Positions 1 to 64,000 of a stretch of DNA of 64,000 nt are shown here, piece by piece (position 1 is the stretch's first letter; the number at the start of each line of letters is the position of its first letter). The position numbers and the translations under genes were made by a program. The notes beneath the pieces were generated by a model, which was not told the origin of the DNA, ran no database searches, and was given only the letters and a program-made list of their open reading frames with translations. Source of the stretch: Allobosea sp. ASV33 (GTDB taxonomy: Bacteria > Pseudomonadota > Alphaproteobacteria > Rhizobiales > Beijerinckiaceae); NCBI RefSeq assembly GCF_016428755.1, contig NZ_JAELTI010000007.1, positions 1 through 64,000 of the forward strand, in the 5' to 3' direction.

Positions 1-346
1 CGCCGCCGCGCTTGGCCGTCTCGGTCAATTGCAGCGCGTCCGGGCTGCGGCCGGATTGCGAGGCGGCGATGAAGACCGCCCCGGAGAGGTCGATCTCTCC
101 ACGATAGACGGAAGCCAGGCTGGGGCCGAGCGAAGCGACCGGCAGGCCGAGCGCGCGTTCCAGCAGATATTTGCCATAGGTCATGGCATGGTCGGAGGAG
201 CCGCGGGCGCAGGTCGCGATGAAGGCGGGCTTGCGCCGGCGCAGGCGGTCGCCGAGCAGCGCCATGGCTTCGCCGTTGATGGCGATCTGGCGAGCGGCGA
301 CCTCGGCGGCTTCCGCCGCCTCGCGCGTGAGAAGGGTTTCAGGCAT
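1..346 (-). CDS. SIS-domain sugar isomerase/deaminase, partial (C-terminus beyond window)
   Basis: The visible 115 residues begin at the ATG at 346 and run off the left edge. They contain the motif ARGSSDHAMTYGKYLLE near residue 40 and AASQSGRSPDALQLTETAKR near residue 95, the phosphosugar-binding signatures of SIS domains as in NagB-II, AgaS and the GlmS isomerase half. There is no glutaminase domain before the SIS domain, so it is not a full GlmS. Members of this family deaminate amino-sugar phosphates or deglycate phosphorylated Amadori compounds. Its start overlaps the end of the PfkB kinase gene by 8 bp, so the two are probably translationally coupled and act in sequence, kinase then SIS enzyme. 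The substrate cannot be told from this fragment. Confidence 0.85.
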   Translation of the reverse strand, partial: MPETLLTREAAEAAEVAARQIAINGEAMALLGDRLRRRKPAFIATCARGSSDHAMTYGKYLLERALGLPVASLGPSLASVYRGEIDLSGAVFIAASQSGRSPDALQLTETAKRGG

Positions 347-1286
347 CGATCCGGTCATGGTTGCGCAGCAGGGCCAGGCTCATCGCGTCGACATCGCCGC
401 GGTCGAGCCGCGTCCCGGCTCCGCCGACCGAACGCACCGAGAGGGTGCCGCAGGCGATGCCCTCGGCCAGGGCTTGTTCGGCCGGGTGTCCGGCGAGCCA
501 GGCGGCGAGGAAGCCGGCATTGAAGGCGTCTCCCGCCCCGGTCGTGTCGAGAACCGGGCCGCCCTCGGGCGCTGGAAGAGGAAGGGTCGTGTCGCGCTGG
601 AACAGGCGCGCGCCGTTGCCGCCGTCCTTGATCACCACGAGGGGGAAATGGCCGGCGAGGCGACTGCCGGCTTCATCGAGGTCGTCGCAACCTGCGATGG
701 CGCGCGCTTCGGCCGCGTTGGGCAGGAAGATATCGGCGCCGGCGGTGCGCTCGATCAGGTCGGGCCGGCGGATCCAGTCGTCGTCCCAGCTCGGATCGAG
801 CGAGACGGTGAGGCCGGCGCGCTTGGCCCTGTCGATCAGGTCGGGGATCTCGGCGAGCGTCGCGAATTCGGCAATGTGGAGATGGCGCGCGGCCGGGTCG
901 GCGAGGGCGGCGTCCAGCGTCGCCGGGCGTGCGCTGCCGGCGCGGCGCGACAGGAAAGCGCGCTCGCCGTCCTGCACCATCACGACGGTCGGCTGCGGGC
1001 CGGCATCGTGCGCGCGTTCGACCCAGCGCAGATCGACGCCGCTATTGGCCAGCGCAGGTGCGAGCGTGCCGGAGAGCGGGTCCGTGCCGATGCGGGCCAG
1101 CAGGCCGGCGTGCAGGCCGAGCGCGGCGAGATGGGCTGCCGTGATGAAGCCGCCGCCGCCCGGCACGATCGCGACGGTTTCGGCGAACCGCTCCTCGCCG
1201 AGGCGCGGCATCGCGTCGAGCCCGCGGAAGACGATGTCGCAATAGAGCCGGCCGATACTGAGGACGAGGTCGCGCCCGGCGCTCAT
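339..1286 (-). CDS. PfkB-family carbohydrate kinase
   Basis: The 315-residue protein is of usual PfkB length. It has the N-terminal Gly-rich PGGGGFITAAHLAALG segment near residues 42-57 and the C-terminal signature DTTGAGDAF at 247-255, where Asp253 is the expected catalytic base and the GAGD loop the anion hole. The family phosphorylates sugars, amino sugars or nucleosides in the cytoplasm. Its ATG overlaps the stop of the ABC ATPase gene (ATGA) and its stop overlaps the SIS gene, so it belongs to the importer operon. Pairing of PfkB kinase with a SIS enzyme resembles both amino-sugar and fructosamine (FrlD/FrlB) pathways. The precise substrate is not visible. Confidence 0.85.
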   Translation of the reverse strand: MSAGRDLVLSIGRLYCDIVFRGLDAMPRLGEERFAETVAIVPGGGGFITAAHLAALGLHAGLLARIGTDPLSGTLAPALANSGVDLRWVERAHDAGPQPTVVMVQDGERAFLSRRAGSARPATLDAALADPAARHLHIAEFATLAEIPDLIDRAKRAGLTVSLDPSWDDDWIRRPDLIERTAGADIFLPNAAEARAIAGCDDLDEAGSRLAGHFPLVVIKDGGNGARLFQRDTTLPLPAPEGGPVLDTTGAGDAFNAGFLAAWLAGHPAEQALAEGIACGTLSVRSVGGAGTRLDRGDVDAMSLALLRNHDRIDA

Positions 1287-2359
1287 AGGGCGCGCTCGGT
1301 CGCGGCGTCGAACAGGCGCAGCGCGTCGATGCCGGCGCCGAGGCGGACGTCGTGGCCGACGAACGGCGGCGCCTTGGCCGGGGCCGAGGCGAGGATCAAG
1401 CCATCGCCATGCTCGACATGGACGAAGGTCTCGGACCCCAGCGGCTCGACCACCGCGACCTTGCCGGTGAGGACGAGATCGGCGGTTTCGCCGGGCGCCA
1501 GCACGCGCAGCTCCTGGGGGCGGACACCGACCAGAACCTCGGCGGGGAGTGCTGTCGGGCGCGGCGGCAGGGCGATGGTGTTGCCTGCCAGCTCCAGCTT
1601 CGCTTTGCCGTCGGCGGTGCTCGTCTTGGCCGGCAGGATGTTCATCGTCGGCGAGCCGATGAAGCGGGCGGTGAAGACGTCCGCCGGCTTCTCGTAGAGC
1701 TCCATCGGCGCGCCGACCTGGAGGATGCGGCCGTCGCGCATCACCACGATCCGGTCGGCCAGCGTCATCGCCTCGACCTGATCATGGGTGACGAAGACGA
1801 TGGTGCGGCCGAGCCGCTGGTGCAGGCGCTTGATCTCCAGCCTCATCTGCGCCCGCAATTGCGCATCGAGATTGGAGAGCGGCTCGTCGAACAGGAAGGC
1901 GGCGGGGTCGCGCACCATGGCGCGGCCGATGGCGACGCGCTGGCGCTGGCCGCCGGACAGGGCCGAGGGCTTGCGCTCCAGTAGCGGCTCAAGGCCGAGG
2001 ATGCGGGCGGTCTCCTCGATCCGGCGGCGCTTCTCGGCCTTGTCGAGCTTCGCCGTATAGAGGCCGAAGCCGATATTCTCGGCGACGCTCATATGCGGGT
2101 AGATCGCGTAGTTCTGGAACACCATGGCGATGTTCCGCTCCTTCGGCTCCAGCCGGTTCACGGGCCGGTCGGCGATGGTGATGGTGCCGCCGTCGATCTC
2201 CTCAAGACCGGCGATCATGCGCAAAGTCGTCGACTTGCCACAGCCGGACGGGCCGACGAAGACGACGAATTCGCCGTCCTCGATCGTCAGGTCGATGCCG
2301 TGGACGACCTGCGTCTTGCCGTAGCGCTTGACCAGCCCCTGAAGCTCGATACCCGCCAT
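1283..2359 (-). CDS. ABC transporter ATP-binding protein (MalK/UgpC type)
   Basis: The 358-residue protein has Walker A GPSGCGKST (36-44), the signature LSGGQRQR (134-141), Walker B FLFDEP (155-160) followed by the D-loop SNLDAQ, and a VTHDQVEAM H-loop near 192. Behind the ATPase there is a C-terminal regulatory extension of about 120 residues, as in carbohydrate importers of the CUT1 class. It should energise uptake by the two permeases and the binding protein encoded upstream at 3879-6950. The argininosuccinate-lyase-like gene lies between it and the permeases, with an ATGA overlap at 2359. Assignment to the class is firm; the transported sugar is unknown. Confidence 0.93.
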   Translation of the reverse strand: MAGIELQGLVKRYGKTQVVHGIDLTIEDGEFVVFVGPSGCGKSTTLRMIAGLEEIDGGTITIADRPVNRLEPKERNIAMVFQNYAIYPHMSVAENIGFGLYTAKLDKAEKRRRIEETARILGLEPLLERKPSALSGGQRQRVAIGRAMVRDPAAFLFDEPLSNLDAQLRAQMRLEIKRLHQRLGRTIVFVTHDQVEAMTLADRIVVMRDGRILQVGAPMELYEKPADVFTARFIGSPTMNILPAKTSTADGKAKLELAGNTIALPPRPTALPAEVLVGVRPQELRVLAPGETADLVLTGKVAVVEPLGSETFVHVEHGDGLILASAPAKAPPFVGHDVRLGAGIDALRLFDAATERAL

Positions 2360-3873
2360 CAGGCTGCTCCCATCAGATCCGCGAAGGCGGCATCGAGTTC
2401 ATGGCGCGCGGAAGCCTCGCGCGCGGCGGTTGCGGTCGCGGCGAGGCCGGCTGCCACCAGCACGCCGCGATAGCCGGCGAAGGCGGCGGCGAGAGCCTGC
2501 GGCCCCGGCCCGCCGAAGCGCTCGCGCACCGCGACGAAATGCTCGGGCGAAACGGCCTCAGTGAAGGCGGCCTCGTTCAATTCCGGCTCGCGGCCGGCAT
2601 GTTCCTGGAAGGCCTTGCGGAACGGGGCATAGCCGTCGCGCGGCAGGTCGCCATCGGCCGCGACCACGGCACGCGCGACATCGGCGGCGATCTCATGGGC
2701 GGTGCGGAAGGAGAGGCCCTCCGAACGGACCAGCGTGTCGGCGAGCTCAGTGATGGTGATGCAGGAGCGGCGGATGTTCTCAGCCACGCGGCGGCCGTCG
2801 ACCTGGAGCGCCGGCAGCAGCGCGGCGAGGAGGCCGAGCACGCGCTCGCCCGTCGCGAAGGCCTGGTAGCCGGCCTCGTTGGTTTCGCCCTCGGCGTCGT
2901 TCATGTCGGTAAAGGGCGTGTTGTGGACGATGTCCCTGACCATCCGGGCGCGTGCCATCGCCTGCGAGGCGAGGTGGCGCAGATGCTCGATCGGAACGGG
3001 ATTGCGCTTCTGCGGCATGATCGAGGAGATCTGCACGAAGGCATTGGGCACATAGAGCTGGCCGACCTCGAAGGCGGTCCAGACCTGCAGATCCTGGATC
3101 AGGCGGCCGAGATGCAGGAAGACGAGTTCGAGCGCGCTATAGGTTGCGGTGAGGTAGTCGATCGCGGCGATGCAGCCATAGGAATTCTGCAGCGGGCCGG
3201 AAAAGCCGAGCAGATGCGCGACGCGGGCGCGGTCCAGCGGGAAGCCCGAGGTGGTGATCGCGGCGGCGCCCATCGGCGAGAGATCGAGCAGGGCACGCGC
3301 CTGCACCAGCCGCTCATGGTCGCGCAGCATCACCTCGATGGCGGCCGAAAGGTAATGGCCGAAGGTGGTCGGCTGGGCCGGTTGGCCATGGGTATAGGCG
3401 ACGATCAGCGTCGCCTTCTCGCGCTCGGCGAGGTCGAGCGTCGCGGTGATCAGCGCGCGCAGAAGGCCGGCCATATGGTCGAGCCGCGGCTTGAGCGCTA
3501 GCTTGAACAGCGTGTGGTCGATATCGTTGCGCGAGCGGCCGGTATGGAGGCGCCCGGCATCGTCGGCCGGCAGGCGCTTCTTCAGCTCGGCCTCGATCAG
3601 GAAGAAGTAATCCTCGACCGTGCCGTCATAGCGCAGCGCCGCCGGGTCGATCTCGGCATCGATGGCGTCGAGCGCGCGGGCAATGCGGCCGGCTGTGGCG
3701 CGCGGCAGGATGCCGGTCTCCGCGAGCATGACGAGATGGGCGCGGTCGATGGCGCGGAAGCTCTGGACATGATGAGTCTTCGCGCCGTCGAAGAGCGGGC
3801 GCAGCACGGTCTCCTTGTAGACGGGATCGGGAAAGACGGACGTGTCGGCCGTCCGCGGATCGGTTTTCGTCAT
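2359..3873 (-). CDS. Argininosuccinate lyase-like C-N lyase
   Basis: Starting at the ATG at 3873 gives 504 residues; the open frame extends further upstream but into the permease gene. The three conserved blocks of the fumarase/argininosuccinate lyase superfamily are present: HTGRSRND (110-117), THGQPAQP (161-168, the catalytic His block) and SSIMPQKRNP (283-292, the serine-bearing signature loop). Such enzymes split a C-N bond to release fumarate. The gene sits inside a sugar importer operon between permease and ATPase genes, not with arginine biosynthesis genes. It may therefore act on an N-substituted aspartate conjugate, as EDDS lyase of Chelativorans does, rather than on argininosuccinate. 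That substrate idea is inference. Confidence 0.85.
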   Translation of the reverse strand: MTKTDPRTADTSVFPDPVYKETVLRPLFDGAKTHHVQSFRAIDRAHLVMLAETGILPRATAGRIARALDAIDAEIDPAALRYDGTVEDYFFLIEAELKKRLPADDAGRLHTGRSRNDIDHTLFKLALKPRLDHMAGLLRALITATLDLAEREKATLIVAYTHGQPAQPTTFGHYLSAAIEVMLRDHERLVQARALLDLSPMGAAAITTSGFPLDRARVAHLLGFSGPLQNSYGCIAAIDYLTATYSALELVFLHLGRLIQDLQVWTAFEVGQLYVPNAFVQISSIMPQKRNPVPIEHLRHLASQAMARARMVRDIVHNTPFTDMNDAEGETNEAGYQAFATGERVLGLLAALLPALQVDGRRVAENIRRSCITITELADTLVRSEGLSFRTAHEIAADVARAVVAADGDLPRDGYAPFRKAFQEHAGREPELNEAAFTEAVSPEHFVAVRERFGGPGPQALAAAFAGYRGVLVAAGLAATATAAREASARHELDAAFADLMGAA

Positions 3874-3878
3874 GGCAA

Positions 3879-4718
3879 TCAGCCCTTGAGACCGGCGAGG
3901 ACCACGCCGCGCACGATATAGCGCTGGAGCAGCAGGAAGACGGTCAGCGTCGGCAGGGTCGCGAGCGCGGCGCCGGTCATGATCAATTCCCACTGGACCT
4001 GCGATTCCACCGCGAAGCTCGTGAGCCCGACCGGCAAGGTGTAGAGCTCCTTGGAGGTCGTCACGATCAGCGGCCAGATGAAGGCGGTCCAGTTGCTGAG
4101 GAAGGTGAAGATCGCCAACGCCGAGAGCGCCGGCGTCACCAGCGGCAGGGCGATGCGCCAGAAGATCGCGAACTCGTTGAGGCCGTCGATGCGCGCAGCT
4201 TCGAGGAAGTCGTTCGGCACGGTCTCGAAGAACTGCTTCATCAGGAAGGTGCCGAAGGCCGTCATCATGCCCGGGAACATGATGCCCCAGTAGCTGTCGA
4301 GCCAGCCGAAGTTCTTGGCCATGACGTACCAGGGGATAACCAGCATCTCGGTCGGGATCATCAGCGTCGAGAGGATGGCGATGAAGACGAGATAGCGGCC
4401 GCGGAACTGGAATTTCGCGAGGGTGTAGCCGACGAGGCTGTCGAAGAAGACGTTCGAGAGCGTGACCGCCACCGCGATGCCGAAGGAATTGGCGAACCAG
4501 CGCAGGAAGCGGCCGTCCGAGAGCACGGTCACGTAGTTGCTCAGCGTCGGATGGGCCGGGAAGAAGGCGAGATCGTAGATCTCGGAGGAATCCTTCAGCG
4601 AGGTCGCGAACATGAAGGCGAGCGGCGTCACCATCAGCAGGCCGCCGCCGAAGAGCAGCAGCCAGGCGATGATGCGGCCGGGCTCGATGCGCAGGGCCAT
4701 GGGGGAGGCGGCGCTCAT
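3879..4718 (-). CDS. ABC sugar permease, MalG/UgpE type
   Basis: The 279-residue inner-membrane protein begins at the ATG at 4718, which overlaps the stop of the other permease gene (ATGA). It has an N-terminal hydrophobic segment, a periplasmic stretch beginning with TSLKDSSEIYD, several membrane helices, and the EAA loop EAARIDGLNEFAIFWRIALP that contacts the ATPase. Length and order match the second permease of CUT1 importers. It pairs with the permease at 4718-5659, the ATPase at 1283-2359 and the binding protein at 5691-6950. Confidence 0.92.
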   Translation of the reverse strand: MSAASPMALRIEPGRIIAWLLLFGGGLLMVTPLAFMFATSLKDSSEIYDLAFFPAHPTLSNYVTVLSDGRFLRWFANSFGIAVAVTLSNVFFDSLVGYTLAKFQFRGRYLVFIAILSTLMIPTEMLVIPWYVMAKNFGWLDSYWGIMFPGMMTAFGTFLMKQFFETVPNDFLEAARIDGLNEFAIFWRIALPLVTPALSALAIFTFLSNWTAFIWPLIVTTSKELYTLPVGLTSFAVESQVQWELIMTGAALATLPTLTVFLLLQRYIVRGVVLAGLKG

Positions 4719-5659
4719 CAGCGGTCTTTCAGCAGCCTGAGCTGCAGCAGCGAGACCACGAGCAGCACGAGGAAAAGCACGACGGTCTGGGCTGCGGCAT
4801 AGCCCATGTCGAAGGAGGAGAAGGCCGTCTGGTAGATCATCAGCACGAGCGGCTTGGTCGCGTTGAGCGGCCCGCCGGGGTCGCTGCTCGTCTGGCTGGT
4901 CATGTTGTAGACCTGATCGAAGATTCGCAGGAAGCCGATCGAGGAGAAGACGACGAGGAAGACGATCGTCGGCTTGAGCAACGGCAGTGTGATCCGCCGC
5001 AGGATCGTTCCGTTCGAGACGCCGTCGATGCGGGCGGCCTCGTAATAGGTCGTCGGAATGGCGCGCAGGCCCGCCATGAAGATCACCACCTGGAAGCCGA
5101 GGCCGGCCCAGATGGCGGGCGCCAGCACGGCCGGCAGCGATTGCGTCGTCGAGCGCAAGAAGGGCTGCTGGGCGATGCCGATGCCGGCGAGCAGGTTGTT
5201 GAACAGGCCGATCGGCACCGGCTGGTAAAACCAGCGCCAGACCCAGGCCATCGCCGCGGCGGTCGTCAGGAAGGGCAGGAAATACAGCGCCCGGATGAAA
5301 CCGTGCAGGACGCGCACGCGGTCGAGATGGTAGGCGATGGTGAAGGCGAGCAGCAGGCTGATCGGCGTGCCCAGCAGCAGGTAGAGCGCCGTGTTGCCGA
5401 AGACCTTCCAGAACACGGGATCGGCAAGGAGGCGCTTGAAGTTGGCCAGCCCGACAAAGGAGGGCTTGGTCAGGAGGTTCCAGTTGGTCGTGGAAATCCA
5501 GAAGGCTTCCAGCGTCGGATAGAAGCGCACCACCGCATAGAACAGCACCGGCACGGCCAGGAAGGACCAAGCCCAGAGGACCTGCTTCTGACGCATGCCG
5601 AGGCCCGAGAAGAGACGGGTGCCGGATCGCGCATCGACACGAGACGAAGAGGCATTCAT
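4718..5659 (-). CDS. ABC sugar permease, MalF/UgpA type
   Basis: The 313-residue protein has about six membrane helices, beginning with a hydrophobic stretch near residues 30-50. The EAA loop reads YYEAARIDGVSNGTILRRIT. It is the first permease of a CUT1-type importer and lies 31 bp downstream of the binding-protein gene. The ATGA junction with the next permease suggests equimolar translation. The substrate is probably a sugar or amino-sugar derivative, judging from the kinase and SIS enzyme in the same operon. Confidence 0.92.
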   Translation of the reverse strand: MNASSSRVDARSGTRLFSGLGMRQKQVLWAWSFLAVPVLFYAVVRFYPTLEAFWISTTNWNLLTKPSFVGLANFKRLLADPVFWKVFGNTALYLLLGTPISLLLAFTIAYHLDRVRVLHGFIRALYFLPFLTTAAAMAWVWRWFYQPVPIGLFNNLLAGIGIAQQPFLRSTTQSLPAVLAPAIWAGLGFQVVIFMAGLRAIPTTYYEAARIDGVSNGTILRRITLPLLKPTIVFLVVFSSIGFLRIFDQVYNMTSQTSSDPGGPLNATKPLVLMIYQTAFSSFDMGYAAAQTVVLFLVLLVVSLLQLRLLKDR

Positions 5660-5690
5660 CGCGACAATCCGATCCGGCGCCCGACCAACA

Positions 5691-6950
5691 TCACTTCTTG
5701 TAGAAGCGGTCGAGGATGGGCTGCTCGGCCTTGGCGGCTTCGGCGAGCGCGGCCTTGGCGTCCTGGTTCTGCAGCAGCACGCGGTTGAGCATGTCGAGCG
5801 AGACCTGGCGCTGGGCCATCTCGTCGACGAAGACGGTGGCGTAGGAGTAGTTGAGCGCCTTGAGGAACGGCCCGTAGATCGGGTGGTTCAGGTTCTTCTC
5901 GGTCTCGGCAGCCGCCTTGCGCGCCGGCAATTCGCCGACGGTCTCGAGCCAGAGCTGCATCGCCTCGGGCGTGGTGACGAAGGCGAGGAACTTCTTGGCC
6001 GCTTCCAGCTTCTCGCCGGTCGGCTTCGTGGTGATGCCGTTGACCCAATAGCTGGCGAAATTCGCCTTCTTGCCGTCGGCCGAGGCCGGAAGCTCGGCGA
6101 CGCCCCATTCGAAGGCCTTGATGCCGCCGAAGGCGCCGAGACGGAAGGAGCCGTCGATCGTCATCGCGGCGCGGCCGGCGCGGAAGGCGGCCTGGCCCTC
6201 GTCCATGAAGCCGACCTGGCCGACCTTGTGGACGCGCTGGAGATCGGCATACCAGTTCAGCGACTTGGCACCGGCCTCGCTGTCATAGGTCACCTTCTTG
6301 TTGTCGTCGCTATAGGGCGCGCCGCCGTTCTGGCGCAGCAGCGTCTCGCGCCACCAATGGTAGTCCTGGCCGGGGAAGTCGAGCGTGATGCCGGCGGAGA
6401 GCATGTTGCCGGCGCCGTCGCGCTTGGTCGTCTTCTTGGCGAAATCGAGCAGTTCGTCGACGGTCTTGGGCGGCGTGTTCGGGTCGAGCCCCGCCTCCTG
6501 GAAGAGCTTCTTGTTGTAGAATAGCGCGAGCGAGCGCACCGCCGTCGGCAGCGCGTAATACTCGCCGTCGCGCTTCATCGCCGAGACGATCGGATAGAAT
6601 TCCTTCTCGATCATCGCGGGCGGGAAGGCGTCGCGCGGCAGCGGCTGGATGAACTTGGCGCCGACGAAATTGTCGAGCCAGCCATAGAAGAGCTGCACGA
6701 CGTCCGGGCCCTGGCCGGCCGGCATCGCCGCGGCGATCTTGGTCTGGTAGTCGGCATAGGGGAAGGTCGTCTGCTTGACCTTGATATTCGGGTTGGCGGC
6801 CTCGAAGCGCTTGATCAGCTCGGTCATCGCCTTGACGCGCGCGTCGAAGACATACTGCCAGTATTCGATCTCGACGGTCTGCGCCTTCGCGCCGGCGACC
6901 GCGCCGACCGAGACCATCAGACCCAACAGCATCCCGCGTAGACCGCGCAT
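5691..6950 (-). CDS. Extracellular sugar-binding protein of ABC importer
   Basis: The preferred start is the ATG at 6950, giving 419 residues that open with a clean Sec signal peptide (MRGLRGMLLGLMVSVGAVAG, cleavage after AKA). An upstream in-frame start would place 23 charged residues before it. The mature protein begins VEIEYWQYVFDARVKAMTEL and continues with QTKIAAAMPAGQGPDVVQLF, typical of family 1 solute-binding proteins. It should capture the ligand in the periplasm for the two permeases that follow. It is the promoter-proximal gene of the operon, and the ROK regulator is divergent with a shared 165-bp control region. Confidence 0.92.
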   Translation of the reverse strand: MRGLRGMLLGLMVSVGAVAGAKAQTVEIEYWQYVFDARVKAMTELIKRFEAANPNIKVKQTTFPYADYQTKIAAAMPAGQGPDVVQLFYGWLDNFVGAKFIQPLPRDAFPPAMIEKEFYPIVSAMKRDGEYYALPTAVRSLALFYNKKLFQEAGLDPNTPPKTVDELLDFAKKTTKRDGAGNMLSAGITLDFPGQDYHWWRETLLRQNGGAPYSDDNKKVTYDSEAGAKSLNWYADLQRVHKVGQVGFMDEGQAAFRAGRAAMTIDGSFRLGAFGGIKAFEWGVAELPASADGKKANFASYWVNGITTKPTGEKLEAAKKFLAFVTTPEAMQLWLETVGELPARKAAAETEKNLNHPIYGPFLKALNYSYATVFVDEMAQRQVSLDMLNRVLLQNQDAKAALAEAAKAEQPILDRFYKK

Positions 6951-7050
6951 GACCCTCTCCCCTGATTTCAGCGTCCTCCGTCCCTGCCGGCGGACGGCAT
7001 TCGGGAGGCTCGCCGGCATCGTCGTCTCGTCGGCCCTCGGCTGTCAATCG

Positions 7051-7075
7051 ATTAATTCACTTGAGTTGGATTAAT
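7051..7075. promoter_or_regulatory. Candidate ROK-regulator operator
   Basis: Two ATTAAT half sites at 7051-7056 and 7070-7075 are separated by 13 bp inside an AT-rich stretch of an otherwise GC-rich region. Because each half is self-complementary they form an inverted repeat. The site lies between the importer operon (start 6950) and the divergent ROK gene (start 7116). Operators of NagC/Mlc-type ROK repressors are spaced AT-rich inverted repeats, so this is the natural candidate for control of both directions. It has not been compared with other genomes. Confidence 0.45.
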
Positions 7076-7115
7076 TGCCGGAGCAGGCTGTTTGCCCGCC
7101 CTTGCGTGACCGCCT

Positions 7116-8357
7116 ATGCCGAACCGTCCCGTCCCTCCCTCCCGCAGCGTCGCCGTCGGCACCAATCCCGAGCGGACGCGCAGCCATAACCGCCGCGTGG
7201 TGCTGGAAACCGTGCGCCAGCACGGGCAGCTCGGCCGCTCCGACATCGCGGTGCTGACGAAGCTTACGGCGCAGGCGGTCTCCAACATCGTCGCCGAGCT
7301 GGTCGAAGAGGGGTTCCTAACCGAGCTCGGCCGGCGCCGCACGGCGCGGGGCCAGCCCCCGGTGGAGTTCGCGGTGAATCCCGAGGGCGGGATGACGGCC
7401 GGCATGGAGATCGCGGCCGATCACGTCACCACCGTGCTCGTCGACCTCGCCGGGCGGATCAGGGCGCAGCGCATCGCCCCGCTCGCGGATACGACGGTTG
7501 CGGGCGTGCAGAAGACCGCCGCGGCAGAGCTGGCAGCGGTGCGGCGCGAAGCCGGCCTGCCAGAGCGCCTGCTCGGCTGCGGCGTGGTGATGCCCGGCCC
7601 CTTCGAGATCGAAGGCATGAACTCGGTCGGCACCTCGCCCTTGCCGGGCTGGGCCGGGCAGGATGCGGCGCAGCTTCTGCAAGACGCTCTGAACACGCCG
7701 GTCGTGATCGAGAACGACGCCAATGCGGCCGCGGTGGGCGAGCATCTCCATGGCCTCGGCCGCAACCTGCGCCATTTCTGCCAGATCTATTTCGGCGCCG
7801 GTCTCGGTCTCGGCGTCATCGTCGCCGGCCAGCCTTATCGCGGGGCCTTCGGCAATGCCGGCGAAATCGGCCATATTCCCGTGGTACGGGACGGGCGCGC
7901 CTGCGCTTGCGGCGGGCATGGCTGCCTGGAACGCTACGCCTCCTTCCATGCGCTGGCGGAGACCTTGCGCGAGGCCGGTATTGCCGGGGTTGGGCCGGAG
8001 GAGGTCGCGCGCCTGCATGCGCAAGGGCATCCCGCCTTGTCCGGCTGGATCGCGGAGGCGGCCGGACTATTGGCGCCCGTCGTGACGATGCTAGAGAACC
8101 TGTTCGATCCGGAGACCGTCATCCTCGGCGGCGAGATGCCGGATACGGTGATCGACGCGCTGATCGCGGGGATGGCGCCCCTGCCGATCTCGGTAGCGAA
8201 CCGTCCGGGGCGGACGATCCCGCGCGTCCAGAGGGGCGGGACCGGGCGTTTGACGGCAGCGCTCGGCGCGGCGGCGCTGCCCTTGCTCGACACGATGACG
8301 CCGAAGCTCGACCGCGTCAGCCTGACGGCGGAGGCGCCTGTCCCGGCTTCGAACTGA
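7116..8357 (+). CDS. ROK-family transcriptional regulator (NagC/XylR type)
   Basis: The 413-residue protein has an N-terminal winged helix-turn-helix (about 24-75, LGRSDIAVLTKLTAQAVSNIVAELV) and a ROK sugar-kinase-like domain. Visible ROK motifs are ENDANAAAVGE (199-209), GEIGHIPV (249-256) and the zinc-binding CACGGHGCLE (263-272) with His253 before it. Such proteins bind a sugar or sugar phosphate and release an operator. It is divergently transcribed from the importer operon and most likely represses it. The DNA-binding domain argues against it being only a kinase. Confidence 0.9.
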   Translation: MPNRPVPPSRSVAVGTNPERTRSHNRRVVLETVRQHGQLGRSDIAVLTKLTAQAVSNIVAELVEEGFLTELGRRRTARGQPPVEFAVNPEGGMTAGMEIAADHVTTVLVDLAGRIRAQRIAPLADTTVAGVQKTAAAELAAVRREAGLPERLLGCGVVMPGPFEIEGMNSVGTSPLPGWAGQDAAQLLQDALNTPVVIENDANAAAVGEHLHGLGRNLRHFCQIYFGAGLGLGVIVAGQPYRGAFGNAGEIGHIPVVRDGRACACGGHGCLERYASFHALAETLREAGIAGVGPEEVARLHAQGHPALSGWIAEAAGLLAPVVTMLENLFDPETVILGGEMPDTVIDALIAGMAPLPISVANRPGRTIPRVQRGGTGRLTAALGAAALPLLDTMTPKLDRVSLTAEAPVPASN

Positions 8358-8406
8358 CTGGGCAAGGCCAGCGGTGGGCAACCGCCGGCCCTTGGTCCAG
8401 GGCGGC

Positions 8407-8751
8407 TCAGCGTGCGGCGGTGACCACGATCTCGATCATTGCGCCGCCGCCGAGATCGGCGACGCCGACGGTCGCGCGGGTCGGCATGTCATCGCCGAAG
8501 AAGCCGGTCCAGGCGGCGTCCATCTCCTTCTTCTGGGAGAGGTCGGTGACGAAGATCTGCGCGGCGACGATCGCCTTGCGGTCGAGCCCGACCTCGCCGA
8601 GATAGCCCTCGATCTTGCCGAGGATGTTCTGCGTCTGCGGACCCATCGACTGCTTGGTGTCGTCGGCGATGACGCCGCCGACGAAGACGAGATTGCCGGT
8701 CTCGACGATGCGGTTCTGGATGGGCGTGCGGATGGAGCGCTTGATGGCCAT
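8407..8751 (-). CDS. RidA/YjgF-family enamine/imine deaminase
   Basis: The ATG at 8751 yields 114 residues that align as a whole with the family: NRIVETGNLVFVGGVIADD at the start, GPQTQNILGKIEGYLGEVGL in the middle and PTRATVGVADLGGGAMIEIVV at the end. RidA proteins hydrolyse reactive enamine/imine intermediates such as those formed by amino-acid dehydrogenases. It is the last gene of an operon of FAD-linked oxidoreductases, which fits removal of the imines they produce. The upstream in-frame extension overlaps the neighbouring oxidase gene and looks non-coding. Confidence 0.9.
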   Translation of the reverse strand: MAIKRSIRTPIQNRIVETGNLVFVGGVIADDTKQSMGPQTQNILGKIEGYLGEVGLDRKAIVAAQIFVTDLSQKKEMDAAWTGFFGDDMPTRATVGVADLGGGAMIEIVVTAAR

Positions 8752-8773
8752 GGATGGTCTCCTCGGGTTAAAT

Positions 8774-9901
8774 TCAGTGGGTGGTGGCGAAACGGGCGAT
8801 GCCGAGGCCGTCGATCGGCACGTTCGAACGGCCGGTCGCGATGATCTCGGCCATGACGGCGCCGGCACCGGGCCCAAGCTGGAAGCCATGGGCCGAGAAG
8901 CCGAACTGGTGGTAGACGCCTTCATGCTTCGCGCTCTTGCCGAAGACCGGCAGGTCGTCCGGCATGCGCGCCTCGATGCCGGCCCAGGCGCGCACGATCG
9001 GTGCGCCCCGCATGATCGGGAAGAGATCCCAGACCGTGCCGGCGCTGATCGCGAGCTTGCGCCAGTCGAGCAGCGTGACGTTCTCGTCGCGCAAGGGCGT
9101 TCCGAGATGGCCGCCGCCGATCAGAACCGTGCCGTTGTCGAACTGCTTGAAGGAGAGTTTTCGCCCGCGCAGGATCACCACCGGCTTGATGAAGGCCGGC
9201 AATGGCGCCGTGATCATCAGCATCGGAGCGATAACCGAGAGCGGCACTGGCTCGCCGAGATCGGCGGCGATGCGGTCGGCCCAGGCCCCGGCGGCATTGA
9301 CGATGCGGGGTGCGAGGAATGCGCCGGCATCGGTGACGACGCGCCAGTTCGGCCCGTCCCGCTCGACCTTGGTGACGCGCACGCCCTCGCGGATGGTCAC
9401 GCCGAGGCTTTCGGCCTTGCGCTTGAAGGCCTGTGTGGCGCGCAAGGGGATCGCGGCGCCGTCGCGGCGCGAGATCACGCCGCCCGGGCAAGTCTCGGAG
9501 ACGGCCGGGACGATCTCGCGCAATTCCTTGGCGTCGATCATCTCCTCGTGGTGGAAGCCGCGCAGCGTCAGGTCGGCGACGCGGGCGCGGCAGCCCTCCA
9601 GATCGGCCTCGTCCTCGGCGACCAGTACCTGCCCGTCGCTGGTGAAGCCGCAATCGTCGTCGACCAGCTCGGCGATGTTGTGCCAGAGCGCCATCGAGGC
9701 GTTGGAGAGCGGGATTTCCGCGACATGGCGGGCGAGCTGACGCACGCCGCCGGCATTGACGCCGGAGGCATGACGCCCGGCATGATCCTTCTCGATCAGG
9801 ATCACCGAGAGCCCGCGCATGGCGCAGTGCATGGCGGTCGAGCAGCCATGGATGCCGCCGCCGATGACGATGACATCGGCGCTGCGGGCCTCCCTGGTCA
9901 T
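8774..9901 (-). CDS. FAD-dependent oxidoreductase, DAO family (beta subunit type)
   Basis: The 375-residue protein starts with the dinucleotide-binding motif VIVIGGGIHGCSTAMHCAMRG and an acidic end of the second strand (LIEKD), then the DAO/SoxB fold. It resembles beta subunits of heteromeric sarcosine, opine, D-hydroxyproline or HcnC-type dehydrogenases. Its ATG overlaps the stop of the alpha-subunit gene at 9898-11352, which itself overlaps the 2Fe-2S gene. The three would form an alpha-beta-gamma enzyme oxidising an N-substituted or D-amino acid at the cytoplasmic side. The exact substrate is not resolvable from sequence. Confidence 0.85.
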   Translation of the reverse strand: MTREARSADVIVIGGGIHGCSTAMHCAMRGLSVILIEKDHAGRHASGVNAGGVRQLARHVAEIPLSNASMALWHNIAELVDDDCGFTSDGQVLVAEDEADLEGCRARVADLTLRGFHHEEMIDAKELREIVPAVSETCPGGVISRRDGAAIPLRATQAFKRKAESLGVTIREGVRVTKVERDGPNWRVVTDAGAFLAPRIVNAAGAWADRIAADLGEPVPLSVIAPMLMITAPLPAFIKPVVILRGRKLSFKQFDNGTVLIGGGHLGTPLRDENVTLLDWRKLAISAGTVWDLFPIMRGAPIVRAWAGIEARMPDDLPVFGKSAKHEGVYHQFGFSAHGFQLGPGAGAVMAEIIATGRSNVPIDGLGIARFATTH

Positions 9902-11352
9902 CGGACGACCGCCTTAACCGAGGCTTCTGTCTGCGGCAGGGCCGCGAGTTCGGCCAGCGTCACCGGCTTGATCGGCGGGCGCAGGCGGTAATAGCCGGTT
10001 TCGGCCGGGGTCGTGCCGCGTGTTTCGGCGATCAATTCGACCACGGTCGGGCCGCAGAGGCGTCCTTGGCAGGTGCCCATGCCGCAGCGCAGGAAGGCCT
10101 TCATCTGGTTGGGGCCGGTGACGCCGAGGCGGCTGGCCGCGTCGCGGATCTGGCCCGCCGTGACCTCCTCGCAGCGGCAGACGATGGTCTCGTCCTTCGG
10201 TGGTGCCAGGAATTGCGGCGCCGGCTTGTAGAGCAGGTCGAGGAAGCGGCGACCGCGCAGCTTCTTATCCAGTTCGGCGCGGATCGGAGCGGCCTGCCGG
10301 TCACGCTCGGCCTCGTTCAATTTGCCGAGCTGCGAGGCCGCCCCGAAGGCCGCGATCTCGCCGCGTAGCGCCGCGCTTTCCGCGCCACCGATGCCGGCAC
10401 CGTCCCCGGCGATGGCGATGCCGGGCACGGTGGAGGCGAACCAGGCATCGACGCGCGGCACCCAGGCGTGCTGCTCCCCATCGAAATCATGGGCGCAGCC
10501 GGCGGCATTGGAGAAGTTGACGCTGGGTATCACGCCTTGGTGCAGCAGCAGCGTGTCGCAGGCGATCGTGCCGGTACGGCCGCCTTGTTCGAACTGGACC
10601 GTTGCCAGCTTCCCTTCGCCGGTCGCCGTCAGGCTGGTCACCCCGGAGACGAAGCGGAGCTTGCGCCGCGCGGCCAGCATCAGCTTCAGGCCCTTGGCGA
10701 GATAGGGCGAGCGCAGAAAATCCGGGATGGCACCGAGCGACTTGGACCAATTGGCCGACGGCGTCGTGTCGAGCACCGCGGCGATCTGGCAGCCGGCGGC
10801 CGCGAGCTGGCCTGCCAGCAGGTAGAGCAGCGGGCCGCAGCCGGCGACGACGGTGCGTCCAGACGGAATGGCGCCGGCAGATTTCAGCGCGATCTGGGCG
10901 GCGCCGGCCGTCATCACGCCGGGCAGGGTCCAGCCGGGGATCGGGAAGGGGCGTTCCTGCGCGCCGGTGGCGAGGATCACCTGTTTCGCGCCGATGATGC
11001 GGGCCTTGCCGTCGAGCGAGAGGCCGAGCTCGAAAGTGCCGGGCGCGGTCTCGTCCGGGCCGATCGACCAGACGGTACAGCGCGAAGCGTAAGCCGCTTG
11101 CGAGCGCTCGAAGCGCGCGACGATGTCGGCGCCGCGCCAATAATCCTCGCCGAGGATGGCGCGGTTCTTCACCGGCGTCGTGGTGACGGCGCGGTAGATC
11201 TGGCCACCGGGCGCCGGGTTCTCGTCGGCGAGCAGGACGGAGAGGCCGAGCTCGGCAGCGCGGGCGGCGGCGGAGAGGCCGGCCGGGCCGGCGCCGACGA
11301 CGACGAGGTCATAGCTCTCGGCGAGCTGTTCGATGCTGGCGATCGGAATCAT
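9898..11352 (-). CDS. FAD/NAD(P) oxidoreductase with BFD-like [2Fe-2S] domain (alpha subunit, HcnB/OoxA type)
   Basis: The ATG at 11352 gives 484 residues. The N-terminal FAD motif is LVVVGAGPAGLSAAARAAEL, followed by DENPAPGGQIYR. A second nucleotide-binding region lies in the middle (GAIPSGRTVVAGCGPLLYLL). The C-terminal part carries four cysteines in the BFD-like arrangement: CRCEEVTAGQI, then FLRCGMGTCQGRLCGP. This architecture is typical of alpha subunits of hydrogen cyanide synthase, octopine/nopaline oxidase and D-hydroxyproline dehydrogenase. It is coupled by overlap to the small 2Fe-2S gene upstream and the DAO subunit downstream. Confidence 0.88.
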   Translation of the reverse strand: MIPIASIEQLAESYDLVVVGAGPAGLSAAARAAELGLSVLLADENPAPGGQIYRAVTTTPVKNRAILGEDYWRGADIVARFERSQAAYASRCTVWSIGPDETAPGTFELGLSLDGKARIIGAKQVILATGAQERPFPIPGWTLPGVMTAGAAQIALKSAGAIPSGRTVVAGCGPLLYLLAGQLAAAGCQIAAVLDTTPSANWSKSLGAIPDFLRSPYLAKGLKLMLAARRKLRFVSGVTSLTATGEGKLATVQFEQGGRTGTIACDTLLLHQGVIPSVNFSNAAGCAHDFDGEQHAWVPRVDAWFASTVPGIAIAGDGAGIGGAESAALRGEIAAFGAASQLGKLNEAERDRQAAPIRAELDKKLRGRRFLDLLYKPAPQFLAPPKDETIVCRCEEVTAGQIRDAASRLGVTGPNQMKAFLRCGMGTCQGRLCGPTVVELIAETRGTTPAETGYYRLRPPIKPVTLAELAALPQTEASVKAVVR

Positions 11353-11657
11353 TCCGCGGCCTCCGTGAGATGACGGCGGCCATGCTGGGTCTCGATGCGC
11401 ATGCCCTCCGCGAGCGGGACGAGGCAGCCCTGCCGGTTGCCAATGCCGTCGATGACGACGAGGCAGTCGAAGCAGACGCCCATCAGGCAATAGGGCGCGC
11501 GCGGGGTGTCGGAGACCGGCGTCTCGCGGCAGGCGACGATGCCGTTCGTGAGCAGGGCCGTGGCGACCGTGTCGCCCGCGCGGGCCGTCATCGGCCGGCC
11601 GTCGAAGGTGAAGCTCAGCGCCCCGCGGGCGGCAAGGTCAGCTATGGGCCGGAACAT
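11349..11657 (-). CDS. Small (2Fe-2S)-binding dehydrogenase subunit (gamma, HcnA type)
   Basis: The protein has 102 residues. Cysteines at 57, 62, 65 and 78 form the C-x4-C-x2-C-x12-C plant-ferredoxin pattern within YCLMGVCFDCLVVIDG. The N-terminus (LSFTFDGRPMTARAGDTVATALL) matches the short 2Fe-2S subunits of HcnA and of the N-terminal part of sarcosine oxidase alpha. It would pass electrons between the FAD subunits and the respiratory chain. Its start overlaps the end of the preceding DAO gene by 20 bp and its stop overlaps the alpha gene by 4 bp. Confidence 0.88.
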   Translation of the reverse strand: MFRPIADLAARGALSFTFDGRPMTARAGDTVATALLTNGIVACRETPVSDTPRAPYCLMGVCFDCLVVIDGIGNRQGCLVPLAEGMRIETQHGRRHLTEAAE

Positions 11658-12765
11658 GGAACCTCCGTGCGGTGAAGCTCGCGACGCTCTCGGGCAAGGT
11701 GCCGGCGAGGATCGCGGGAGCGAGCGTCAGGGCATGATTGGCGGCAAGCGTCACGCCGGAATGGCAGGTAACGACGAAAGCGCCGGGATGGGTCTGCGAC
11801 TGGTCGTAGATCGGGAAGCCGTCGGGGCTCATCACGCGCAGCGCCGACCAGGTGCGGACGACGTTGAGGCCGGCGAGGCGCGGGAACATCTTCACGGCGC
11901 GTTCCGCCATGGTCGAGAGGATCGGCTGGCCGACGACGGTGTCGAAGCCGCGGTCCTCCTGGCTGTCGCCGATCATGACGCCGCCCTCGTCGGTCTGGCG
12001 AACGGTGACCATCGGGTTGTGCAGGAAGGGTTCGGTCTTCTCTGTGACGATGATCTGGCCCTTGCTTGGCTTCACCGGGGCGTCGAGCCCGACCATCGGG
12101 GCGAGGCGCGCATTGCCGAGCCCGGCGCAGAGCACGATCTTGCCGGCGCGCATCTCGCCCCAGGGGCCGGTGATGGCGAATCCGCCGTCCTTGGGCACGA
12201 TGCTCTCGACCGGGCTGTTCGGGCGGTAGTCGACGCCGCGCCGGACCGTCGCCTCGCGCAGCGCCCGGAACAGCTTCAGCGAGTTCACATGGCCGTCGAG
12301 CGGAGAATAGAGCGAGCCGACCACGTCCTTGCCGATCGCGGGCAGGCGTCGCTTGGTCTCCGCATGGTCGAGCACTTCATACGGGAAATCGGTTAGCGGC
12401 CGGCTGTTATGGAGCCGGCGCATCGCGTCGACGCGCTTGTCGAGTTCCTCCTCCGAAAGGCAGAGCATGAAGCCGCCGGGCTGGCTATGGGCGACGTCGA
12501 TCCCGGTCTCGCCGGCAAGCGAAGCGGCCAATTCGTGCCAGCTATCGGCGGAGCGGCGCGACCAGAGCGCGTAATCGGGCATGCCGAAGCCCTTGGACTG
12601 CACCCAGACCAACGCGAAATTGCCGCGCGAGGCCCGGAAGGCTGTGTCGCCTTCGTCGAGGATCGCGACCTTCGCGCCGTTGCGGGCGAGGCCGAGCGCG
12701 ATGGCGCCGCCGACCACGCCGCCGCCGATCACGGCGACATCGGGTTCTGTGGACATGGTGGGCAC
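11638..12765 (-). CDS. FAD-dependent oxidoreductase, DAO family (second copy)
   Basis: About 372-375 residues. The FAD motif VAVIGGGVVGGAIALGLARNGAKVAILDEGD lies at the N-terminus. The GTG at 12765 has an AAAGG ribosome site 9 bp upstream; an ATG at 12756 is the alternative start. It is a second DAO-type subunit in the same operon as the one at 8774-9901, but the two differ throughout. It may be an alternative catalytic subunit or a separate glycine/sarcosine-oxidase-like enzyme acting on the imported compound. It sits directly behind the inner permease gene, 5 bp away. Confidence 0.84.
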   Translation of the reverse strand: MPTMSTEPDVAVIGGGVVGGAIALGLARNGAKVAILDEGDTAFRASRGNFALVWVQSKGFGMPDYALWSRRSADSWHELAASLAGETGIDVAHSQPGGFMLCLSEEELDKRVDAMRRLHNSRPLTDFPYEVLDHAETKRRLPAIGKDVVGSLYSPLDGHVNSLKLFRALREATVRRGVDYRPNSPVESIVPKDGGFAITGPWGEMRAGKIVLCAGLGNARLAPMVGLDAPVKPSKGQIIVTEKTEPFLHNPMVTVRQTDEGGVMIGDSQEDRGFDTVVGQPILSTMAERAVKMFPRLAGLNVVRTWSALRVMSPDGFPIYDQSQTHPGAFVVTCHSGVTLAANHALTLAPAILAGTLPESVASFTARRFHVPAHS

Positions 12766-12770
12766 GAGAA

Positions 12771-13571
12771 TCAGCCTTTCCCGGTTCCGACGAACAGCCG
12801 ATCGAGCCCGAAGAGCCTGTCCAGCGCCATCAGCAGGATGGCGGTTAGGGCGATCAGGCAGGCGGAGACGGCTGCGATGAGCGGGTCGATATTGTCCTGG
12901 ATGTAGAGGAACATCCGGACGGGAAGTGTGGTGGTGGCGGGCGAGGCGATGAAGACGGTCATCGTCACCTCGTCGAAGGAGTTGATCGCGGCGAGCAGCC
13001 AGCCGGAGACGACGCCCGGCAGGATCAGCGGCAGCGTCACGCGACGGAAGACCACGGCCGGGCTCGCGCCGAGCGAGATCGCGGCATGCTCGATGCGCCG
13101 GTCGATGCCGTAGGAGGCGGCGAGCACGAGCCTGAGCGCGAAGGGGATGATCACGATGATATGGCTCAGCACCAGCCCGAGGAAGGTCCCGGAGAGGCCG
13201 ATCTGCGTGAAGAAGCGCAGGAAGGCGATGCCCAGGACGACATGGGGGACCATCAGCGGCGACATGAACAGGGCGGTCATCGCCTCGCGTCCGGGGAAGC
13301 GGTAGCGGGCGATGGCGAGCGCGGCCGGGACGGCCAATCCGATCGCGACGGTCGAGGAAAGTGCCGCCAGCCAGAGCGAGTCGCGAAAGGCGCGCAGGAA
13401 CTCGGGATAGTCGAGGATCGCCCTGAACCAGCGCAGGCTCCAGACGCGGCCGGGCAGCGAGAGATAACCCTCCGGCGTGAAGGCGACGAGGCAGACCACG
13501 ACCAGCGGCGCCAGCATGAAGACGACGAAGAGCGTGTGGAACAGGATCGCGAGGGGGCCGTTGCGGCTCAT
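12771..13571 (-). CDS. ABC permease, PotC type
   Basis: The 266-residue membrane protein has about six helices and the EAA-type loop HAAISLGASPAVVFRRVTLPLILPGV. This type is found in polyamine, opine and related importers. It overlaps the PotB-like gene by 4 bp. With the ATPase at 14431-15474 and the binding protein at 15627-16661 it forms one complete importer. Substrate specificity follows the binding protein and is unknown; the enzymes downstream suggest an amino-acid derivative or opine. Confidence 0.9.
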   Translation of the reverse strand: MSRNGPLAILFHTLFVVFMLAPLVVVCLVAFTPEGYLSLPGRVWSLRWFRAILDYPEFLRAFRDSLWLAALSSTVAIGLAVPAALAIARYRFPGREAMTALFMSPLMVPHVVLGIAFLRFFTQIGLSGTFLGLVLSHIIVIIPFALRLVLAASYGIDRRIEHAAISLGASPAVVFRRVTLPLILPGVVSGWLLAAINSFDEVTMTVFIASPATTTLPVRMFLYIQDNIDPLIAAVSACLIALTAILLMALDRLFGLDRLFVGTGKG

Positions 13572-14434
13572 TCGAACACCTGTGAGTAGCGGCGCTCGAC
13601 CAACCGGTTGGTGCCGACGGTGAGGATCACCAGCGCGGCGAGCAGCAGCACGGCGACGGCGGCACCGAGCGGCCAGTTCAGCGTGTTGAGGAACTCGTCA
13701 TAGGCCAGCGTCGCCGCGACCTTGAGCCGCCTGCCGCCGATGATGGCGGGGGAAGCGAAGGCGCTCGCCGCCAGCGCGAAGACAATGACCCCGCCCGAGA
13801 GGATGCCCGGCACGATCTGTGGCAGGATCACGCGCCGCCAGATCGTCAGGCGGGAGGCGCCGAGCGAGAGCGCGGCGTTCTCGATCTGCGGATCGAGCCG
13901 CTGCAGCGAGGCCCAGACTGCGAGGATCATCAGGGGGATCAGCACATGGACGAGCGCGATCACCACGCCGGTCTCGGTGAACATGAATTCGAGCGGCTGG
14001 CCGATCAGGCCGAGCGCCATCAGCCCACGGTTGACCAGCCCGTTGGAGCCCAGCAGCAACGCCCAGCCGAGCGTGCGCGCCACCACAGAGACCAGCAAGG
14101 GCCCGAGGATCGCGAGCAGGCAGAGGCCGCGCCAGGCCGGCGACATCCGGTTGAGGATATAGGCCTCGGGCACGCCGATCAGGATCGCGAACAGCGTCAC
14201 CAGCACGGAGATGCGCAAGGTGCGCAGGAAGACTTCGAGGAAATAGCTGTCGCTGAAGATCTCGCGGAAGTTCTTCAGGGTGAACTCGGCGACGATGCCC
14301 TTGTACTGGCCCCAGTCGTAGAACGCGAGCAGTACGGTCATGCCGAGCGGAATGATGACGAGGGCGAGGAAGACGGCGAGCGCAGGCCCCGTCAGCCAAT
14401 AGGGGGTCGTGCGGGCGGAGGCGTCCGGGCTCAT
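13568..14434 (-). CDS. ABC permease, PotB type
   Basis: The 288-residue membrane protein opens with a cytoplasmic segment and then ALAVFLALVIIPLGMTVLLA as first helix. The ATPase-contacting loop is ENAALSLGASRLTIWRRVIL. It is the first permease of the pair and shares 4-bp overlaps with the ATPase gene on one side and the PotC-like gene on the other, indicating tight translational coupling within the operon. Confidence 0.9.
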   Translation of the reverse strand: MSPDASARTTPYWLTGPALAVFLALVIIPLGMTVLLAFYDWGQYKGIVAEFTLKNFREIFSDSYFLEVFLRTLRISVLVTLFAILIGVPEAYILNRMSPAWRGLCLLAILGPLLVSVVARTLGWALLLGSNGLVNRGLMALGLIGQPLEFMFTETGVVIALVHVLIPLMILAVWASLQRLDPQIENAALSLGASRLTIWRRVILPQIVPGILSGGVIVFALAASAFASPAIIGGRRLKVAATLAYDEFLNTLNWPLGAAVAVLLLAALVILTVGTNRLVERRYSQVFE

Positions 14435-15474
14435 GCGCCTATCCCTTCCGCCAGCAGCGCGGCATCGCCCGGGCCGAAGCTCAGCTTCACGCTCTCGCCT
14501 TCTTCGGGAACCGGCGTGCCGTCATTGTGCCGGATCAGGGTGACCGGGCCGGCGGCGCTTTCGGCGGTCAGCAGCCAATGCGCGCCCTGGAAGACGCGTG
14601 AGGCGATGCGGGCGCTGAAGCCCGGCGCGCCATCGGCCGCGAAGCCGAGGCGCTCGGGGCGGACGGCGATGCGCAGCGCGCCAGAAGTGGCGCCGGCGAG
14701 CGGTACGGACAAGGTTTCGATCGCGACACGGCCGCTTCCGTCACCGGTTGCCGTCAGGACATTGGTCTTCCCGAGGAAATTCGCGACGAAGGCGGTGTCG
14801 GGCGCGCCATAGACGGCGTCGGGTGCGCCGATCTGCTCGACGCGGCCGCGATTCATCACGACGATGCGGTCGGACAGCGCCATCGCCTCGTGCTGGTCAT
14901 GGGTGACGAGGATCGTGGTCGTGCCGATCGAGCGCTGGATCTGGCGCAGTTCGCCTTGCATCTCCTCGCGCAGCTTGGCGTCGAGATTGGAGAGGGGCTC
15001 GTCGAGCAGTAGCAGGGACGGCCTGATGACCAGCGCGCGGGCGAGCGCGACGCGCTGCTGCTGGCCGCCGGACATGCGGCGGGGATAGCGTTCCTCGAAA
15101 CCCTTGAGTCCGACCAGCGCCATCGCCTCCAGCGTGCGCTTCTCGCGTTCCGCCTTCTCGACGCCGCGCATTTCCAGCCCGAAGGCGATGTTCTGCGCCA
15201 CGGTCATATGCGGAAAGAGCGCATAGCTCTGGAAGACGATGCCGAGGCCGCGCTTGTTGGGCGCGATGCCTCCGAGATCGCCGCCGTCGAGCAGGATGCG
15301 GCCGCGATCGACCGGCACGAAGCCGGCGATCATCTGCAACGTCGTGGTCTTGCCGCAACCGGAAGGGCCGAGCAGCGAGATGAATTCGCCGCGCGCGACC
15401 GAAAGGTCGAGCCCCTCGACGGCAACCGCCGCGCCGTAGGACTTGCCGAGGCCTTCGAGAACGAGATGGGACAT
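14431..15474 (-). CDS. ABC transporter ATP-binding protein, PotA type
   Basis: The ATG at 15474 gives 347 residues; the open frame upstream runs into an intergenic repeat and is not part of the gene. Motifs are GPSGCGKTTTLQMIAG (Walker A), MSGGQQQRVALARAL (signature), LLLLDEPLSNLDAKLRE (Walker B and D-loop) and LVTHDQHEAMALSD (H-loop). A TOBE-like C-terminal region of about 100 residues follows. It energises the importer of polyamine/opine type encoded by its neighbours. Confidence 0.92.
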   Translation of the reverse strand: MSHLVLEGLGKSYGAAVAVEGLDLSVARGEFISLLGPSGCGKTTTLQMIAGFVPVDRGRILLDGGDLGGIAPNKRGLGIVFQSYALFPHMTVAQNIAFGLEMRGVEKAEREKRTLEAMALVGLKGFEERYPRRMSGGQQQRVALARALVIRPSLLLLDEPLSNLDAKLREEMQGELRQIQRSIGTTTILVTHDQHEAMALSDRIVVMNRGRVEQIGAPDAVYGAPDTAFVANFLGKTNVLTATGDGSGRVAIETLSVPLAGATSGALRIAVRPERLGFAADGAPGFSARIASRVFQGAHWLLTAESAAGPVTLIRHNDGTPVPEEGESVKLSFGPGDAALLAEGIGA

Positions 15475-15514
15475 GGATTGTTTGCTGGCCTCGTTTGAGG
15501 GCACGGAAACTCCG

Positions 15515-15606
15515 CCGTCATCCCGGGCTTGACCCGGGATCCATCGAAGGGCGTTGCGCTCTACAATGGATTCCGGATCTCCGCTTCGCTTCGTCCGGAA
15601 TGACGG
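15515..15606. repeat. Palindromic intergenic repeat (REP-like doublet)
   Basis: The element begins CCGTCATCCCGGG and ends CCGGAATGACGG. It contains two hairpins. The first has arms ATCCCGGG and CCCGGGAT around CTTGA; the second has arms ATTCCGGA and TCCGGAAT around a loop rich in CGCTTCGCTTCG. A shorter relative with the same CGTCATCCCGGG arm and the same type of loop lies at 62249-62287. It sits between the binding-protein and ATPase genes of one operon, so it may tune relative expression by mRNA stabilisation or partial termination. Confidence 0.8.
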
Positions 15607-15626
15607 AGGTTGAGATCGGAAGGGCC

Positions 15627-16661
15627 TTATCGCTCGATCTCGCGGTTCCAGCGCTTGGTCCATTCCTCGCGCTTCTCGTTGGCGACGTCCCAGTCGACCG
15701 CCTTGAGCGTCTTGACCTGCTCGCCATAGGGCAGGCCCTTCTGCTCATCGGCGGTGAGCGTCACCGTCATGTTGGCGGGGCCGAAGCCGGCGCCCGTCGC
15801 CATCACCTTCTGGATCGGCGGCGACAGCATGTACTGGATGAAGGCATTGGCCTCGGCTGCGTTCTTCGAACCCTCGACCGGGCAGGCGGCGGAACCGAGA
15901 GCGAAGCCGCCTTCCTTGGGATAGACAAACTCCACCGGGAAGCCGGTATCGGCGAGCGCCTTGACTCGGCCCGAGCCCCAGACGCCGAGCACGGCCTGGC
16001 CGCTCTGGAACAACTCGGTCATCTTCGCCGGGGAGGGCTCATAGGCGACGATGTTCGGGTTGATTTCGGTCTTGAAGGCCTTGAAGCCGGGCTCGATATT
16101 CGTCTCGCTGCCGCCGCCGAGCTGCGCCTCGGCGAGCAGCGCATGCAGGCCGTAGGTGTTGTTGATTGGCGGCACGACGATCTTCTTGCCGTAGGTCTTC
16201 GATTTCAGGTCGGCCCAGGAGGTCGGCGCCGGCCATTTGTTCTCGTCGAAGACCTTCTTGTTGTAGAACAGGCCCGAACCGACGAGGCCGAGACCGACCG
16301 CCTTGTTCGACTTGAACTTCATCACCGGCGCCACGTCCTTGTAGACAGGGCCGTCGGTCAGCGTGCCGCAGAAGCCGAGCGCCACAGCCTGATAGGCCGG
16401 GCCATCGTCGACGATCGCGACGTCGATCTGCTGGTTGCCCTTCTGGGCCTGCAATTTGGCGAGCGTATCGGTCGAGTTGCCGGCGACGTATTCGACCTTG
16501 ACGTTGGCCTGCTTCTCGAAGGCCGGGATGACGTCCTTGCGCATTGTCTGTTCGTAGGAGCCGCCATAGCCGGCGACATAGATCGTCTTCTGCTGGGCGA
16601 AAGCGGTGGTTCCGGCGAGTGCGGTTCCGGTGACAAGAGCGAATGTGATGGCGAGCTTCAC
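15627..16661 (-). CDS. Periplasmic binding protein, PotD/spermidine-putrescine type
   Basis: The 344-residue protein opens with a Sec signal peptide (MKLAITFALVTGTALAGTTAFA), then QQKTIYVAGYGGSYEQTMRK, the usual N-terminus of family 1 polyamine/opine/iron-like binding proteins. The segment GLVGSGLFYNKKVFDENKWP is a conserved lobe. It is the first gene of the operon, so it is likely the most expressed. The ligand would be recognised here; association with amino-acid oxidases suggests an N-alkyl or D-amino acid or an opine. Confidence 0.9.
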   Translation of the reverse strand: MKLAITFALVTGTALAGTTAFAQQKTIYVAGYGGSYEQTMRKDVIPAFEKQANVKVEYVAGNSTDTLAKLQAQKGNQQIDVAIVDDGPAYQAVALGFCGTLTDGPVYKDVAPVMKFKSNKAVGLGLVGSGLFYNKKVFDENKWPAPTSWADLKSKTYGKKIVVPPINNTYGLHALLAEAQLGGGSETNIEPGFKAFKTEINPNIVAYEPSPAKMTELFQSGQAVLGVWGSGRVKALADTGFPVEFVYPKEGGFALGSAACPVEGSKNAAEANAFIQYMLSPPIQKVMATGAGFGPANMTVTLTADEQKGLPYGEQVKTLKAVDWDVANEKREEWTKRWNREIER

Positions 16662-16727
16662 GGTATCCCCTCCTCGTTTTCGAGTGATGCCGTTAGGTTC
16701 GGGGCTGATCTGGAACTGGTCAAATCG

Positions 16728-16757
16728 AATGTTTCGTGCAAGCGATGCCGAAATGTT
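16728..16757. promoter_or_regulatory. Candidate LysR-type binding site
   Basis: The divergent 120-bp region between the importer operon and the LysR gene holds an imperfect inverted repeat. TTTCG at 16732-16736 and CGAAA at 16749-16753 are 12 bp apart, with symmetric AA and TT two bases further out. LysR proteins usually bind such interrupted dyads upstream of a divergent target and their own gene. Only position and symmetry support the call. Confidence 0.35.
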
Positions 16758-16781
16758 ATGTCCTGCTCAGGGGGCTTGATC

Positions 16782-17687
16782 ATGCTCAATCCGCGCCAGA
16801 TCGAGGCTTTTCGGACGGTGATCGTGACCGGGGGCGTCACCGCCGCGGCCCAGGCGCTGAACGTCACGCAGCCGGCGGTGACGCGTCTGATCCAGGACCT
16901 GCAATATGCGCTCGGGCTGCCGCTGTTCGTGAAGCGCGGCGCGCGGCTGGTGCCGACGAGCGAGGCGCTGTCGCTCTACCGCGAGGTCGAGCGCCAGTTC
17001 GTCGGGCTGGAGCGCATCGAGAATGCGGCCCGCAACCTGCGCGAGGGGCGGGCCGGTTCGCTGCGGGTCGCGGCGCTGCCGGCCTTCAATGTCGGCTTCC
17101 TGCCGCGGGTCGTCGGGGGCTATCTCAAGCAGAAGCCCGATCTGGAGATCGCGATCTACGGCAGCATCTCCTCGCAGGTCGTGGACTGGGTGACGTCGGG
17201 CTTCTGCGAACTGGGCTTCGCGCAACTGCCCCTCGACTTTCCCGGGATCGATATCGAGATCCTGCCGGCGATGGCGCCGGTCGCCGTGCTGCCGACCGGG
17301 CACCGGCTCGCGGCCAAGGCTGTGCTGGCACCGGAGGATTTCGTCGACGAGCCGTTCATCTCGCTCGAACAGTCGACGCAATTGCGCTACCGCATCGACG
17401 CCCTGTTCTCGGCCCATCGCGTCGCGCGCCAGACCCGGGTCGAGACGCCGCTGTCGATGATCGCCTGCGGTCTGGTCGCAGCCGGGGCGGGGCTTTCGGT
17501 GGTCGATCCGTTCACGGCCGAGGAATATCGCGGCAAGGGCGTCGAGGTGCGCCCGCTCAGGCCGTCTGTGACCTACGATATCGCGATCATCTGGGGCGCC
17601 GGCCGCTTCCGCTCCGCGGTCGCACAGGATTTCGCGGGAACTGTCCGGGCCGCTGCGCTCGATTTCGCCGGAACCGCGGCTGCCTGA
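16782..17687 (+). CDS. LysR-family transcriptional regulator
   Basis: Choosing the ATG at 16782, 7 bp after an AGGGGG ribosome site, gives 301 residues. Residues 1-60 form the LysR winged helix (QIEAFRTVIVTGGVTAAAQA, then NVTQPAVTRLIQDLQYALGL). The rest is a periplasmic-binding-like effector domain. It is divergent from the PotD-type importer and oxidoreductase operon and probably activates it when the imported compound or a product binds. The longer open frame upstream reads through the divergent promoter and is not accepted as coding. Confidence 0.9.
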   Translation: MLNPRQIEAFRTVIVTGGVTAAAQALNVTQPAVTRLIQDLQYALGLPLFVKRGARLVPTSEALSLYREVERQFVGLERIENAARNLREGRAGSLRVAALPAFNVGFLPRVVGGYLKQKPDLEIAIYGSISSQVVDWVTSGFCELGFAQLPLDFPGIDIEILPAMAPVAVLPTGHRLAAKAVLAPEDFVDEPFISLEQSTQLRYRIDALFSAHRVARQTRVETPLSMIACGLVAAGAGLSVVDPFTAEEYRGKGVEVRPLRPSVTYDIAIIWGAGRFRSAVAQDFAGTVRAAALDFAGTAAA

Positions 17688-17705
17688 CAGGGCGAATGGC
17701 CGTCT

Positions 17706-18899
17706 CTAATCCCCGAACTGATGGATCCAGCCGGTCTGTCTGATGATGCAGCGCTCGCGCTCGTAACCGGCGATGACGGTGTCCCGGGCGGTGCGGCGCA
17801 ATGGCCGCATCAGAGTGGGGCTCACTAGAGCTTCCGCAATCCGTTCCGCCAGCGCTTCGCTGTCGCGGAACGGGGCGAGCAGGCCGTTGGTGCCGTCGCG
17901 GATCACCTCTTTCACAGGCTCGGTGTCGGAGCCGACAACAAGACAGCCGCAGGCCATCGCCTCCAGCAGCGACCATGAGAGCACGAAGGGAACGGTGAGA
18001 TAGACATGGACGGCTGAGACCTGGAACAGCCGGATCAGGTTCTCATAGGGCAGCCAGGGAATATGGACGATCCGGTCGCCGAGCCCGGTTTCGGCGCACA
18101 TCGCTTCGCGCCAGCTATTGCCGTCGGAACGGGGGCGGCCATAGCCCGGGCCGTCGCCGCCGACCACGACGAAGAGCGCGTCGGGGCGGCGTTCCGCGAG
18201 AATCTTGGCTGCGCGCATGAATTCGGGATAGCCGCGATAGGGGTCGAGATCGCGCGCGACGAAGGTGACGACCGGCATGCCCGGCTTCAGTATCCGGCCG
18301 TCGGGCAGAACGAAGGCCGCCTCGGCATCTGGCCGGCAGACGCTCGTGTCGATGCCGTCATGGCAGACGGCGATGCGCTGGCGATAGGCCGCCGGATATT
18401 GCCGGCGCTGCCATTGCGTCGGCGCATAGGCGGCATCCAGCGTATCGAGGGCGAGGAGCTGGGCCGCGTTGCGCATCCGCACGCGCTGGCGATCGGCCGG
18501 GGGAATCGGCTCGTCGCTGCCGAAATCGAGGTCGGAGTCGGTGCTGCGATGGTAATATTCACAATAGCCGATCAGCGCCGCGTCGGGCAGCGCGTCACGG
18601 GCGAAGAGCATGCCGCCCCAGCCCATATGGCCGAGGACGACATCGGGCGGGTCGCTGCGCTTCAGGCGCTCCATCAACCGTGCCACCGCCTCCCCGGTGC
18701 GCAAGTGATATTCGGTCGCCGCGAGCGCGGGGTGCTGGGTCGCGGTCTCGTCGACCGCATAGACGAGCTGGCGCACGCCCGGCGCCTGCTGCGCCGGGCG
18801 TTCCGTGATCAGCGTGACCTCGGCGCCTTCGGCGACGAGGCTGCCGATCAGAGCAGCGAATTGACCAGATCCTGCGCGATGAACGAATAGGACATGCAT
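17706..18899 (-). CDS. Glycosyltransferase, GT4/GT-B type
   Basis: The ATG at 18899 gives 397 residues starting MHVLFVHRAGSGQFAALIGS, the first strand of a GT-B fold. The C-terminal half has VVTFVARDLDPYRGYPEFMR and the donor-site region SWSLLEAMACGCLVVGSDTE, which matches the GT4 EX7E block. It probably transfers a nucleotide-activated sugar on the cytoplasmic side. Its first 52 bp overlap the end of the MarR-type regulator gene in another frame. It reads away from the secretion and glycan operons, but its placement beside them suggests a shared glycan. Confidence 0.85.
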   Translation of the reverse strand: MHVLFVHRAGSGQFAALIGSLVAEGAEVTLITERPAQQAPGVRQLVYAVDETATQHPALAATEYHLRTGEAVARLMERLKRSDPPDVVLGHMGWGGMLFARDALPDAALIGYCEYYHRSTDSDLDFGSDEPIPPADRQRVRMRNAAQLLALDTLDAAYAPTQWQRRQYPAAYRQRIAVCHDGIDTSVCRPDAEAAFVLPDGRILKPGMPVVTFVARDLDPYRGYPEFMRAAKILAERRPDALFVVVGGDGPGYGRPRSDGNSWREAMCAETGLGDRIVHIPWLPYENLIRLFQVSAVHVYLTVPFVLSWSLLEAMACGCLVVGSDTEPVKEVIRDGTNGLLAPFRDSEALAERIAEALVSPTLMRPLRRTARDTVIAGYERERCIIRQTGWIHQFGD

Positions 18900-19462
18900 G
18901 ATGCGAGCAGCACTCCGCCGTAGCGGAGCGCGTCGTTCCACCACTGTTCGAGTTGGCGCAGGGTTTCGTGCGTCGTGTTGAGGTCGGTCTCGCGGTTGCT
19001 CTCCAACCGCTGGCCGAACTGGCTGGCCTCGTCGAGCAGCCGCAACCGCTCGCACAGCATCTGCCCTTTCAGCGAAAGCGAGATGCGGGCCTGCCGGCGA
19101 TCGCGCGGCGATGCCCCGCGATCGAGATAGCCGTTCTCGACGAGCTGCTTGAGATTATAGGACGCGTTCGAGCCGCCGTAGTGGCCGCGGTCCAGCAGAT
19201 CGCGCACGGCGATCTCGCCTTGTCCGATCGTCATCAGCACCATCACCTGCGATGGCGAGATGTCGTCGATGCCGAGCTTGGTCAGCTCGAGCCGGAGATA
19301 ATCCAGGAAGCGCCGGCTGACCCGCTCGATCACCCGCGCCAGATCAAAAGGGGAAATTCGGCGATCGGGGGCCTCGTCGAGGACACCGGAACCATTCGCC
19401 GGATGGTGGCCGTTCAAGGAACTGCCTGTGAATTGCTCGCCGCCGCGCAATTTGAAGTGCAT
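18848..19462 (-). CDS. MarR-family winged-helix regulator (LdtR-like)
   Basis: The 204-residue protein has the MarR core SPSQVMVLMTIGQGEIAVRD, then a recognition helix region GGSNASYNLKQLVENGYLDR and a wing with ASPRDRRQARISLSLKG. The recognition region resembles LdtR, the cell-wall regulator known from Liberibacter and Sinorhizobium; this likeness is from memory. It is divergent from the type I secretion genes and overlaps the adjacent glycosyltransferase gene. A regulator of envelope functions would fit this neighbourhood. The ligand is unknown. Confidence 0.85.
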   Translation of the reverse strand: MHFKLRGGEQFTGSSLNGHHPANGSGVLDEAPDRRISPFDLARVIERVSRRFLDYLRLELTKLGIDDISPSQVMVLMTIGQGEIAVRDLLDRGHYGGSNASYNLKQLVENGYLDRGASPRDRRQARISLSLKGQMLCERLRLLDEASQFGQRLESNRETDLNTTHETLRQLEQWWNDALRYGGVLLASCMSYSFIAQDLVNSLL

Positions 19463-19566
19463 TCCTTACCCCGCCTGATCGAAAATTAAACAATCCATCC
19501 GTTTGTCTCCTGTCGTGCCGAGAAGCCTATAGGCAAAGCACATGCCATCTACGTTAGCTAATAGAT

Positions 19567-19583
19567 AAGATTGTAGTAATCTT
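19567..19583. promoter_or_regulatory. Candidate MarR-type operator
   Basis: A perfect inverted repeat has arms AAGATT and AATCTT around a 5-bp spacer. Size and symmetry suit a MarR dimer. It lies 105 bp upstream of the regulator start and about 195 bp upstream of the secretion ABC gene, so it could serve autoregulation and control of the secretion operon. Support is positional only. Confidence 0.4.
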
Positions 19584-19683
19584 CAGATAGATGGAAACTA
19601 GTTCGAAATTCAAAATTTCTCATAGTCTGGCCTTATTTGCTTCCATCCGATTCGACGAGTTAGGCTTCTAATCTGTCATAATC

Positions 19684-19712
19684 TTGACACTCCCTCCATG
19701 TCTCGTTGTAGG
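19684..19712 (+). promoter_or_regulatory. Possible promoter of the type I secretion operon
   Basis: A consensus -35 box TTGACA at 19684-19689 is followed after 17 bp by TGTAGG, a weak -10 match. The predicted start would lie about 55-60 bp before the ATG at 19778. The -10 is poor, so this remains tentative. Confidence 0.25.
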
Positions 19713-19777
19713 GCCGATGACGGGGCTTTCCCCATAATTCTCTCGGACCTCAGATTCCCTCATTCGCGGAGCCTTGC

Positions 19778-21532
19778 ATGAAGGCGGTGAAGCCGGCCCC
19801 CGACGCCTTGATCCGGAATCTCCAGCGCTCGTTCGTCGGCGGCCTGACCTATGCGGCTGCGCTCAGCCTGTGCGTGAACCTGCTGCTGCTGACGGTGCCG
19901 CTGTTCATGATGCAGGTGCAGGACCGGGTGACCGTCAGCCGCAGCTACGACACGCTGACGATGCTGCTGGTGATCGCGGTTGGGGCGCTCGTGCTCTATG
20001 GCGTGATCGAGTTCATCCGGTCGCTGACCTTCCAGGCGATGGCGAGCATCTTCGCGCGCAATCTCAATTTGCCGGCTTTGCAGGCGGCGGTGAGCGCCTC
20101 GCTCGAGCAGGGCTCGGGGCAGGCGACGCAGGCGATCCGCGATCTCAACGACATCCGTTTCTTCATCGCGAGCTCGGCGATCGCTACGCCGCTCGAGGCG
20201 ATCTGGTCGCCGGTCTTCCTCGCGGTGCTCTTCGCGCTGCATCCGATCTACGGGCTGGTCGGCCTCGCCTCGCTGATCATCCTGCTGCTGCTCGGCGTGC
20301 TCTCGGACCTGCTGACCCGCCGCATCCTCAAGGACGCAAACGAGGCCGGTGTCGCCAGCATCAACGAGGTCGGCGCCAGCCTGCGCCATGCCGAGACGAT
20401 CGAGGCGATGGGCATGCTGCCGGCCCTGTCCAAACGCTGGCGCGGGCAGCAGCTCGCGATGATCGAGCAGCTCGACATGGGCACGCGGCGCGGCAAGTTC
20501 ATCGCCGCCGTGACGCGCTCGTCCCGGATGACGATGCAGCTCGCGGTCTATGCGACCGGCGCCGTCCTGATCATCCGCAACGAGGTGACGGCGGGCACGT
20601 TGATGGCCGCGAGCATCCTGCTCGGCCGCCTGCTGGCGCCGTTCGATTCCATGATAACCGACTGGCGGCAATGGGTTTTGTCCGCCGCGGCCTGGAAGCG
20701 CGTGCGCGAGCTGGTGCTGAGCCGCAGCTCACAGCGCCAGACCGTGCCGACGCCGCCCTGCCAAGGCGATCTCGTGATCGACCGCGTGATCTATGCGCCC
20801 GCGGGGCAGGAGCAGACGGTCATCAAGAGCGTCTCCTTCACGCTCTCGCCGGGCGAGGTGCTCGGCGTGGTAGGCCCCTCCGGTGCCGGCAAGTCGACCC
20901 TGGCGCGCCTGCTCGTCGGCGTGCTCAAGCCGAATGTCGGCGGCGTCTATCTCGATGGGCACAGCACCTATCTGTGGGAACGCGGCTCCTTCGGCGCGAT
21001 GGTCGGCTATCTCCCGCAATCGGTCTCGCTGCTCAACGGCACGATCGCCGAGAATATCGCCCGCATGCGCGAGCCCGACCCGCATGCCATCCTGGAGGCG
21101 GCGCGCATCGCCGGCGTGCACGAGCTGATCGGCCGCCTGCCCCTCGGCTACGACACCAATGTCGCCGACAGCGATTTCAATCTCTCGGGTGGGCAACGCC
21201 AGCGCATCGGCCTGGCGCGGGCGCTCTACGGCATGCCGCGCCTGATCGTGCTCGACGAGCCCAATGCCAATCTCGATGCCGAAGGCGAGCAGAGCCTGAT
21301 CCGGGCGATCGCGGCGGCGCGCGAGAGCGGCGCCATCGTCGTGCTCATCGCGCATCGCCCCTCGGTGATGCAGGTCGTCGACAAGCTGCTCGTGCTGCGC
21401 GAGGGCCGCGTGCAGCAGTTCGGGCCGCGCGGTGAGATCGCCGGCATGATCACGCCGGGCGGCCGCGTCGAGCTCGATCCGGCTGCCAAGGCTCCGGCGG
21501 CTCCGGCCCATGTGCGCGAGGTGAAGGCATGA
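19778..21532 (+). CDS. Type I secretion ABC transporter (permease-ATPase, PrtD type)
   Basis: The 584-residue protein has an N-terminal membrane domain of about 320 residues and a C-terminal ATPase. Walker A is GPSGAGKST at 366-374, the signature is LSGGQRQRIGLARALYG and Walker B is RLIVLDEPNANLDAEGE. There is no C39 peptidase or C39-like domain in front, so it belongs to the PrtD/AprD subgroup that exports RTX proteins with C-terminal signals. A GGAG ribosome site lies 6 bp before the ATG. It overlaps the adaptor gene by 4 bp, and the RTX protein at 23185-23979 is the obvious cargo. No TolC-like outer-membrane gene is in the window. Confidence 0.93.
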   Translation: MKAVKPAPDALIRNLQRSFVGGLTYAAALSLCVNLLLLTVPLFMMQVQDRVTVSRSYDTLTMLLVIAVGALVLYGVIEFIRSLTFQAMASIFARNLNLPALQAAVSASLEQGSGQATQAIRDLNDIRFFIASSAIATPLEAIWSPVFLAVLFALHPIYGLVGLASLIILLLLGVLSDLLTRRILKDANEAGVASINEVGASLRHAETIEAMGMLPALSKRWRGQQLAMIEQLDMGTRRGKFIAAVTRSSRMTMQLAVYATGAVLIIRNEVTAGTLMAASILLGRLLAPFDSMITDWRQWVLSAAAWKRVRELVLSRSSQRQTVPTPPCQGDLVIDRVIYAPAGQEQTVIKSVSFTLSPGEVLGVVGPSGAGKSTLARLLVGVLKPNVGGVYLDGHSTYLWERGSFGAMVGYLPQSVSLLNGTIAENIARMREPDPHAILEAARIAGVHELIGRLPLGYDTNVADSDFNLSGGQRQRIGLARALYGMPRLIVLDEPNANLDAEGEQSLIRAIAAARESGAIVVLIAHRPSVMQVVDKLLVLREGRVQQFGPRGEIAGMITPGGRVELDPAAKAPAAPAHVREVKA

Positions 21533-22887
21533 CCGGAAACTCCCTGATCAAGCGCCCCGAGCATTCGCTGACGATCCAGGGCGACGTGGTCGATGTCGAT
21601 GACGAGCGGGCGCCGAGCCTGCGCAATCTCGTGCTGGCCGGCGTCGCCGCAATCGGCGTCGGCTTCGGCGGTTTCGGCGCCTGGGCGGTGACCGCACGGC
21701 TCGACAATGCCGCCGTCGCACCGGGCCTCGTGGCGGTCGACAGCAAGCGCAAGACCGTCAGCCATCTCGAAGGCGGCATCCTCAAGACCCTGCTCAAGGC
21801 CGAGGGCGAGCGCGTCGCGCGGGGCGAACCGCTGCTGCGGCTGGAGGATGCGCGCCAGCGTGCGGAATTGCAGCAATTGCAGGCCAAGCGCATCGGGCTG
21901 GAAGCCAAGCTCGCACGCCTGCGGGCTGAACAGACCAGCGCCGGCGAGATCGCGTTTCCCGCCGATATCGCGCAGATGACCTCGCCGATCGCCCGCGAGG
22001 TGCTCCTCTCGGAACAGGGCCTGTTCAAGTCCCGTGCCCAGGTCCATGACGGGAAGGTCCATATCCAGCAGCGCGTGATCGAGCAGCATCAGGCGGAATC
22101 GGATGCGCTGAAGGCCCAGATCGACGCCACCGTCCAGCAGCGCTCGCTCATCGACGAGGAGGTCAGGATCATGGCCGAGCTCTACGAGAAGCGCTACGCC
22201 AAGCGCAGTCAGCTCGTCGAGCTCCAGACCAAGCAGAGCGAGCTCTCCGGCAAGGCCGGCGAGCTCACGGCCCGCAAGGCCAAGGCCGAGCAGGCGGTCG
22301 CCGGGGCCAATCTCGAAATCCTTTCGATCAGCCTCGAACAGCAGAACGATATCGGCGGCGAGATTCAGGAAGCCCAGTTGATGCTTTCGGAGGTGACCGA
22401 GCGCATCGTCCAGGCCGAGGACGTGCTGCGCCGGCTGGTGGTGACCGCGCCGCAGGAAGGCGTCGTCGCCAATATCCGGATGCGCACGGCTGGCAGCGTG
22501 ATCGCGGCCGGCGAAGCGATCCTCGATATCGTGCCGGAGCACGAGCCCCTGATCGTCGAGGCGAAGGTCGATCCTCGCGACATCGATGCCGTGAAGGTCG
22601 GGGCCGCGACCCGCGTGCGGCTGACCGCGTTCAACTCGCGCCTGCTGCCGCCCTTGGAGGCCAAGGTTAACTATGTCGCGCCGGACCAGCTCGTCGATGA
22701 GAAGTCAGGCGCGCCCTATTTCGTGGTGCGGGCCGAGATCGATCCCAAAAGTTTGCGGGATTACAAGGTCACGCTCCATGCCGGCATGACGGCGGAGGTC
22801 ATGATCGTCAACGGCGCCCGCCGCGCGGTCGACTACCTGCTCTCGCCGATCACCGACAGCTTCAACCGCGCCTTCCGCGAGGATTGA
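21529..22887 (+). CDS. HlyD/PrtE-family periplasmic adaptor of type I secretion
   Basis: The 452-residue protein has one N-terminal membrane helix (about 31-57), a first lipoyl half (SHLEGGILKTLLKAEGERVA), a long coiled-coil region over about 110-300 and the second half with VVTAPQEGVVANIRMRTAGS. The C-terminal barrel ends in LHAGMTAEVMIVNGARRAVD. This is the usual adaptor that bridges the inner-membrane ABC exporter to a TolC-type channel. It is translationally coupled to the ABC gene. Confidence 0.93.
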   Translation: MTGNSLIKRPEHSLTIQGDVVDVDDERAPSLRNLVLAGVAAIGVGFGGFGAWAVTARLDNAAVAPGLVAVDSKRKTVSHLEGGILKTLLKAEGERVARGEPLLRLEDARQRAELQQLQAKRIGLEAKLARLRAEQTSAGEIAFPADIAQMTSPIAREVLLSEQGLFKSRAQVHDGKVHIQQRVIEQHQAESDALKAQIDATVQQRSLIDEEVRIMAELYEKRYAKRSQLVELQTKQSELSGKAGELTARKAKAEQAVAGANLEILSISLEQQNDIGGEIQEAQLMLSEVTERIVQAEDVLRRLVVTAPQEGVVANIRMRTAGSVIAAGEAILDIVPEHEPLIVEAKVDPRDIDAVKVGAATRVRLTAFNSRLLPPLEAKVNYVAPDQLVDEKSGAPYFVVRAEIDPKSLRDYKVTLHAGMTAEVMIVNGARRAVDYLLSPITDSFNRAFRED

Positions 22888-23184
22888 GCCCTCGTCGACG
22901 ATGCGCAGCCGGGCACACCCGCATAGCCGGACTTATATTTCGATTTTGAAAGTATATCCGTTGGAATATCGATAGTTTATTGATCGTAAAATAAAGACCA
23001 AATCATGCTGCGTCGCAAAATGATCACAATAAAAGACTTGCTGCGCTGCAGCTATTGAGCAATCTTCGTGCGGTCGAGCGATGGCCTGATCTATTGATGG
23101 CTGTCGGAATCGTTCCTGGTCTTTCCGTTCCGCGGTGCGGCCGCCGAACGTTCCAGGTTCACCAGATCGCCCAGGAGGTGCCGT
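22888..23184. other. AT-rich leader of the RTX gene
   Basis: The gap of 297 bp between the adaptor gene and the RTX gene has a strongly AT-rich core (about 22930-23045) in an otherwise GC-rich region. I see no convincing coding frame or hairpin terminator in it. The drop in GC suggests an independent promoter and a long untranslated leader for the RTX gene. An AGGAGG ribosome site lies just before the ATG at 23185. Confidence 0.5.
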
Positions 23185-23979
23185 ATGGCGACGATCGAAG
23201 GAAGTGCATTCGACGATTTTTTGATTGGGACGCGTTTCAGCGACGTGATCCACGCAGGCGCCGGGGATGACATCGTCCATGGCGGAGACCAGGTCGATAC
23301 CCTGTTCGGCGAAGAGGGCAATGATCTCCTGTTCGGCGATAGCGGCAATGACGCCCTGTTCGGCGGCGAGGGCAACGACATCCTCTTCGGCGGACTCGGC
23401 GACGATGTCCTGTCCGGCGACGAGGGCAACGATGCGCTGTTCGGTGGTGAGGGCAACGACATCCTGCTCGGCGGCGCCGGTGACGACATCCTGCGCGGCA
23501 ATGCCGGCGACGACGTCCTGATCGGTGGCGAAGGCAACGACGTGCTGCAAGGCGGGCCGGGCAACGACATCCTCCAGGGTGGCGCTGGCAACGACGTCCT
23601 GCAGGGTGGCGATGGCACCGACATCCTGCATGGCGGCGACGGCAACGACATCCTGCAGGGTGGCGCCGGCGACGACATGCTGTTCGGCGGTGCCGGCAAC
23701 GATATCCTGCATGGCGGCGCGGGCGCCGATACCTTCGTGTTCGCCGGCGGCGGCGGCAACGACGTCGTGCTCGACTTCCAGGCCGGCACGGACATGCTGC
23801 AGATCGCGTCCGACATCAACGGCACGGGCGTCCACTCCGCGGAAGACGTCGCTGCGCGTGCGACCACGGTCGGCGGCAACACCGTCATCGATCTCGGCAA
23901 CGGCGACAGCCTGACCCTGGTCGGTGTCTCCGCCGACGACGTTCAGGCCGATCCGAACTCCTACTTCACGGTCGCCTGA
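23185..23979 (+). CDS. RTX calcium-binding protein, predicted type I secretion cargo
   Basis: The 264-residue protein has no N-terminal signal peptide. Residues 25-186 consist of 18 consecutive nonapeptides of type G-G-x-G-x-D-x-L-x (for example GEGNDILFG, GAGDDILRG), which fold as a calcium-loaded parallel beta roll. The last 78 residues (VVLDFQAGTDMLQIASDING onward, ending NSYFTVA) resemble the M10 serralysin C-terminal secretion region. There is no protease, lipase or adhesin domain. It should be exported unfolded by the transporter encoded just upstream and fold outside in calcium. Function beyond surface or matrix calcium binding is unknown. Confidence 0.92.
   Translation: MATIEGSAFDDFLIGTRFSDVIHAGAGDDIVHGGDQVDTLFGEEGNDLLFGDSGNDALFGGEGNDILFGGLGDDVLSGDEGNDALFGGEGNDILLGGAGDDILRGNAGDDVLIGGEGNDVLQGGPGNDILQGGAGNDVLQGGDGTDILHGGDGNDILQGGAGDDMLFGGAGNDILHGGAGADTFVFAGGGGNDVVLDFQAGTDMLQIASDINGTGVHSAEDVAARATTVGGNTVIDLGNGDSLTLVGVSADDVQADPNSYFTVA
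23257..23742 (+). repeat. Tandem RTX nonapeptide-coding repeats (27-bp units, 18 copies)
   Basis: Eighteen in-frame 27-bp units encode the beta roll. Units 4-9 also show an 81-bp higher-order period: nonads DSGNDALFG-GEGNDILFG-GLGDDVLSG are followed by DEGNDALFG-GEGNDILLG-GAGDDILRG. This suggests growth by duplication of three-nonad blocks. Copies differ at silent and non-silent positions, so the array is not freshly expanded. Confidence 0.9.
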
Positions 23980-24050
23980 TCCTGATGCCGCCTCTCGTCC
24001 GGCCGAAGCGGCCGGGCGAGAGGCTCGCAAGCCCGGAGCGCGCACGCCCC

Positions 24051-24074
24051 CGGAAAGCGTTCCCCCGCTTTCCG
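24051..24074 (+). terminator. Hairpin behind the RTX gene
   Basis: A perfect 9-bp stem (CGGAAAGCG with CGCTTTCCG) encloses a 6-nt loop, about 70 bp behind the RTX stop and 40 bp before the glycosyltransferase start. No T-run follows, so it is either a weak terminator or an mRNA-stabilising end that separates RTX expression from the glycan operon. Confidence 0.45.
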
Positions 24075-24113
24075 CAAGCGCTCCGGGATTCTCCGTGCCG
24101 CAGGAGCGCCCCC

Positions 24114-26405
24114 ATGCTTTCACTCGCGCCTGTCGCGATGGCGACTAATCCGCCTGCCCAGCTCGAGCTCCACCGCCTCGGCGGCTCGGTCTTCCTGCTC
24201 TGCTGGACGCTCGAGGCTTCGCCCTTCGGCAAGCCCGCGATCGCGCTGACGGCTGGCGGCCGGCGCCTGCCTGCGGCCTCTATCACGCTTGGCCTGCGTG
24301 ACGGACGCGAGCGGCTCGCCGTCGCCTTCCGCTCGTCCGGCCATGACAATGTCGTCGCGACGCTCAGCGACCACGGCCCGCAGGGCGAGGTGACGGCTGG
24401 CTTCGACCCCACGCTCGTCCATGGGCTTGCCGATCCGACCGAGATTCTCAAGGATTTGACGCCGCAGGCGCGCCTGACACTCGCCAATGCGCTGGTCCGC
24501 GCCTGGCCGCCGCTGTTCGGCCTCGCCGCGATCCCGAATTATCTCTCCTTCCTGCGCCAGTTCCTGCTGACGCTGTTCCCCAAGCCAGCGGCGATGCTGC
24601 CGACTGCGGCGCTGGTCGAAGGTCAATGGCTGTTCGAGACGGTCCTGCCCCCCGATTTCGGCGCCTTGCAAGGCGTCGCGCGCCTCGATGGTGCGGGGCT
24701 CGCGCGCCTTGATCTCAAGGCCCGTCTCGGCTCCTCCGATCGCAGCGGCAAGCGCGAGGTCCATCTCGTGCTCGATGCGCCGCCGAGCCGCGGCGGCGGG
24801 CTCCTCATTCTGCAAGGCGAACGCTCGCTGGTCCTGCGCGCTCTGCCCGGCCGGCAGGCTGCGCCTTCGCTCGGTCGCTGGTGGGCTGGCAAGGCCGCGA
24901 GCCGCGACGGCCTGCGCAACTGGGTGGTCGAGCAACTCGCTGGCCTGTCAGAACAGGGCCGGCTGCTCGCGATCGAGATGCAGCGGCGCGTGCCGCTCGC
25001 GGTCCAGCATGTCCGCCGCAGCGACGACCTGCCGGCTGCCGAGCTTGATCTAGCGGTCTGCAACCAGGCTGGGCTCCTGATCGGAGGCTTGCTGCGCGAT
25101 CCCGATGATCTCTTGGAAGAGGTGCTGCTGCATCGCGGCAATGGCGAGCCGATCGCGATCCTCTCGCGCCTGCAGCGCTTTCCCGTGCGCCTGCCGACCG
25201 GGACGGATGGCGAGACGCGCGCCGCCACGGGCTTCGCCGGTTTCGCGGCGGACTATGCCGGCGGCGCGCCGGTGCTGCAGCCGCGCTGCGAGGTCAGGCT
25301 GAAATCCGGGACGACGCTGACGCTGCGCCCAGCGGTGCAGCCCGCCGATCCCGTGACGATCCGGGCACGGGCGCTGGCGGCGATCCCGCCGCAATATCTG
25401 ACGGCGGATATGATCGAGACGACGCTCGCGCCGATCCTCGCCGCCTGTCAGGAGGATCTGCGCGGCAGCCGGCCGGAGCCGGTGATCAGGGCCTTCGGGC
25501 GGTTGCCGGCGCGGCCGAAGGCCTCGGTCGTGATCCCGCTCTACCGCGTTTATGATTTCCTGCGCGTGCAGGTTGCGGCCTTCGCCGGGGATCCGTGGTT
25601 CGCTGGCAATGCCGAGCTGATCTATGTGCTCGATTCGCCCGAGCACGAGGCCGAGGTTGCGCATCTGCTCGGCGGCCTGCATCTCGCCTATGGCCTGCCG
25701 ATGCAATTCGTCGCGATGCGGCGCAATGGCGGCTTCTCGGCGGCCTGCAATGCCGGCGCAGGCGTCGCACGCGGCGAGGTTCTCGCTCTCGTCAATTCCG
25801 ATGTCATCCCGACCGGCAATGGCTGGCTGGAGGGGCTGATCGCCAGGCTCGACCGCCGCGCGCGGGTCGGCGCGGTCGGTCCGAAGCTGCTCTATGACGA
25901 CGGCTCGCTGCAACACGCGGGACTGTTCTTCAAGCGCGACAGCAAAGGCACCTGGCTCAACCATCATTACTTCAAGGGCATGCCCGGCAGCTATGCTCCG
26001 GCCAATATCGAGCGGCCGGTACCCGGCGTCACCGGCGCCTGCATCGTGATGGCGCGCGATCTCTACGCGGAACTCGGCGGCTTCGACGAGAGCTATGTGA
26101 TCGGCGATTACGAGGACAGCGATCTCTGCCTCAAGATCAGGCGGGCCGGCTTCGGCATCCTCTATGTCCCGGAAGTCGCGCTCTACCATCTCGAACGGCA
26201 ATCGATCGCGCGCAGCGTCGACTACACGCGCGGCGCCGCCTCCCAGCACAATGCCTGGCTGCAATCGCAGCGCTGGGGCGCCCAGATCGAGGCGCTGATG
26301 CAAGCCTTCGCGACCTCCGCGCCCGAGCTCGCCCTGCCGGCGCCCGCGCCCGTCGAACCCGATCTTGTTCCCCGCTTCAGCTTCAGGAGAGCGACCGCCG
26401 CATGA
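24114..26405 (+). CDS. Large glycosyltransferase with C-terminal GT2 domain
   Basis: The ATG at 24114, 7 bp after AGGAG, gives 763 residues. The first 460 residues have no motif I can name. From about residue 467 a GT2 domain begins (KASVVIPLYRVYDFLRVQVA). It has the donor/metal motif region LALVNSDVIPTGNGWLEGL, the acceptor loop GGFDESYVIGDYEDSDLCLK with the ED base motif, and a C-terminal LYHLERQSI. The motifs for catalysis are intact. It is the first gene of a ten-gene operon with 4-bp overlaps and likely adds a sugar to a surface glycan or protein. Similar overall plan to the protein at 29238-31439, which lacks these motifs. Confidence 0.88.
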   Translation: MLSLAPVAMATNPPAQLELHRLGGSVFLLCWTLEASPFGKPAIALTAGGRRLPAASITLGLRDGRERLAVAFRSSGHDNVVATLSDHGPQGEVTAGFDPTLVHGLADPTEILKDLTPQARLTLANALVRAWPPLFGLAAIPNYLSFLRQFLLTLFPKPAAMLPTAALVEGQWLFETVLPPDFGALQGVARLDGAGLARLDLKARLGSSDRSGKREVHLVLDAPPSRGGGLLILQGERSLVLRALPGRQAAPSLGRWWAGKAASRDGLRNWVVEQLAGLSEQGRLLAIEMQRRVPLAVQHVRRSDDLPAAELDLAVCNQAGLLIGGLLRDPDDLLEEVLLHRGNGEPIAILSRLQRFPVRLPTGTDGETRAATGFAGFAADYAGGAPVLQPRCEVRLKSGTTLTLRPAVQPADPVTIRARALAAIPPQYLTADMIETTLAPILAACQEDLRGSRPEPVIRAFGRLPARPKASVVIPLYRVYDFLRVQVAAFAGDPWFAGNAELIYVLDSPEHEAEVAHLLGGLHLAYGLPMQFVAMRRNGGFSAACNAGAGVARGEVLALVNSDVIPTGNGWLEGLIARLDRRARVGAVGPKLLYDDGSLQHAGLFFKRDSKGTWLNHHYFKGMPGSYAPANIERPVPGVTGACIVMARDLYAELGGFDESYVIGDYEDSDLCLKIRRAGFGILYVPEVALYHLERQSIARSVDYTRGAASQHNAWLQSQRWGAQIEALMQAFATSAPELALPAPAPVEPDLVPRFSFRRATAA

Positions 26406-27241
26406 CCGCCCTGAGACAGATCGCACCAGAGCCAGTTCCCGCGGACGCATCCGCCGGGCCGGAGCTCGACTGGCTCCTGGCCGCGCTGCAGAGCAACCGC
26501 TTCATGCCGCATCCGCCCGAAGGTTCGATCTTCGTCGGCGATGGCGATTATCGCGCGATCGGTGCCGAATTCCTCGGCCATTTCATCCGCATCGGGCGGC
26601 TGAAGCCGCATGAGCGCGTCTTCGATATCGGCTGCGGCATCGGCCGCATGGCGGTGCCGTTGACGCAATATCTCGATCCTGAGCGCGGCAGCTATGACGG
26701 CGTCGACCCGGTGATGGAAGGCATCCTCTGGTGCGCCCAGACGATCACGCCGGCCTATCCGCGCTTCCGCTTCCAGCGGCTCGACATCGCCCATCCGCTC
26801 TATAACCCGCAGGGCTCGCTGCCAGGCACCGAGGTGCGCTTCGGCTTCGCCAATAGCAGCTTCGATTTCGTGACGATGACCTCGGTCGCGACGCATCTGC
26901 CGCCGGACGAGCTCGTGGTCTACCTGCAGGAGGCCGCGCGCCTGCTGGGGCCGGGCGGGCGCCTCTTCCTTACCGCCTTCGCGCTCGACGGCACGTCGAC
27001 CGGACAGGAGCGCCTCTCGTTCAAGCGCTGGCAGGACGGGCCGGGCTGGTACGCCATCGACGAGGCGCCGCTCGCCGCCGCCGGCATCGACAGCCGCTTC
27101 CTGCTGGAACAGACGGCGCTGGCCGGGCTCACCGTCGAGGCGCTGCGGCCAGGCCATTGGCGCGGTATCAGCGCGGCGCACTACCAGGACCTGCTGATCG
27201 CGACGAAGCCGGGGGGCAAGGGTGTGGGAGGCACGGCATGA
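26402..27241 (+). CDS. Class I SAM-dependent methyltransferase
   Basis: The 279-residue protein has the SAM-binding motif I VFDIGCGIGRMAVPLTQYL, an acidic residue after strand 2 (YDGVDPV), and the later motif FDFVTMTSVATHLPPDE. It is coupled to the genes on both sides by ATGA overlaps. In a glycan operon it most likely O-methylates a sugar or caps a chain, but a protein or lipid substrate is possible. Confidence 0.88.
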   Translation: MTALRQIAPEPVPADASAGPELDWLLAALQSNRFMPHPPEGSIFVGDGDYRAIGAEFLGHFIRIGRLKPHERVFDIGCGIGRMAVPLTQYLDPERGSYDGVDPVMEGILWCAQTITPAYPRFRFQRLDIAHPLYNPQGSLPGTEVRFGFANSSFDFVTMTSVATHLPPDELVVYLQEAARLLGPGGRLFLTAFALDGTSTGQERLSFKRWQDGPGWYAIDEAPLAAAGIDSRFLLEQTALAGLTVEALRPGHWRGISAAHYQDLLIATKPGGKGVGGTA

Positions 27242-28485
27242 GCCGGCGCATCCTCGTCGTCGCGCATAACCATCCGTCGCTGCATCCGGGCGGAACCGAG
27301 ATCTTCGCGCATGATTTGTCGCAGGCCTATCGCGAGGAGGGCTGCGAGGTGCTGTTCCTCGGTGCCACCAATACGATGCATCGCGAGCCGCATCCCGGCA
27401 CGGCGCTGCAAGCGGTCGGCGAGGACGTGGTTTTGTGGAGCGCGCATTACGACCGCTTCCACATGAGCCAGATCGACCATTACGGCACGTTGCAGGACCT
27501 CGCGACGCTGCTGGAGGAGTTCCGGCCGGACGTGATCCACGTCCATCATCTCGTGCTGATCGGCGCCGAGTTCCTGACGCTGGCGCGCCGGCTCCTGCCG
27601 CAGGCCGCGATCGTGATGACGCTGCACGACTACTATCCGATCTGCCATCATGACGGGCTGATGGTGCGGCCGGGCGACCGCCAACGTTGCAAGGGCTCCT
27701 CTCCCTCGGCCTGCCATGGCTGCTTCCCCGAGATTGGCTCCGACCGCTTCCTGCTGCGCGAGCGCTTCATCAAGACGCATCTGGCGGCGGTCGACCGCTT
27801 CATTGCGCCAAGCCGCTTCCTGCGCCAGCGCTATGTCGACTGGGGCCTGCCCGGCGAGCGGATCGAGGTCATCGCCAATGCCCGCCCGGCCCAGGAGGCC
27901 GCGCCGCATCGTCAGGCAACCGGGCGGCGCACCAGCTTCGGCTATTTCGGCAATCTCAACCCCTGGAAGGGCGTGCTGCCGCTGCTGCAGGCGGCGCAGT
28001 TGCTGCGCGCCTCCGGCGAGACCGAGTTCTCGCTGCGCATCCATGGCGGGGCGCCGTTCCAGAGCGAAGCCTTCACCAGCGCGCTCGATACCGCTCTCGC
28101 CGGCGCTGCGGGCGTCGTCACCCATTGCGGGCCTTATTCCCGCGACGAGGTGCCGGGCCTGATGGCCGAGGTCGACTGGGTGGTGATGCCCTCGATCTGG
28201 TGGGAAAACGCACCCCTCGTCATCCAGGAAGCCTTCCAGCACCGCAGGCCCCCGATCGTCAGCGCCATCGGCGGCATGGCCGAGATGGTGCGCGACGAGA
28301 TCGACGGGCTGCATGTCCGGCCGGGCGACCCGGCCGCGCTGGCCCGCACCCTACGCCGGGCGATGGAGGAGGCCGGCCTCTGGCAGCGCCTCGTCCACGG
28401 TATCGCCGAGCAGCCAACGCTCGCCGGCTGCGCCGGCCGCCACCTCGCCCTCTTCGACAGCCTCAAGCTCGCGGAGGCCGCATGA
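27238..28485 (+). CDS. Glycosyltransferase, GT4 type
   Basis: Starting at the ATG at 27238 gives 415 residues: SRRILVVAHNHPSLHPGGTE, the GT-B N-terminal strand with its Gly loop, and the donor-site block MPSIWWENAPLVIQEAFQHR with the EX7E pair. A cysteine/histidine-rich insertion follows the first third (PICHHDGLM, RCKG, ACHGCFPEI), shared with the GT4 at 31442-32746. It overlaps the methyltransferase stop and the next gene by 4 bp each. It is predicted to be retaining and cytoplasmic or membrane-associated. Confidence 0.88.
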   Translation: MSRRILVVAHNHPSLHPGGTEIFAHDLSQAYREEGCEVLFLGATNTMHREPHPGTALQAVGEDVVLWSAHYDRFHMSQIDHYGTLQDLATLLEEFRPDVIHVHHLVLIGAEFLTLARRLLPQAAIVMTLHDYYPICHHDGLMVRPGDRQRCKGSSPSACHGCFPEIGSDRFLLRERFIKTHLAAVDRFIAPSRFLRQRYVDWGLPGERIEVIANARPAQEAAPHRQATGRRTSFGYFGNLNPWKGVLPLLQAAQLLRASGETEFSLRIHGGAPFQSEAFTSALDTALAGAAGVVTHCGPYSRDEVPGLMAEVDWVVMPSIWWENAPLVIQEAFQHRRPPIVSAIGGMAEMVRDEIDGLHVRPGDPAALARTLRRAMEEAGLWQRLVHGIAEQPTLAGCAGRHLALFDSLKLAEAA

Positions 28486-29234
28486 CAACGGCTCAGTATC
28501 AGGACAACGAAACCCGCCTTCCCAACGTCAATCCCGCACGCCTGAACGGACGGGTCGACGCCCTCGACGGCAGCCGCCTGCATGGCTGGATCTGGGACGA
28601 GGCCCGTCCCGACGAGGCGATCACGGTCAGGATTTCCTGCGACGGCAAGGTCGTCGCGGAGACCAAGGCCGACCAGAGCCGCATCGATCTGCGCCGCAAC
28701 GGCATCGGCGACGGCAAGCATGCCTTCTCGATCGATCTCGACGAGGCGCTGGTCGCAGCACGCGCACGTCTGACGGTGGTCGGCATTTCGCCTGCGACGG
28801 GGGCGGAATTCGAGCTGCGCCTGCCGGCGGCTGACGAGCTCGCGGCGGAAGCGGCGATCGCCGTGCCGTTGGCGCGCTTCTTCGACAAGGTCGAGATGCT
28901 GATCGTGCTCAACCGGCGCGCCCAGCTCGCCCAGAAGGAGCTCAACGAGAAGCTCGACCGCATCGCGGCGCGGCTCGAGGAGAACCATGCGCTGGCCGAG
29001 GCGACCAAGGCCGAGACCGAGAGCCAGAGCGAGATCGTGCGCCGGCTCGGCGAGCTCGACGTCTTCCAACTGCGCTTCGACGGCACCTTGCGCGGTTTCG
29101 ACGCGCGGCTCGATGCGATCCGTAAGGAAGCGCGGGCGCCGCTCAGGCAGGTCACGGTCATCCTCGGCTTTCTGTCGGCGCTCGCGGCCGTGATGTCCTT
29201 CGTCACGCTTGCTGTGACGCTCTGGGGAGGGTGA
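28482..29234 (+). CDS. Membrane-anchored coiled-coil protein with beta-sandwich-like N-terminal module
   Basis: The ATG at 28482 gives 250 residues. The N-terminal 110 residues (GRVDALDGSRLHGWIWDEAR and following) look like a small beta-rich module seen beside glycosyltransferases. A helical, charge-rich stretch over about 140-220 (NEKLDRIAARLEENHALAEA) is a predicted coiled coil. One hydrophobic helix at the C-terminus (TVILGFLSALAAVMSFVTLA) would anchor it in the membrane. I cannot name a family. Between two glycosyltransferase genes, it could be a scaffold, a chain-length or localisation factor, or a link to the secretion apparatus. Confidence 0.7.
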   Translation: MTTAQYQDNETRLPNVNPARLNGRVDALDGSRLHGWIWDEARPDEAITVRISCDGKVVAETKADQSRIDLRRNGIGDGKHAFSIDLDEALVAARARLTVVGISPATGAEFELRLPAADELAAEAAIAVPLARFFDKVEMLIVLNRRAQLAQKELNEKLDRIAARLEENHALAEATKAETESQSEIVRRLGELDVFQLRFDGTLRGFDARLDAIRKEARAPLRQVTVILGFLSALAAVMSFVTLAVTLWGG

Positions 29235-29237
29235 GGC

Positions 29238-31439
29238 ATGAGCGAGGTCATCGTTCCCGAGAGGACAGCGATCGCGCAGGCGCCGACCGTCTCCTGGACG
29301 CCGCTCGGCGAGAACGCGATCCTCGTCCGCAGCCATTGCGATGCGATTCCTGCGAAGGTGCCGGTCGCGGTCGACGGCAATCCGCGCAACCGCGCGCAGA
29401 CGATGGTGCTGAGCTGGCACCGGCCCGGTGCCGAGCCTTCGGCGGCGACCGGGTTTCTGTGTCTCGCTCCCGCGCCCAGCGTCGACAATAGCGGCACCGG
29501 CGCCCTGTTGATCGGGCGCCCCGGCCGTCCCTTGCGCCTGATCCTGGCGCCGAAGCCTCAACCCCTGCAGACGTTCCTGTCGGAGCTCGCCGACGATTCC
29601 GGCCAGGCTTTTCCGAGCGTCGTTGACGGCCTGCTCGAAGTGCTGCTGACCGGCGCGCCCAATCCGCGCCGCCTGCGGGCCGTGGCGATGTTGTTGCAGA
29701 CGGTTGCGCGGCCGGGCGGCTTCGTCGAGGTGATGGGCAAGCTTGGCGAAACCGGCGGTGCCGGTGACGGCATCTTCCTCCAAGGCTGGACCTCCCATTT
29801 CGCGGCGGGTCGCGTGAAGCTGCTGATTTCGCATGGCGGGCTGTCGCCGGCCCATCTCGAAACCGGGACCTTCGAGCGCGACGATCTCGGCGAAGGTGCG
29901 CGCGGCTTCTTCGGGCTGCTAGAGGATTGCCACGCCCAGCATCCCGGCGAGATCGAGCGGCTCTATTTCCGCGGCAATGACGGCTGGCGCGCGCTTGAGG
30001 TCTATGAGCGCCATGTCCTGCTCGAGCCGATCACCGTGCCCGGCCATCTGCGCGACGGCTTGCAGCGCGGGACTGCCCCGCAGGCCACCGTCGATAAGTT
30101 GAAGCGCGCCTCGCAGCGCTTCGACGGGCGCGACACGGTCTGCCTGCTGGAGGAGCCGGTGCGCGCCGGTATCGACTCGGTGACGGTGGTCGAGGGGACC
30201 GGCGTGCTGATCATCGGCTGGCTGTTCGATCCCGAGCGCCGGGTCGGCGGCGTCACGCTGCGCAGTGGCAGCCAGTCCTGCGCCGTCGATCGCTTGTGGA
30301 CCCGCGTGCAGCGCGCCGATGTGACGGCCGCCTTCATGGAAGACCCGCGCTTCGGCCCAGCGCTGGCCTCGCGGCGCAACAATCACGGCTTCATCGTCTT
30401 CGCGCCGAAGCTGCTTCCCGAAGCCGGCCAACCGCTGTATCTCGCCTTGGAGGTGCAGGGCACGGGCCCCGCCTTCCTGCCGCTCGAACCCAACCGGGCC
30501 CCGGCGCGGCGCGCGCTGGAGCGCGTGCTCGGCCTGCTCGACCCGCGCTCCTCCACCGCCAGTTCCGTGGTCGAGCGCCAGATCGCGCCGGCCCTGCAGG
30601 CGGCCGAGATCGCGCCGCCGCGCGCCGCGGAAACGCTCGATGTCGGCGCCTTCGATCCGGAAGCCCCGCTCGGCCTCGTCATCGGCCTCGATCACCGTCA
30701 CCGCGAGTTGTCGGCGCTGTTTGCGCTGCTGGCGATGGACCCGGAGGCGCGGCCTCTGCCGATCGTGCTTGCGGCGCCCTCCGAGAGCTTCGACCGCGTC
30801 GGCGCCGAGGCCCGGCGGCTCGCGCGCTTCTATGGGCTTTCCGTGCGGCTCGTCGCGGTCGAGGGCGTCGAGGATGCCTGCGATGCGCTGGAGGCCGGCG
30901 TGCGGGCTTGTCGCTTCAACACGGTCGCCTTGTTGTCCGGCGCCGCGCAGATCCGCATGCCCGGCTGGCTCGGCCGGCTGGAGCGGGCCTATCGCGCGCG
31001 CGGCGGCCAATGCGTGGCGAGCCCGACCTTGCTCTTCGAGGATGATTCCATCCGCTGGGCCGGTGCCTGGCTGGAAGGCGAGCGGGCGAGCCGGCGCATC
31101 GCCAACCGTTTCGTCGGCTATCCCTTGGAGGCCGTCGGCAATCTCGGCCCAATGGAGGTCGCGGCCGGCGCGAGCGAATGCTGCGTGCTGTCGCGCGCGG
31201 CCTTCATCGAGGTCGGCGGCTTCGCGCGCAATTACTTCACCACGGCGGAGAAGGGGCTCGATCTCTGCCTCAAGCTCCGGATGGCGGGCTCGCCCTCGCT
31301 CTGGGTGCCCGACGTCGAGGTCTATGCCGTCGACGACCCGGAGACCGCGACGCCCCATGCGGGTGCGCTCGCCCAACTCGCCGACCGCACCAGTTTCGAC
31401 CGGCGCTGGGCGCTCGCCATCTCCAACATGAAAGGCTGA
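29238..31439 (+). CDS. GT2-like protein with degenerate active site
   Basis: The 733-residue protein has a long N-terminal part, a middle module with VLIIGWLFDPERRVGGVTLR similar to the module in the preceding gene, and from about residue 476 a GT2-like domain (LGLVIGLDHRHRELSALFAL). Compared with the neighbour at 24114-26405, the NSD donor motif is replaced by SGA (LLSGAAQIRMPGWLGRL) and the YEDSD base motif by AEKGLD. The fold seems kept while metal-binding and base residues are lost. It may be a pseudo-enzyme partner of an active transferase, or use another chemistry. Confidence 0.75.
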   Translation: MSEVIVPERTAIAQAPTVSWTPLGENAILVRSHCDAIPAKVPVAVDGNPRNRAQTMVLSWHRPGAEPSAATGFLCLAPAPSVDNSGTGALLIGRPGRPLRLILAPKPQPLQTFLSELADDSGQAFPSVVDGLLEVLLTGAPNPRRLRAVAMLLQTVARPGGFVEVMGKLGETGGAGDGIFLQGWTSHFAAGRVKLLISHGGLSPAHLETGTFERDDLGEGARGFFGLLEDCHAQHPGEIERLYFRGNDGWRALEVYERHVLLEPITVPGHLRDGLQRGTAPQATVDKLKRASQRFDGRDTVCLLEEPVRAGIDSVTVVEGTGVLIIGWLFDPERRVGGVTLRSGSQSCAVDRLWTRVQRADVTAAFMEDPRFGPALASRRNNHGFIVFAPKLLPEAGQPLYLALEVQGTGPAFLPLEPNRAPARRALERVLGLLDPRSSTASSVVERQIAPALQAAEIAPPRAAETLDVGAFDPEAPLGLVIGLDHRHRELSALFALLAMDPEARPLPIVLAAPSESFDRVGAEARRLARFYGLSVRLVAVEGVEDACDALEAGVRACRFNTVALLSGAAQIRMPGWLGRLERAYRARGGQCVASPTLLFEDDSIRWAGAWLEGERASRRIANRFVGYPLEAVGNLGPMEVAAGASECCVLSRAAFIEVGGFARNYFTTAEKGLDLCLKLRMAGSPSLWVPDVEVYAVDDPETATPHAGALAQLADRTSFDRRWALAISNMKG

Positions 31440-31441
31440 GG

Positions 31442-32746
31442 ATGCGGATTCTCGTGATATCGCACGGCCATCCTTCGCTCTCGCTCGGCGGGGCGGAGGT
31501 GGCGTCCTACAACCTGCACAAGGGTTTGCAGGTCGGCGAGGGCGTCGATTCCCATTTCCTCGCCCGCGTCGGCGCACCGACGCCGCGCCATGCCGGCACG
31601 GCGCTGATGAGCCTGCGCCAGCGCGGCGGCGAATTGCTCTACTACGCCGAGGATTACGACCACTTCCTGATCTCGAACCGGGCGACCGACGAGATCGAGC
31701 GCGATTTCGTGCGCGTGCTGCACGATCTGAAGCCCGACGTGGTGCATTTCCACCATTTCATCGGGCTTGGGCTCGAATGCCTGTTCGCGGTACGCGATGC
31801 GCTGCCTGATGCGCTGATCGTGGTGACCTTCCACGAATATCTATCGATCTGCCACCACCACGGCCAGATGGTGAAGACCGGGGCCTTCAAGCTCTGCTAC
31901 CGGGCCTCGCCGACCGATTGCAACGCCTGCTTCCCGGAGATCTCGCCGGCCCGCTTCCTCGCCCGCGAGACCTTCATCAAGGGTATGCTGGGGCTGGCCG
32001 ACCATCTCGTATCGCCGAGCCGCTTCCTCGTGGATCGCTATGTGGACTGGGGCCTCTCCGAGGAGCGCTTCTCGGTGATCGAGAACGGCATCGACGTGGC
32101 CGCCGCCGCCCCGCCGCGCCCTCTCCCGGAAGGTAAGGGGCGCCGCTCGCGCTTCGCCTATTTCGGCCAGCTCACGCCCTACAAGGGCGCCGACGTGCTG
32201 ATCGACGCGGTGACGCGCATTCCCGAGAAGGTTTGGGGCGAGGATTCGATCCTGCTCGTCTATGGCGGCAACCTGGAGCGCCAGCCGCAGGCCTATCAGG
32301 ACAAGTTCGCGAAGCTCGTCGAAGCGGCCGGGCGGCGCGTGCGCTTCTGCGGCGCCTTCCAGAACCGCGAGATGCCGAACCTGATGCGCTCGGTCGACTG
32401 GATGGTGATGCCCTCAGTCTGGTGGGAGAACTCGCCGATCGTGATCCAGGAGGCGTTCTTCCATGGCCGTCCGATCCTGGCTAGCAATCTCGGCGGCATG
32501 GCCGAGAAGATCACAGACGAGGTCGACGGCCTGCATTTCCGACCCGGCAGCCCGGAAGACCTCGTCGACTGCATGACGCGCGCGCTGACCGAGCCCGGCC
32601 TCTGGGAGCGCCTGCGCGGCGGGATCAAGCGGCCGATGAGCCATGTCGAATGCGCGGACGCGCATCTCGACCTCTATCGCCGCCTCCTCACCGAACGCAG
32701 CAAGCCTGCCGCCGCGCGGCAGGACCAAGCCGCGATGATCGCCTGA
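31442..32746 (+). CDS. Glycosyltransferase, GT4 type (paralogue of 27238-28485)
   Basis: The protein has 434 residues starting MRILVISHGHPSLSLGGAEV. The donor block is MPSVWWENSPIVIQEAFFHG, with the EX7E pair. The Cys/His insertion ICHHHGQMVKTG, LCYR, DCNACFPEI matches that of the other GT4 in the operon, so the two arose by duplication or share an acceptor type. It starts 2 bp after the degenerate GT2 gene. Confidence 0.88.
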   Translation: MRILVISHGHPSLSLGGAEVASYNLHKGLQVGEGVDSHFLARVGAPTPRHAGTALMSLRQRGGELLYYAEDYDHFLISNRATDEIERDFVRVLHDLKPDVVHFHHFIGLGLECLFAVRDALPDALIVVTFHEYLSICHHHGQMVKTGAFKLCYRASPTDCNACFPEISPARFLARETFIKGMLGLADHLVSPSRFLVDRYVDWGLSEERFSVIENGIDVAAAAPPRPLPEGKGRRSRFAYFGQLTPYKGADVLIDAVTRIPEKVWGEDSILLVYGGNLERQPQAYQDKFAKLVEAAGRRVRFCGAFQNREMPNLMRSVDWMVMPSVWWENSPIVIQEAFFHGRPILASNLGGMAEKITDEVDGLHFRPGSPEDLVDCMTRALTEPGLWERLRGGIKRPMSHVECADAHLDLYRRLLTERSKPAAARQDQAAMIA

Positions 32747-32778
32747 AACCATAACGAAACAACAGGGGAGACCCGACC

Positions 32779-33975
32779 ATGGCCCGCATCCTCGTCATCA
32801 GCCCCTCCGGGGAGGTCTATGACCACGACAATGTCCGCTGGTATCGCCATGCCGATCTGCAGAGCCATATCGAGCACTACCACAATATCGGCGATGCGTT
32901 CGTTTTCGATTCCTCGCTGAAGCTGCTTAATTTCGAAGTGATCGACGAATTGCCGATCGACCGTGTCGATCCCGCGATGATCGACCGGCTCAATGCCGAG
33001 TACGATTACGTCTTCCTGCGCGGCTCCAACTACGTCCATGCGCAGATGAACTGGTCGAAGGCGGCCGAGGTGTTGCGCAGGCTCAAGCTGCCGGTGATCG
33101 CCTTCGGCATCGGCGCGCAGGCTCCGGTCAGCGGCAAGCTGGAGCTGAGCGAGGACACCAGGACCGTGCTCAAGCTCATCTCGGATTCGACGGCGTCGCT
33201 CGGCGTGCGCGGCACCTATTCGGCGGAGGTGCTGAACGATCTCGGCATCCGCAATGTCCGCATCATCGGCTGCCCGACGGCGTTCCGGAACAACGATCCC
33301 AACCTCGCCATCCGCCTGCCGTCGCTCGATCGGATCAAGACTGTGGGCGTCACGCTGCGGCGCGAGGTCTCGAAGACCTATGCGCAGGACATCAAGCGCT
33401 ATCTCACCTTCCATCGCTCCCTCGTGAAGGCGATGGCCGATCGCTTCGAGGTCACGCTGATGTCCCAGGGCGAGGTCGAGGAGAAGAAGCTCGCGCTCGG
33501 CACGCCCGAGCAGAAGGCACAGGCGCTCGCCGCGCTGAAGGAGAACGAGTGGGCCAATAACTGGTATCTCGATGAGCAGGTCACCGGGCTCTACCAGAGC
33601 CGGATGTTCTATTCCGACATCGTCGCGGAATACGAGCGGCTGGTGCGCGGGCTCGATCTCGTGCTCGGCTACCGGCTGCACGGCAACCTGATGGCGCTCG
33701 CGAACGGCACGCCGTCGATCTACTTCACCTATGACAGCCGCACGGTCGAGTTCGCGGATACCTTCAAGATTCCGAGCATCGACGTCTTCGCCGGCCAGGA
33801 TTTCAGGCTGGAGGAGCACTGGGAGCAGGCGCGCTTCGACCGTTTCAATACGGCCTACGCGCAAGTCTATCGCGCGATGAGCGCCTTCCTCAGCGAGAAC
33901 AGGATCGACCACAAGATGGCCAAGCCGGCTGCTGCTGCCCAGGAGGCGCCCGCGCCGGAACGGAAGGTGGCATGA
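32779..33975 (+). CDS. Polysaccharide pyruvyl transferase family protein (1)
   Basis: The 398-residue protein begins ARILVISPSGEVYDHDNVRW and has the family features VFLRGSNYVHAQMNWSKAAE, a repeated Rossmann-like layout and the block GYRLHGNLMALANGTPSIYF with the conserved His. Enzymes of this family add pyruvate ketals to sugars using phosphoenolpyruvate, or act in related capping. An AGGGGAG ribosome site lies about 10 bp upstream. It shares extended similarity with the protein at 35141-36598, for example EVYDHDNVRWYR versus EVYDHDKVRWYR. Confidence 0.82.
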   Translation: MARILVISPSGEVYDHDNVRWYRHADLQSHIEHYHNIGDAFVFDSSLKLLNFEVIDELPIDRVDPAMIDRLNAEYDYVFLRGSNYVHAQMNWSKAAEVLRRLKLPVIAFGIGAQAPVSGKLELSEDTRTVLKLISDSTASLGVRGTYSAEVLNDLGIRNVRIIGCPTAFRNNDPNLAIRLPSLDRIKTVGVTLRREVSKTYAQDIKRYLTFHRSLVKAMADRFEVTLMSQGEVEEKKLALGTPEQKAQALAALKENEWANNWYLDEQVTGLYQSRMFYSDIVAEYERLVRGLDLVLGYRLHGNLMALANGTPSIYFTYDSRTVEFADTFKIPSIDVFAGQDFRLEEHWEQARFDRFNTAYAQVYRAMSAFLSENRIDHKMAKPAAAAQEAPAPERKVA

Positions 33976-35144
33976 GGGGCGCCCGCACCCTGCGCGCGGC
34001 GCTGTCGGCGGCATGTCTGCTGTTGGCAGTGCCTGCGATGGCGCAGGGCTATCGACTCGAGCTTGCGCCCGGCGCGCAGGAGGAGACGGTAGTGTCCTGG
34101 GCACGCGAGCGCTGCGAGGAATGGGACCTGCCGGACGCGCCACTGCGTGCCTTCCGCGACGACAAGGGCGATGTCGTCGCCTTCGCCAGCCATTATCGCA
34201 GCCGGCCGCTGATCGGCGCCGACCTATCATCAATCCGCAAGAGCTGCGCGGTGTCCTTCGAAGCGAAGAACAGCGCCGATCCCAGCCAGTTCAGCGACAA
34301 GAGCTGGATCGCCGCGACCTGGACCGGCGACGGGCGCCATGTCCAGGCGCTTGTTCACGCCGAATACCATGCCGACAAGCATCCCGGCGCCTGCCGCTTC
34401 AAGGAGGCGATGAGCTGCTGGTACAATGTCGTGACTGCCGCTCAGTCCGATGATGGCGGGCGCAGCTTCAGGACCGACGAGCCGCGCCCGCTCGTGGCGG
34501 CGCCGCCTTACAGGCAGGATGTCGGCCAGGGGCGGCATCGCGGCTTCTTCAACCCCTCGAATATCGTCGAGAAGGACGGCGCCTGGTATGCGCTGATCGC
34601 GACGACGGGCGGCGAGGGCCAGAAGAACGGCGTCTGCCTGTTCCGGTCGACGGACCTCAAGGATCCGACGACCTGGCGCGCCTTTGACGGGCAGGATTTT
34701 ACGATTCCCGCCGTCGATCCCTATCGCGACGATCTGAGCCAGGCGCGACCATGCCAGCCACTGAAGAACCTGCCGACCACGGTCGGCTCGGTCACCCGGC
34801 ACGAGGTGAGTGGGCAATGGCTCACGATCTTCCATCTCGGCCCCGATCCCCGGCAGGGCATCGTCGGCGGGCGCGTTGCCTATAGCTGGTCCAAGGACCT
34901 CGTGACCTGGTCGCCGCTGCAGACGCTGATCACGCATCCGACGATGTGGAGCAAGGATTGCGGCGACCGCGACCGTTACAGCTACGGCGCCGTCGCCGAT
35001 CCGGCCTCGCGCTCGCGCAATTTCGAGACCACGGGCGACCAGCCCTTTCTGTTCATGACCAAGATGCATGTCGCCGACTGCAAGGTCGGCCCGCAGCGCG
35101 ATCTCGTCCGTATCAAAATCCGCATCGTGAAGGACAATCCATGA
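33972..35144 (+). CDS. Secreted beta-propeller-like protein (glycoside-hydrolase-like)
   Basis: The 390-residue protein has a Sec signal peptide (MRGARTLRAALSAACLLLAV, cleavage after AMA). The mature part has repeated segments of type SxDGGxSF (AAQSDDGGRSFRTDEPRPL), FFNPSNIVEKDGAWYALIAT and CLFRSTDLKDPTTWRAFDG. These are typical of five-bladed propeller folds of glycosidases and sialidase-like proteins. Catalytic residues cannot be assigned by eye. It lies between two pyruvyltransferase-like genes with 4-bp overlaps on both sides, so a role in trimming, binding or remodelling the exported glycan is likely. Confidence 0.68.
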   Translation: MRGARTLRAALSAACLLLAVPAMAQGYRLELAPGAQEETVVSWARERCEEWDLPDAPLRAFRDDKGDVVAFASHYRSRPLIGADLSSIRKSCAVSFEAKNSADPSQFSDKSWIAATWTGDGRHVQALVHAEYHADKHPGACRFKEAMSCWYNVVTAAQSDDGGRSFRTDEPRPLVAAPPYRQDVGQGRHRGFFNPSNIVEKDGAWYALIATTGGEGQKNGVCLFRSTDLKDPTTWRAFDGQDFTIPAVDPYRDDLSQARPCQPLKNLPTTVGSVTRHEVSGQWLTIFHLGPDPRQGIVGGRVAYSWSKDLVTWSPLQTLITHPTMWSKDCGDRDRYSYGAVADPASRSRNFETTGDQPFLFMTKMHVADCKVGPQRDLVRIKIRIVKDNP

Positions 35145-36598
35145 ATGCGCCCGCCCATCCGCTTCCGGCCAGCCAGGCCGTGCAGAGCATGAAGATCCTG
35201 CGCGCCACCACGCAGGAGGTCGTCGTACTCGTCGCGCGCGAGCCCGGCGGAAGCTGGCCGTCATTGCGCCTGCTCATCGACGGGCAGGACTACGCCACGA
35301 TCAACCCGGGCGCGCTCGCCACCGGTGATGCGACCGTGGCCGAGATCGCCATTCCGCTGCCGGCCCTGCCGGAGACGCGTTTGCGCTCGATCGCGGTCGC
35401 GGATGCGCGGACCGGCGCGCTCGCGCCCGGCTCGGAATTGCGCCCGGTCTCGAAGACGAAGCCGCTGCGGGCGCTGGTGATCTATCCCGCGGGCGAGGTC
35501 TACGACCATGACAAGGTGCGCTGGTATCGCGCGCCGATGGAGAAGCTGCTCAGCGACTATTTCAACATCGGCGACATGATCGTCTACGATTCGACGCTGA
35601 AGCTCCTCGATTACGCGCATCTGGAGCCGATGAAGATCATGTCGCCGACGGATGCCGATATCGCGCGCTATGCCAGCGAGTTCGATTTCGTCTTCGTGCG
35701 CGGCTCGAACTTCATCCATGAGAGCATGGAGTGGTTCCGCGCCGTCGAGGTGCTGGAGAAGGTCAAGCTGCCGGTCTACGCCATCGGCGTCGGCGCGCAG
35801 GCGAGCCAGAACCGCCGCATCGAACTGCCGGAAGCCTCGAAGCGCTTCTGGTCGATCGTGGCCGAGCGTTCGGCCGCCATCGGCGTGCGCGGGGCTTTCA
35901 GCGCCGAGACACTCCGGCAGAACGGCATCCGCAATGTCGAGGTGGTGGGCTGCCCCTCGATCTTCCGGACCCGCAATCGCGACCTCAGGATCCGCATTCC
36001 CGACCAGCGCGACATCCGCAAGGTTGCGTTCAGCCTGCGCCGCGAGGCCGACAAGAGCTATACCGCCGATCCGGAAGCCTATTTGCGCAACCAGAAGGCC
36101 GCGCTGCTCAAGGTCGACGCCCAAAGCGAGATGGTGATGTCCTCGCATGGCGAGCAGGAGGAGAAGGCCTTCTTCCTGCGCGATCCCGCGGCCAAGGAGA
36201 AGGCGGTCGCCGAATTCACCCGCACCGGCTGGTGGAACGGCGCTGACGACGCCGCGATGCGGCGGATCTACGAGAAGCAGCTGTTCTCCTTCTTCGACGT
36301 CGAGCATTACGACGCCTTCGCCCGCTCGCAGGACCTTGCCGTGGGCTATCGCGTCCATGGCGTGCTGCCGGCCGTGGCGCATGGCGTGCCCGGCGTGCTC
36401 GTCGCCTATGACACGCGCAGCCAGGAACTGGCCGAGACGCTGAAGATCCCGGTCGTGCCGGAGGCGGCGCTCGCCGAGGGCGGCTGGCGCGCGGTCTATC
36501 AGGAGGCGGCGCTGAACGGCCTCGCGAAGAGCTATGCCGGCTCCTACGACCGGATGCGCGGCTTCCTCGACCGGAACGGCATTCCCCACCGGATGTAA
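35141..36598 (+). CDS. Polysaccharide pyruvyl transferase family protein (2)
   Basis: The ATG at 35141 gives 485 residues. An extra N-terminal domain of about 105 residues (VQSMKILRATTQEVVVLVAR onward) precedes the pyruvyltransferase-like part (LRALVIYPAGEVYDHDKVRW). The block GYRVHGVLPAVAHGVPGVLV carries the conserved His. The two family members in the operon are similar along their length, which suggests duplication followed by divergence in acceptor choice. Confidence 0.8.
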   Translation: MNAPAHPLPASQAVQSMKILRATTQEVVVLVAREPGGSWPSLRLLIDGQDYATINPGALATGDATVAEIAIPLPALPETRLRSIAVADARTGALAPGSELRPVSKTKPLRALVIYPAGEVYDHDKVRWYRAPMEKLLSDYFNIGDMIVYDSTLKLLDYAHLEPMKIMSPTDADIARYASEFDFVFVRGSNFIHESMEWFRAVEVLEKVKLPVYAIGVGAQASQNRRIELPEASKRFWSIVAERSAAIGVRGAFSAETLRQNGIRNVEVVGCPSIFRTRNRDLRIRIPDQRDIRKVAFSLRREADKSYTADPEAYLRNQKAALLKVDAQSEMVMSSHGEQEEKAFFLRDPAAKEKAVAEFTRTGWWNGADDAAMRRIYEKQLFSFFDVEHYDAFARSQDLAVGYRVHGVLPAVAHGVPGVLVAYDTRSQELAETLKIPVVPEAALAEGGWRAVYQEAALNGLAKSYAGSYDRMRGFLDRNGIPHRM

Positions 36599-36620
36599 GG
36601 GGTAGCCCGGACCCATGAAC

Positions 36621-36644
36621 GGCCTTCGCGGAGGCGCGAAGGCC
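36621..36644 (+). other. Intergenic hairpin before the GSCFA gene
   Basis: A perfect 8-bp stem (GGCCTTCG with CGAAGGCC) encloses an 8-nt loop, with further partial pairing of TAGCC outside it. It fills the 82-bp gap between the second pyruvyltransferase-like gene and the GSCFA gene, the largest gap in the operon. It may act as an attenuator or mRNA stabiliser. Confidence 0.45.
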
Positions 36645-36680
36645 TCCCGGCTATCGGCTTCCACCAACCAGGAGACGATC

Positions 36681-37715
36681 ATGAAGATCGAGTACGATGC
36701 GGGCACGGCCCTTTCGATCATGCGCGGCAACCCGGTGCGCGGCTGGACCTCGGGCAAGCCCGAGAAGATGGCGAAGGAGCGCCTGACCACCGGCGACTAT
36801 GTCGCGGTGGAGCATAAGTCGAAGTTCCGGCTCGATCCTTCGGAACCGATCTTCACGATGGGGTCGTGCTTCGCGCGCGAGGTCGAGAACATCCTGATGG
36901 CGCGGGGCCTGCCGCTGCTGCTCGAAGGCCATGGCGTGCCGGCCGAGCATTTCGAGAGCTGGAACGAGGAGAGCGGGCGCGGCGGCGGGGCCGATCGCGG
37001 CCAGCTCAGCCGGGGCGCGCTGAACAAGTATTCGGTGCGCTCGATGACGCATGAGCTCAAGCGCGTCCTGACGGGCGAGAGCTATCCGGACGAGGGGTTG
37101 ATCGAGCTCGCGCCCGGGCAATGGTTCGATCCGCAGGCGAGTGGTCTCAAGCTGCTCGATCGCGAGAGCGCCTTCGCCAACCGCAAGCGCCTGACCGCGG
37201 CCACCGCGCAGATCAAGCAGGCACGCGTCTGCTTCTTCACGCTGGGCCTGACCGAGACCTGGCTGGACGCGCAGACCGGCATCGCCATGAACGCCCATCC
37301 AGGCCCGGTCTGGCTGCAGCGCATGCCGGAGCGCTTCCGCTTCGTCGATTACGGCTATGACGCGACGCTCGCCGACATGCTCGACATCATCGGGCTGATC
37401 CGCGAGCACTGCCACCCGGAGATGCGCTTCGTCGTCACGGTATCGCCGGTGCCATTCGGCGCGACATTCAAGGATGCCGACGTCATCGTCGCCAACAGTG
37501 CGTCCAAATCGGTGCTGCGGGCGGTGGCGGAGGAACTGTTCCGCCGCTTCGATTTCGTCGACTACTTCCCGAGCTACGAGATCGTGCTCAATTCGCCGCG
37601 CGCGCTCGCCTTCCAGGACGACCAGCTCCATGTCGCGCGCGACATGGTCGCGCATGTGATGGAGACGTTCCAGAGCGCCTATCTCGCGCCGCAGGAGCAG
37701 CCGCAAGCGGCTTGA
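36681..37715 (+). CDS. GSCFA-domain protein (SGNH-like)
   Basis: The ATG at 36681 follows an AGGAG site. The 344-residue protein carries the name-giving motif MGSCFARE at 60-67 and the later ARVCFFTLGLTETWLDA and FVVTVSPVPFGATF. The GSCFA family is related to SGNH esterases/acyltransferases and is often found with surface-polysaccharide genes. There is no signal peptide, so it would act in the cytoplasm, perhaps on an acyl group of a glycan precursor. It is the last gene of the operon. Confidence 0.85.
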   Translation: MKIEYDAGTALSIMRGNPVRGWTSGKPEKMAKERLTTGDYVAVEHKSKFRLDPSEPIFTMGSCFAREVENILMARGLPLLLEGHGVPAEHFESWNEESGRGGGADRGQLSRGALNKYSVRSMTHELKRVLTGESYPDEGLIELAPGQWFDPQASGLKLLDRESAFANRKRLTAATAQIKQARVCFFTLGLTETWLDAQTGIAMNAHPGPVWLQRMPERFRFVDYGYDATLADMLDIIGLIREHCHPEMRFVVTVSPVPFGATFKDADVIVANSASKSVLRAVAEELFRRFDFVDYFPSYEIVLNSPRALAFQDDQLHVARDMVAHVMETFQSAYLAPQEQPQAA

Positions 37716-37815
37716 GCACGCTGCACATGCCGATCAGGATCGCAGCTGAGCAGGGAGCGGTGCCAGCTCAGCGAGAGTGTCCCGGCGAACTCGTCGTCGA
37801 GGCCGCGGGCGCGCT

Positions 37816-39141
37816 TCAGCCGTAGCGCGCCTCCAGCCGCCGATCGAGCCACAGCGCCACCAGCGTGCAGAGCGCGCCGGAGAGCAGATAAAGCCCGACC
37901 CAGGCGAGGCCGAAGGTGCTCGACAGCGTCAGGGCCACCAGCGGAGCGAAGCCGGCGCCGATGAGCCAGGCGAAGTCCGAGGTCAAGGCCGCGCCGGTAT
38001 AGCGGTATTGCGGCTTGAAGCTGGACGCGACCGCGCCGGCCGCCTGGCCATAGGCAAGGCCGAGCAGGCCGAAGCCGATGATCACGTAGATCGTCTGGCC
38101 GGCCAGGCTGTCGCCGAAGAGCAGCGGCGCGACGATGCTGGAGAGGCTGAACAGCGCGATCATGCCGCCCGAGAGGAGCAGCGTGTTGCGGCGGCCGATC
38201 TGGTCGGCGATCAAGCCGGAGGTCACGATCGCGCCCGCGCCGACCACGCCTCCGGCGGCCTGCACCAGCAGGAACTCCGAGACCGAACGGTCGGTGAAGA
38301 GGTTGATCCAGCTCACCGGGAAGATGGTGACGAGGTGGAAGAGCGCGAAGCTGGCCAGCGGCACGAAGGCGCCGAGGATGAGCGTGAGGCCGTGGACGCG
38401 GATGAGCTCGAACACCGAGACCGGCACCAATTCGCGCGTTTGCATCAACTGCGCGAATTCCTGGGTCGCGACCATGCGCAGGCGGGCGAACAGCGCGACG
38501 ACGTTGATGGTCAGCGCGACGAAGAAGGGATAGCGCCAGCCCCAGCCGAGAAAATCCTCCCGCGACAGGGCGCCCTCGAAATAAGCGAAGAGCCCGGCCG
38601 CCAGGATGAAGCCGAAGGGCGCGCCGAGCTGCGGTAGCATCGCGTACCAGCCGCGGCGATTGGCCGGAGCGTTGAGCGCAAGCAGCGAGGACAGGCCGTC
38701 CCAGGCGCCACCGAGCGCGATGCCCTGCAACAGGCGGAAACCGGCCAGGATGACGATCGACCAGATGCCGAGCGTCGCATAGCCCGGCAGGAAGGCGACG
38801 CCTGCCGTCGAGCCGCCGAGCAGGAAGAGCGCGGCGGTGAGCTTGGTCGCGCGGCCGTAACGCCGGTCGATCGCGAAGAATAGCACCGAGCCGATCGGCC
38901 GGGTGACGAAGGCCAGTGCGAAGATGCCGAAGGAATAGAGGGTGCCGGTGACCCGGTCGGCGAAGGGGAAGACCAGCTCGGGGAAGACCAGCACGCAGCC
39001 CAGCCCGAAGACGAAGAAGTCGAAATATTCCGAAGTCCGGCCGATGATGACGCCGAGCGCGATATCGGCCGGCGACACGTGGTCGCGGCCATGCGCGTCT
39101 GCCGGGTGTCTCGATGAATGGCTCGCCGCGTCAGCGCTCAT
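37816..39141 (-). CDS. MFS transporter, metabolite:H+ symporter-like
   Basis: The 441-residue protein shows about 12 hydrophobic segments. The first helix region is ALGVIIGRTSEYFDFFVFGL and the loop RYGRATKLTAALFLLGG follows after helix 3, as in the MHS branch (ShiA, ProP relatives). A second domain begins near residue 250. The cytoplasmic N-terminus is His-rich. It is divergent from the quinol oxidase operon with a 162-bp gap and has no catabolic partner next to it, so no substrate can be named. Confidence 0.85.
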   Translation of the reverse strand: MSADAASHSSRHPADAHGRDHVSPADIALGVIIGRTSEYFDFFVFGLGCVLVFPELVFPFADRVTGTLYSFGIFALAFVTRPIGSVLFFAIDRRYGRATKLTAALFLLGGSTAGVAFLPGYATLGIWSIVILAGFRLLQGIALGGAWDGLSSLLALNAPANRRGWYAMLPQLGAPFGFILAAGLFAYFEGALSREDFLGWGWRYPFFVALTINVVALFARLRMVATQEFAQLMQTRELVPVSVFELIRVHGLTLILGAFVPLASFALFHLVTIFPVSWINLFTDRSVSEFLLVQAAGGVVGAGAIVTSGLIADQIGRRNTLLLSGGMIALFSLSSIVAPLLFGDSLAGQTIYVIIGFGLLGLAYGQAAGAVASSFKPQYRYTGAALTSDFAWLIGAGFAPLVALTLSSTFGLAWVGLYLLSGALCTLVALWLDRRLEARYG

Positions 39142-39303
39142 GACCGCGAATTCCTCGTTGGGAGGCCGCTCGGCAGAACCGGGCTTGCCCGCACCTCATA
39201 CAAATGGATACGGTGGATAGAAGCCACCCGTCAAACCATCGCAATGAGACAGATTGTCTTATGTGCGGTGCGAAAGAATGGGAATAGAGAACGGCAGTCC
39301 CGG

Positions 39304-40407
39304 ATGAGGGAGGTCTCGAGTCTCTTGCGGATCCTTCGGTCTTTAGCGGTTCTGCCGCTCTTCGCGCTGCTCGGCGGCTGCCAGATGGTGCTGCTGGGCC
39401 CGTCCGGCGATGTTGCAGTGCAGCAGCGCAACCTGCTGCTCGCCTCGACCGGGCTGATGCTGCTGATCATCGTGCCGGTGATGGCGCTGACGATTTTCTT
39501 CGCCTGGCGCTACCGCGCCTCGGCCAAGGCCAGCTACGATCCCGACTGGAACCATTCGCTGCCGCTGGAGGTGGTGATCTGGTCGGTGCCGCTGCTGATC
39601 ATCATCGTGATCGGAGCGATGACCTGGATGGGCACGCATCTGCTCGATCCCTACCGCCCGCTCGACCGGATCAGTGCCGGCAAGCCGGCGGTCGAGGCCA
39701 AGGCCGGCGGCAACGGTGTCCGCAAGGAGCCCTTGGTCATCCAGGTCGTCGCGCTCGACTGGAAATGGCTGTTCCTCTACCCGGCGCAGGGCATCGCCTC
39801 GCTCAACGAGGTCGTGGCGCCGGTCGACCAGCCGATCGAATTCCGCATCACCTCGTCCTCGGTGATGAATTCGCTCTTCATTCCCGCGCTTGCCGGCCAG
39901 ATCTACGCCATGCCGGGCATGCAGACGAAGCTGAACGCCGTGATCAACCATGCCGGCGAGTTCGACGGGTTCTCGGCCAATTATAGCGGCGCCGGCTTCT
40001 CCGACATGCGCTTCCGCTTCCGCGGCGTCGACGACAAGGCTTTCGGCGACTGGGTGCAGGGCGCGATCCGTAACGGCAGCACGCTCGGGCGCGAGGAATA
40101 TCTCGTGCTGGAGAAGCCGAGCGAGCGCGAGCCGGTCCGCTATTTCCGCGACATTCCGTCCGACCTGTTCAGCGCCGTCCTCAACATGTGCGTCGACCGG
40201 GCCAAGATGTGCACGCGCGACATGATGGCGCTGGACGCGAAGGGGGGCGGCGGTAAGGAGGGCATCCATATCGTCGCGCAGCTCGAATACGACAAGAGCG
40301 TGCGCCGGGGCGGGCAACCGATGCCGCCGCGCCCCTTCGTGACGGCGATCTGTACGCCGACCGATGTCTACGGCACCGCGGGCGTCAGCGCCCGTGTCGC
40401 CAACTGA
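39304..40407 (+). CDS. cyoA: Cytochrome bo3-type quinol oxidase subunit II
   Basis: The ATG at 39304 gives 367 residues with a lipoprotein signal ending LLGGC (Cys26), as in E. coli CyoA. Two membrane helices follow, and then the cupredoxin domain ([20 protein letters not shown]). The CuA ligand set of cytochrome c oxidases is missing, in line with a quinol-oxidising enzyme. It is the first gene of cyoABCD. Further in-frame starts lie upstream but would add residues before the lipobox signal. Confidence 0.93.
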
Positions 40408-40418
40408 GGCTGGGAACG

Positions 40419-42419
40419 ATGACCTCCTATCCCGACTGGTGGAAGCTGATCTTCGGCCGCTTCACCCTCGAGGCGATCCCCTATCACGAGCCGATCCTGA
40501 TCGCGACCTTCGCCGCCGTCGCGCTCGGCGGCCTCGCGCTCGTTGCGCTCGTCACCCGCTACAAGCTCTGGGGCTATCTCTGGCACGAGTGGTTCACCAG
40601 CGTGGACCACAAGAAGATCGGGATCATGTACATGATCCTCGGCGTCATCATGCTGCTGCGCGGCTTCGCCGATGCGCTGATGATGCGCGGCCAGCAGGCG
40701 ATCGCGTTTGCCGGCAACGAGGGCTACCTGCCGCCGCATCATTACGATCAGATCTTCACGGCCCATGGCGTGATCATGATCTTCTTCGTGGCGATGCCCT
40801 TCGTCACTGGCCTGATGAACTATGTCGTGCCGCTGCAGATCGGCGCGCGCGACGTCGCCTTCCCCTTCCTCAACAATTTCTCGTTCTGGATGACGGTGAG
40901 CGGCGCCGTCCTGGTGATGATGTCGCTGTTCGTCGGCGAATTCGCCAAGGTCGGCTGGCTCGCCTATCCGCCGCTCTCGGGGGCCGCCTACTCGCCCGGG
41001 GTGGGCATGGACTACTACCTATGGGCGTTGCAGATCGCAGGCGTGGGCACGACGCTGTCCGGCGTCAACCTGATCGCGACCATCGTGAAGATGCGGGCGC
41101 CCGGCATGGAGATGATGCGGATGCCGGTCTTCACCTGGACCTCGCTCTGCACCAACGTGCTGATCGTCGCGACCTTCCCGATCCTGGCGGCGACGCTCGC
41201 GCTGCTGACGCTCGACCGTTATGTCGGGACGAATTTCTTCACGAACGATCTCGGCGGCAACCCGATGATGTACGTGAACCTGATCTGGATCTGGGGGCAC
41301 CCGGAGGTCTACATCCTGATCCTGCCGATCTTCGGCGTCTATTCCGAGGTGGCCTCGACCTTCTGCGGCAAGCGCCTCTTCGGCTATGCCTCGATGGTCT
41401 ATGCGACGGTGGTCATCACCATCCTGTCCTATCTCGTCTGGCTGCACCATTTCTTCACGATGGGCTCGGGCGCCAGCGTGAATTCGTTCTTCGGCATCAC
41501 GACGATGATCATCTCGATCCCGACGGGTGCGAAGATCTTCAACTGGCTGTTCACGATGTATCGCGGCCGCATCCGCTTCGAACTGCCGATGATGTGGCTG
41601 CTGGCGTTCATGCTGACCTTCGTCATCGGCGGCATGACCGGCGTGATGCTCGCTGTGCCGCCCGCCGATTTCGTGCTGCATAACAGCCTGTTCCTGATCG
41701 CCCATTTCCACAACGTCATCATCGGCGGCGTGGTCTTCGGCGTCTTCGCCGGCATCGCCTACTGGTTCCCCAAGGCCTTCGGCTTCAAGCTCGACCGGTT
41801 TTGGGGCCTGCTCTCCTTCTGGTTCTGGGTGATCGGCTTCTACGTCGCCTTCATGCCGCTCTACGTGCTCGGCCTGATGGGCGTGACGCGGCGTCTCAGC
41901 CGCTTCGAGGATCCCTCGCTGCAGATCTGGTTCGTGATCGCGGCGATGGGGGCGGTGCTGATCGCGCTCGGCATCCTCTGCTTCATCATCCAGATCGGCG
42001 TCAGCATCATCAGGCGGGAGCAGTTGCGCGACACGACCGGCGACCCGTGGGACGGGCGCACGCTGGAATGGTCGACCTCCTCGCCGCCGCCGGCCTATAA
42101 TTTCGCGTTCACGCCGATCGTGCATGATCTCGATGCCTGGGCCGACATGAAAAAGCGTGGCTACCGGCGACCGCTCGGCGGCTTCAAGCCGATCCACATG
42201 CCACGGAACACCGGCGCCGGCGTGATCATCGCAGCGCTTGCCACGGTCGGCGGCTTCGCCCTGATCTGGTACATCTGGTGGCTGGCGGCCCTGAGCTTCG
42301 TCGCGGTGATCGCGACCGTGATCATCCATAGCTTCAACTACGACCGGGACTTCCATATCCCGGCGGAGGCAGTCCTGCGCGAAGAGGATTCGCGCAGCCA
42401 ACTGCTCGGCAGGGCCTGA
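40419..42419 (+). CDS. cyoB: Cytochrome bo3-type quinol oxidase subunit I
   Basis: The 666-residue protein is of CyoB length. The quinol-site residues are retained: [13 protein letters not shown] (Arg81, Asp85, matching E. coli Arg71 and Asp75) and [10 protein letters not shown]. The heme-copper ligands are visible in [22 protein letters not shown] (His-Tyr pair), [11 protein letters not shown] and [13 protein letters not shown]. It reduces O2 to water at the heme o/b-CuB site and pumps protons. It starts 11 bp behind cyoA. Confidence 0.96.
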
Positions 42420-42425
42420 GGGGCG

Positions 42426-43061
42426 ATGATGGCCAAGGCGAAAGCACAGGCTCAAGTCCCGGGCGTCCCGGCCTTCTACGTGACCGAGGACGAGCACGCC
42501 CATTCCGGCGGCTCGACCATGCTCGGCTTCTGGCTCTACCTGATGAGCGACTGCCTGGTCTTCGCAGTCCTCTTCGCGACCTATGGCGTGCTCGGGCGCA
42601 ACTACGCCGCCGGCCCGTCGGGGGCCGACCTGTTCGACCTCAAGCTGGTCGCGGTCAACACCGCCATGCTGCTGTTCTCCTCGATCACCTATGGCTTCGC
42701 CATGTTGGCCATGGACAAGGGCCGGCAGGCGGTGATGCAGGGCTGGCTCGTCGTCACCGGGCTCTTCGGCCTCGCCTTCCTCGGGATCGAGCTCTACGAA
42801 TTCGCGCATCTCATCCATGAGGGCGCGACGCCGATGCGCAGCGCCTTCCTGTCCTCCTTCTTCACGCTGGTGGGCACGCACGGCCTGCACGTCACCTTCG
42901 GCCTGATCTGGCTGACCGTGCTGATGGTGCAGGTATCGAAGCGCGGCCTGATCGAGGCCAACCGCCGCCGCCTGCTGTGCCTCTCGATGTTCTGGCACTT
43001 CCTCGACGTCGTCTGGATCGGCGTCTTCACCTTCGTCTACCTGATGGGCGTGCTGAAATGA
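42426..43061 (+). CDS. cyoC: Cytochrome bo3-type quinol oxidase subunit III
   Basis: The 211-residue protein has five membrane helices and the segment [20 protein letters not shown] at the start and [20 protein letters not shown] at the end, as in CyoC. It is a structural subunit of the oxidase. The gene begins 6 bp after cyoB and overlaps cyoD by 4 bp. Confidence 0.95.
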
Positions 43062-43438
43062 GCGGTCCCCAAAGCCACGCCGAACCGCATGGCGCCCATG
43101 ACGCCCATGGCGACGACCATGCCCCGCATGGCAGCCTGCGCGGCTATGTCACCGGCTTCCTGCTCTCGGTCGTCCTGACCGCGATCCCGTTCTGGCTCGT
43201 CATGAACGACGTGCTTGGGAATGCGACGCTGACGGCGATCGTGATCATGGGCTTTGCCGCCGTGCAGATCGTCGTCCACATGGTCTATTTCCTGCACATG
43301 AACGGCCGCTCGGAAGGCGGCTGGAACATGATGGGCCTGATCTTCACCATCGTGATCGTGGTGATCGTGCTCTCCGGCTCGCTCTGGGTGATGTACCACC
43401 TCAACACGAACATGATGCCGGACATGCACCGCATGTAG
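43058..43438 (+). CDS. cyoD: Cytochrome bo3-type quinol oxidase subunit IV
   Basis: The 126-residue protein has a His-rich N-terminus ([15 protein letters not shown]) and three helices, with [15 protein letters not shown] in the second. This matches CyoD, which assists CuB insertion and assembly. The heme O synthase cyoE that often ends this operon is not here; a SURF1 gene follows instead. Confidence 0.94.
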
Positions 43439-43479
43439 GAGACCGCTTGTCTGCTCTATTGTGGCGGCCGACTGACGGC

Positions 43480-43537
43480 GCTTTCTGCGCTTCCGGTGCT
43501 CACGTACGGATGTACGCTCCGCTCCGGTCTCGAAAGC
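43480..43537 (+). repeat. Structured intergenic element behind cyoD
   Basis: In the 150-bp gap between cyoD and the SURF1 gene an interrupted dyad has outer arms GCTTTC (43480-43485) and GAAAGC (43532-43537) and inner arms GTAC around GGAT. The strand is rich in CGCTCCGCTCCGG-type pyrimidine motifs. It is more structured than its flanks and does not code. It may regulate SURF1 translation or act as a partial terminator. I believe similar elements follow cyo genes in related bacteria, but that is memory only. Confidence 0.5.
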
Positions 43538-43588
43538 ACCGCCATTCGCCTCCCCACAGCGAGCAGCCCAGCAGTTTCCGGGAGCGCG

Positions 43589-44341
43589 ATGATGACGCCG
43601 CTGGAAACAGAAGTGAGGCGCCGTCCGCCGTTGGCCCGGCTCGCCTTCGTCGTTGCGCTCGGTCTCTGCACGCTGATTTTCGCCGGGCTCGGCATCTGGC
43701 AGGTCGAACGCCGGAGCTGGAAGCTCGACCTGATCGCCCGCGTCGAAGCGCGGATTCATGCTCCCCCCGTTGCGGCGCCGGAACCAAATGCGTGGAGCGG
43801 CATCGGCGCGGCCACCGACGAATACCGTCGCGTCGTCCTGCAGGGCCGCTATCTCGATATAGCGGAAACGCTGACCATGGCGGTGACCGAGCGCGGGCCC
43901 GGTTTCTGGGTGCTGGCGCCGTTCCGCAGCGATGCCGGCTTCACCGTTCTGGTCAATCGCGGCTTCGTGCCGGAGGCCCAGCGCGGAGTTGAAGAGCGTC
44001 ACGCAACCGGTTCAGGGCAAACGCAGGTGGTCGGCCTGTTGCGCCTGAGCGAGCCCGGTGGCGGGTTCCTGCGTAGAAACGATCCGGCCGCGGGGCGCTG
44101 GTACTCGCGCGATGTCGCAGCCATCGCATCAGTGCGCGGGCTGGGCGAGGTCGCGCCCTATTTCGTCGATGCCGATGCGGCATCCGAGCCCGGTCCGTTG
44201 CCGCTGGGCGAGATGACCCAGGTCGGCTTCCGCAACACGCATCTGATCTATGCGCTGACCTGGTTCTGCCTCGCGCTGATGAGTGCGGGCGCCGCGATCT
44301 TCCTGATCCGCCGAGGGGCTGACGAGCCGCCCGTGGATTGA
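43589..44341 (+). CDS. SURF1-family oxidase assembly protein
   Basis: Starting at the ATG at 43589 (GGGAG just upstream) gives 250 residues. A first membrane helix (LAFVVALGLCTLIFAGLGIW) is followed by the family signature QVERRSWKLDLIARVEARI. The periplasmic domain follows, and a second helix near the end (HLIYALTWFCLALMSAGAAI). SURF1 proteins help heme insertion or assembly of heme-copper oxidases. Its place behind cyoABCD indicates service to this quinol oxidase. Confidence 0.9.
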   Translation: MMTPLETEVRRRPPLARLAFVVALGLCTLIFAGLGIWQVERRSWKLDLIARVEARIHAPPVAAPEPNAWSGIGAATDEYRRVVLQGRYLDIAETLTMAVTERGPGFWVLAPFRSDAGFTVLVNRGFVPEAQRGVEERHATGSGQTQVVGLLRLSEPGGGFLRRNDPAAGRWYSRDVAAIASVRGLGEVAPYFVDADAASEPGPLPLGEMTQVGFRNTHLIYALTWFCLALMSAGAAIFLIRRGADEPPVD

Positions 44342-44359
44342 GCAGAGCCGCCCGTGGTC

Positions 44360-45361
44360 TCAGGTCACGACGAAGCCATGGGCGAAGGGGTCGCGGTCGT
44401 CGATGAAGATGGTGTTGTAGCCGGTCATCCGGGCCCAGCCGGCGATGGAGGGGATGATCGCCGGGCGGTTGGCCACGGTCGTCGCGGCCTCGACGCGGCC
44501 CTTGAACAGCGAGCCGATGATCGATTCATGCACGAACTCGTCGCCGACCGCGAGCTTCCCCTTGGCGGCGAGCTGCGCCATCCGGGCGGAGGTGCCGGTG
44601 CCGCAGGGCGAGCGGTCGATCGCCTTGTCACCGTAGAACACGGCGTTGCGGGCATGGGCTTCCGGCTTCGTCGCTTGGCCGGTCCACTGGATGTGGCTGA
44701 GGCCCTTGATCTCCGGGTGTTCGGGATGGACGAATTCGTATTTGGCGTTGAGCGCGGCGCGCAGCTTCGGCGACCAGCCGATCAATTCGCCGGCGGTATG
44801 GTCGGCCATGTCGCGGAAGTTCTTCTGCGGCTCGACGATGGCGTAGAAATTGCCGCCGTAGGCGACGTCGACGACGATCTCGCCGAGGCCTTCGACTTCG
44901 GCCGTCAGGCCCTCGGCATGGAGGAAGCCCGGCACATTGGTCAGGCGGACCTCCTCGACGAAGCGGCCCTCCTGGCGATAGCTGATATCGACCTTGCCGG
45001 CGGGCGCCTCGATCGAGAGCTTGCCCGGCTCGCGCGGGGTGATCAGCCCGTTCTCGATGCCCATGGTGATCGTGCCGATGGTGCCGTGGCCGCACATCGG
45101 CAGGCAGCCGGAGGTCTCGATGAACAGCACGGCGACGTCGCAATCGGGGCGGGTCGGCGGGTAGAGGATCGAGCCCGACATCATGTCGTGGCCGCGCGGC
45201 TCGAACATCAGGCCGGTGCGGATCCAGTCGAACTCGCGCAGGAAGTGGGCGCGCTTCTCCAGCATGTTGGCGCCTTCCAGCCGCGGGCCGCCGCCGGAGA
45301 CGAGGCGGACCGGATTGCCGCAGGTGTGGCCGTCGATGCAGGAGAAGGTGTGGCTGGCCAT
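44360..45361 (-). CDS. lhpA: 4-hydroxyproline 2-epimerase (proline racemase family)
   Basis: The 333-residue protein carries the two catalytic cysteines of the family: Cys90 in LPMCGHGTIG and Cys253 in RSPCGTGTSARMA. It interconverts trans-4-hydroxy-L-proline and cis-4-hydroxy-D-proline by a two-base mechanism in the cytoplasm. Both Cys are intact, unlike dehydratase members where one is Thr. It is the last gene of an operon with the dehydrogenase and deaminase for the next steps, 10 bp behind the dehydrogenase gene. It converges with the SURF1 gene, leaving only an 18-bp gap. Confidence 0.92.
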   Translation of the reverse strand: MASHTFSCIDGHTCGNPVRLVSGGGPRLEGANMLEKRAHFLREFDWIRTGLMFEPRGHDMMSGSILYPPTRPDCDVAVLFIETSGCLPMCGHGTIGTITMGIENGLITPREPGKLSIEAPAGKVDISYRQEGRFVEEVRLTNVPGFLHAEGLTAEVEGLGEIVVDVAYGGNFYAIVEPQKNFRDMADHTAGELIGWSPKLRAALNAKYEFVHPEHPEIKGLSHIQWTGQATKPEAHARNAVFYGDKAIDRSPCGTGTSARMAQLAAKGKLAVGDEFVHESIIGSLFKGRVEAATTVANRPAIIPSIAGWARMTGYNTIFIDDRDPFAHGFVVT

Positions 45362-45371
45362 GGTCCGACTC

Positions 45372-46613
45372 TCAGAAGCGCTGCGGTGAGAAGGAAGCGA
45401 TGTCGATAGCGGGCGGCCGATCCGTCAAGAGATCCGCGACCAGCCGGGCGGTGCCGGCCGATTGCGTCAGGCCGAGATGGCCGTGGCCGAAAGCGTAGAC
45501 CACGCGCGGGGTGGCTCGCGCCCGGCCGATCGCCGGCAGGCTGTCCGGCAGCGAGGGGCGAAAGCCCATCCATTGCACGCCGTCATCGGGCTTGAGCCCG
45601 GGCAGGAAGGCGCGGGCCTTGGCCAGCATCGCCTCCGAGCGGCGGAAATTCGGGGGCAGGTCGAGCCCACCGAGCTCGACGGCGCCACCGACGCGGATGC
45701 CGATCGACAGGCGGCTGACGACGAAGCCGTGGCCGCCGAAGGTGATCTGGGTGCGCAGATCAAAGGCATCCGGCGGCAGCGTGGTGTTGTAGCCACGCTC
45801 GGTCTCGAGCGGGATGCGCTCGCTGAGGCTGCTGGCGATGCGATGGGAGAAGGCTCCGGCGGCCAACACGACCCGTGCGGCCTGTCGCGTCTGGCCGCCA
45901 CGGGCATGGATCGTGACGCCGCCGTCGACAGGCGCGAGGCTTTCGACCTCCAGCCGTTCGATCGTGCCGCCGCGGGTGCGGAAATGGTCGGCGAGCGCGA
46001 TCGTGTAGCCTTGCGGGTCGGCGATCGAATACCAGCCGGGGGTGAAGGTGCCGTGGGTGAAGCGCGGCGCGAGGCCGGGCTGGATCGCGGCCATGGCGGC
46101 GGCGTCGAGGTGCTGGAAGGCGATGCCGTGGTCCGCGCGGGCCTGCCAGCCGGGCAGGGAGGCGTCGAGCTCGGCCTTGCCCTCATAGACCTGGAGGTTG
46201 CCGTCCTTGCGCAGCATGGCGACGGTGCCGGTTTCCTGCAGGAAAGGTTCCAGCTCCGCCTTGGACAGGTCCATCAGCGCGGTCTGCGCCGCCGTGGAAT
46301 GGTCGACGCGCGCCGGCGAGCAAGCCCGCCAGAAGCGGAACATCCAGGGCGCGATCTTGAGCGCATAGGCGGGCGGCACCGAAAGCGGCCCGAGCGGATC
46401 GAGCAGCCATTTCGGCGTCTTACGCAGGATTCCGGGCGAGGCCAGCGGCAGGATATCGGTGAAGGCAAAGGCGCCGGCATTGCCGGCCGAGGCGCCCGCG
46501 GCCGGCCCCGTCTTGTCCAGCACGGTGACCGAGAGGCCCCGCCCCTGCGCCGCGATCGCGGCGGAGAGGCCGACCACGCCGGCGCCTATGACGATGACAT
46601 CGGGATTGGCCAT
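45372..46613 (-). CDS. lhpB: FAD-dependent D-amino acid dehydrogenase (cis-4-hydroxy-D-proline dehydrogenase)
   Basis: The ATG at 46613 gives 413 residues. The FAD motif is VIVIGAGVVGLSAAIAAQGR; the body matches DadA-type dehydrogenases (GWYSIADPQGYTIALADHFR, and the C-terminal GHGHLGLTQSAGTARLVADL). In this operon it should oxidise cis-4-hydroxy-D-proline to pyrroline-4-hydroxy-2-carboxylate, feeding electrons to the respiratory chain. It is a single-subunit type, in contrast to the multi-subunit oxidase of the 8774-11657 cluster. Confidence 0.86.
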   Translation of the reverse strand: MANPDVIVIGAGVVGLSAAIAAQGRGLSVTVLDKTGPAAGASAGNAGAFAFTDILPLASPGILRKTPKWLLDPLGPLSVPPAYALKIAPWMFRFWRACSPARVDHSTAAQTALMDLSKAELEPFLQETGTVAMLRKDGNLQVYEGKAELDASLPGWQARADHGIAFQHLDAAAMAAIQPGLAPRFTHGTFTPGWYSIADPQGYTIALADHFRTRGGTIERLEVESLAPVDGGVTIHARGGQTRQAARVVLAAGAFSHRIASSLSERIPLETERGYNTTLPPDAFDLRTQITFGGHGFVVSRLSIGIRVGGAVELGGLDLPPNFRRSEAMLAKARAFLPGLKPDDGVQWMGFRPSLPDSLPAIGRARATPRVVYAFGHGHLGLTQSAGTARLVADLLTDRPPAIDIASFSPQRF

Positions 46614-46648
46614 CTGCGGTTGCGCTTCTCGAATGCAGGCTTGGTCTC

Positions 46649-46725
46649 GCCCCGGACCGGGAGGCGGTCCGGGGCAGCCCGGCATGGAGCCTTTCGGCGC
46701 GCGGCGGAAGAGGCTCCGCCGCGCG
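46649..46725 (-). other. Two perfect GC-rich hairpins in the lhpC-lhpB gap
   Basis: In the 123-bp gap between the deaminase and dehydrogenase genes there are two strong stems. One is 46649-46675 with arms GCCCCGGACC and GGTCCGGGGC (10 bp, loop 7). The other is 46698-46725 with arms CGCGCGGCGGA and TCCGCCGCGCG (11 bp, loop 6). No T-run follows on the minus strand. They could protect the upstream lhpC mRNA or partly terminate, lowering lhpB and lhpA relative to lhpC. Confidence 0.6.
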
Positions 46726-46736
46726 GGGGCCTATGA

Positions 46737-47696
46737 TCAGGCCGCCTGCTTCCGGGCGACATTCGCCTTCGACCAGTCGGCATACCAGGCGTCGAACAGC
46801 TTGAGCTGGGCTTCGCAATAGCCGCGCTGGCTGTCGCTCAGCGCATCGGTCTCGTTGAAATGCAGCGTGTATTCCTTGTCGCCCTTCAGCATCATCATGT
46901 GCTTGAAGAACAGGACGAGGTCCGGGCCTTCGTCGAAGGAGGAGAGCACCGCGAGCGCCTGCTCGAGCTCCTGCGCCTGGCGGCGGGCGGTGGCATCGCC
47001 GGCGGCGGCGGCCACCGAGAGCTGGCAGAGATGCAGCACTTCCTTCGGCAGGACGTTGCCGATGCCGGTGATCGCGCCCGTCGCGCCGCAATTGACGTAG
47101 CCATGCACGACGGCGGTATCGACGCCGATCATCAGCGAGACGCCGTCGTCGCGGCTGGTGATGCTCTCGGCCGCATAGCGCAGGTCGGCCGCGCCGCCGA
47201 ACTCCTTGAAGCCGACGAGGTTCGGGTGCTCGGCGCGTAGCGCGAAGAACAGGTCGGCGCGGGTGGCGAAGCCGTAATAGGGGCTGTTGTAGATCACCGC
47301 CGGCAGGTCCGGCGCGGCGGTCAGGATCGCCTTGAAATGAGCCTTCTGGGCGGCGATGACCGAGCCGCGCGAGAGGACGCGCGGGATCACCATCAGGCCC
47401 TGGGCGCCGACCTTCTGGGCATGGGCGGCATGTGCCACGGCGGAGGCGGTGTTGACCGCACCGGTGCCGACGATGACCGGGATGCCGGCCTTCACCAGAC
47501 GCTCGACGCCTTCCATGCGCTGGGCATCGGTCAGGAGGGGCCAGTCGCCCATCGAGCCGCAATAGACCACGGCGGACATGCCGGCGGCGATCAGCTCCTT
47601 GCCCTTGCGGACCAGCGCGTCGAAATCAGGGGTCCGGTCGGCTTTGCACGGGGTCATCAGCGCGGGGATCACGCCGGAGAAAATCTTGGCCTTCAT
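46737..47696 (-). CDS. lhpC: DapA-family pyrroline-4-hydroxy-2-carboxylate deaminase
   Basis: The 319-residue (beta/alpha)8 aldolase-like protein has the Schiff-base lysine in VGFKEFGG (Lys164) and the conserved tyrosine in VIYNSPYYG (Tyr136). These are DHDPS/NAL superfamily landmarks. Between a GntR regulator and hydroxyproline genes it fits the deaminase that forms alpha-ketoglutarate semialdehyde. The dehydrogenase for that semialdehyde is not in this window. It has its own promoter with an operator upstream. Confidence 0.87.
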   Translation of the reverse strand: MKAKIFSGVIPALMTPCKADRTPDFDALVRKGKELIAAGMSAVVYCGSMGDWPLLTDAQRMEGVERLVKAGIPVIVGTGAVNTASAVAHAAHAQKVGAQGLMVIPRVLSRGSVIAAQKAHFKAILTAAPDLPAVIYNSPYYGFATRADLFFALRAEHPNLVGFKEFGGAADLRYAAESITSRDDGVSLMIGVDTAVVHGYVNCGATGAITGIGNVLPKEVLHLCQLSVAAAAGDATARRQAQELEQALAVLSSFDEGPDLVLFFKHMMMLKGDKEYTLHFNETDALSDSQRGYCEAQLKLFDAWYADWSKANVARKQAA

Positions 47697-47791
47697 CTCG
47701 CTCTCCTTCTGGATGTCGTTCTTGCGGAGACCCCGCCGCTAGAGCCGGATCCGATCGGCACGCGCTCTGGCGGCGCGCCCCTCCCGAGCTG

Positions 47792-47820
47792 CTTATAGCG
47801 TTTTGCATATTCTTTGTCGA
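47792..47820 (-). promoter_or_regulatory. Promoter of the hydroxyproline operon (lhpC)
   Basis: On the minus strand a -35 box TCGACA (47815-47820) and a -10 box TATAAG (47792-47797) are separated by exactly 17 bp, about 95 bp upstream of the lhpC ATG. Each box differs from consensus by one base. The -35 box lies inside the TTGTCGACAA operator core, so regulator binding would block RNA polymerase. Confidence 0.6.
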
Positions 47821-47828
47821 CAAGAATT
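47809..47828. promoter_or_regulatory. GntR operator at the lhpC promoter
   Basis: A dyad centred on TTGTCGACAA (47814-47823), with imperfect arms TTCTT and AAGAA, lies in the gap between the GntR gene and lhpC. The same 10-bp core occurs again just before the GntR gene at 48561-48570. Two copies at the expected places, with one covering a -35 box, support a repressor operator. Confidence 0.7.
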
Positions 47829-47839
47829 ACACAAGATAC

Positions 47840-48550
47840 TCAGAGTGTGACGTCGAGTCGCTCATCCCCGATCATAAGCTTTTGAATCTGCTGGACGATC
47901 TGCTCGGCATGCGCCTTACTGAGGCGGTCGGCCAGGGCAGTGTCGCGCGCCACGATCGCGGCGATCATCGCCTCGTGCTCGTCGACGAATTGCTGCGGCA
48001 AACGGTCGTCATAGGACTGGTAGTAGAGCCGAAGGAAGCGCCGGCCCTCGTCGAGGAGGCGGCTGAACAGGCTGTTGAAATAGGGATTGCGACCCGCGTC
48101 GGCGATGGCGGCATGGAAGGCGGCGTTGGTCGCGATCATCGCCAGGGCATCCTGCGCCTTCACCGCGGCGGCGAACTCGGCCTGCCGGGCATGGATCGCC
48201 TCCAGATCCGCCGGGCGGCGATTCTGGGCGGCGAGCTGCGTCGTCACCCGGTACATCAGCGTCAGCGCGTCGAAGAAGGGCGACATGTTGAGGAAGTCGA
48301 GATTGGCCACCATCGTCGAGCGGTTCGGCAGCGTATCGATCAAGCCTTCACCGGCCAGGCGGACCAGCGCCTCGCGGATCGGGGTGCGCGACATGCTGAA
48401 GCGTTCGGCGAGCTGGACCTCGTCGATCGGGCTGCCGGGCGCCAGGACGAGATCGAGGATTTCGTCGCGCAGCAGGTCGTAGACGAATTTGACACCCGAG
48501 CCGCGCTTGCGCTCTGGAACGGCGGCCGGCTTGGTCTTGGGGGCTTTCAT
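47840..48550 (-). CDS. GntR-family regulator with FCD domain, hydroxyproline operon
   Basis: The ATG at 48550 gives 236 residues. A winged helix occupies about 18-85 (DEVQLAERFSMSRTPIREAL is the recognition region) and a helical FCD effector domain follows (about 90-225, with NAAFHAAIADAGRNPYFNSL holding the metal-site His). It is the first gene before lhpC. Operator copies precede both it and lhpC, so it likely represses its own gene and the catabolic genes until hydroxyproline or a product binds. Confidence 0.9.
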   Translation of the reverse strand: MKAPKTKPAAVPERKRGSGVKFVYDLLRDEILDLVLAPGSPIDEVQLAERFSMSRTPIREALVRLAGEGLIDTLPNRSTMVANLDFLNMSPFFDALTLMYRVTTQLAAQNRRPADLEAIHARQAEFAAAVKAQDALAMIATNAAFHAAIADAGRNPYFNSLFSRLLDEGRRFLRLYYQSYDDRLPQQFVDEHEAMIAAIVARDTALADRLSKAHAEQIVQQIQKLMIGDERLDVTL

Positions 48551-48555
48551 GGGAA

Positions 48556-48575
48556 TCCTCTTGTCGACAAGAGGA
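48556..48575. promoter_or_regulatory. Autoregulatory GntR operator overlapping the ribosome site
   Basis: A perfect 20-bp palindrome with halves TCCTCTTGTC and GACAAGAGGA lies 6-25 bp upstream of the GntR start. It shares the core TTGTCGACAA with the lhpC site. On the minus strand its last bases AGAGGA double as the Shine-Dalgarno sequence, so the operator is within the untranslated leader. Confidence 0.75.
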
Positions 48576-48694
48576 ATACGGGCGGCGCGGCACTTGATCA
48601 ATCAAAGACCTGCGGGGCGGCGACGATAACTGCCCGTCAGACCTCATCCATTCGGATTGCAGCGAAAACCGTCGAGAAGTCTTTTGGGCCTCGT

Positions 48695-49477
48695 TCAGCG
48701 GGCGGAAGGCATCGCGGCGACGGAGAGGCCGGTCACGCCATGCTTGGCGATCAGCCGCGCGACGGTCCCGGTTTCGATCGCCGCCGCGACGAAGCGCGTG
48801 AGGTAATCGAGGGCGATGCCGGATGTCTTGGGCGTACCCAGCGCCTGCTGGACGGCCATGAAGCGGCCGGGCAGCATCCGCGAGCCCGGCAGCGTCTTTT
48901 CGTCCTCGATCAGCTTCGGCCGCAAGCCGGCGAGCGCATCGAGCTTCCGGTCGACGAAATGCCGGTAGGCACCATCGAAGCCCTCGCCGCTCACAAGCTC
49001 GGCCGCCTGGATATTCCGCTCGAGCCAAAGTCCATAGGCCGTGCGGGCCGCGACCGCGATGCGCCGCCCCTTCCGGTCGACCTCTCCTACCGACCGCAGA
49101 TCCGAGCCCTGCGGCACGAGATAAGTCGCTTCGATCTCAGTATAGGCAGGCGTGAAATCGATCACGGCGGCGCGCTGCGGCTCGGCCCCGACGAGAGCGA
49201 CATCCCATTCGTCGCGCTCCGCCGCATCGGCGAGCGGGCCGGGCGATTCATAGGGGACATAGGCGAGCGGCAGGCCAAGGCATTCGGCCAGGATCGCGGC
49301 CATGTCCGGCGAGACCCCGGCCGGGCCGCCATCGGCCGTGCGACTGGAAACCAGCAGGAAGTTCGACAGGTTGATGCCGGCCCGCAGCACGCCATGGCGC
49401 GAGAGCGCCTGGCGGACCGCTTCGGGTGGCGCACCGATGATCGCGCCGATCCGTTGGGCTTCTTCGGTCATCGTCAT
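48695..49477 (-). CDS. Solute-binding-protein-like (SBP family 3) protein without signal peptide
   Basis: Starting at the ATG at 49477 gives 260 residues. The body looks like an amino-acid-binding protein: GVLRAGINLSNFLLVSS, then GVSPDMAAILAECLGLPLAY, EWDVALVGAEPQRAAVIDFT and a C-terminal IALDYLTRFVAAAIETGTVA. No hydrophobic signal segment precedes it in any upstream in-frame extension. It stands alone between the hydroxyproline regulator and the OmpA-like gene, with no ABC permease. It may be a cytosolic sensor, or a decayed importer component. Confidence 0.72.
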   Translation of the reverse strand: MTMTEEAQRIGAIIGAPPEAVRQALSRHGVLRAGINLSNFLLVSSRTADGGPAGVSPDMAAILAECLGLPLAYVPYESPGPLADAAERDEWDVALVGAEPQRAAVIDFTPAYTEIEATYLVPQGSDLRSVGEVDRKGRRIAVAARTAYGLWLERNIQAAELVSGEGFDGAYRHFVDRKLDALAGLRPKLIEDEKTLPGSRMLPGRFMAVQQALGTPKTSGIALDYLTRFVAAAIETGTVARLIAKHGVTGLSVAAMPSAR

Positions 49478-49670
49478 GCCGTCCGAGGGGTTTCGGTGAC
49501 GAGCGTGTCGAAGCGCTTCGCTCCAATCTTTGGAAAGACATCTGAGGGGCGCGAGGGGGAGCCGGTCAGCACGGTGTCGATAGCCTTGTCGATCGCAGGA
49601 AAGCTGGCGAAGGCGCGCAGCTTCCGCTTTTCGCGGGGCTATCGCAACAGTCTGCCGCAAGGCGTGATCG

Positions 49671-50849
49671 TCAGCAGCCGATCACCTTGAACTCGACGCG
49701 GCGGTCGAGCGCGTCGCTGGCATCGTCCTTGCCGGTTCCGACGAGGTTCTCCTTGTAGCCGCGGCCGGTCGCGATCATCCGGCCGCGATTGTCGGGCGCG
49801 CCGGTCAGCAGGAGATCCATGACGAATTGCGCCCGCAAGGTGGAGAGCCGTTCGTTCACCTGCGGCAAGCCGGTATGCGAGGTGTGGCCGACGATCTCCA
49901 GGCAGGCGCCCTTCTGGCGGGAGCGGGTCGCGATCTGGCTCAGCCACATCGGATAGGGATCGGTGATCTGGCGATCGTCGACGAATTGCGTCGTGCCGGG
50001 CTTGAACAGCAGCTTGACCATCAGGCGGTCGGAGGCGAGGCCGTAATCGATCAGGTCGCCGAAGGCGTCGACCATGTCCTCGCGCCGGGCGAGCTTGCTG
50101 GCGGCGAGATAGGTGCCGATCCGGACGCGGTGCTGCTCGCCGCCGGGCAATTTGCGCGCCGTCCGGTAGAAGGCCAGCGCCTCGCGGAAATGCTGGGTCT
50201 CGTAGGCGAGAATGCCGTCATTGATCAGCGCGTTGGCGGTCAGCGTCTGGACATAGCCGGCGTCGATCGGGTCGCCCAGCTTGGTGCCCTGGCAGGTCTT
50301 GATATAGGCGTCCGTGGCCTGATCCTTGGCCCAGAGCGGGGAGTCCCGATAGTAGAGCGTCGGCGTGGTATCGACGCCCTCGATACGGGCGCGGGATACG
50401 CCCTTGGAGACAACGCTGTTGGATTTGAGATCGGCCAGCGTCAGGCAGATCCGGTAGGCATCGCGCGGCCCATCGGCGACGCCCTGGTTGTTCACGGCGG
50501 TGAAGGTGCCGACCAGCACCACCGGCTTGCTGGCGAGGGCCTCGCTGTCGAAGGGCAGGACGGTGAAGCGCGGATAGTTCGCCTTGACCATCTCCATCAG
50601 CGTCGCCTGCATCGAGCGCGTCGCGGCCGATTGCGCGCCGGAGGCTGCGTCGATCAGCGGGTCGATGACGAGATTGACCTTGTCGCCGGAGACGGTCGCC
50701 TTGGCGAACAGATCGTCCGCGGCCTTGCGGAGCGCATCCGCGAAGGGTACCGGCGTCGGCGGCGGCGGTGTCTGGGCGATAGCCGCGGGCGTGCCCGCCA
50801 GCAGGGCCAGTCCGACCATGGCGGTCTTGAAGCGGACCAGGCTCGTCAT
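49671..50849 (-). CDS. Secreted protein with C-terminal OmpA-like domain
   Basis: The 392-residue protein has a signal peptide (MTSLVRFKTAMVGLALLAGT, cleavage after AIA). The N-terminal half contains VVLVGTFTAVNNQGVADGPR, like a lipoprotein-type curli/FlgO-like fold, and a TPR-like middle (DGILAYETQHFREALAFYRT). The end is OmpA-like: CLEIVGHTSHTGLPQVNERL, LSTLRAQFVMDLLL and DASDALDRRVEFKV. It could bind peptidoglycan. It lies 49 bp behind the caspase gene and is probably co-transcribed. Confidence 0.78.
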   Translation of the reverse strand: MTSLVRFKTAMVGLALLAGTPAAIAQTPPPPTPVPFADALRKAADDLFAKATVSGDKVNLVIDPLIDAASGAQSAATRSMQATLMEMVKANYPRFTVLPFDSEALASKPVVLVGTFTAVNNQGVADGPRDAYRICLTLADLKSNSVVSKGVSRARIEGVDTTPTLYYRDSPLWAKDQATDAYIKTCQGTKLGDPIDAGYVQTLTANALINDGILAYETQHFREALAFYRTARKLPGGEQHRVRIGTYLAASKLARREDMVDAFGDLIDYGLASDRLMVKLLFKPGTTQFVDDRQITDPYPMWLSQIATRSRQKGACLEIVGHTSHTGLPQVNERLSTLRAQFVMDLLLTGAPDNRGRMIATGRGYKENLVGTGKDDASDALDRRVEFKVIGC

Positions 50850-50898
50850 GCCTCACCTCTCCAGTTCGGGCCGGGCGCTTCGCCTCGGCCACCTTGCA

Positions 50899-52344
50899 TC
50901 AGCGGCATTGCCGCAATTGTTCGCGCGCCGCGGGCGTGAGATCGCCGAGCTGAGCACGCATCAGGAGTTCGGCACACTCGCCGGAGGCCCGCCCTCTCGG
51001 CGCGGCCTCCGCTGGGCGCGCGGGCACGCCCGGCATGGCGACGGGTTGAGTCGAGCGGTTCTGCGGCATCGCCCCGGGTGCGCCGAGCCGTGCGGCCATG
51101 GCCTGCTCGACAGTCCGGCGTTCCTCGGCAAGGCGCTGCTTTTCCGTTTCGATCGCCGCGAGCTCGGATTCGCGGCGGGCAAGCTCGTCGGCGAGGCGCG
51201 CGCGCTCGGCCTTGTCCTGCGCACGCGGCGGGGGCGGGGCAGGGGCGACCGCGACAGGCGCGGAGCCCGGAGCCGGCAAGGGCGGCGGGACGCCGACCGC
51301 ATCGCCGATATCCTTACGGGCAAGGTCGTCGGCAGCCTGCCGCCGGCCCTGTTCCGCCTTTTCCAAACGCTGGAGCAGGGCGCGCTCGCGCTCGGCGAAT
51401 TCGCGCACGAGCTTGTCGCGCTCGGTCGAGACCGAGGAGCGGCGTTCGAGCAGATCGAGCCGCGTGCGCGCATCGATGGCGAAGAAGCTTTGCGGATAGC
51501 GCTGGATGAAGGCCTGCAGGGCGGTGGGATCGTCGCTGGCGCGGATGCGGCGCCAGACATCGGCATCCGTCTCCTCGCGATTGAGGTAGAAATCGCCGAG
51601 CAGTGAGAGCGACAGTTCCGGTGTCTGCCGGCCGGCGGTGGAATCGTAGACGCTCTTCTGCACGCGGCGGAACAGCGCCGCGACTTCCAGGCCGGGCTGG
51701 TCGATCTCGCGCACCAGCGCGGCGGTGAAGGGGCTGTTGCGGCCAGCGCCGTCGGCGGCGACATCGTTCGCCTGCGTCGCATAGGCGATGACCATGCCTT
51801 GCGCGCGCTGGACGGGAGCGAGACCGGACGCGACCGAGAAGCCGCGCGTCGCCTGCCGCTTGGCGAGCAACCCGACGAAGGGGTTGTTGCGGCAGGCGTC
51901 GAGCACCATGATCTTCACGCCCTTGGCATAGTTCAGGGCGGTGACGACGTCGTTGAGCCGGGTCGTCTCGTACTGGACGCCCACCTCGTCCTCGATCTTC
52001 GCCTCGACCGGAACGAGATAGTTCTCGCCGTTGAACTGGAAGCCGTGGCCGGCGAAATAGAACATCGCGGCATCGGCATCCTGGGCCAGCCGGGCAAAGC
52101 GCGTCAGCGCCGCATCCATGCCGCGCTTGTCGAGATCGATACCGTCGACCACCTCGAAACCGACCTTGCGCAGCGCGACCACCATGTCGCGCGCGTCGTT
52201 CACGGTGTTCGGCAGGACGGGGGCGTTGCGATAGCTGGAATTGCCGATGACCAGCGCGACGCGGCGCTCAGGCGGCGTCTCGGCCAGGGCGAGGCCGGAG
52301 AGCAGCAGGAGGATCAAGCCGCAGAGCCGGGCGACGAGGGTCAT
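50899..52344 (-). CDS. Caspase-family (C14) protease, secreted, with coiled coil
   Basis: The 481-residue protein has a signal peptide (MTLVARLCGLILLLLSGLAL). A p20-like caspase domain follows: RRVALVIGNSSYRNAPVLPN, the catalytic His100 in YFAGHGFQFNGENYLVP and Cys151 in VLDACRNNPF. The dyad is intact. Residues about 255-330 and 370-415 are charged and helical, with a Pro/Ala-rich linker between. The C-terminus is Cys-containing. A periplasmic Arg/Lys-specific protease or sensor is likely, by family. It is divergent from the DUF4399-type and pseudocaspase genes. Confidence 0.88.
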   Translation of the reverse strand: MTLVARLCGLILLLLSGLALAETPPERRVALVIGNSSYRNAPVLPNTVNDARDMVVALRKVGFEVVDGIDLDKRGMDAALTRFARLAQDADAAMFYFAGHGFQFNGENYLVPVEAKIEDEVGVQYETTRLNDVVTALNYAKGVKIMVLDACRNNPFVGLLAKRQATRGFSVASGLAPVQRAQGMVIAYATQANDVAADGAGRNSPFTAALVREIDQPGLEVAALFRRVQKSVYDSTAGRQTPELSLSLLGDFYLNREETDADVWRRIRASDDPTALQAFIQRYPQSFFAIDARTRLDLLERRSSVSTERDKLVREFAERERALLQRLEKAEQGRRQAADDLARKDIGDAVGVPPPLPAPGSAPVAVAPAPPPPRAQDKAERARLADELARRESELAAIETEKQRLAEERRTVEQAMAARLGAPGAMPQNRSTQPVAMPGVPARPAEAAPRGRASGECAELLMRAQLGDLTPAAREQLRQCR

Positions 52345-52377
52345 GGGCGCATCCTGGAGGCAGCCGGCCGCCTCTAC

Positions 52378-52395
52378 GTCATGCTAATGCATGAC
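52378..52395. promoter_or_regulatory. Inverted repeat in the caspase/DUF4399 divergent gap
   Basis: Arms GTCATGC and GCATGAC (7 bp) surround TAAT in the 168-bp region between the caspase gene (start 52344) and the DUF4399-type gene (start 52513). It is the only clear dyad there. It may be an operator shared by both directions. Confidence 0.35.
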
Positions 52396-52512
52396 CCCCT
52401 CCATCTCCAGAACAAAGCATAGTCCTTTATCGAAACGGGACGGCGTTTTGCTTGAAGGCTCTCATGGCTGCTGATAGCCTTCCGTCCATCTTCTCGCGGA
52501 AGGAAGACGCTG

Positions 52513-53772
52513 ATGCTACGCATTGCGCCGGCGCTTCTCGTGTTGGGTCTGGCCTTGGTGATGCCGCTGGCCGGAACGTCGGCGCAGGAGCGCGCCCGGC
52601 AGCGCAGCCCGGCCCCTGCCTCCGCGCGTCTTTCCTTCATCGGTCTCGCCGACAAGGCGCAGGTTCCCGCCAAGCTCACGGTGCGCTTCGCGATCACCGG
52701 CATGGAGGTCGTCCCGGCCGGGCAGGCGGCGCGCAATGGCGGACATCACCATCTGTTGATCGACACCGAATTGCCGCCGCTCGACCAGCCGATCCCGAGC
52801 GATTTCAACCATATCCATTTCGGCGGCGGGCAGACCGAGGCCGAGATCGCGCTGACGCCGGGCAAGCATACGCTGCAACTGCTCTTCGCCGACCACAACC
52901 ATGTGCCGCATGACCCGCCCATCATGTCCGAGCGCATCACGGTCGAGGTTCCGGCAACGCCGGCCGAGAAGCCACGCTCGGTCGCCGCGCCGGGCGCGCG
53001 CGTCTTCTTCATCGACTTGCAGGACGGCGCGACGATCCCGAGCCATGCCAGGGTCCGTTTCGGGGCAGAAGGCATCACAGTGACGCCGGCCGGAACCAGC
53101 AGTCCGAATGGCGGCCACCACCATCTCCTCGTCGACACAGAACTGCCGGCGCTCGACCGCGAGATTCCCAGCGACTTCAACCATCTGCATTTTGGGCGCG
53201 GACAGACCGAGGCCGAAATCTCGCTGCCGCCGGGCGAACACACCTTGCAATTGCTGATGGGCGATCACGAGCATGTGCCGCATGATCCGCCGGTGGTCTC
53301 GCAGCGCATCCGGGTCCGCGTCGTCGGCGACGGGCAGCCCGTCGCTGCCGCGCAGCCGGCGCTGCATGCCCATGGCGCCGGCACTGCCCGCACGCCCTCG
53401 CCCAACGATGCCGCCGTCTATTTCGTCTATCCGCGGGATGGCGACCGGATCTACCCGACCTCGACGATCCGCTTCGGCCTGCGCAACATGGGCGTGGCGC
53501 CGGCCGGCGTCGCCAAGCCGAATACCGGCCATCATCATCTGCTGGTCGATACCGCGCCGCCGCCTTTCGATGCACCGATTCCGGCCGATCTCAACCATAT
53601 CCATCTCGGCGGCGGCCAGACCGAATACCGGGTGACCCTGCCGAACGGGCGGCACACGCTGCAGCTCCTGCTCGCCGACGAAAACCATCTGCCGCACGAT
53701 CCGCCGGTGATCTCGGAGCGCATCACGGTGATCGTGGCGCCGGGCGGGCCGAACGCGAGGAGGCGCCGGTGA
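52513..53772 (+). CDS. Secreted protein with three tandem DUF4399-like His-rich domains
   Basis: The 419-residue protein has a signal peptide (MLRIAPALLVLGLALVMPLA). Three repeats of about 125 residues follow, each with the core GGHHHLLIDTELPPLDQPIP or NTGHHHLLVDTAPPPFDAPI, then SDFNHIHFGGGQTEAEI and HTLQLLFADHNHVPHDPP. Each repeat thus has HHH, HIH/HLH and HxHxPH clusters. The family is of unknown function; metal binding is a reasonable inference. It overlaps the single-domain gene that follows. Confidence 0.85.
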   Translation: MLRIAPALLVLGLALVMPLAGTSAQERARQRSPAPASARLSFIGLADKAQVPAKLTVRFAITGMEVVPAGQAARNGGHHHLLIDTELPPLDQPIPSDFNHIHFGGGQTEAEIALTPGKHTLQLLFADHNHVPHDPPIMSERITVEVPATPAEKPRSVAAPGARVFFIDLQDGATIPSHARVRFGAEGITVTPAGTSSPNGGHHHLLVDTELPALDREIPSDFNHLHFGRGQTEAEISLPPGEHTLQLLMGDHEHVPHDPPVVSQRIRVRVVGDGQPVAAAQPALHAHGAGTARTPSPNDAAVYFVYPRDGDRIYPTSTIRFGLRNMGVAPAGVAKPNTGHHHLLVDTAPPPFDAPIPADLNHIHLGGGQTEYRVTLPNGRHTLQLLLADENHLPHDPPVISERITVIVAPGGPNARRRR

Positions 53773-54215
53773 TGTCGCGAACCCGCATCGCAGCCGCCGG
53801 CCTTTTAGCGCTGGTGGCGTGGCAGGGCCTCCCCGCGGAAGCCGTCGCGCAGACGCCAGCGCGCCAAACCGCGCCGCCGGGCGCGCAGGTCTATTTCCAT
53901 TACCCGATCGATGGCCTGAGCGTGCCGGAGCGCTTCACCGTGCGGATCGGCCTGCGCGGCATGGGCGTTGCGCCGGCCGGCGTCAATCATGCGCGGACCG
54001 GGCATCACCACCTGCTGATCGACACCGATCCCGGCCCGCCGGACCAGCCGATCCCGTCCGACTACAACAACATCCATCTCGGCAACGGCCAGACCGAGGT
54101 GGTGGTGACTCTGCCCAAGGGCCGGCACACGCTGCAACTGCTGCTCGGCGACTACACTCATACGCCGCATAATCCGCCCGTGATGTCGCAGAAGATCACG
54201 ATCAATGTCCGCTAG
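53772..54215 (+). CDS. Secreted single-domain DUF4399-like protein
   Basis: The 147-residue protein starts at the ATG of a TGATG overlap with the three-domain gene; a GTG one codon upstream is possible. After a signal peptide ending around AVAQ it has one repeat of the same type: RTGHHHLLIDTDPGPPDQPI, SDYNNIHLGNGQTEVVV, HTLQLLLGDYTHTPHNPP. The His pattern is thinner than in the larger protein (NIH instead of HIH). It is the unit from which the triple protein probably grew, or a remnant of it. Confidence 0.82.
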   Translation: MSRTRIAAAGLLALVAWQGLPAEAVAQTPARQTAPPGAQVYFHYPIDGLSVPERFTVRIGLRGMGVAPAGVNHARTGHHHLLIDTDPGPPDQPIPSDYNNIHLGNGQTEVVVTLPKGRHTLQLLLGDYTHTPHNPPVMSQKITINVR

Positions 54216-54237
54216 AGGGAAAGGATACCGTCGGGCG

Positions 54238-55935
54238 ATGGTCTGGTTGCGCGTCCTGGTCGCTCTCCTCCTGCTGCCGCTGGCCGCGCCCGGCCTTGCC
54301 CAGCAGCCGGGGGAGGCCGCGCGCGTCGCTCTCGTCATCGCCAACGAGGCCTATCCGGAAGCACCGATCGTTGGCGCCGCGCAGCAGGGGCGCTCCGTGG
54401 CGCAAGCTTTGAGTGTCGGCGGCTTCGATGTCGTTTCCGTGGAGAATGCCGATCGCAACGCGTTGCGGCAGGCGATCGCCGGCTTCGCGGGCAAGCTCAG
54501 GCGCGGCGCGCAGGTCGTGGTGTTCTATAGCGGCCATGCGATGCAGCAGCGGAACCGCAACTTCCTGCTGCCAGTGCAGAACGGTGCCGAGGCTGCGGTC
54601 GATCTCGACGAGATCATCGATCCCTTGATCGTCGCCCGGCCGGCGAGCGCGCTGGTCTTCCTCGATGCCGGCCGCGACAATCCCTGGCAGGGCAACGCCA
54701 AGGGGCTGCTCCCGCTCGAACCGATGGACGGCATCGCGGTGCTGTTCCCGACGGCGCCGGGCAAGCCGCTGCCGGGCGGTCCGGATCGCGCCGTCGAGGC
54801 GTGGCTGAAGGCGATCAGGACACCGGGGCTGGAGATGGCGCAGGCGGTCAAGCAGGTGCGGGACACGGTTTCGCGCGAGACGCGGCGCAGCCAGCAGGTC
54901 TGGCTCTCGGCCGAGCCGCCCAAGGGGCTGCTGGTCACGCCGATCTTCCAGCCGGTCGCCGTGGCGCTCGGCAACCGCGCCGTCATCCCGCCGCCCCAGA
55001 CGCCGGGCGCGACGCAGGATGCGGCCTATGACCTCGCCTTCTGGGAATCGATCCGCAACAGCCGCAGCGCCGCGGAATACCGCGCCTATCTCGATGCCTA
55101 TCCGAACGGACGCTTCGCCCCGCTCGCCCGCACGCGCGAGCAGGAATATCGCGCGAGCCCGGCCGCGCCTGCTTCCACCGCCGTTGCTGTCGCCACGCCG
55201 CCGGCCTCGCCCCAGCCGGCCACCGGCGCGCCGCAGCGCGATTGTGCGGGCTGCCCGGAACTGGTCGCGATCCCCGCCGGCAGTTTCCAGATGGGCTCGA
55301 ACGATCTCTACGAGTTCGAGAAGCCGGTGCATCCGGTGACGATCCGCGGCTTCTATCTCGGCGCGCGCGAGGTGACCTTCGAGGAATGGGATCTCTGCAT
55401 CGACCAGGGCGGCTGCAATTACCGCCCGGATGATCGCGGGCTCGGGCGCGGCAAGCGGCCGGTCACCGATATCCACTGGAACGATGCGAATGCCTATCTC
55501 GCCTGGCTCTCGGCCCGGACAGGCAAGGCCTACCGCCTGCCGAGCGAGAGCGAATGGGAATATGCGGCGCGCGCCGGCACGACGACGACCTATCCCTGGG
55601 GGCAGGCTCCGGAGAAGGAGCGCGCCAATTGCGTAGGTTGCAACGAGCAGAAGCGCGGCAACACCGTGCCGGTCGGGCAGTTCCCAGCCAATGCCTTCGG
55701 CCTCTACGACATGGCCGGCAACGCCGCCGAATGGGTCGCCGATTGCTGGAGCGAGAGCTATCGCAGCGCGCCGCGCGACGGCAGCGCCTATACGGTCGCG
55801 AATTGCCGCGAGCGCGTGCTGCGCGGGGGCTCGTTCAACAATGATCCGCGCTATCTGCGCTCGGCCGCGCGCTTCAAATACGAGGCCGACGTGCGCTTCT
55901 ACACCAACGGATTCCGCGTCGCACGCGATCGCTAG
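54238..55935 (+). CDS. Pseudocaspase fused to FGE/SUMF1-like domain
   Basis: The ATG at 54238 gives 565 residues, signal peptide MVWLRVLVALLLLPLAAPGL. A start at 54205 would add 11 residues. The caspase-like domain keeps His100 (FYSGHAMQQ) but has LDAGRDNP where the Cys belongs (Gly145). A linker with a repeat-like WESIRNSRSAAEYRAYLDAY follows. Residues 341-565 form an FGE-sulfatase fold (VAIPAGSFQMGSN, RLPSESEWEYAARAG, YDMAGNAAEWV, LRGGSFNNDP, GFRVARDR). The two active cysteines of formylglycine-generating enzymes are replaced (PRYLRSAARF). Both halves look non-catalytic, so a binding or regulatory role is likely. Confidence 0.85.
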   Translation: MVWLRVLVALLLLPLAAPGLAQQPGEAARVALVIANEAYPEAPIVGAAQQGRSVAQALSVGGFDVVSVENADRNALRQAIAGFAGKLRRGAQVVVFYSGHAMQQRNRNFLLPVQNGAEAAVDLDEIIDPLIVARPASALVFLDAGRDNPWQGNAKGLLPLEPMDGIAVLFPTAPGKPLPGGPDRAVEAWLKAIRTPGLEMAQAVKQVRDTVSRETRRSQQVWLSAEPPKGLLVTPIFQPVAVALGNRAVIPPPQTPGATQDAAYDLAFWESIRNSRSAAEYRAYLDAYPNGRFAPLARTREQEYRASPAAPASTAVAVATPPASPQPATGAPQRDCAGCPELVAIPAGSFQMGSNDLYEFEKPVHPVTIRGFYLGAREVTFEEWDLCIDQGGCNYRPDDRGLGRGKRPVTDIHWNDANAYLAWLSARTGKAYRLPSESEWEYAARAGTTTTYPWGQAPEKERANCVGCNEQKRGNTVPVGQFPANAFGLYDMAGNAAEWVADCWSESYRSAPRDGSAYTVANCRERVLRGGSFNNDPRYLRSAARFKYEADVRFYTNGFRVARDR

Positions 55936-55938
55936 ACC

Positions 55939-56029
55939 ATTGGTTCCTCCCGGATTTGCAGGGGCGGCATGCGTGCCGCCTGCCTTGAAGCGCGCCCCTT
56001 CCCGCCGGCAATAAGGACCGGGAACCAAT
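55939..56029. other. Nested inverted repeats between the pseudocaspase and SDR genes
   Basis: Outer arms ATTGGTTCC (55939-55947) and GGAACCAAT (56021-56029) enclose an inner hairpin GGCGGCA-TGCG-TGCCGCC at 55963-55980. The element fills nearly all of the 112-bp gap. The inner hairpin can act as a terminator of the upstream operon, although no T-run follows. Confidence 0.45.
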
Positions 56030-56047
56030 CGGAAGGGAGAGGCCCGC

Positions 56048-56797
56048 ATGGCCAAGGAATTCACCGGCAAGCGCGTGATCGTGATGGGCGGCAGCCGCGG
56101 CATCGGCCGCTCGATCGCGCTGGGCTTCGCGGCGGGCGGGGCGGCCGTCTCGATCTGCGCTCGGAGCGCTGGAACCCTCGAAGCGACGCGCCGGGAGATC
56201 GAGGCGCTCGGCGTCACAGCCCATGCGGGAACCGTCGATCTCGCCGATGCTGGCCAGATCGAGACCTATGTGCCTCAGGCGGTGAAGGCGCTGGGCGGGC
56301 TCGATATCCTCGTCAACAATGCCTCGGGGTTCGGCCAGACCGATGACGAGGACGGCTGGGCCGCCTCGCTCAGCGTCGACATGATGGCGGTGGTCCGCGG
56401 CAGCCATGCGGCGATCCCGCATCTCCAGCCGGGCTCGTCGATCGTGAACATCTCGTCGATCTCGGCCCTGCGCGCCTCGGCGCGCTCGGCGCCCTATGGC
56501 GCGATCAAGGCGGCGGTGATGCACTACACGGGCAGCCAGGCGAAGATGTTGGCGCGCAAGGGCATCCGCGTGAACTGCGTCGCGCCGGGCTCGATCGAGT
56601 TTCCCGGCGGCTCCTGGGAGAACCGCAAGACCTCTAATCCCGAGCTCTACAACGCGACGCTGGCAACGATCCCCTTCGGGCGGATGGGCAAGCCGGAGGA
56701 GATCGCCGAGGTCGTGCTCTTCCTCGCCTCGGAGCGGGCGAGCTGGGTCACCGGCCAGAGCATCGTCGTCGATGGCGGGCAGCTCGTCGGGCCCTGA
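56048..56797 (+). CDS. SDR-family oxidoreductase
   Basis: The 249-residue protein has the cofactor motif MGGSRGIGRSIALG (TGxxxGxG type, with Met-Gly-Gly at the start), NNASG, the catalytic Ser in VNISSISAL and YGAIK (YxxxK). It is a classical short-chain dehydrogenase using NAD(P)H. An AGGGAGAGG ribosome site precedes the ATG. It converges with the next SDR gene, leaving 6 bp. Being near sugar-acid genes, it may oxidise a sugar or sugar acid. Confidence 0.9.
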   Translation: MAKEFTGKRVIVMGGSRGIGRSIALGFAAGGAAVSICARSAGTLEATRREIEALGVTAHAGTVDLADAGQIETYVPQAVKALGGLDILVNNASGFGQTDDEDGWAASLSVDMMAVVRGSHAAIPHLQPGSSIVNISSISALRASARSAPYGAIKAAVMHYTGSQAKMLARKGIRVNCVAPGSIEFPGGSWENRKTSNPELYNATLATIPFGRMGKPEEIAEVVLFLASERASWVTGQSIVVDGGQLVGP

Positions 56798-56803
56798 GGC
56801 GGG

Positions 56804-57556
56804 TCAGAGACGCAAGCCGCCGTCCACGGCGATCTCGGCGCCATTGATATAGCTGCCCTCTGGCGAGCAGAGCAGCAGGGCGATGCCCGCGCAATCCTGG
56901 GGGCTGCCGATCCGGCCCAGCGGAATGCGGGCGAGCACCTGCTCCTCCCGCCCGGGCTGGGCAAGGACGGCGCGGTTGCGGTCGGTCAGGATCGCGCCGG
57001 GCTTGACGATGTTGAAGGTGACGCCCGGCACCTGCGTGGTGCGGGCGAGGTTCAAGATCATGTTGGTCTGCGCCACCTTGGTCGCAGCGTAGTAGAAGTG
57101 GGTTGGGTTGGGCCGCGCCTCCTGCACGCTGCCGATCGCGATCACCCGGCCGAAGCCGCGCGCCAGCATGCCCGGCAGGAAGGATTGCAGCAGCCGCGCG
57201 GTCGCATGCAGGTTGATCTGGGTCTGCGCGGTCATCGCGGCCTCGGAGATCGCATCCCAGGTCTCCAGCATTTCGACGGAGGCGCAGAGCCCAAGGATAT
57301 CGGGCTCGCTTCCCTTCGCCTTCAGCTCCGCCGCCATCGCAGCGGGAGCCGTGGCCTCGGCGAGATCGGCGATCAGGGCCGTGGCCGCGAGGCCTCGGGT
57401 GAGCAGATCGGTCACCGCCGTATCGGCCGCTAAGGCGTCCCGGTCATGGATGATCGCATGCGCTCCAGCCTCGGCGAGGCGCGTCGCGATCGCCAGGCCG
57501 ATGCCGCGCGCCGCGCCGGTGACGAGGGCGACGCGGCCCGTAAGCGCTCCAGCCAT
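56804..57556 (-). CDS. SDR-family oxidoreductase, last gene of the binding-protein operon
   Basis: The 250-residue protein carries VALVTGAARGIGLAIATRLA and, further on, a Tyr-Lys motif in FYYAATKVAQTNM. The Ser of the triad is in IAIGSVQEAR. Its ATG overlaps the stop of the first binding-protein gene by one base, so it is part of that operon. The operon's importer and the dehydratase suggest a sugar-acid or keto-sugar dehydrogenase. It is different in sequence from the convergent SDR. Confidence 0.88.
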   Translation of the reverse strand: MAGALTGRVALVTGAARGIGLAIATRLAEAGAHAIIHDRDALAADTAVTDLLTRGLAATALIADLAEATAPAAMAAELKAKGSEPDILGLCASVEMLETWDAISEAAMTAQTQINLHATARLLQSFLPGMLARGFGRVIAIGSVQEARPNPTHFYYAATKVAQTNMILNLARTTQVPGVTFNIVKPGAILTDRNRAVLAQPGREEQVLARIPLGRIGSPQDCAGIALLLCSPEGSYINGAEIAVDGGLRL

Positions 57557-58845
57557 CAGCCGAGCAGCGGCTTCACGCGGGCCGTCGCATCGTCCATCGC
57601 CTGCTGCGGCGGCTTGCGGCCGAGCACGGCGGCCTGGGTTTCCTCGATGAAGATGTCATGCGCGCGGGCCTGCTCGTCGAAGGCCGGCAGATGGATGCGC
57701 GAGGCCTTGAGCGCGGCGGCCTCGTCGGCGGCATAAGGCATCGCTGCCTTCAGCTTCTCGTCGGCATAGGTCGAGATGCGGACCGGGCCGTTGCCGTTCA
57801 GCGCCATGGCGGTGGTGCCGGCCTTGGAGGAGAGCGTGCGGATGAATTCCCAGCTCAGCGGCTTCTGCTTGGCGTTCTTCGGGATCATCAGCGCCCAGAA
57901 TTCGGTCGTCGGCGCGAAGGCGACCTTGCCGACGAGATCGGCCGCCATCGGCGGCAGCAGCGACTTGAACCTGCCGCCGTACTTGCCCTTGGACGGATCG
58001 TTGTAGGTGACGAGCCGTGCGAAGGGATTGATGGTCATCGCCGCCCGGCCCTGCTGCATCCAGGTGGTGATCTCCTCGTTGTTCACCGTCGCGAAATTCC
58101 GCGGCAGCACGCCGGCCTTGTAGAAATCGGCGAGCAGGGTGAGCGCCTTCACCATCGGCGGCTCGGCCGCGACGATCTTGCCATCGGTCGTCATGTAATC
58201 GCCGCCGAGGCAGCGGGCGAGCGTCAGGAAGTTCGAGGCGAAGACGGCCGTGAAGGCGAGGCCGTAGACCTGCGTGCCGTCCTCGCGCTTGAAGGTGAGC
58301 TTGCGGGCGAGTTCCGTCAACTCCTCGAATGTCGTCGGCAGCTTGGTGACGCCACGCTCTTCCAGCAGGGCCTCGTTATAGATCAGGGCATTGGTCGCGT
58401 GGCGCACGGGGATGCCGTGCAGGGCATCGCCGACCTTGAGCGGCGCGAGCAGGCCCGGCGCGAAATCGTCGAAGGCCTCGATCGGCGCCTGCTTCATCAG
58501 CGCATCGAGCGGCTCGAAGAGCTGGAGATTGCGTGGCACGGCGCGGCCGTTGACGAGATAGGCGACGTCGATCGAGGTCTCCGACAGCGAAGCCTCGCGC
58601 AGCAGCCGCTCATGCACGGCGTTGACGTCGCCGAAGGTGACCCAGTTCACGTCGGCCCCGCTGGCTTTGCGGAAGGCTTCAGTCGCGTCGCCGCCGGGGC
58701 CGGTCGTCGCGGCATTCTGATGGACGCGGTGGCCGAGCGCGGTCAGCGTCTTGGCTTGGGCAAAAGCGCTGCGCGGAAGAAGAGCCGAGGCGGCTGCGGC
58801 GCCGGCGAGCGCACCGAACCGGCGGCGCGAGATGCGGGATGTCAT
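57556..58845 (-). CDS. Sugar ABC binding protein 1, Tat signal
   Basis: Starting at the ATG at 58845 gives 429 residues with a twin-arginine signal SRRRFGALAGAAAASALLPR, cleavage after AFA. The mature protein is a family 1 sugar-binding protein (LREASLSETSIDVAYLVNGR, IPVRHATNALIYNEALLEER). It is a close paralogue of the next protein, for example HRVHQNAATTGPGGD versus HRVMQTVATGAQGGD. The upstream in-frame extension overlaps that neighbouring gene and is not credible. Confidence 0.88.
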   Translation of the reverse strand: MTSRISRRRFGALAGAAAASALLPRSAFAQAKTLTALGHRVHQNAATTGPGGDATEAFRKASGADVNWVTFGDVNAVHERLLREASLSETSIDVAYLVNGRAVPRNLQLFEPLDALMKQAPIEAFDDFAPGLLAPLKVGDALHGIPVRHATNALIYNEALLEERGVTKLPTTFEELTELARKLTFKREDGTQVYGLAFTAVFASNFLTLARCLGGDYMTTDGKIVAAEPPMVKALTLLADFYKAGVLPRNFATVNNEEITTWMQQGRAAMTINPFARLVTYNDPSKGKYGGRFKSLLPPMAADLVGKVAFAPTTEFWALMIPKNAKQKPLSWEFIRTLSSKAGTTAMALNGNGPVRISTYADEKLKAAMPYAADEAAALKASRIHLPAFDEQARAHDIFIEETQAAVLGRKPPQQAMDDATARVKPLLG

Positions 58846-58901
58846 CGAATGTCCTCCGGTGATTATTTTCGGGCGTCTATGCGCCCCGTTTTCTCGATCG
58901 T

Positions 58902-60197
58902 TCAGGCCGGCAGAAGCGGCTGGACGCGCTTGACCAGCGAGGCCATCGCCTCCTCCGGCGTCTTCATGCCGAGCACGGCGGCTTCCGCCTCTTCCTTGAA
59001 CAGGTCGCCGGCGCGCGCCGCCTCGTCGAAGGCCGGCATCGGCACGCGCGCGACCTTCAGCACCTTCAATTCCTCGGCGGCATAGGGCACGGTTCCCGCA
59101 AAGCCCTGGTCGGCATAGGTCGAGGCGCGAACCGGGCCGTTGCCGTTGAGGGCTGCCTTTAGCGTCGCCTCCTTCGAGGCCATCGCCTTGATGAAGCTCC
59201 AGGCGAGGTCCTTGCGCCTGGCGTTCTTCGGGATGACCATGCCCCAGAACTCGACCTTGGCCGGCGCGGCGTCGTACTTGCCGGCCAGCGTCTTCGAGGC
59301 GGGCACGGCGATCGTCTTGATCTTGCCGGGGAATTTCGACTTCTGCAGGTCGTTGTAGATGCGGTTGCGGCCCATGCTCTGGAGGCTCATCGCGGCGCGG
59401 CCCTGCTGCATCCAGACATTGACGTCCTCGGGCGAGAGCGTCGCGAAATTCCGCGGGAAGGCATTGGCCTGGAAGAGCTCGCGCAGCGTCTTGATCGCGT
59501 TCAGCATCGGCGGCTGGTCGGCGACACATTTGAAATCCGGCGTGATGAATTCGCCGTCCCAGGCGCGGGCGAGATCGATCACGTTGGGGTAGGTCACGCC
59601 CGGCGTGCACAAGCCGACGACCTGCGTGCCGTCGGCGCGGCGATAGCTGCAGGCCCGGGCAATCTCGATCATTTCCTCGATCGTGGCGGGCGGCTTGGAG
59701 AAGCCCTTCTCGGCCAGGATCTCCTCATTGTAGTGCAGGCCGGAGGAGGCGTGGCGGAACGGGATGGCGAGCTGCTTTCCGCCGACCTTCATGCCCTCCA
59801 TCAGGCCGGGGAAGATGTCCGGGACGTCCTCGACCGGGTCCTTCCTGAGGTAATCGTCGAGCGGTTCGAACAGGCTCGCGGCGCGCGGCACGACCTGCGT
59901 ATTGACGACGAAGCCGACATCGACCGAGGTCTCGCCGAGGCTCGCCTCGCGGAAGAGGCGCTCCTGCAAGGGGCCGGTGTCGAAGGTCGTCCACTGGACG
60001 GTGACGCCGTTCTTCTGCGCCCAGTCCCTGGTGATATCGCCGCCCTGCGCGCCGGTCGCGACCGTCTGCATGACGCGATGGGTGAAGACGTTGAACGGGC
60101 CGTTCTGCGCCTGCGCGGCGTGGCCCAGCCCGGCAAAGCTCAGTCCGAGGATGCCGGCGCCGAATTGCCTACGGTCGAGTGTCGCCCCTTGGCTCAT
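58902..60197 (-). CDS. Sugar ABC binding protein 2, Tat signal
   Basis: The 431-residue protein has a Tat-like signal (LDRRQFGAGILGLSFAGLGH) and the family 1 binding-protein body (LFREASLGETSVDVGFVVNT, AIPFRHASSGLHYNEEILAE). The start at 60197 overlaps the end of the GntR gene by 29 bp. Tandem binding proteins for one pair of permeases could extend ligand range. The permeases lie divergently at 62338-64000. Confidence 0.88.
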   Translation of the reverse strand: MSQGATLDRRQFGAGILGLSFAGLGHAAQAQNGPFNVFTHRVMQTVATGAQGGDITRDWAQKNGVTVQWTTFDTGPLQERLFREASLGETSVDVGFVVNTQVVPRAASLFEPLDDYLRKDPVEDVPDIFPGLMEGMKVGGKQLAIPFRHASSGLHYNEEILAEKGFSKPPATIEEMIEIARACSYRRADGTQVVGLCTPGVTYPNVIDLARAWDGEFITPDFKCVADQPPMLNAIKTLRELFQANAFPRNFATLSPEDVNVWMQQGRAAMSLQSMGRNRIYNDLQKSKFPGKIKTIAVPASKTLAGKYDAAPAKVEFWGMVIPKNARRKDLAWSFIKAMASKEATLKAALNGNGPVRASTYADQGFAGTVPYAAEELKVLKVARVPMPAFDEAARAGDLFKEEAEAAVLGMKTPEEAMASLVKRVQPLLPA

Positions 60198-60960
60198 GTT
60201 GATCCTCCCTGTGGCTCGCGAGTTCCGCGATGGCGGCTTCTGCCGCTTCGAAATGCTTGTTCATGGCGCCAGCCGCCGCGACGGCATCGCCCGCACGGAT
60301 CGCCGCGACGACGCGGACATGGCGCGCGAAGGTTTGCTGCCAGTCCGCGGGGCCGCGGGCTTCGCGCGAATTGAAGATCTCCATGACCTCGCGGATGACG
60401 GGCCGGAGGCCCCGGATCTGGAAATCGAGCAGGCGATTGCCGGAGGAGGCCGCGACGGCCTCATGGAAGTCGAGATCGGCTTCGATCCAGCGGGGCACGT
60501 TGCCCAGCGCGTCTTCCATCCGGGCGAGAATGAGGTCGAGTTTCTCGATATCCCCGGCCGAGCGGCGCTCGGCGCTGTGGGCGGCGATCGGCGGCTCGAG
60601 GATGCGGCGCAGCTCCACGGCCTCGGTCAGGCCATTGGCGCGTCCGCGCACGGCGAAGCGGTAGAAGCGGTCGAGCGGCGCCGCGTCCAGCGCCTGCACC
60701 CGCGTCGGCTTGCCCTGCTGGATATGGACGACGCCCATCGCTGCGAGCTGGCGGATGGCCTCGCGCGCGATCGGCTTGCTGACGCCGAAGGCGGCCGCGA
60801 TGCGCGCTTCCGAAGGCAGGGAATCGCCGGGCTTCAGCCGCCCCTCATGGATCGCCTGCGTGATGCGCTGGATCACGGCATCGCCAAGGCGCATCGGCAC
60901 GACATCGCCGCCCGCGAACGGGTCGTCTGCATCCAGCACGGCACGGGCGAGATCGCTCAT
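60169..60960 (-). CDS. GntR-family regulator, FadR subfamily
   Basis: The ATG at 60960 is preceded by GGAGG at 8 bp spacing and yields 263 residues. The winged helix covers about 20-90 (SLPSEARIAAAFGVSKPIAR, EAIRQLAAMGVVHIQQGKPT) and the FCD domain follows (ADLDFHEAVAASSGNRLLDF carries a metal-site His). It heads the binding-protein operon and is divergent from the dehydratase and permease genes, so it probably controls both through the 110-bp gap. Confidence 0.9.
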   Translation of the reverse strand: MSDLARAVLDADDPFAGGDVVPMRLGDAVIQRITQAIHEGRLKPGDSLPSEARIAAAFGVSKPIAREAIRQLAAMGVVHIQQGKPTRVQALDAAPLDRFYRFAVRGRANGLTEAVELRRILEPPIAAHSAERRSAGDIEKLDLILARMEDALGNVPRWIEADLDFHEAVAASSGNRLLDFQIRGLRPVIREVMEIFNSREARGPADWQQTFARHVRVVAAIRAGDAVAAAGAMNKHFEAAEAAIAELASHREDQHEPRGDTRP

Positions 60961-61018
60961 CAATATCCTCCGGTGGAGATCATTGACAGATGCAGCGTTC
61001 CTTGGCAACTGTTCAACC

Positions 61019-61027
61019 TATCAGATA
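61019..61027. promoter_or_regulatory. Candidate GntR operator in the divergent gap
   Basis: A perfect short dyad, TATC-A-GATA, flanked by C and AG to extend symmetry, lies 59 bp upstream of the GntR start and 44 bp before the dehydratase start. A TTGACA box on the plus strand is at 60983-60988 without a good -10. The dyad is short, so confidence is low. Confidence 0.3.
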
Positions 61028-61070
61028 AGTAGACGTCGCTCGACGACGCGCCTCGGGAGGGGTATGCCTG

Positions 61071-62195
61071 ATGTCGGCCAGCCGCATCGCCAGAATTGAT
61101 GTCCATCCGCTGCGGGCGACGCTGCCCAAGGTCCAGCGGACCTCGCAGGGCGACTACCCGGCGATCGAGCTGGTCGTGGTCGAGGTCGAGACCGAGGACG
61201 GCACGGTCGGCTTCGGCGAAGGGCTGTGCCGGCGCGGTGCGGCCGGCTATGCGCGCTTCATCGAGGATGCGCTGGTGCCGCGTCTGATCGGGCGCGATGG
61301 CGCCGACCGGCGCGCGCTGTGGAAGGCGATGCGTGCCGCGCTTTCGGGCCGCCCCGGCGGGCAGGTCGTCGAGGCGATCGCGGCGGTCGATATCGCGCTG
61401 TGGGATATTGCGGGGAAACAGGCTGGCCAGCCGATCCACCGTCTGCTCGGCGGCATGGGTCGCAAGGAGGTTGCGGCCTATGCCTCGTCGATCAACTGGC
61501 TCGACGATGCGACGGTCGAGGCGGAGGTGGCTGCGGCGCTCAAGGCCGGCTTCCGCGAGATCAAGGTCAAGCTCGGCCATCCCCTGCGCGATGCGGTGGC
61601 GCGCGCGAAGCTCATTCGCCGGCTCGCCGGTGACGATATAGCCCTCTATGTCGATGCGAACTGGGCCTATGACGTCGACGACGCGATGATCGTCGGGCGG
61701 GCGCTCGCCGATCTCGGCTATGGCTTCTTCGAGGAGCCGATCGCCCCGCATGATCGCGAGGGCTACCGGCGGCTCGCGCAGCATCTGCCGATCCGGCTAG
61801 CGGCCGGCGAGAGCGATTTCGTTGCGGGCGAGGCGTTGACCATGCTGCAGGACCGCTCGCTCGGGCTGATTCAACCGGATGTGACACGCTCGGGCGGCAT
61901 CACCGAGACCTGGCGCATCGCCGAGCTCGCCGCGACCTTCAACACGGACTATGCGCCGCATGTCGGCTGGTCCGGCGCGATCTGCGTCGCCGCGAGCCTG
62001 CAATTGGCGGCTGCGGCGGAAAGCTTCCGCACCTTCGAATGCATGGTCTACGAGAACCCGCTGCGTGACGCGTTCACGCGGCCGCTCGTCGGCGAGGGCT
62101 CGCAACTGATCGACGGTAAGCTCGCCATTCCGCAGGGGCCGGGCCTCGGCATCGAGATCGACCGCGAGGCGCTCGCGCGCTTCAGGATCGCGTGA
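61071..62195 (+). CDS. Enolase-superfamily dehydratase (mandelate racemase/MLE type)
   Basis: The 374-residue protein has the acid/base KxK motif (Lys165, Lys167 in FREIKVKLGHP), metal ligands Asp195 (LYVDANWAY), Glu221 (FFEEPIAPH) and Glu247 (AAGESDFV), and the His297 in DYAPHVGWSG with Asp270 as partner. This is the MR-subgroup set used by sugar-acid dehydratases. With SDR dehydrogenases and a sugar importer it suggests a pathway such as aldonate to 2-keto-3-deoxy acid. The substrate is not readable from the active-site loop alone. Confidence 0.88.
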   Translation: MSASRIARIDVHPLRATLPKVQRTSQGDYPAIELVVVEVETEDGTVGFGEGLCRRGAAGYARFIEDALVPRLIGRDGADRRALWKAMRAALSGRPGGQVVEAIAAVDIALWDIAGKQAGQPIHRLLGGMGRKEVAAYASSINWLDDATVEAEVAAALKAGFREIKVKLGHPLRDAVARAKLIRRLAGDDIALYVDANWAYDVDDAMIVGRALADLGYGFFEEPIAPHDREGYRRLAQHLPIRLAAGESDFVAGEALTMLQDRSLGLIQPDVTRSGGITETWRIAELAATFNTDYAPHVGWSGAICVAASLQLAAAAESFRTFECMVYENPLRDAFTRPLVGEGSQLIDGKLAIPQGPGLGIEIDREALARFRIA

Positions 62196-62248
62196 GGCAG
62201 ATGATGAGGTGCGTTCAATCCTCCATCCATTGCACTCACGAACCTCTG

Positions 62249-62287
62249 CGTCATCCCGGGTCTGCGCTTCGCTTGCCCGGGATGACG
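62249..62287. repeat. Palindromic intergenic repeat (REP-like, single hairpin)
   Basis: A perfect 12-bp stem (CGTCATCCCGGG with CCCGGGATGACG) surrounds the 15-nt loop TCTGCGCTTCGCTTG. Arms and loop match the doublet element at 15515-15606. It lies between the dehydratase and permease genes, which read in the same direction, and may act as a mRNA 3' stabiliser. Confidence 0.8.
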
Positions 62288-62337
62288 GCGTGGTTTGGAC
62301 GACGGGTGTGGGTTGCGGTTGAATCGCGAGTGCGCCC

Positions 62338-63210
62338 ATGACCACGCGCACGCCTCTCTCCGCGATCGCGCTGGTCACGCCGGTCCAGTTGATGATCGGC
62401 GGAATCATCTTCCTGCCGGCGATCTATGTGTTCTGGCTGAGTCTCAACCAGTCGTCATTCGGACAGGCGGCGACCTTCGTCGGCCTCGCGAATTACGCGA
62501 AGGTGCTGGCCGATCCTTATTTCTGGAAGGCGCTGCTCAACACAATCATCGTCGTCGCCATCGTCGTGCATGTCGAACTGCTGATCGGGCTCGGCATGGC
62601 CTTGTTCTTCGCGTCCGGCGTGCCGTTGCGCGCGCTCCTTCTCGCCATCGTGCTGGCGCCCTATGCGGTGAGCGAGGTCTCGGCAGTGGTGATGTGGCGC
62701 TACCTGTTCGAGCCCGATGTCGGAATGATGAGCCGGCTTCTCGCCACGATCGGCCTGCCGCCGATCGAATGGGCGGTGAATCCGAGCAATGGGCTTGCCA
62801 TGGTCAGCCTGCTCTCGATCTGGCTGCACCTGCCCTTTTCGTTCATCATCCTCTATGCGGCGCGGCTCTCGATCCCCAGCGATCTCTACGAGGCGGCCTC
62901 GATCGACGGCGCCTCGGCCTGGACCTCGTTCCGCCGCATCACGCTGCCGCTCTTGATGCCGGCGCTCCTGATCGCCGCGCTGTTCCGCTATATCTTCGCC
63001 TTCCGGTTGTTCTCCGAGGTCTGGCTGATGACCGGCGGCGGTCCGGCGCGCTCGACCGAGGTGATGGCGGTCTATCTCTACCTCGAGGCCTTCCGCTACA
63101 ACGCCTTCGGCTCGGCTGCCGCCACCGGATGGCTGCTGGTGCTCGCCTCGCTCCTGCTCGCGCTGTTCTACCTGCGCCGGCTCTACCGGGAGATGTTCGC
63201 GCGTGCCTAA
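62338..63210 (+). CDS. ABC sugar permease, MalF/UgpA type
   Basis: The 290-residue protein has six or so helices (first: LVTPVQLMIGGIIFLPAIYV) and an EAA loop LYEAASIDGASAWTSFRRIT. It is the first permease of a CUT1-type importer whose binding proteins are encoded divergently at 57556-60197. It overlaps the next permease gene by 8 bp. No ATPase gene is inside the window. Confidence 0.9.
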   Translation: MTTRTPLSAIALVTPVQLMIGGIIFLPAIYVFWLSLNQSSFGQAATFVGLANYAKVLADPYFWKALLNTIIVVAIVVHVELLIGLGMALFFASGVPLRALLLAIVLAPYAVSEVSAVVMWRYLFEPDVGMMSRLLATIGLPPIEWAVNPSNGLAMVSLLSIWLHLPFSFIILYAARLSIPSDLYEAASIDGASAWTSFRRITLPLLMPALLIAALFRYIFAFRLFSEVWLMTGGGPARSTEVMAVYLYLEAFRYNAFGSAAATGWLLVLASLLLALFYLRRLYREMFARA

Positions 63211-64000
63211 GCTGCTTCGCCATCTCCTGAAGCTCGTCGGCGTGCTCGCGGTCGTCGCCTGGTCGCTGGTGCCGATCGGGCTGATCGCGATGTCGTCGTT
63301 CAAGTCCGACCGCGACATCTTCTCGACCACCGGCACCTTTTCCTTCGCGCCGACGCTGGCGAACTATCAGGCGCTCTGGAGCCGCTGGGGCGACTTCTTC
63401 TTCGGTCTGTGGAACAGCTTCCTCGTCACGGTTGGCGCGACGCTGCTCGCGGTCGGCGTCTCGCTGCTCGCCGGCTTCGCCTATTCGCGCTTCGCCTCAC
63501 GCGGCTTGCAGGCCTCGGCCTTCTTCCTGATCTTCATCCGCCTGATCCCGCCGATCGTGATCACGCTGCCGCTCTTCCCGGTGGTGAACTGGCTCGGACT
63601 CAACGACACGCATTTCGTGCTGATCGTGCTCTACGCGACCTTCTTCGTCTCGTTGGGCACGGTGGTGATGCGCACCTTCATCGACCAGATCCCGCGCGAG
63701 CTCGACGAGGCCGCGATGATGGACGGCGCCTCGCAGTTCCAGATCATCATGCGGGTCATCCTGCCGATGGCGGCGCAGGGCATGCTGGCGGTCTCGGTCT
63801 TCGTCATCGTCTACGCCTGGAACGAGTTCCTCTTCGCCTTTATCTTCACGACGACCAAGGCCAAGACGGCGCCGCTGGTGATCTCCGAGATGATCGGCGC
63901 CGTCGAAGGCGTCGAGTGGGGCGTGCTCTTCGCAGCCTCCACCGTGCAGCTCGTACCGGTGCTCGCCTTCGTCATCCTCATGCAGAAACATCTCGTGGCG
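63203..64000 (+). CDS. ABC sugar permease, MalG/UgpE type, partial at window end
   Basis: A GTG at 63203, within the end of the previous gene, starts a frame open to the right edge (266 codons seen). It begins PKLLRHLLKLVGVLAVVAWS, has IAMSSFKSDRDIFSTTG in the first loop and the EAA loop LDEAAMMDGASQFQIIMRVI. Only the last few residues are probably missing. It pairs with the permease at 62338-63210; the ATPase gene may follow beyond the edge. Confidence 0.88.
   Translation, partial: MPKLLRHLLKLVGVLAVVAWSLVPIGLIAMSSFKSDRDIFSTTGTFSFAPTLANYQALWSRWGDFFFGLWNSFLVTVGATLLAVGVSLLAGFAYSRFASRGLQASAFFLIFIRLIPPIVITLPLFPVVNWLGLNDTHFVLIVLYATFFVSLGTVVMRTFIDQIPRELDEAAMMDGASQFQIIMRVILPMAAQGMLAVSVFVIVYAWNEFLFAFIFTTTKAKTAPLVISEMIGAVEGVEWGVLFAASTVQLVPVLAFVILMQKHLVA

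Follow-up and report, generated by a model that had tools for sequence, protein, structure and literature searches.

Between positions 17,706 and 37,715 of the window (the whole stretch of DNA that was analysed, 64,000 nucleotides in length) lie fifteen genes and two candidate regulatory sites, listed below in order of position. Gene names are those of the wg (exp) cluster of Sinorhizobium meliloti, assigned by gene order and with the aid of passages in two reviews (PMC1403797, PMC3233446).

17706..18899, minus strand: WgcA (ExpC)-type GT4 glycosyltransferase; PF12000/PF00534 (Pfam scan from 18893); 50% identity across 398 aa of the S. meliloti frame; start placed at 18899
18848..19462, minus strand: MarR regulator of the WggR (ExpG) type, transcribed away from the exporter gene; PF12802; 52% over 161 aa, in the same place in S. 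meliloti
19599..19617, no strand assigned: candidate WggR palindrome between the regulator and exporter genes; 12/16 positions of TACTTCRANNNTYGAAGTA; weak; joint second, within the top three sites of the 64 kb
19778..21532, plus strand: WgdA (ExpD1), PrtD-type type I secretion ATPase/permease; TIGR01842, 605 bits (cut-off 510); 59% to S. meliloti
21529..22887, plus strand: WgdB (ExpD2), HlyD-type adaptor; TIGR01843, 348 bits (cut-off 209); 49% to S. meliloti
22936..22954, no strand assigned: candidate WggR palindrome upstream of the RTX/glycan operon; 13/16; single best site in 64 kb
23185..23979, plus strand: WgeA (ExpE1), RTX calcium-binding protein, presumed cargo; PF00353, 7 stretches; 51% over 263 aa to S. 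meliloti
23985..26405, plus strand: WgeB (ExpE2), GT2 glycosyltransferase with an extended N-terminal region; alternative starts 24114 and 24138; PF13641/PF00535; 42% to S. meliloti
26402..27241, plus strand: WgeC (ExpE3), SAM methyltransferase; PF13489; 53% to S. meliloti
27238..28485, plus strand: WgeD (ExpE4), GT4 glycosyltransferase; PF13692; 55% to S. meliloti
28482..29234, plus strand: WgeE (ExpE5), small protein that has a hydrophobic stretch at its C-terminal end; no Pfam or NCBIfam match; 40% over 203 aa to S. meliloti
29238..31439, plus strand: WgeF (ExpE6), degenerate GT2 paralogue of WgeB; no Pfam match; GT-A fold; 36% to S. meliloti
31436..32746, plus strand: WgeG (ExpE7), GT4 glycosyltransferase; PF13692; 60% to S. 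meliloti
32779..33975, plus strand: polysaccharide pyruvyl transferase 1, at the position of wgeH; PF04230, 100 bits
33972..35144, plus strand: SecP, exported beta-propeller, probable glycoside hydrolase; no Pfam match; propeller fold
35141..36598, plus strand: polysaccharide pyruvyl transferase 2; PF04230, 92 bits
36615..37715, plus strand: GSCFA-family protein; possible start 36681; PF08885, 161 bits

All of the genes named in a sequence-only reading of this DNA are present, by Pfam, where that reading had placed them. Ten plus-strand genes follow the RTX gene and run to 37715, and from the RTX gene through the GSCFA gene the intergenic gaps measure only -4 to +32 bases; two larger gaps separate the MarR and PrtD genes (315 bases) and the HlyD and RTX genes (297 bases). 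Twelve of the fifteen genes have a Pfam match (WgeE, WgeF and the propeller do not), and among those twelve no flippase, Wzy-type polymerase, ABC-2 exporter or lipid-carrier initiating transferase was found.

The sequence-only reading had proposed that no described system contains this exact set of genes, a statement that proved to be wrong, and an undescribed system is ruled out: the pSymB replicon of S. meliloti carries the same eleven genes (wgcA, wggR, wgdA, wgdB and wgeA through wgeG), in equal order and orientation and with 36-60% identity. The type I pair wgdA-wgdB is followed by the RTX gene wgeA (59%, 49% and 51%, respectively) and then by wgeB through wgeG, as in S. meliloti, and the divergent wggR and wgcA genes (52% and 50%) also retain their orientation. 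In that organism the cluster directs production of the exopolysaccharide galactoglucan, or EPS II (PMC1403797; gene content and roles in passages of PMC3233446). Judged by its sequence, the locus is a relative of wg/exp in which the core is already known and a tail of sugar-modifying genes differs. We consider it very likely that a Bosea-like bacterium here carries a wgd-wge (exp) type of exopolysaccharide locus, in a form that lacks the wga operon and that operates by the mechanism proposed below.

The tail that replaces wgeH consists of the two pyruvyltransferases, the exported propeller and the GSCFA protein. Pyruvyltransferases are also a feature of the wg/exp cluster; the two PF04230 genes found here, however, are just 21-27% identical to the S. 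meliloti pair and lie elsewhere in the gene order, and a copy of pyruvyltransferase 1 that is more than 55% identical follows wgeG in 65 of 80 related loci. SecP displays the fold of propeller-fold glycoside hydrolases, a match that identifies neither a substrate nor an activity; D161 and D231, two residues that might serve as catalytic acids, do not vary among 19 sequences, and a sequence search of solved structures returned a weak match to an invertase (E 0.07). SecP is a probable member of that group of hydrolases. The same search returned no match for the GSCFA protein, whose gene is present in 8 of the 80 loci, all of them Bosea-like; its relatives elsewhere in the order, found in 29 of 150 genomes, are not rare.

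The 80 loci were picked by a match to one of the nine core genes that extend from the exporter to the second GT4 gene, and in 75 of them all nine are present and collinear, so that the association of these genes exceeds chance; the conservation of gene order, which the sequence-only reading had left to be checked, was thereby borne out. The five exceptions reflect incomplete sequence: in three loci (L046, L048 and L064) the exporter alone is missing, where the fetched flank ends, and the remaining two (L060 and L090) lie on contigs of just 3 and 5 kb. The loci nearest to the window are Bosea-like (77-97% identity). The core block was found in 11 alphaproteobacterial genera among the fetched loci, a count in which Ochrobactrum is taken together with Brucella, and Ensifer with Sinorhizobium. 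In Thalassospira, Stappia and two Phyllobacterium-like genomes, the wgd-wge loci share with this one the core, pyruvyltransferase 1 and a downstream propeller gene; they differ in that the propeller is just 25-37% identical to that of Bosea and the GSCFA gene is absent, and in Thalassospira (L046) epimerase-like frames lie in between or behind. A galactoglucan-type core of RTX protein, type I exporter and glycosyltransferases thus reaches beyond the rhizobia, with exchangeable tails. No account of a locus of this kind in Bosea was found in a thin search of open-licence literature, which leaves room for publication outside the rhizobia. A scan of viral contigs with the WgeF alignment produced 114 pattern matches, none of them confirmed, and a viral origin was rejected.

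The exporter and adaptor score above the curated cut-offs for a PrtD-type type I secretion system, and TolC-family (PF02321) proteins are encoded elsewhere in the genome. Among 150 genomes of the order, a WgeF match of at least 500 bits was found in 4, and an adaptor match of at least 390 bits in the same 4; other PrtD-type systems found in the order, rhizobial PrsDE (PMC1403797, in part) among them, resemble this one in exporter type but differ in their adaptors, the best of which, outside the WgeF genomes, reaches 267 bits. In a second sample, 385 genomes drawn from the class, the six highest-scoring adaptors fall in 6 of the 7 WgeF genomes, on the contig that carries WgeF, whereas one genome (G253) has a 331-bit adaptor and no WgeF match, which speaks against strict coupling. 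By these comparisons, the adaptor subfamily of WgdB accompanies the glycan genes, an association of which no mention was found in the literature passages covered. The prospect, raised by the sequence-only reading against its own proposal, that RTX and exporter genes are widespread without the glycan operon holds for type I exporters in general alone (some adaptor homologue occurs in 133 of the 150 genomes of the order).

Studies of S. meliloti, in the passages available, point in the same direction. WgeA (ExpE1) is secreted there by WgdAB (ExpD1/D2; PMC1403797, PMC2912261), its secretion depends on TolC, and galactoglucan is stated to be absent from a tolC mutant because WgeA is no longer secreted (PMC2912261). 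That mutant, together with the co-occurrence of adaptor and WgeF across the 150 and 385 genomes, supports the original suggestion that exporter, RTX protein and glycan genes form one system. Against strict coupling, Rhizobium favelukesii LPU83 is described as having genes similar to expD1, expD2 and expE1 with no synteny to the remainder (PMC7902896, in part), and one review, in the passage covered, places wgdA and wgdB in polymerization instead of protein secretion (PMC3233446), which counts against the explanation preferred here.

The presumed cargo, WgeA, is 201-286 aa in length (n=75), with conserved ends between which the number of RTX repeats varies. It contains 13-34 serine and threonine residues and, in 74 of 75 sequences, no cysteine, and no conserved N-sequon or Ser/Thr-rich region was found across 23 aligned sequences. 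The further suggestion that the RTX protein is glycosylated accordingly draws no support from sequence and is doubtful; calcium-dependent anchoring, likewise suggested, is compatible with what was found.

WgeF is 28% identical to WgeB (E 6e-16) and adopts a GT-A fold. An active GT2 enzyme carries catalytic DxD-type and ED motifs; WgeB retains both here (as NSD and EDSD), and the aspartate of the NSD motif is present in all 71 WgeB sequences counted, eleven others having been left out because of an internal stop or of coverage below one half. That residue is missing in all 82 WgeF sequences, many of the rows in this count being close relatives. WgeF is therefore a conserved glycosyltransferase paralogue that lacks the catalytic motif; the literature passages covered make no mention of this and assign the protein no role, and a thin search of open-licence literature for pseudoenzyme, glycosyltransferase and galactoglucan together returned no paper.

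The two candidate WggR sites were found by a looser scan, used after no near-perfect palindrome (7/8 arm matches) was seen in the promoters of the window, and all of their scores are to be read with the fact that a Bosea site was already known when the consensus was broadened. Shuffles of the region were equally good in 94 of 2000 cases for the site at 19599 and in 4 of 2000 for that at 22936; the AT-rich control, a single 300-base window, was uninformative. Sites of 12-14/16 occur in the region matching 22936 in ten Bosea-like loci (L036-L045).

A sequence search of the organism's own genome, a draft of 401 contigs, gave no match to wgaA and, for wgaB, GT4-type matches alone (39 bits or less); the identical queries give at least 520 and at least 1328 bits, respectively, in 17 of 34 related genomes. 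Within the 64-kb window there is likewise no match to four S. meliloti dTDP-sugar frames, nor to wgeH (expE8) behind wgeG, a gene found in 13 of the 80 loci (Sinorhizobium/Ensifer, Rhizobium, Neorhizobium and one further Rhizobiales record). The absence of matches to wgaA, wgaB and wgeH, together with the different tail, points to a wga-less variant and probably to a pyruvylated polymer other than galactoglucan. Among 11 propeller-bearing genomes, Bosea included, 10 lack a full wgaA/wgaB pair and one carries both genes on another contig; in two Azorhizobium genomes both wga and the propeller are missing, so that the two sets are not strict alternatives. The draft state of the genome searched for wga, and the possibility that unrelated enzymes perform the wga steps, count against the explanation preferred here.

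In the mechanism proposed here, a WggR-like MarR regulator would act, as in S. meliloti, at palindromic sites that precede the exporter operon and the RTX/glycan operon. WgdA and WgdB, with a TolC encoded elsewhere, would secrete WgeA, as is reported for S. meliloti, and WgeA would fold with calcium outside the cell. To judge from their domains, WgcA, WgeB, WgeD and WgeG would assemble the sugar chain; WgeF, itself non-catalytic, would serve as a partner, probably for its paralogue WgeB, and WgeC would act as a methylating enzyme. The two pyruvyltransferases would render the polymer acidic, the exported propeller would trim it, and the GSCFA protein, whose family has a link to the modification of acyl groups, may alter its acyl groups. 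Secreted WgeA would be required for synthesis, release or retention of the polymer. A more specific proposal, unlikely as it is, holds that the wgd-wge core is a self-contained route, dependent on an RTX protein secreted alongside, by which polysaccharide is made and exported. In it, chains from a WgeB-WgeF enzyme/pseudo-enzyme pair would use the type I exporter to leave the cell together with WgeA or attached to it, and swappable sets (wga with wgeH, or pyruvyltransferase-propeller-GSCFA) would fix the final polymer. If true, the core would constitute an export route distinct from the Wzx/Wzy, ABC-2 and synthase routes. A conserved core with exchangeable tails also offers a comparison that can test why a secreted RTX protein controls polysaccharide production.

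The type I system of the Caulobacter S-layer, which adjoins O-antigen genes, likewise secretes a calcium-binding RTX protein beside glycan genes. By that analogy WgeA might form a coat, or tie one to the surface glycan of the neighbouring genes; variable repeats between conserved ends would suit such a structural protein, as would the adjoining secretion and surface-glycan genes. The S-layer protein of Caulobacter is large, however, whereas WgeA is small, and a loss of anchoring alone would not leave the supernatant of the S. meliloti tolC mutant free of polysaccharide (PMC2912261, in part), making an anchor quite improbable. It is similarly doubtful that WgeA is a glycoprotein or carrier, with a glycan built on it or bound to it in the cytoplasm and both moved out by the type I exporter. 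That system is the sole recognised exporter within the conserved core, the Pfam matches of the locus name none of the usual export components, and missing WgeA secretion is reported to explain the loss of polysaccharide in the same mutant; the composition of WgeA offers no conserved acceptor, however, and EPS II is described as being secreted in two size fractions (PMC1403797, in part).

A true galactoglucan locus, yielding the same polymer as in S. meliloti with the missing steps supplied by other genes, would account for core transferases that are 42-60% conserved and for the two pyruvyltransferases. Close copies of wgaA and wgaB are nevertheless found in half of the related genomes and not in this one, wga expression is stated to be required for high-molecular-weight EPS II (PMC3233446, in part), and the dTDP-sugar frames are unmatched in the window; we regard this reading as quite improbable. 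That the exporter and RTX genes are an independent secretion module that came by chance to lie beside an unrelated glycan operon appears extremely unlikely: type I adaptors are indeed widespread and LPU83 has the trio without the remainder, but the core is collinear in nearly all of the loci compared, and the high-scoring adaptors and WgeF occur in the same four genomes of the order.

Domain searches with Pfam and NCBIfam (the latter covering ten of the fifteen locus proteins) established that, of the fifteen genes at 17706-37715, those for a glycosyltransferase (GT4) and a MarR-type protein are read from the minus strand and the other thirteen from the plus strand, namely a PrtD-type exporter, a HlyD-type adaptor and an RTX protein, followed by ten closely packed genes; together with gene spacing, they bore out the gene content described in the sequence-only reading. 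A gap of 297 bases divides the plus-strand genes into two packed groups (exporter-adaptor, and RTX protein to the final GSCFA gene), while 315 bases lie between the divergent regulator and exporter genes. No glycan-synthesis domains were found in 22 flanking frames put through a domain scan, which displayed transporter, lyase, oxidoreductase, cytochrome oxidase and other domains (including a solute-binding protein and an MFS gene); one further flanking frame gave no match. Also present in the window are:

49671-50849, minus strand, OmpA-domain protein
50899-52344, minus strand, caspase-domain protein (PF00656), adjoining the preceding one
52513-53772, plus strand, protein in which DUF4399 occurs three times, with a weak match to PEGA

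When the adaptor served as a tblastn query against plasmid records, Sinorhizobium meliloti pSymB was among the matches, and a 41-kb stretch around that match was compared with all fifteen window proteins. Eleven of them matched in the same order and orientation, with identities of 50% (GT4), 52% (MarR), 59% (exporter), 49% (adaptor), 51% (RTX protein) and, for the six genes behind the latter, 42, 53, 55, 40, 36 and 60% in order. Because the pSymB record was not annotated, wg gene names were taken from gene order and reviews; on this naming, the matched order is wgcA, wggR, wgdA, wgdB and wgeA to wgeG. The finding holds, but at its core is an already described system, the S. meliloti wg/exp cluster (eleven collinear genes, 36-60% identity), so that the earlier view that no described system was known with this set does not stand; a tail behind wgeG, lacking wga genes, makes the locus a variant.

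The wg/exp cluster, comprising 22 genes (PMC3233446), is reported to direct galactoglucan (EPS II) synthesis, and ExpE1 (WgeA) to be a secreted calcium-binding protein whose secretion requires ExpD1/D2 (WgdAB), mutants of which are blocked in EPS II (PMC1403797, PMC3233446). The role assigned to wgdA and wgdB is a different one in PMC3233446, where they are counted as potentially engaged in polymerization. TolC is likewise described as needed for WgeA secretion, and absent WgeA secretion as the reason why galactoglucan is missing from a tolC mutant (PMC2912261).

A search of genome contigs using an alignment of WgeF (a degenerate GT2 paralogue of WgeB) gave 116 confirmed stretches, 80 of which were kept. 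Ten were Bosea-like (77-97%; nine named Bosea), and the remainder came from Thalassospira, Azorhizobium, Stappia, Phyllobacterium, Falsochrobactrum, Brucella/Ochrobactrum, Sinorhizobium/Ensifer, Rhizobium, Neorhizobium, Kaistia and unnamed Rhizobiales, making 11 genera with Bosea. Conserved gene order, proposed earlier as a check, was found: 75 of 80 loci, including two (L091 and L100) in which several genes match in fragments, have all nine genes from exporter to WgeG in collinear order; since loci were selected by WgeF, this collinearity represents linkage given WgeF. Of the incomplete loci, L046, L048 and L064 lacked only the exporter (at the edge of the flank), and L060 and L090 lie on 3- and 5-kb contigs. 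In L091 (Brucella cytisi LMG 22713) and L100 (B. oryzae NBRC 102588), exporter, adaptor and pyruvyltransferase matches are fragmented by frame breaks or assembly errors.

A reverse test, from adaptor to WgeF, was independent of that selection; it scored the best 11 adaptor candidates per genome in an order sample and the best 4 in a class sample, both including the window's own genome. The sequence-only reading would have fallen had exporter and RTX genes been widespread without the glycan operon: adaptor homologues indeed occur in 133 of 150 genomes of the order, but the subfamily scoring at least 390 bits was confined to the same four genomes in which WgeF scores at least 500 bits (counted in G126 from two overlapping pieces). 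There, adaptor and WgeF share a contig and lie 6-9 kb apart; the next best adaptor scored 267 bits. In the class sample, 7 of 385 genomes had a WgeF match with an E-value of 1e-40 or better, and six of these hold the six best adaptors (at least 339 bits) on the same contig; in G275 the two genes lie on different contigs. Because genome G253 has a 331-bit adaptor and no WgeF, only a small margin separates the groups at class level. The core is rearranged in G472 and G549, where WgeF precedes the adaptor and is read from its strand. A published counter-example, Rhizobium favelukesii LPU83, contradicts strict coupling (PMC7902896). A limited literature search found no description of WgeF degeneracy or of adaptor specificity.

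While S. meliloti possesses wgaA, wgaB and wgeH, the window's own genome contained no wgaA match and, for wgaB, only GT4-type frames of 39 bits or less; wgeH had no match within the window, and was found in 13 of 80 loci. The same queries, applied as a control to the genomes of 34 of the 80 loci, recovered close wgaA (at least 520 bits) and wgaB (at least 1328 bits) together in 17 of them; 5 others gave distant versions, and the remaining 12 weak matches or none. Full wga was found in one of the 11 genomes bearing the propeller gene (for an exported beta-propeller, probably a glycoside hydrolase) and in 16 of the other 23 (L090, one of these, being too short for its tail to be judged); the rest of the 23 comprised 5 with distant versions and 2 with none (Azorhizobium L059 and L061). 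The single exception, L045 (Bosea thiooxidans DSM 9653, genome G154), has unlinked wgaA/wgaB at C18:162772-166888, with its sole WgeF and a propeller-type tail on contig C26.

Tails, whose counts are lower bounds where contigs end early, consisted of pyruvyltransferase 1 alone (38 of 80), pyruvyltransferase 1 and propeller (17), pyruvyltransferase 1-propeller-pyruvyltransferase 2-GSCFA (8), the same without GSCFA (2), or nothing (15). GSCFA relatives occur in 29 of 150 order genomes and are not special to this type of locus. In the Bosea-like L044, GSCFA is replaced by another frame, glycosyltransferase-like by eye (17297-18238, plus strand). The tail of L046 (Thalassospira) carries, on the plus strand, a UDP-glucose 4-epimerase-like frame (14870-15865, by eye) and a dTDP-sugar epimerase-like frame (18482-19141; 45% identity with a wga-side frame of S. 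meliloti), which may hint at the sugars used.

By analogy with S. meliloti, WgeA secretion through WgdAB/TolC would be coupled in Bosea to production of a pyruvylated polymer. WgcA, WgeB (perhaps with WgeF), WgeD and WgeG would assemble this polymer, WgeC would methylate it, the two pyruvyltransferases and GSCFA would modify it, and the propeller would trim it outside the cell. Six TolC-type (PF02321) matches above the cut-off lie elsewhere in the genome; no flippase, polymerase or ABC-2 exporter was found among the 12 Pfam-matched genes of the fifteen in the locus.

WggR (ExpG), the MarR-type regulator of S. meliloti, is reported to bind palindromes before wgaA, wggR/wgdA and wgeA (PMC1403797, PMC3233446). 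Palindromes of the TACTTCAAnnnTTGAAGTA type match at 16 of 16 positions before wgdA in rhizobial loci (for example L035, L065, L107 and L113), and the best sites in that region of Thalassospira, Azorhizobium and Stappia loci reach only 10-12. Under a consensus widened (R, Y) after a Bosea site in L040 was known, the highest-scoring candidate of the 64-kb window, with 13 of 16 positions, is at 22936, before wgeA, followed at 12 of 16 by sites at 19599 (before wggR/wgdA) and 23184 (overlapping the RTX start). Shuffled sequences scored as well in 4 of 2000 cases for the wgeA-side region and 94 of 2000 for the wggR/wgdA side, and these candidate sites are suggestive of WggR-like regulation in the window.
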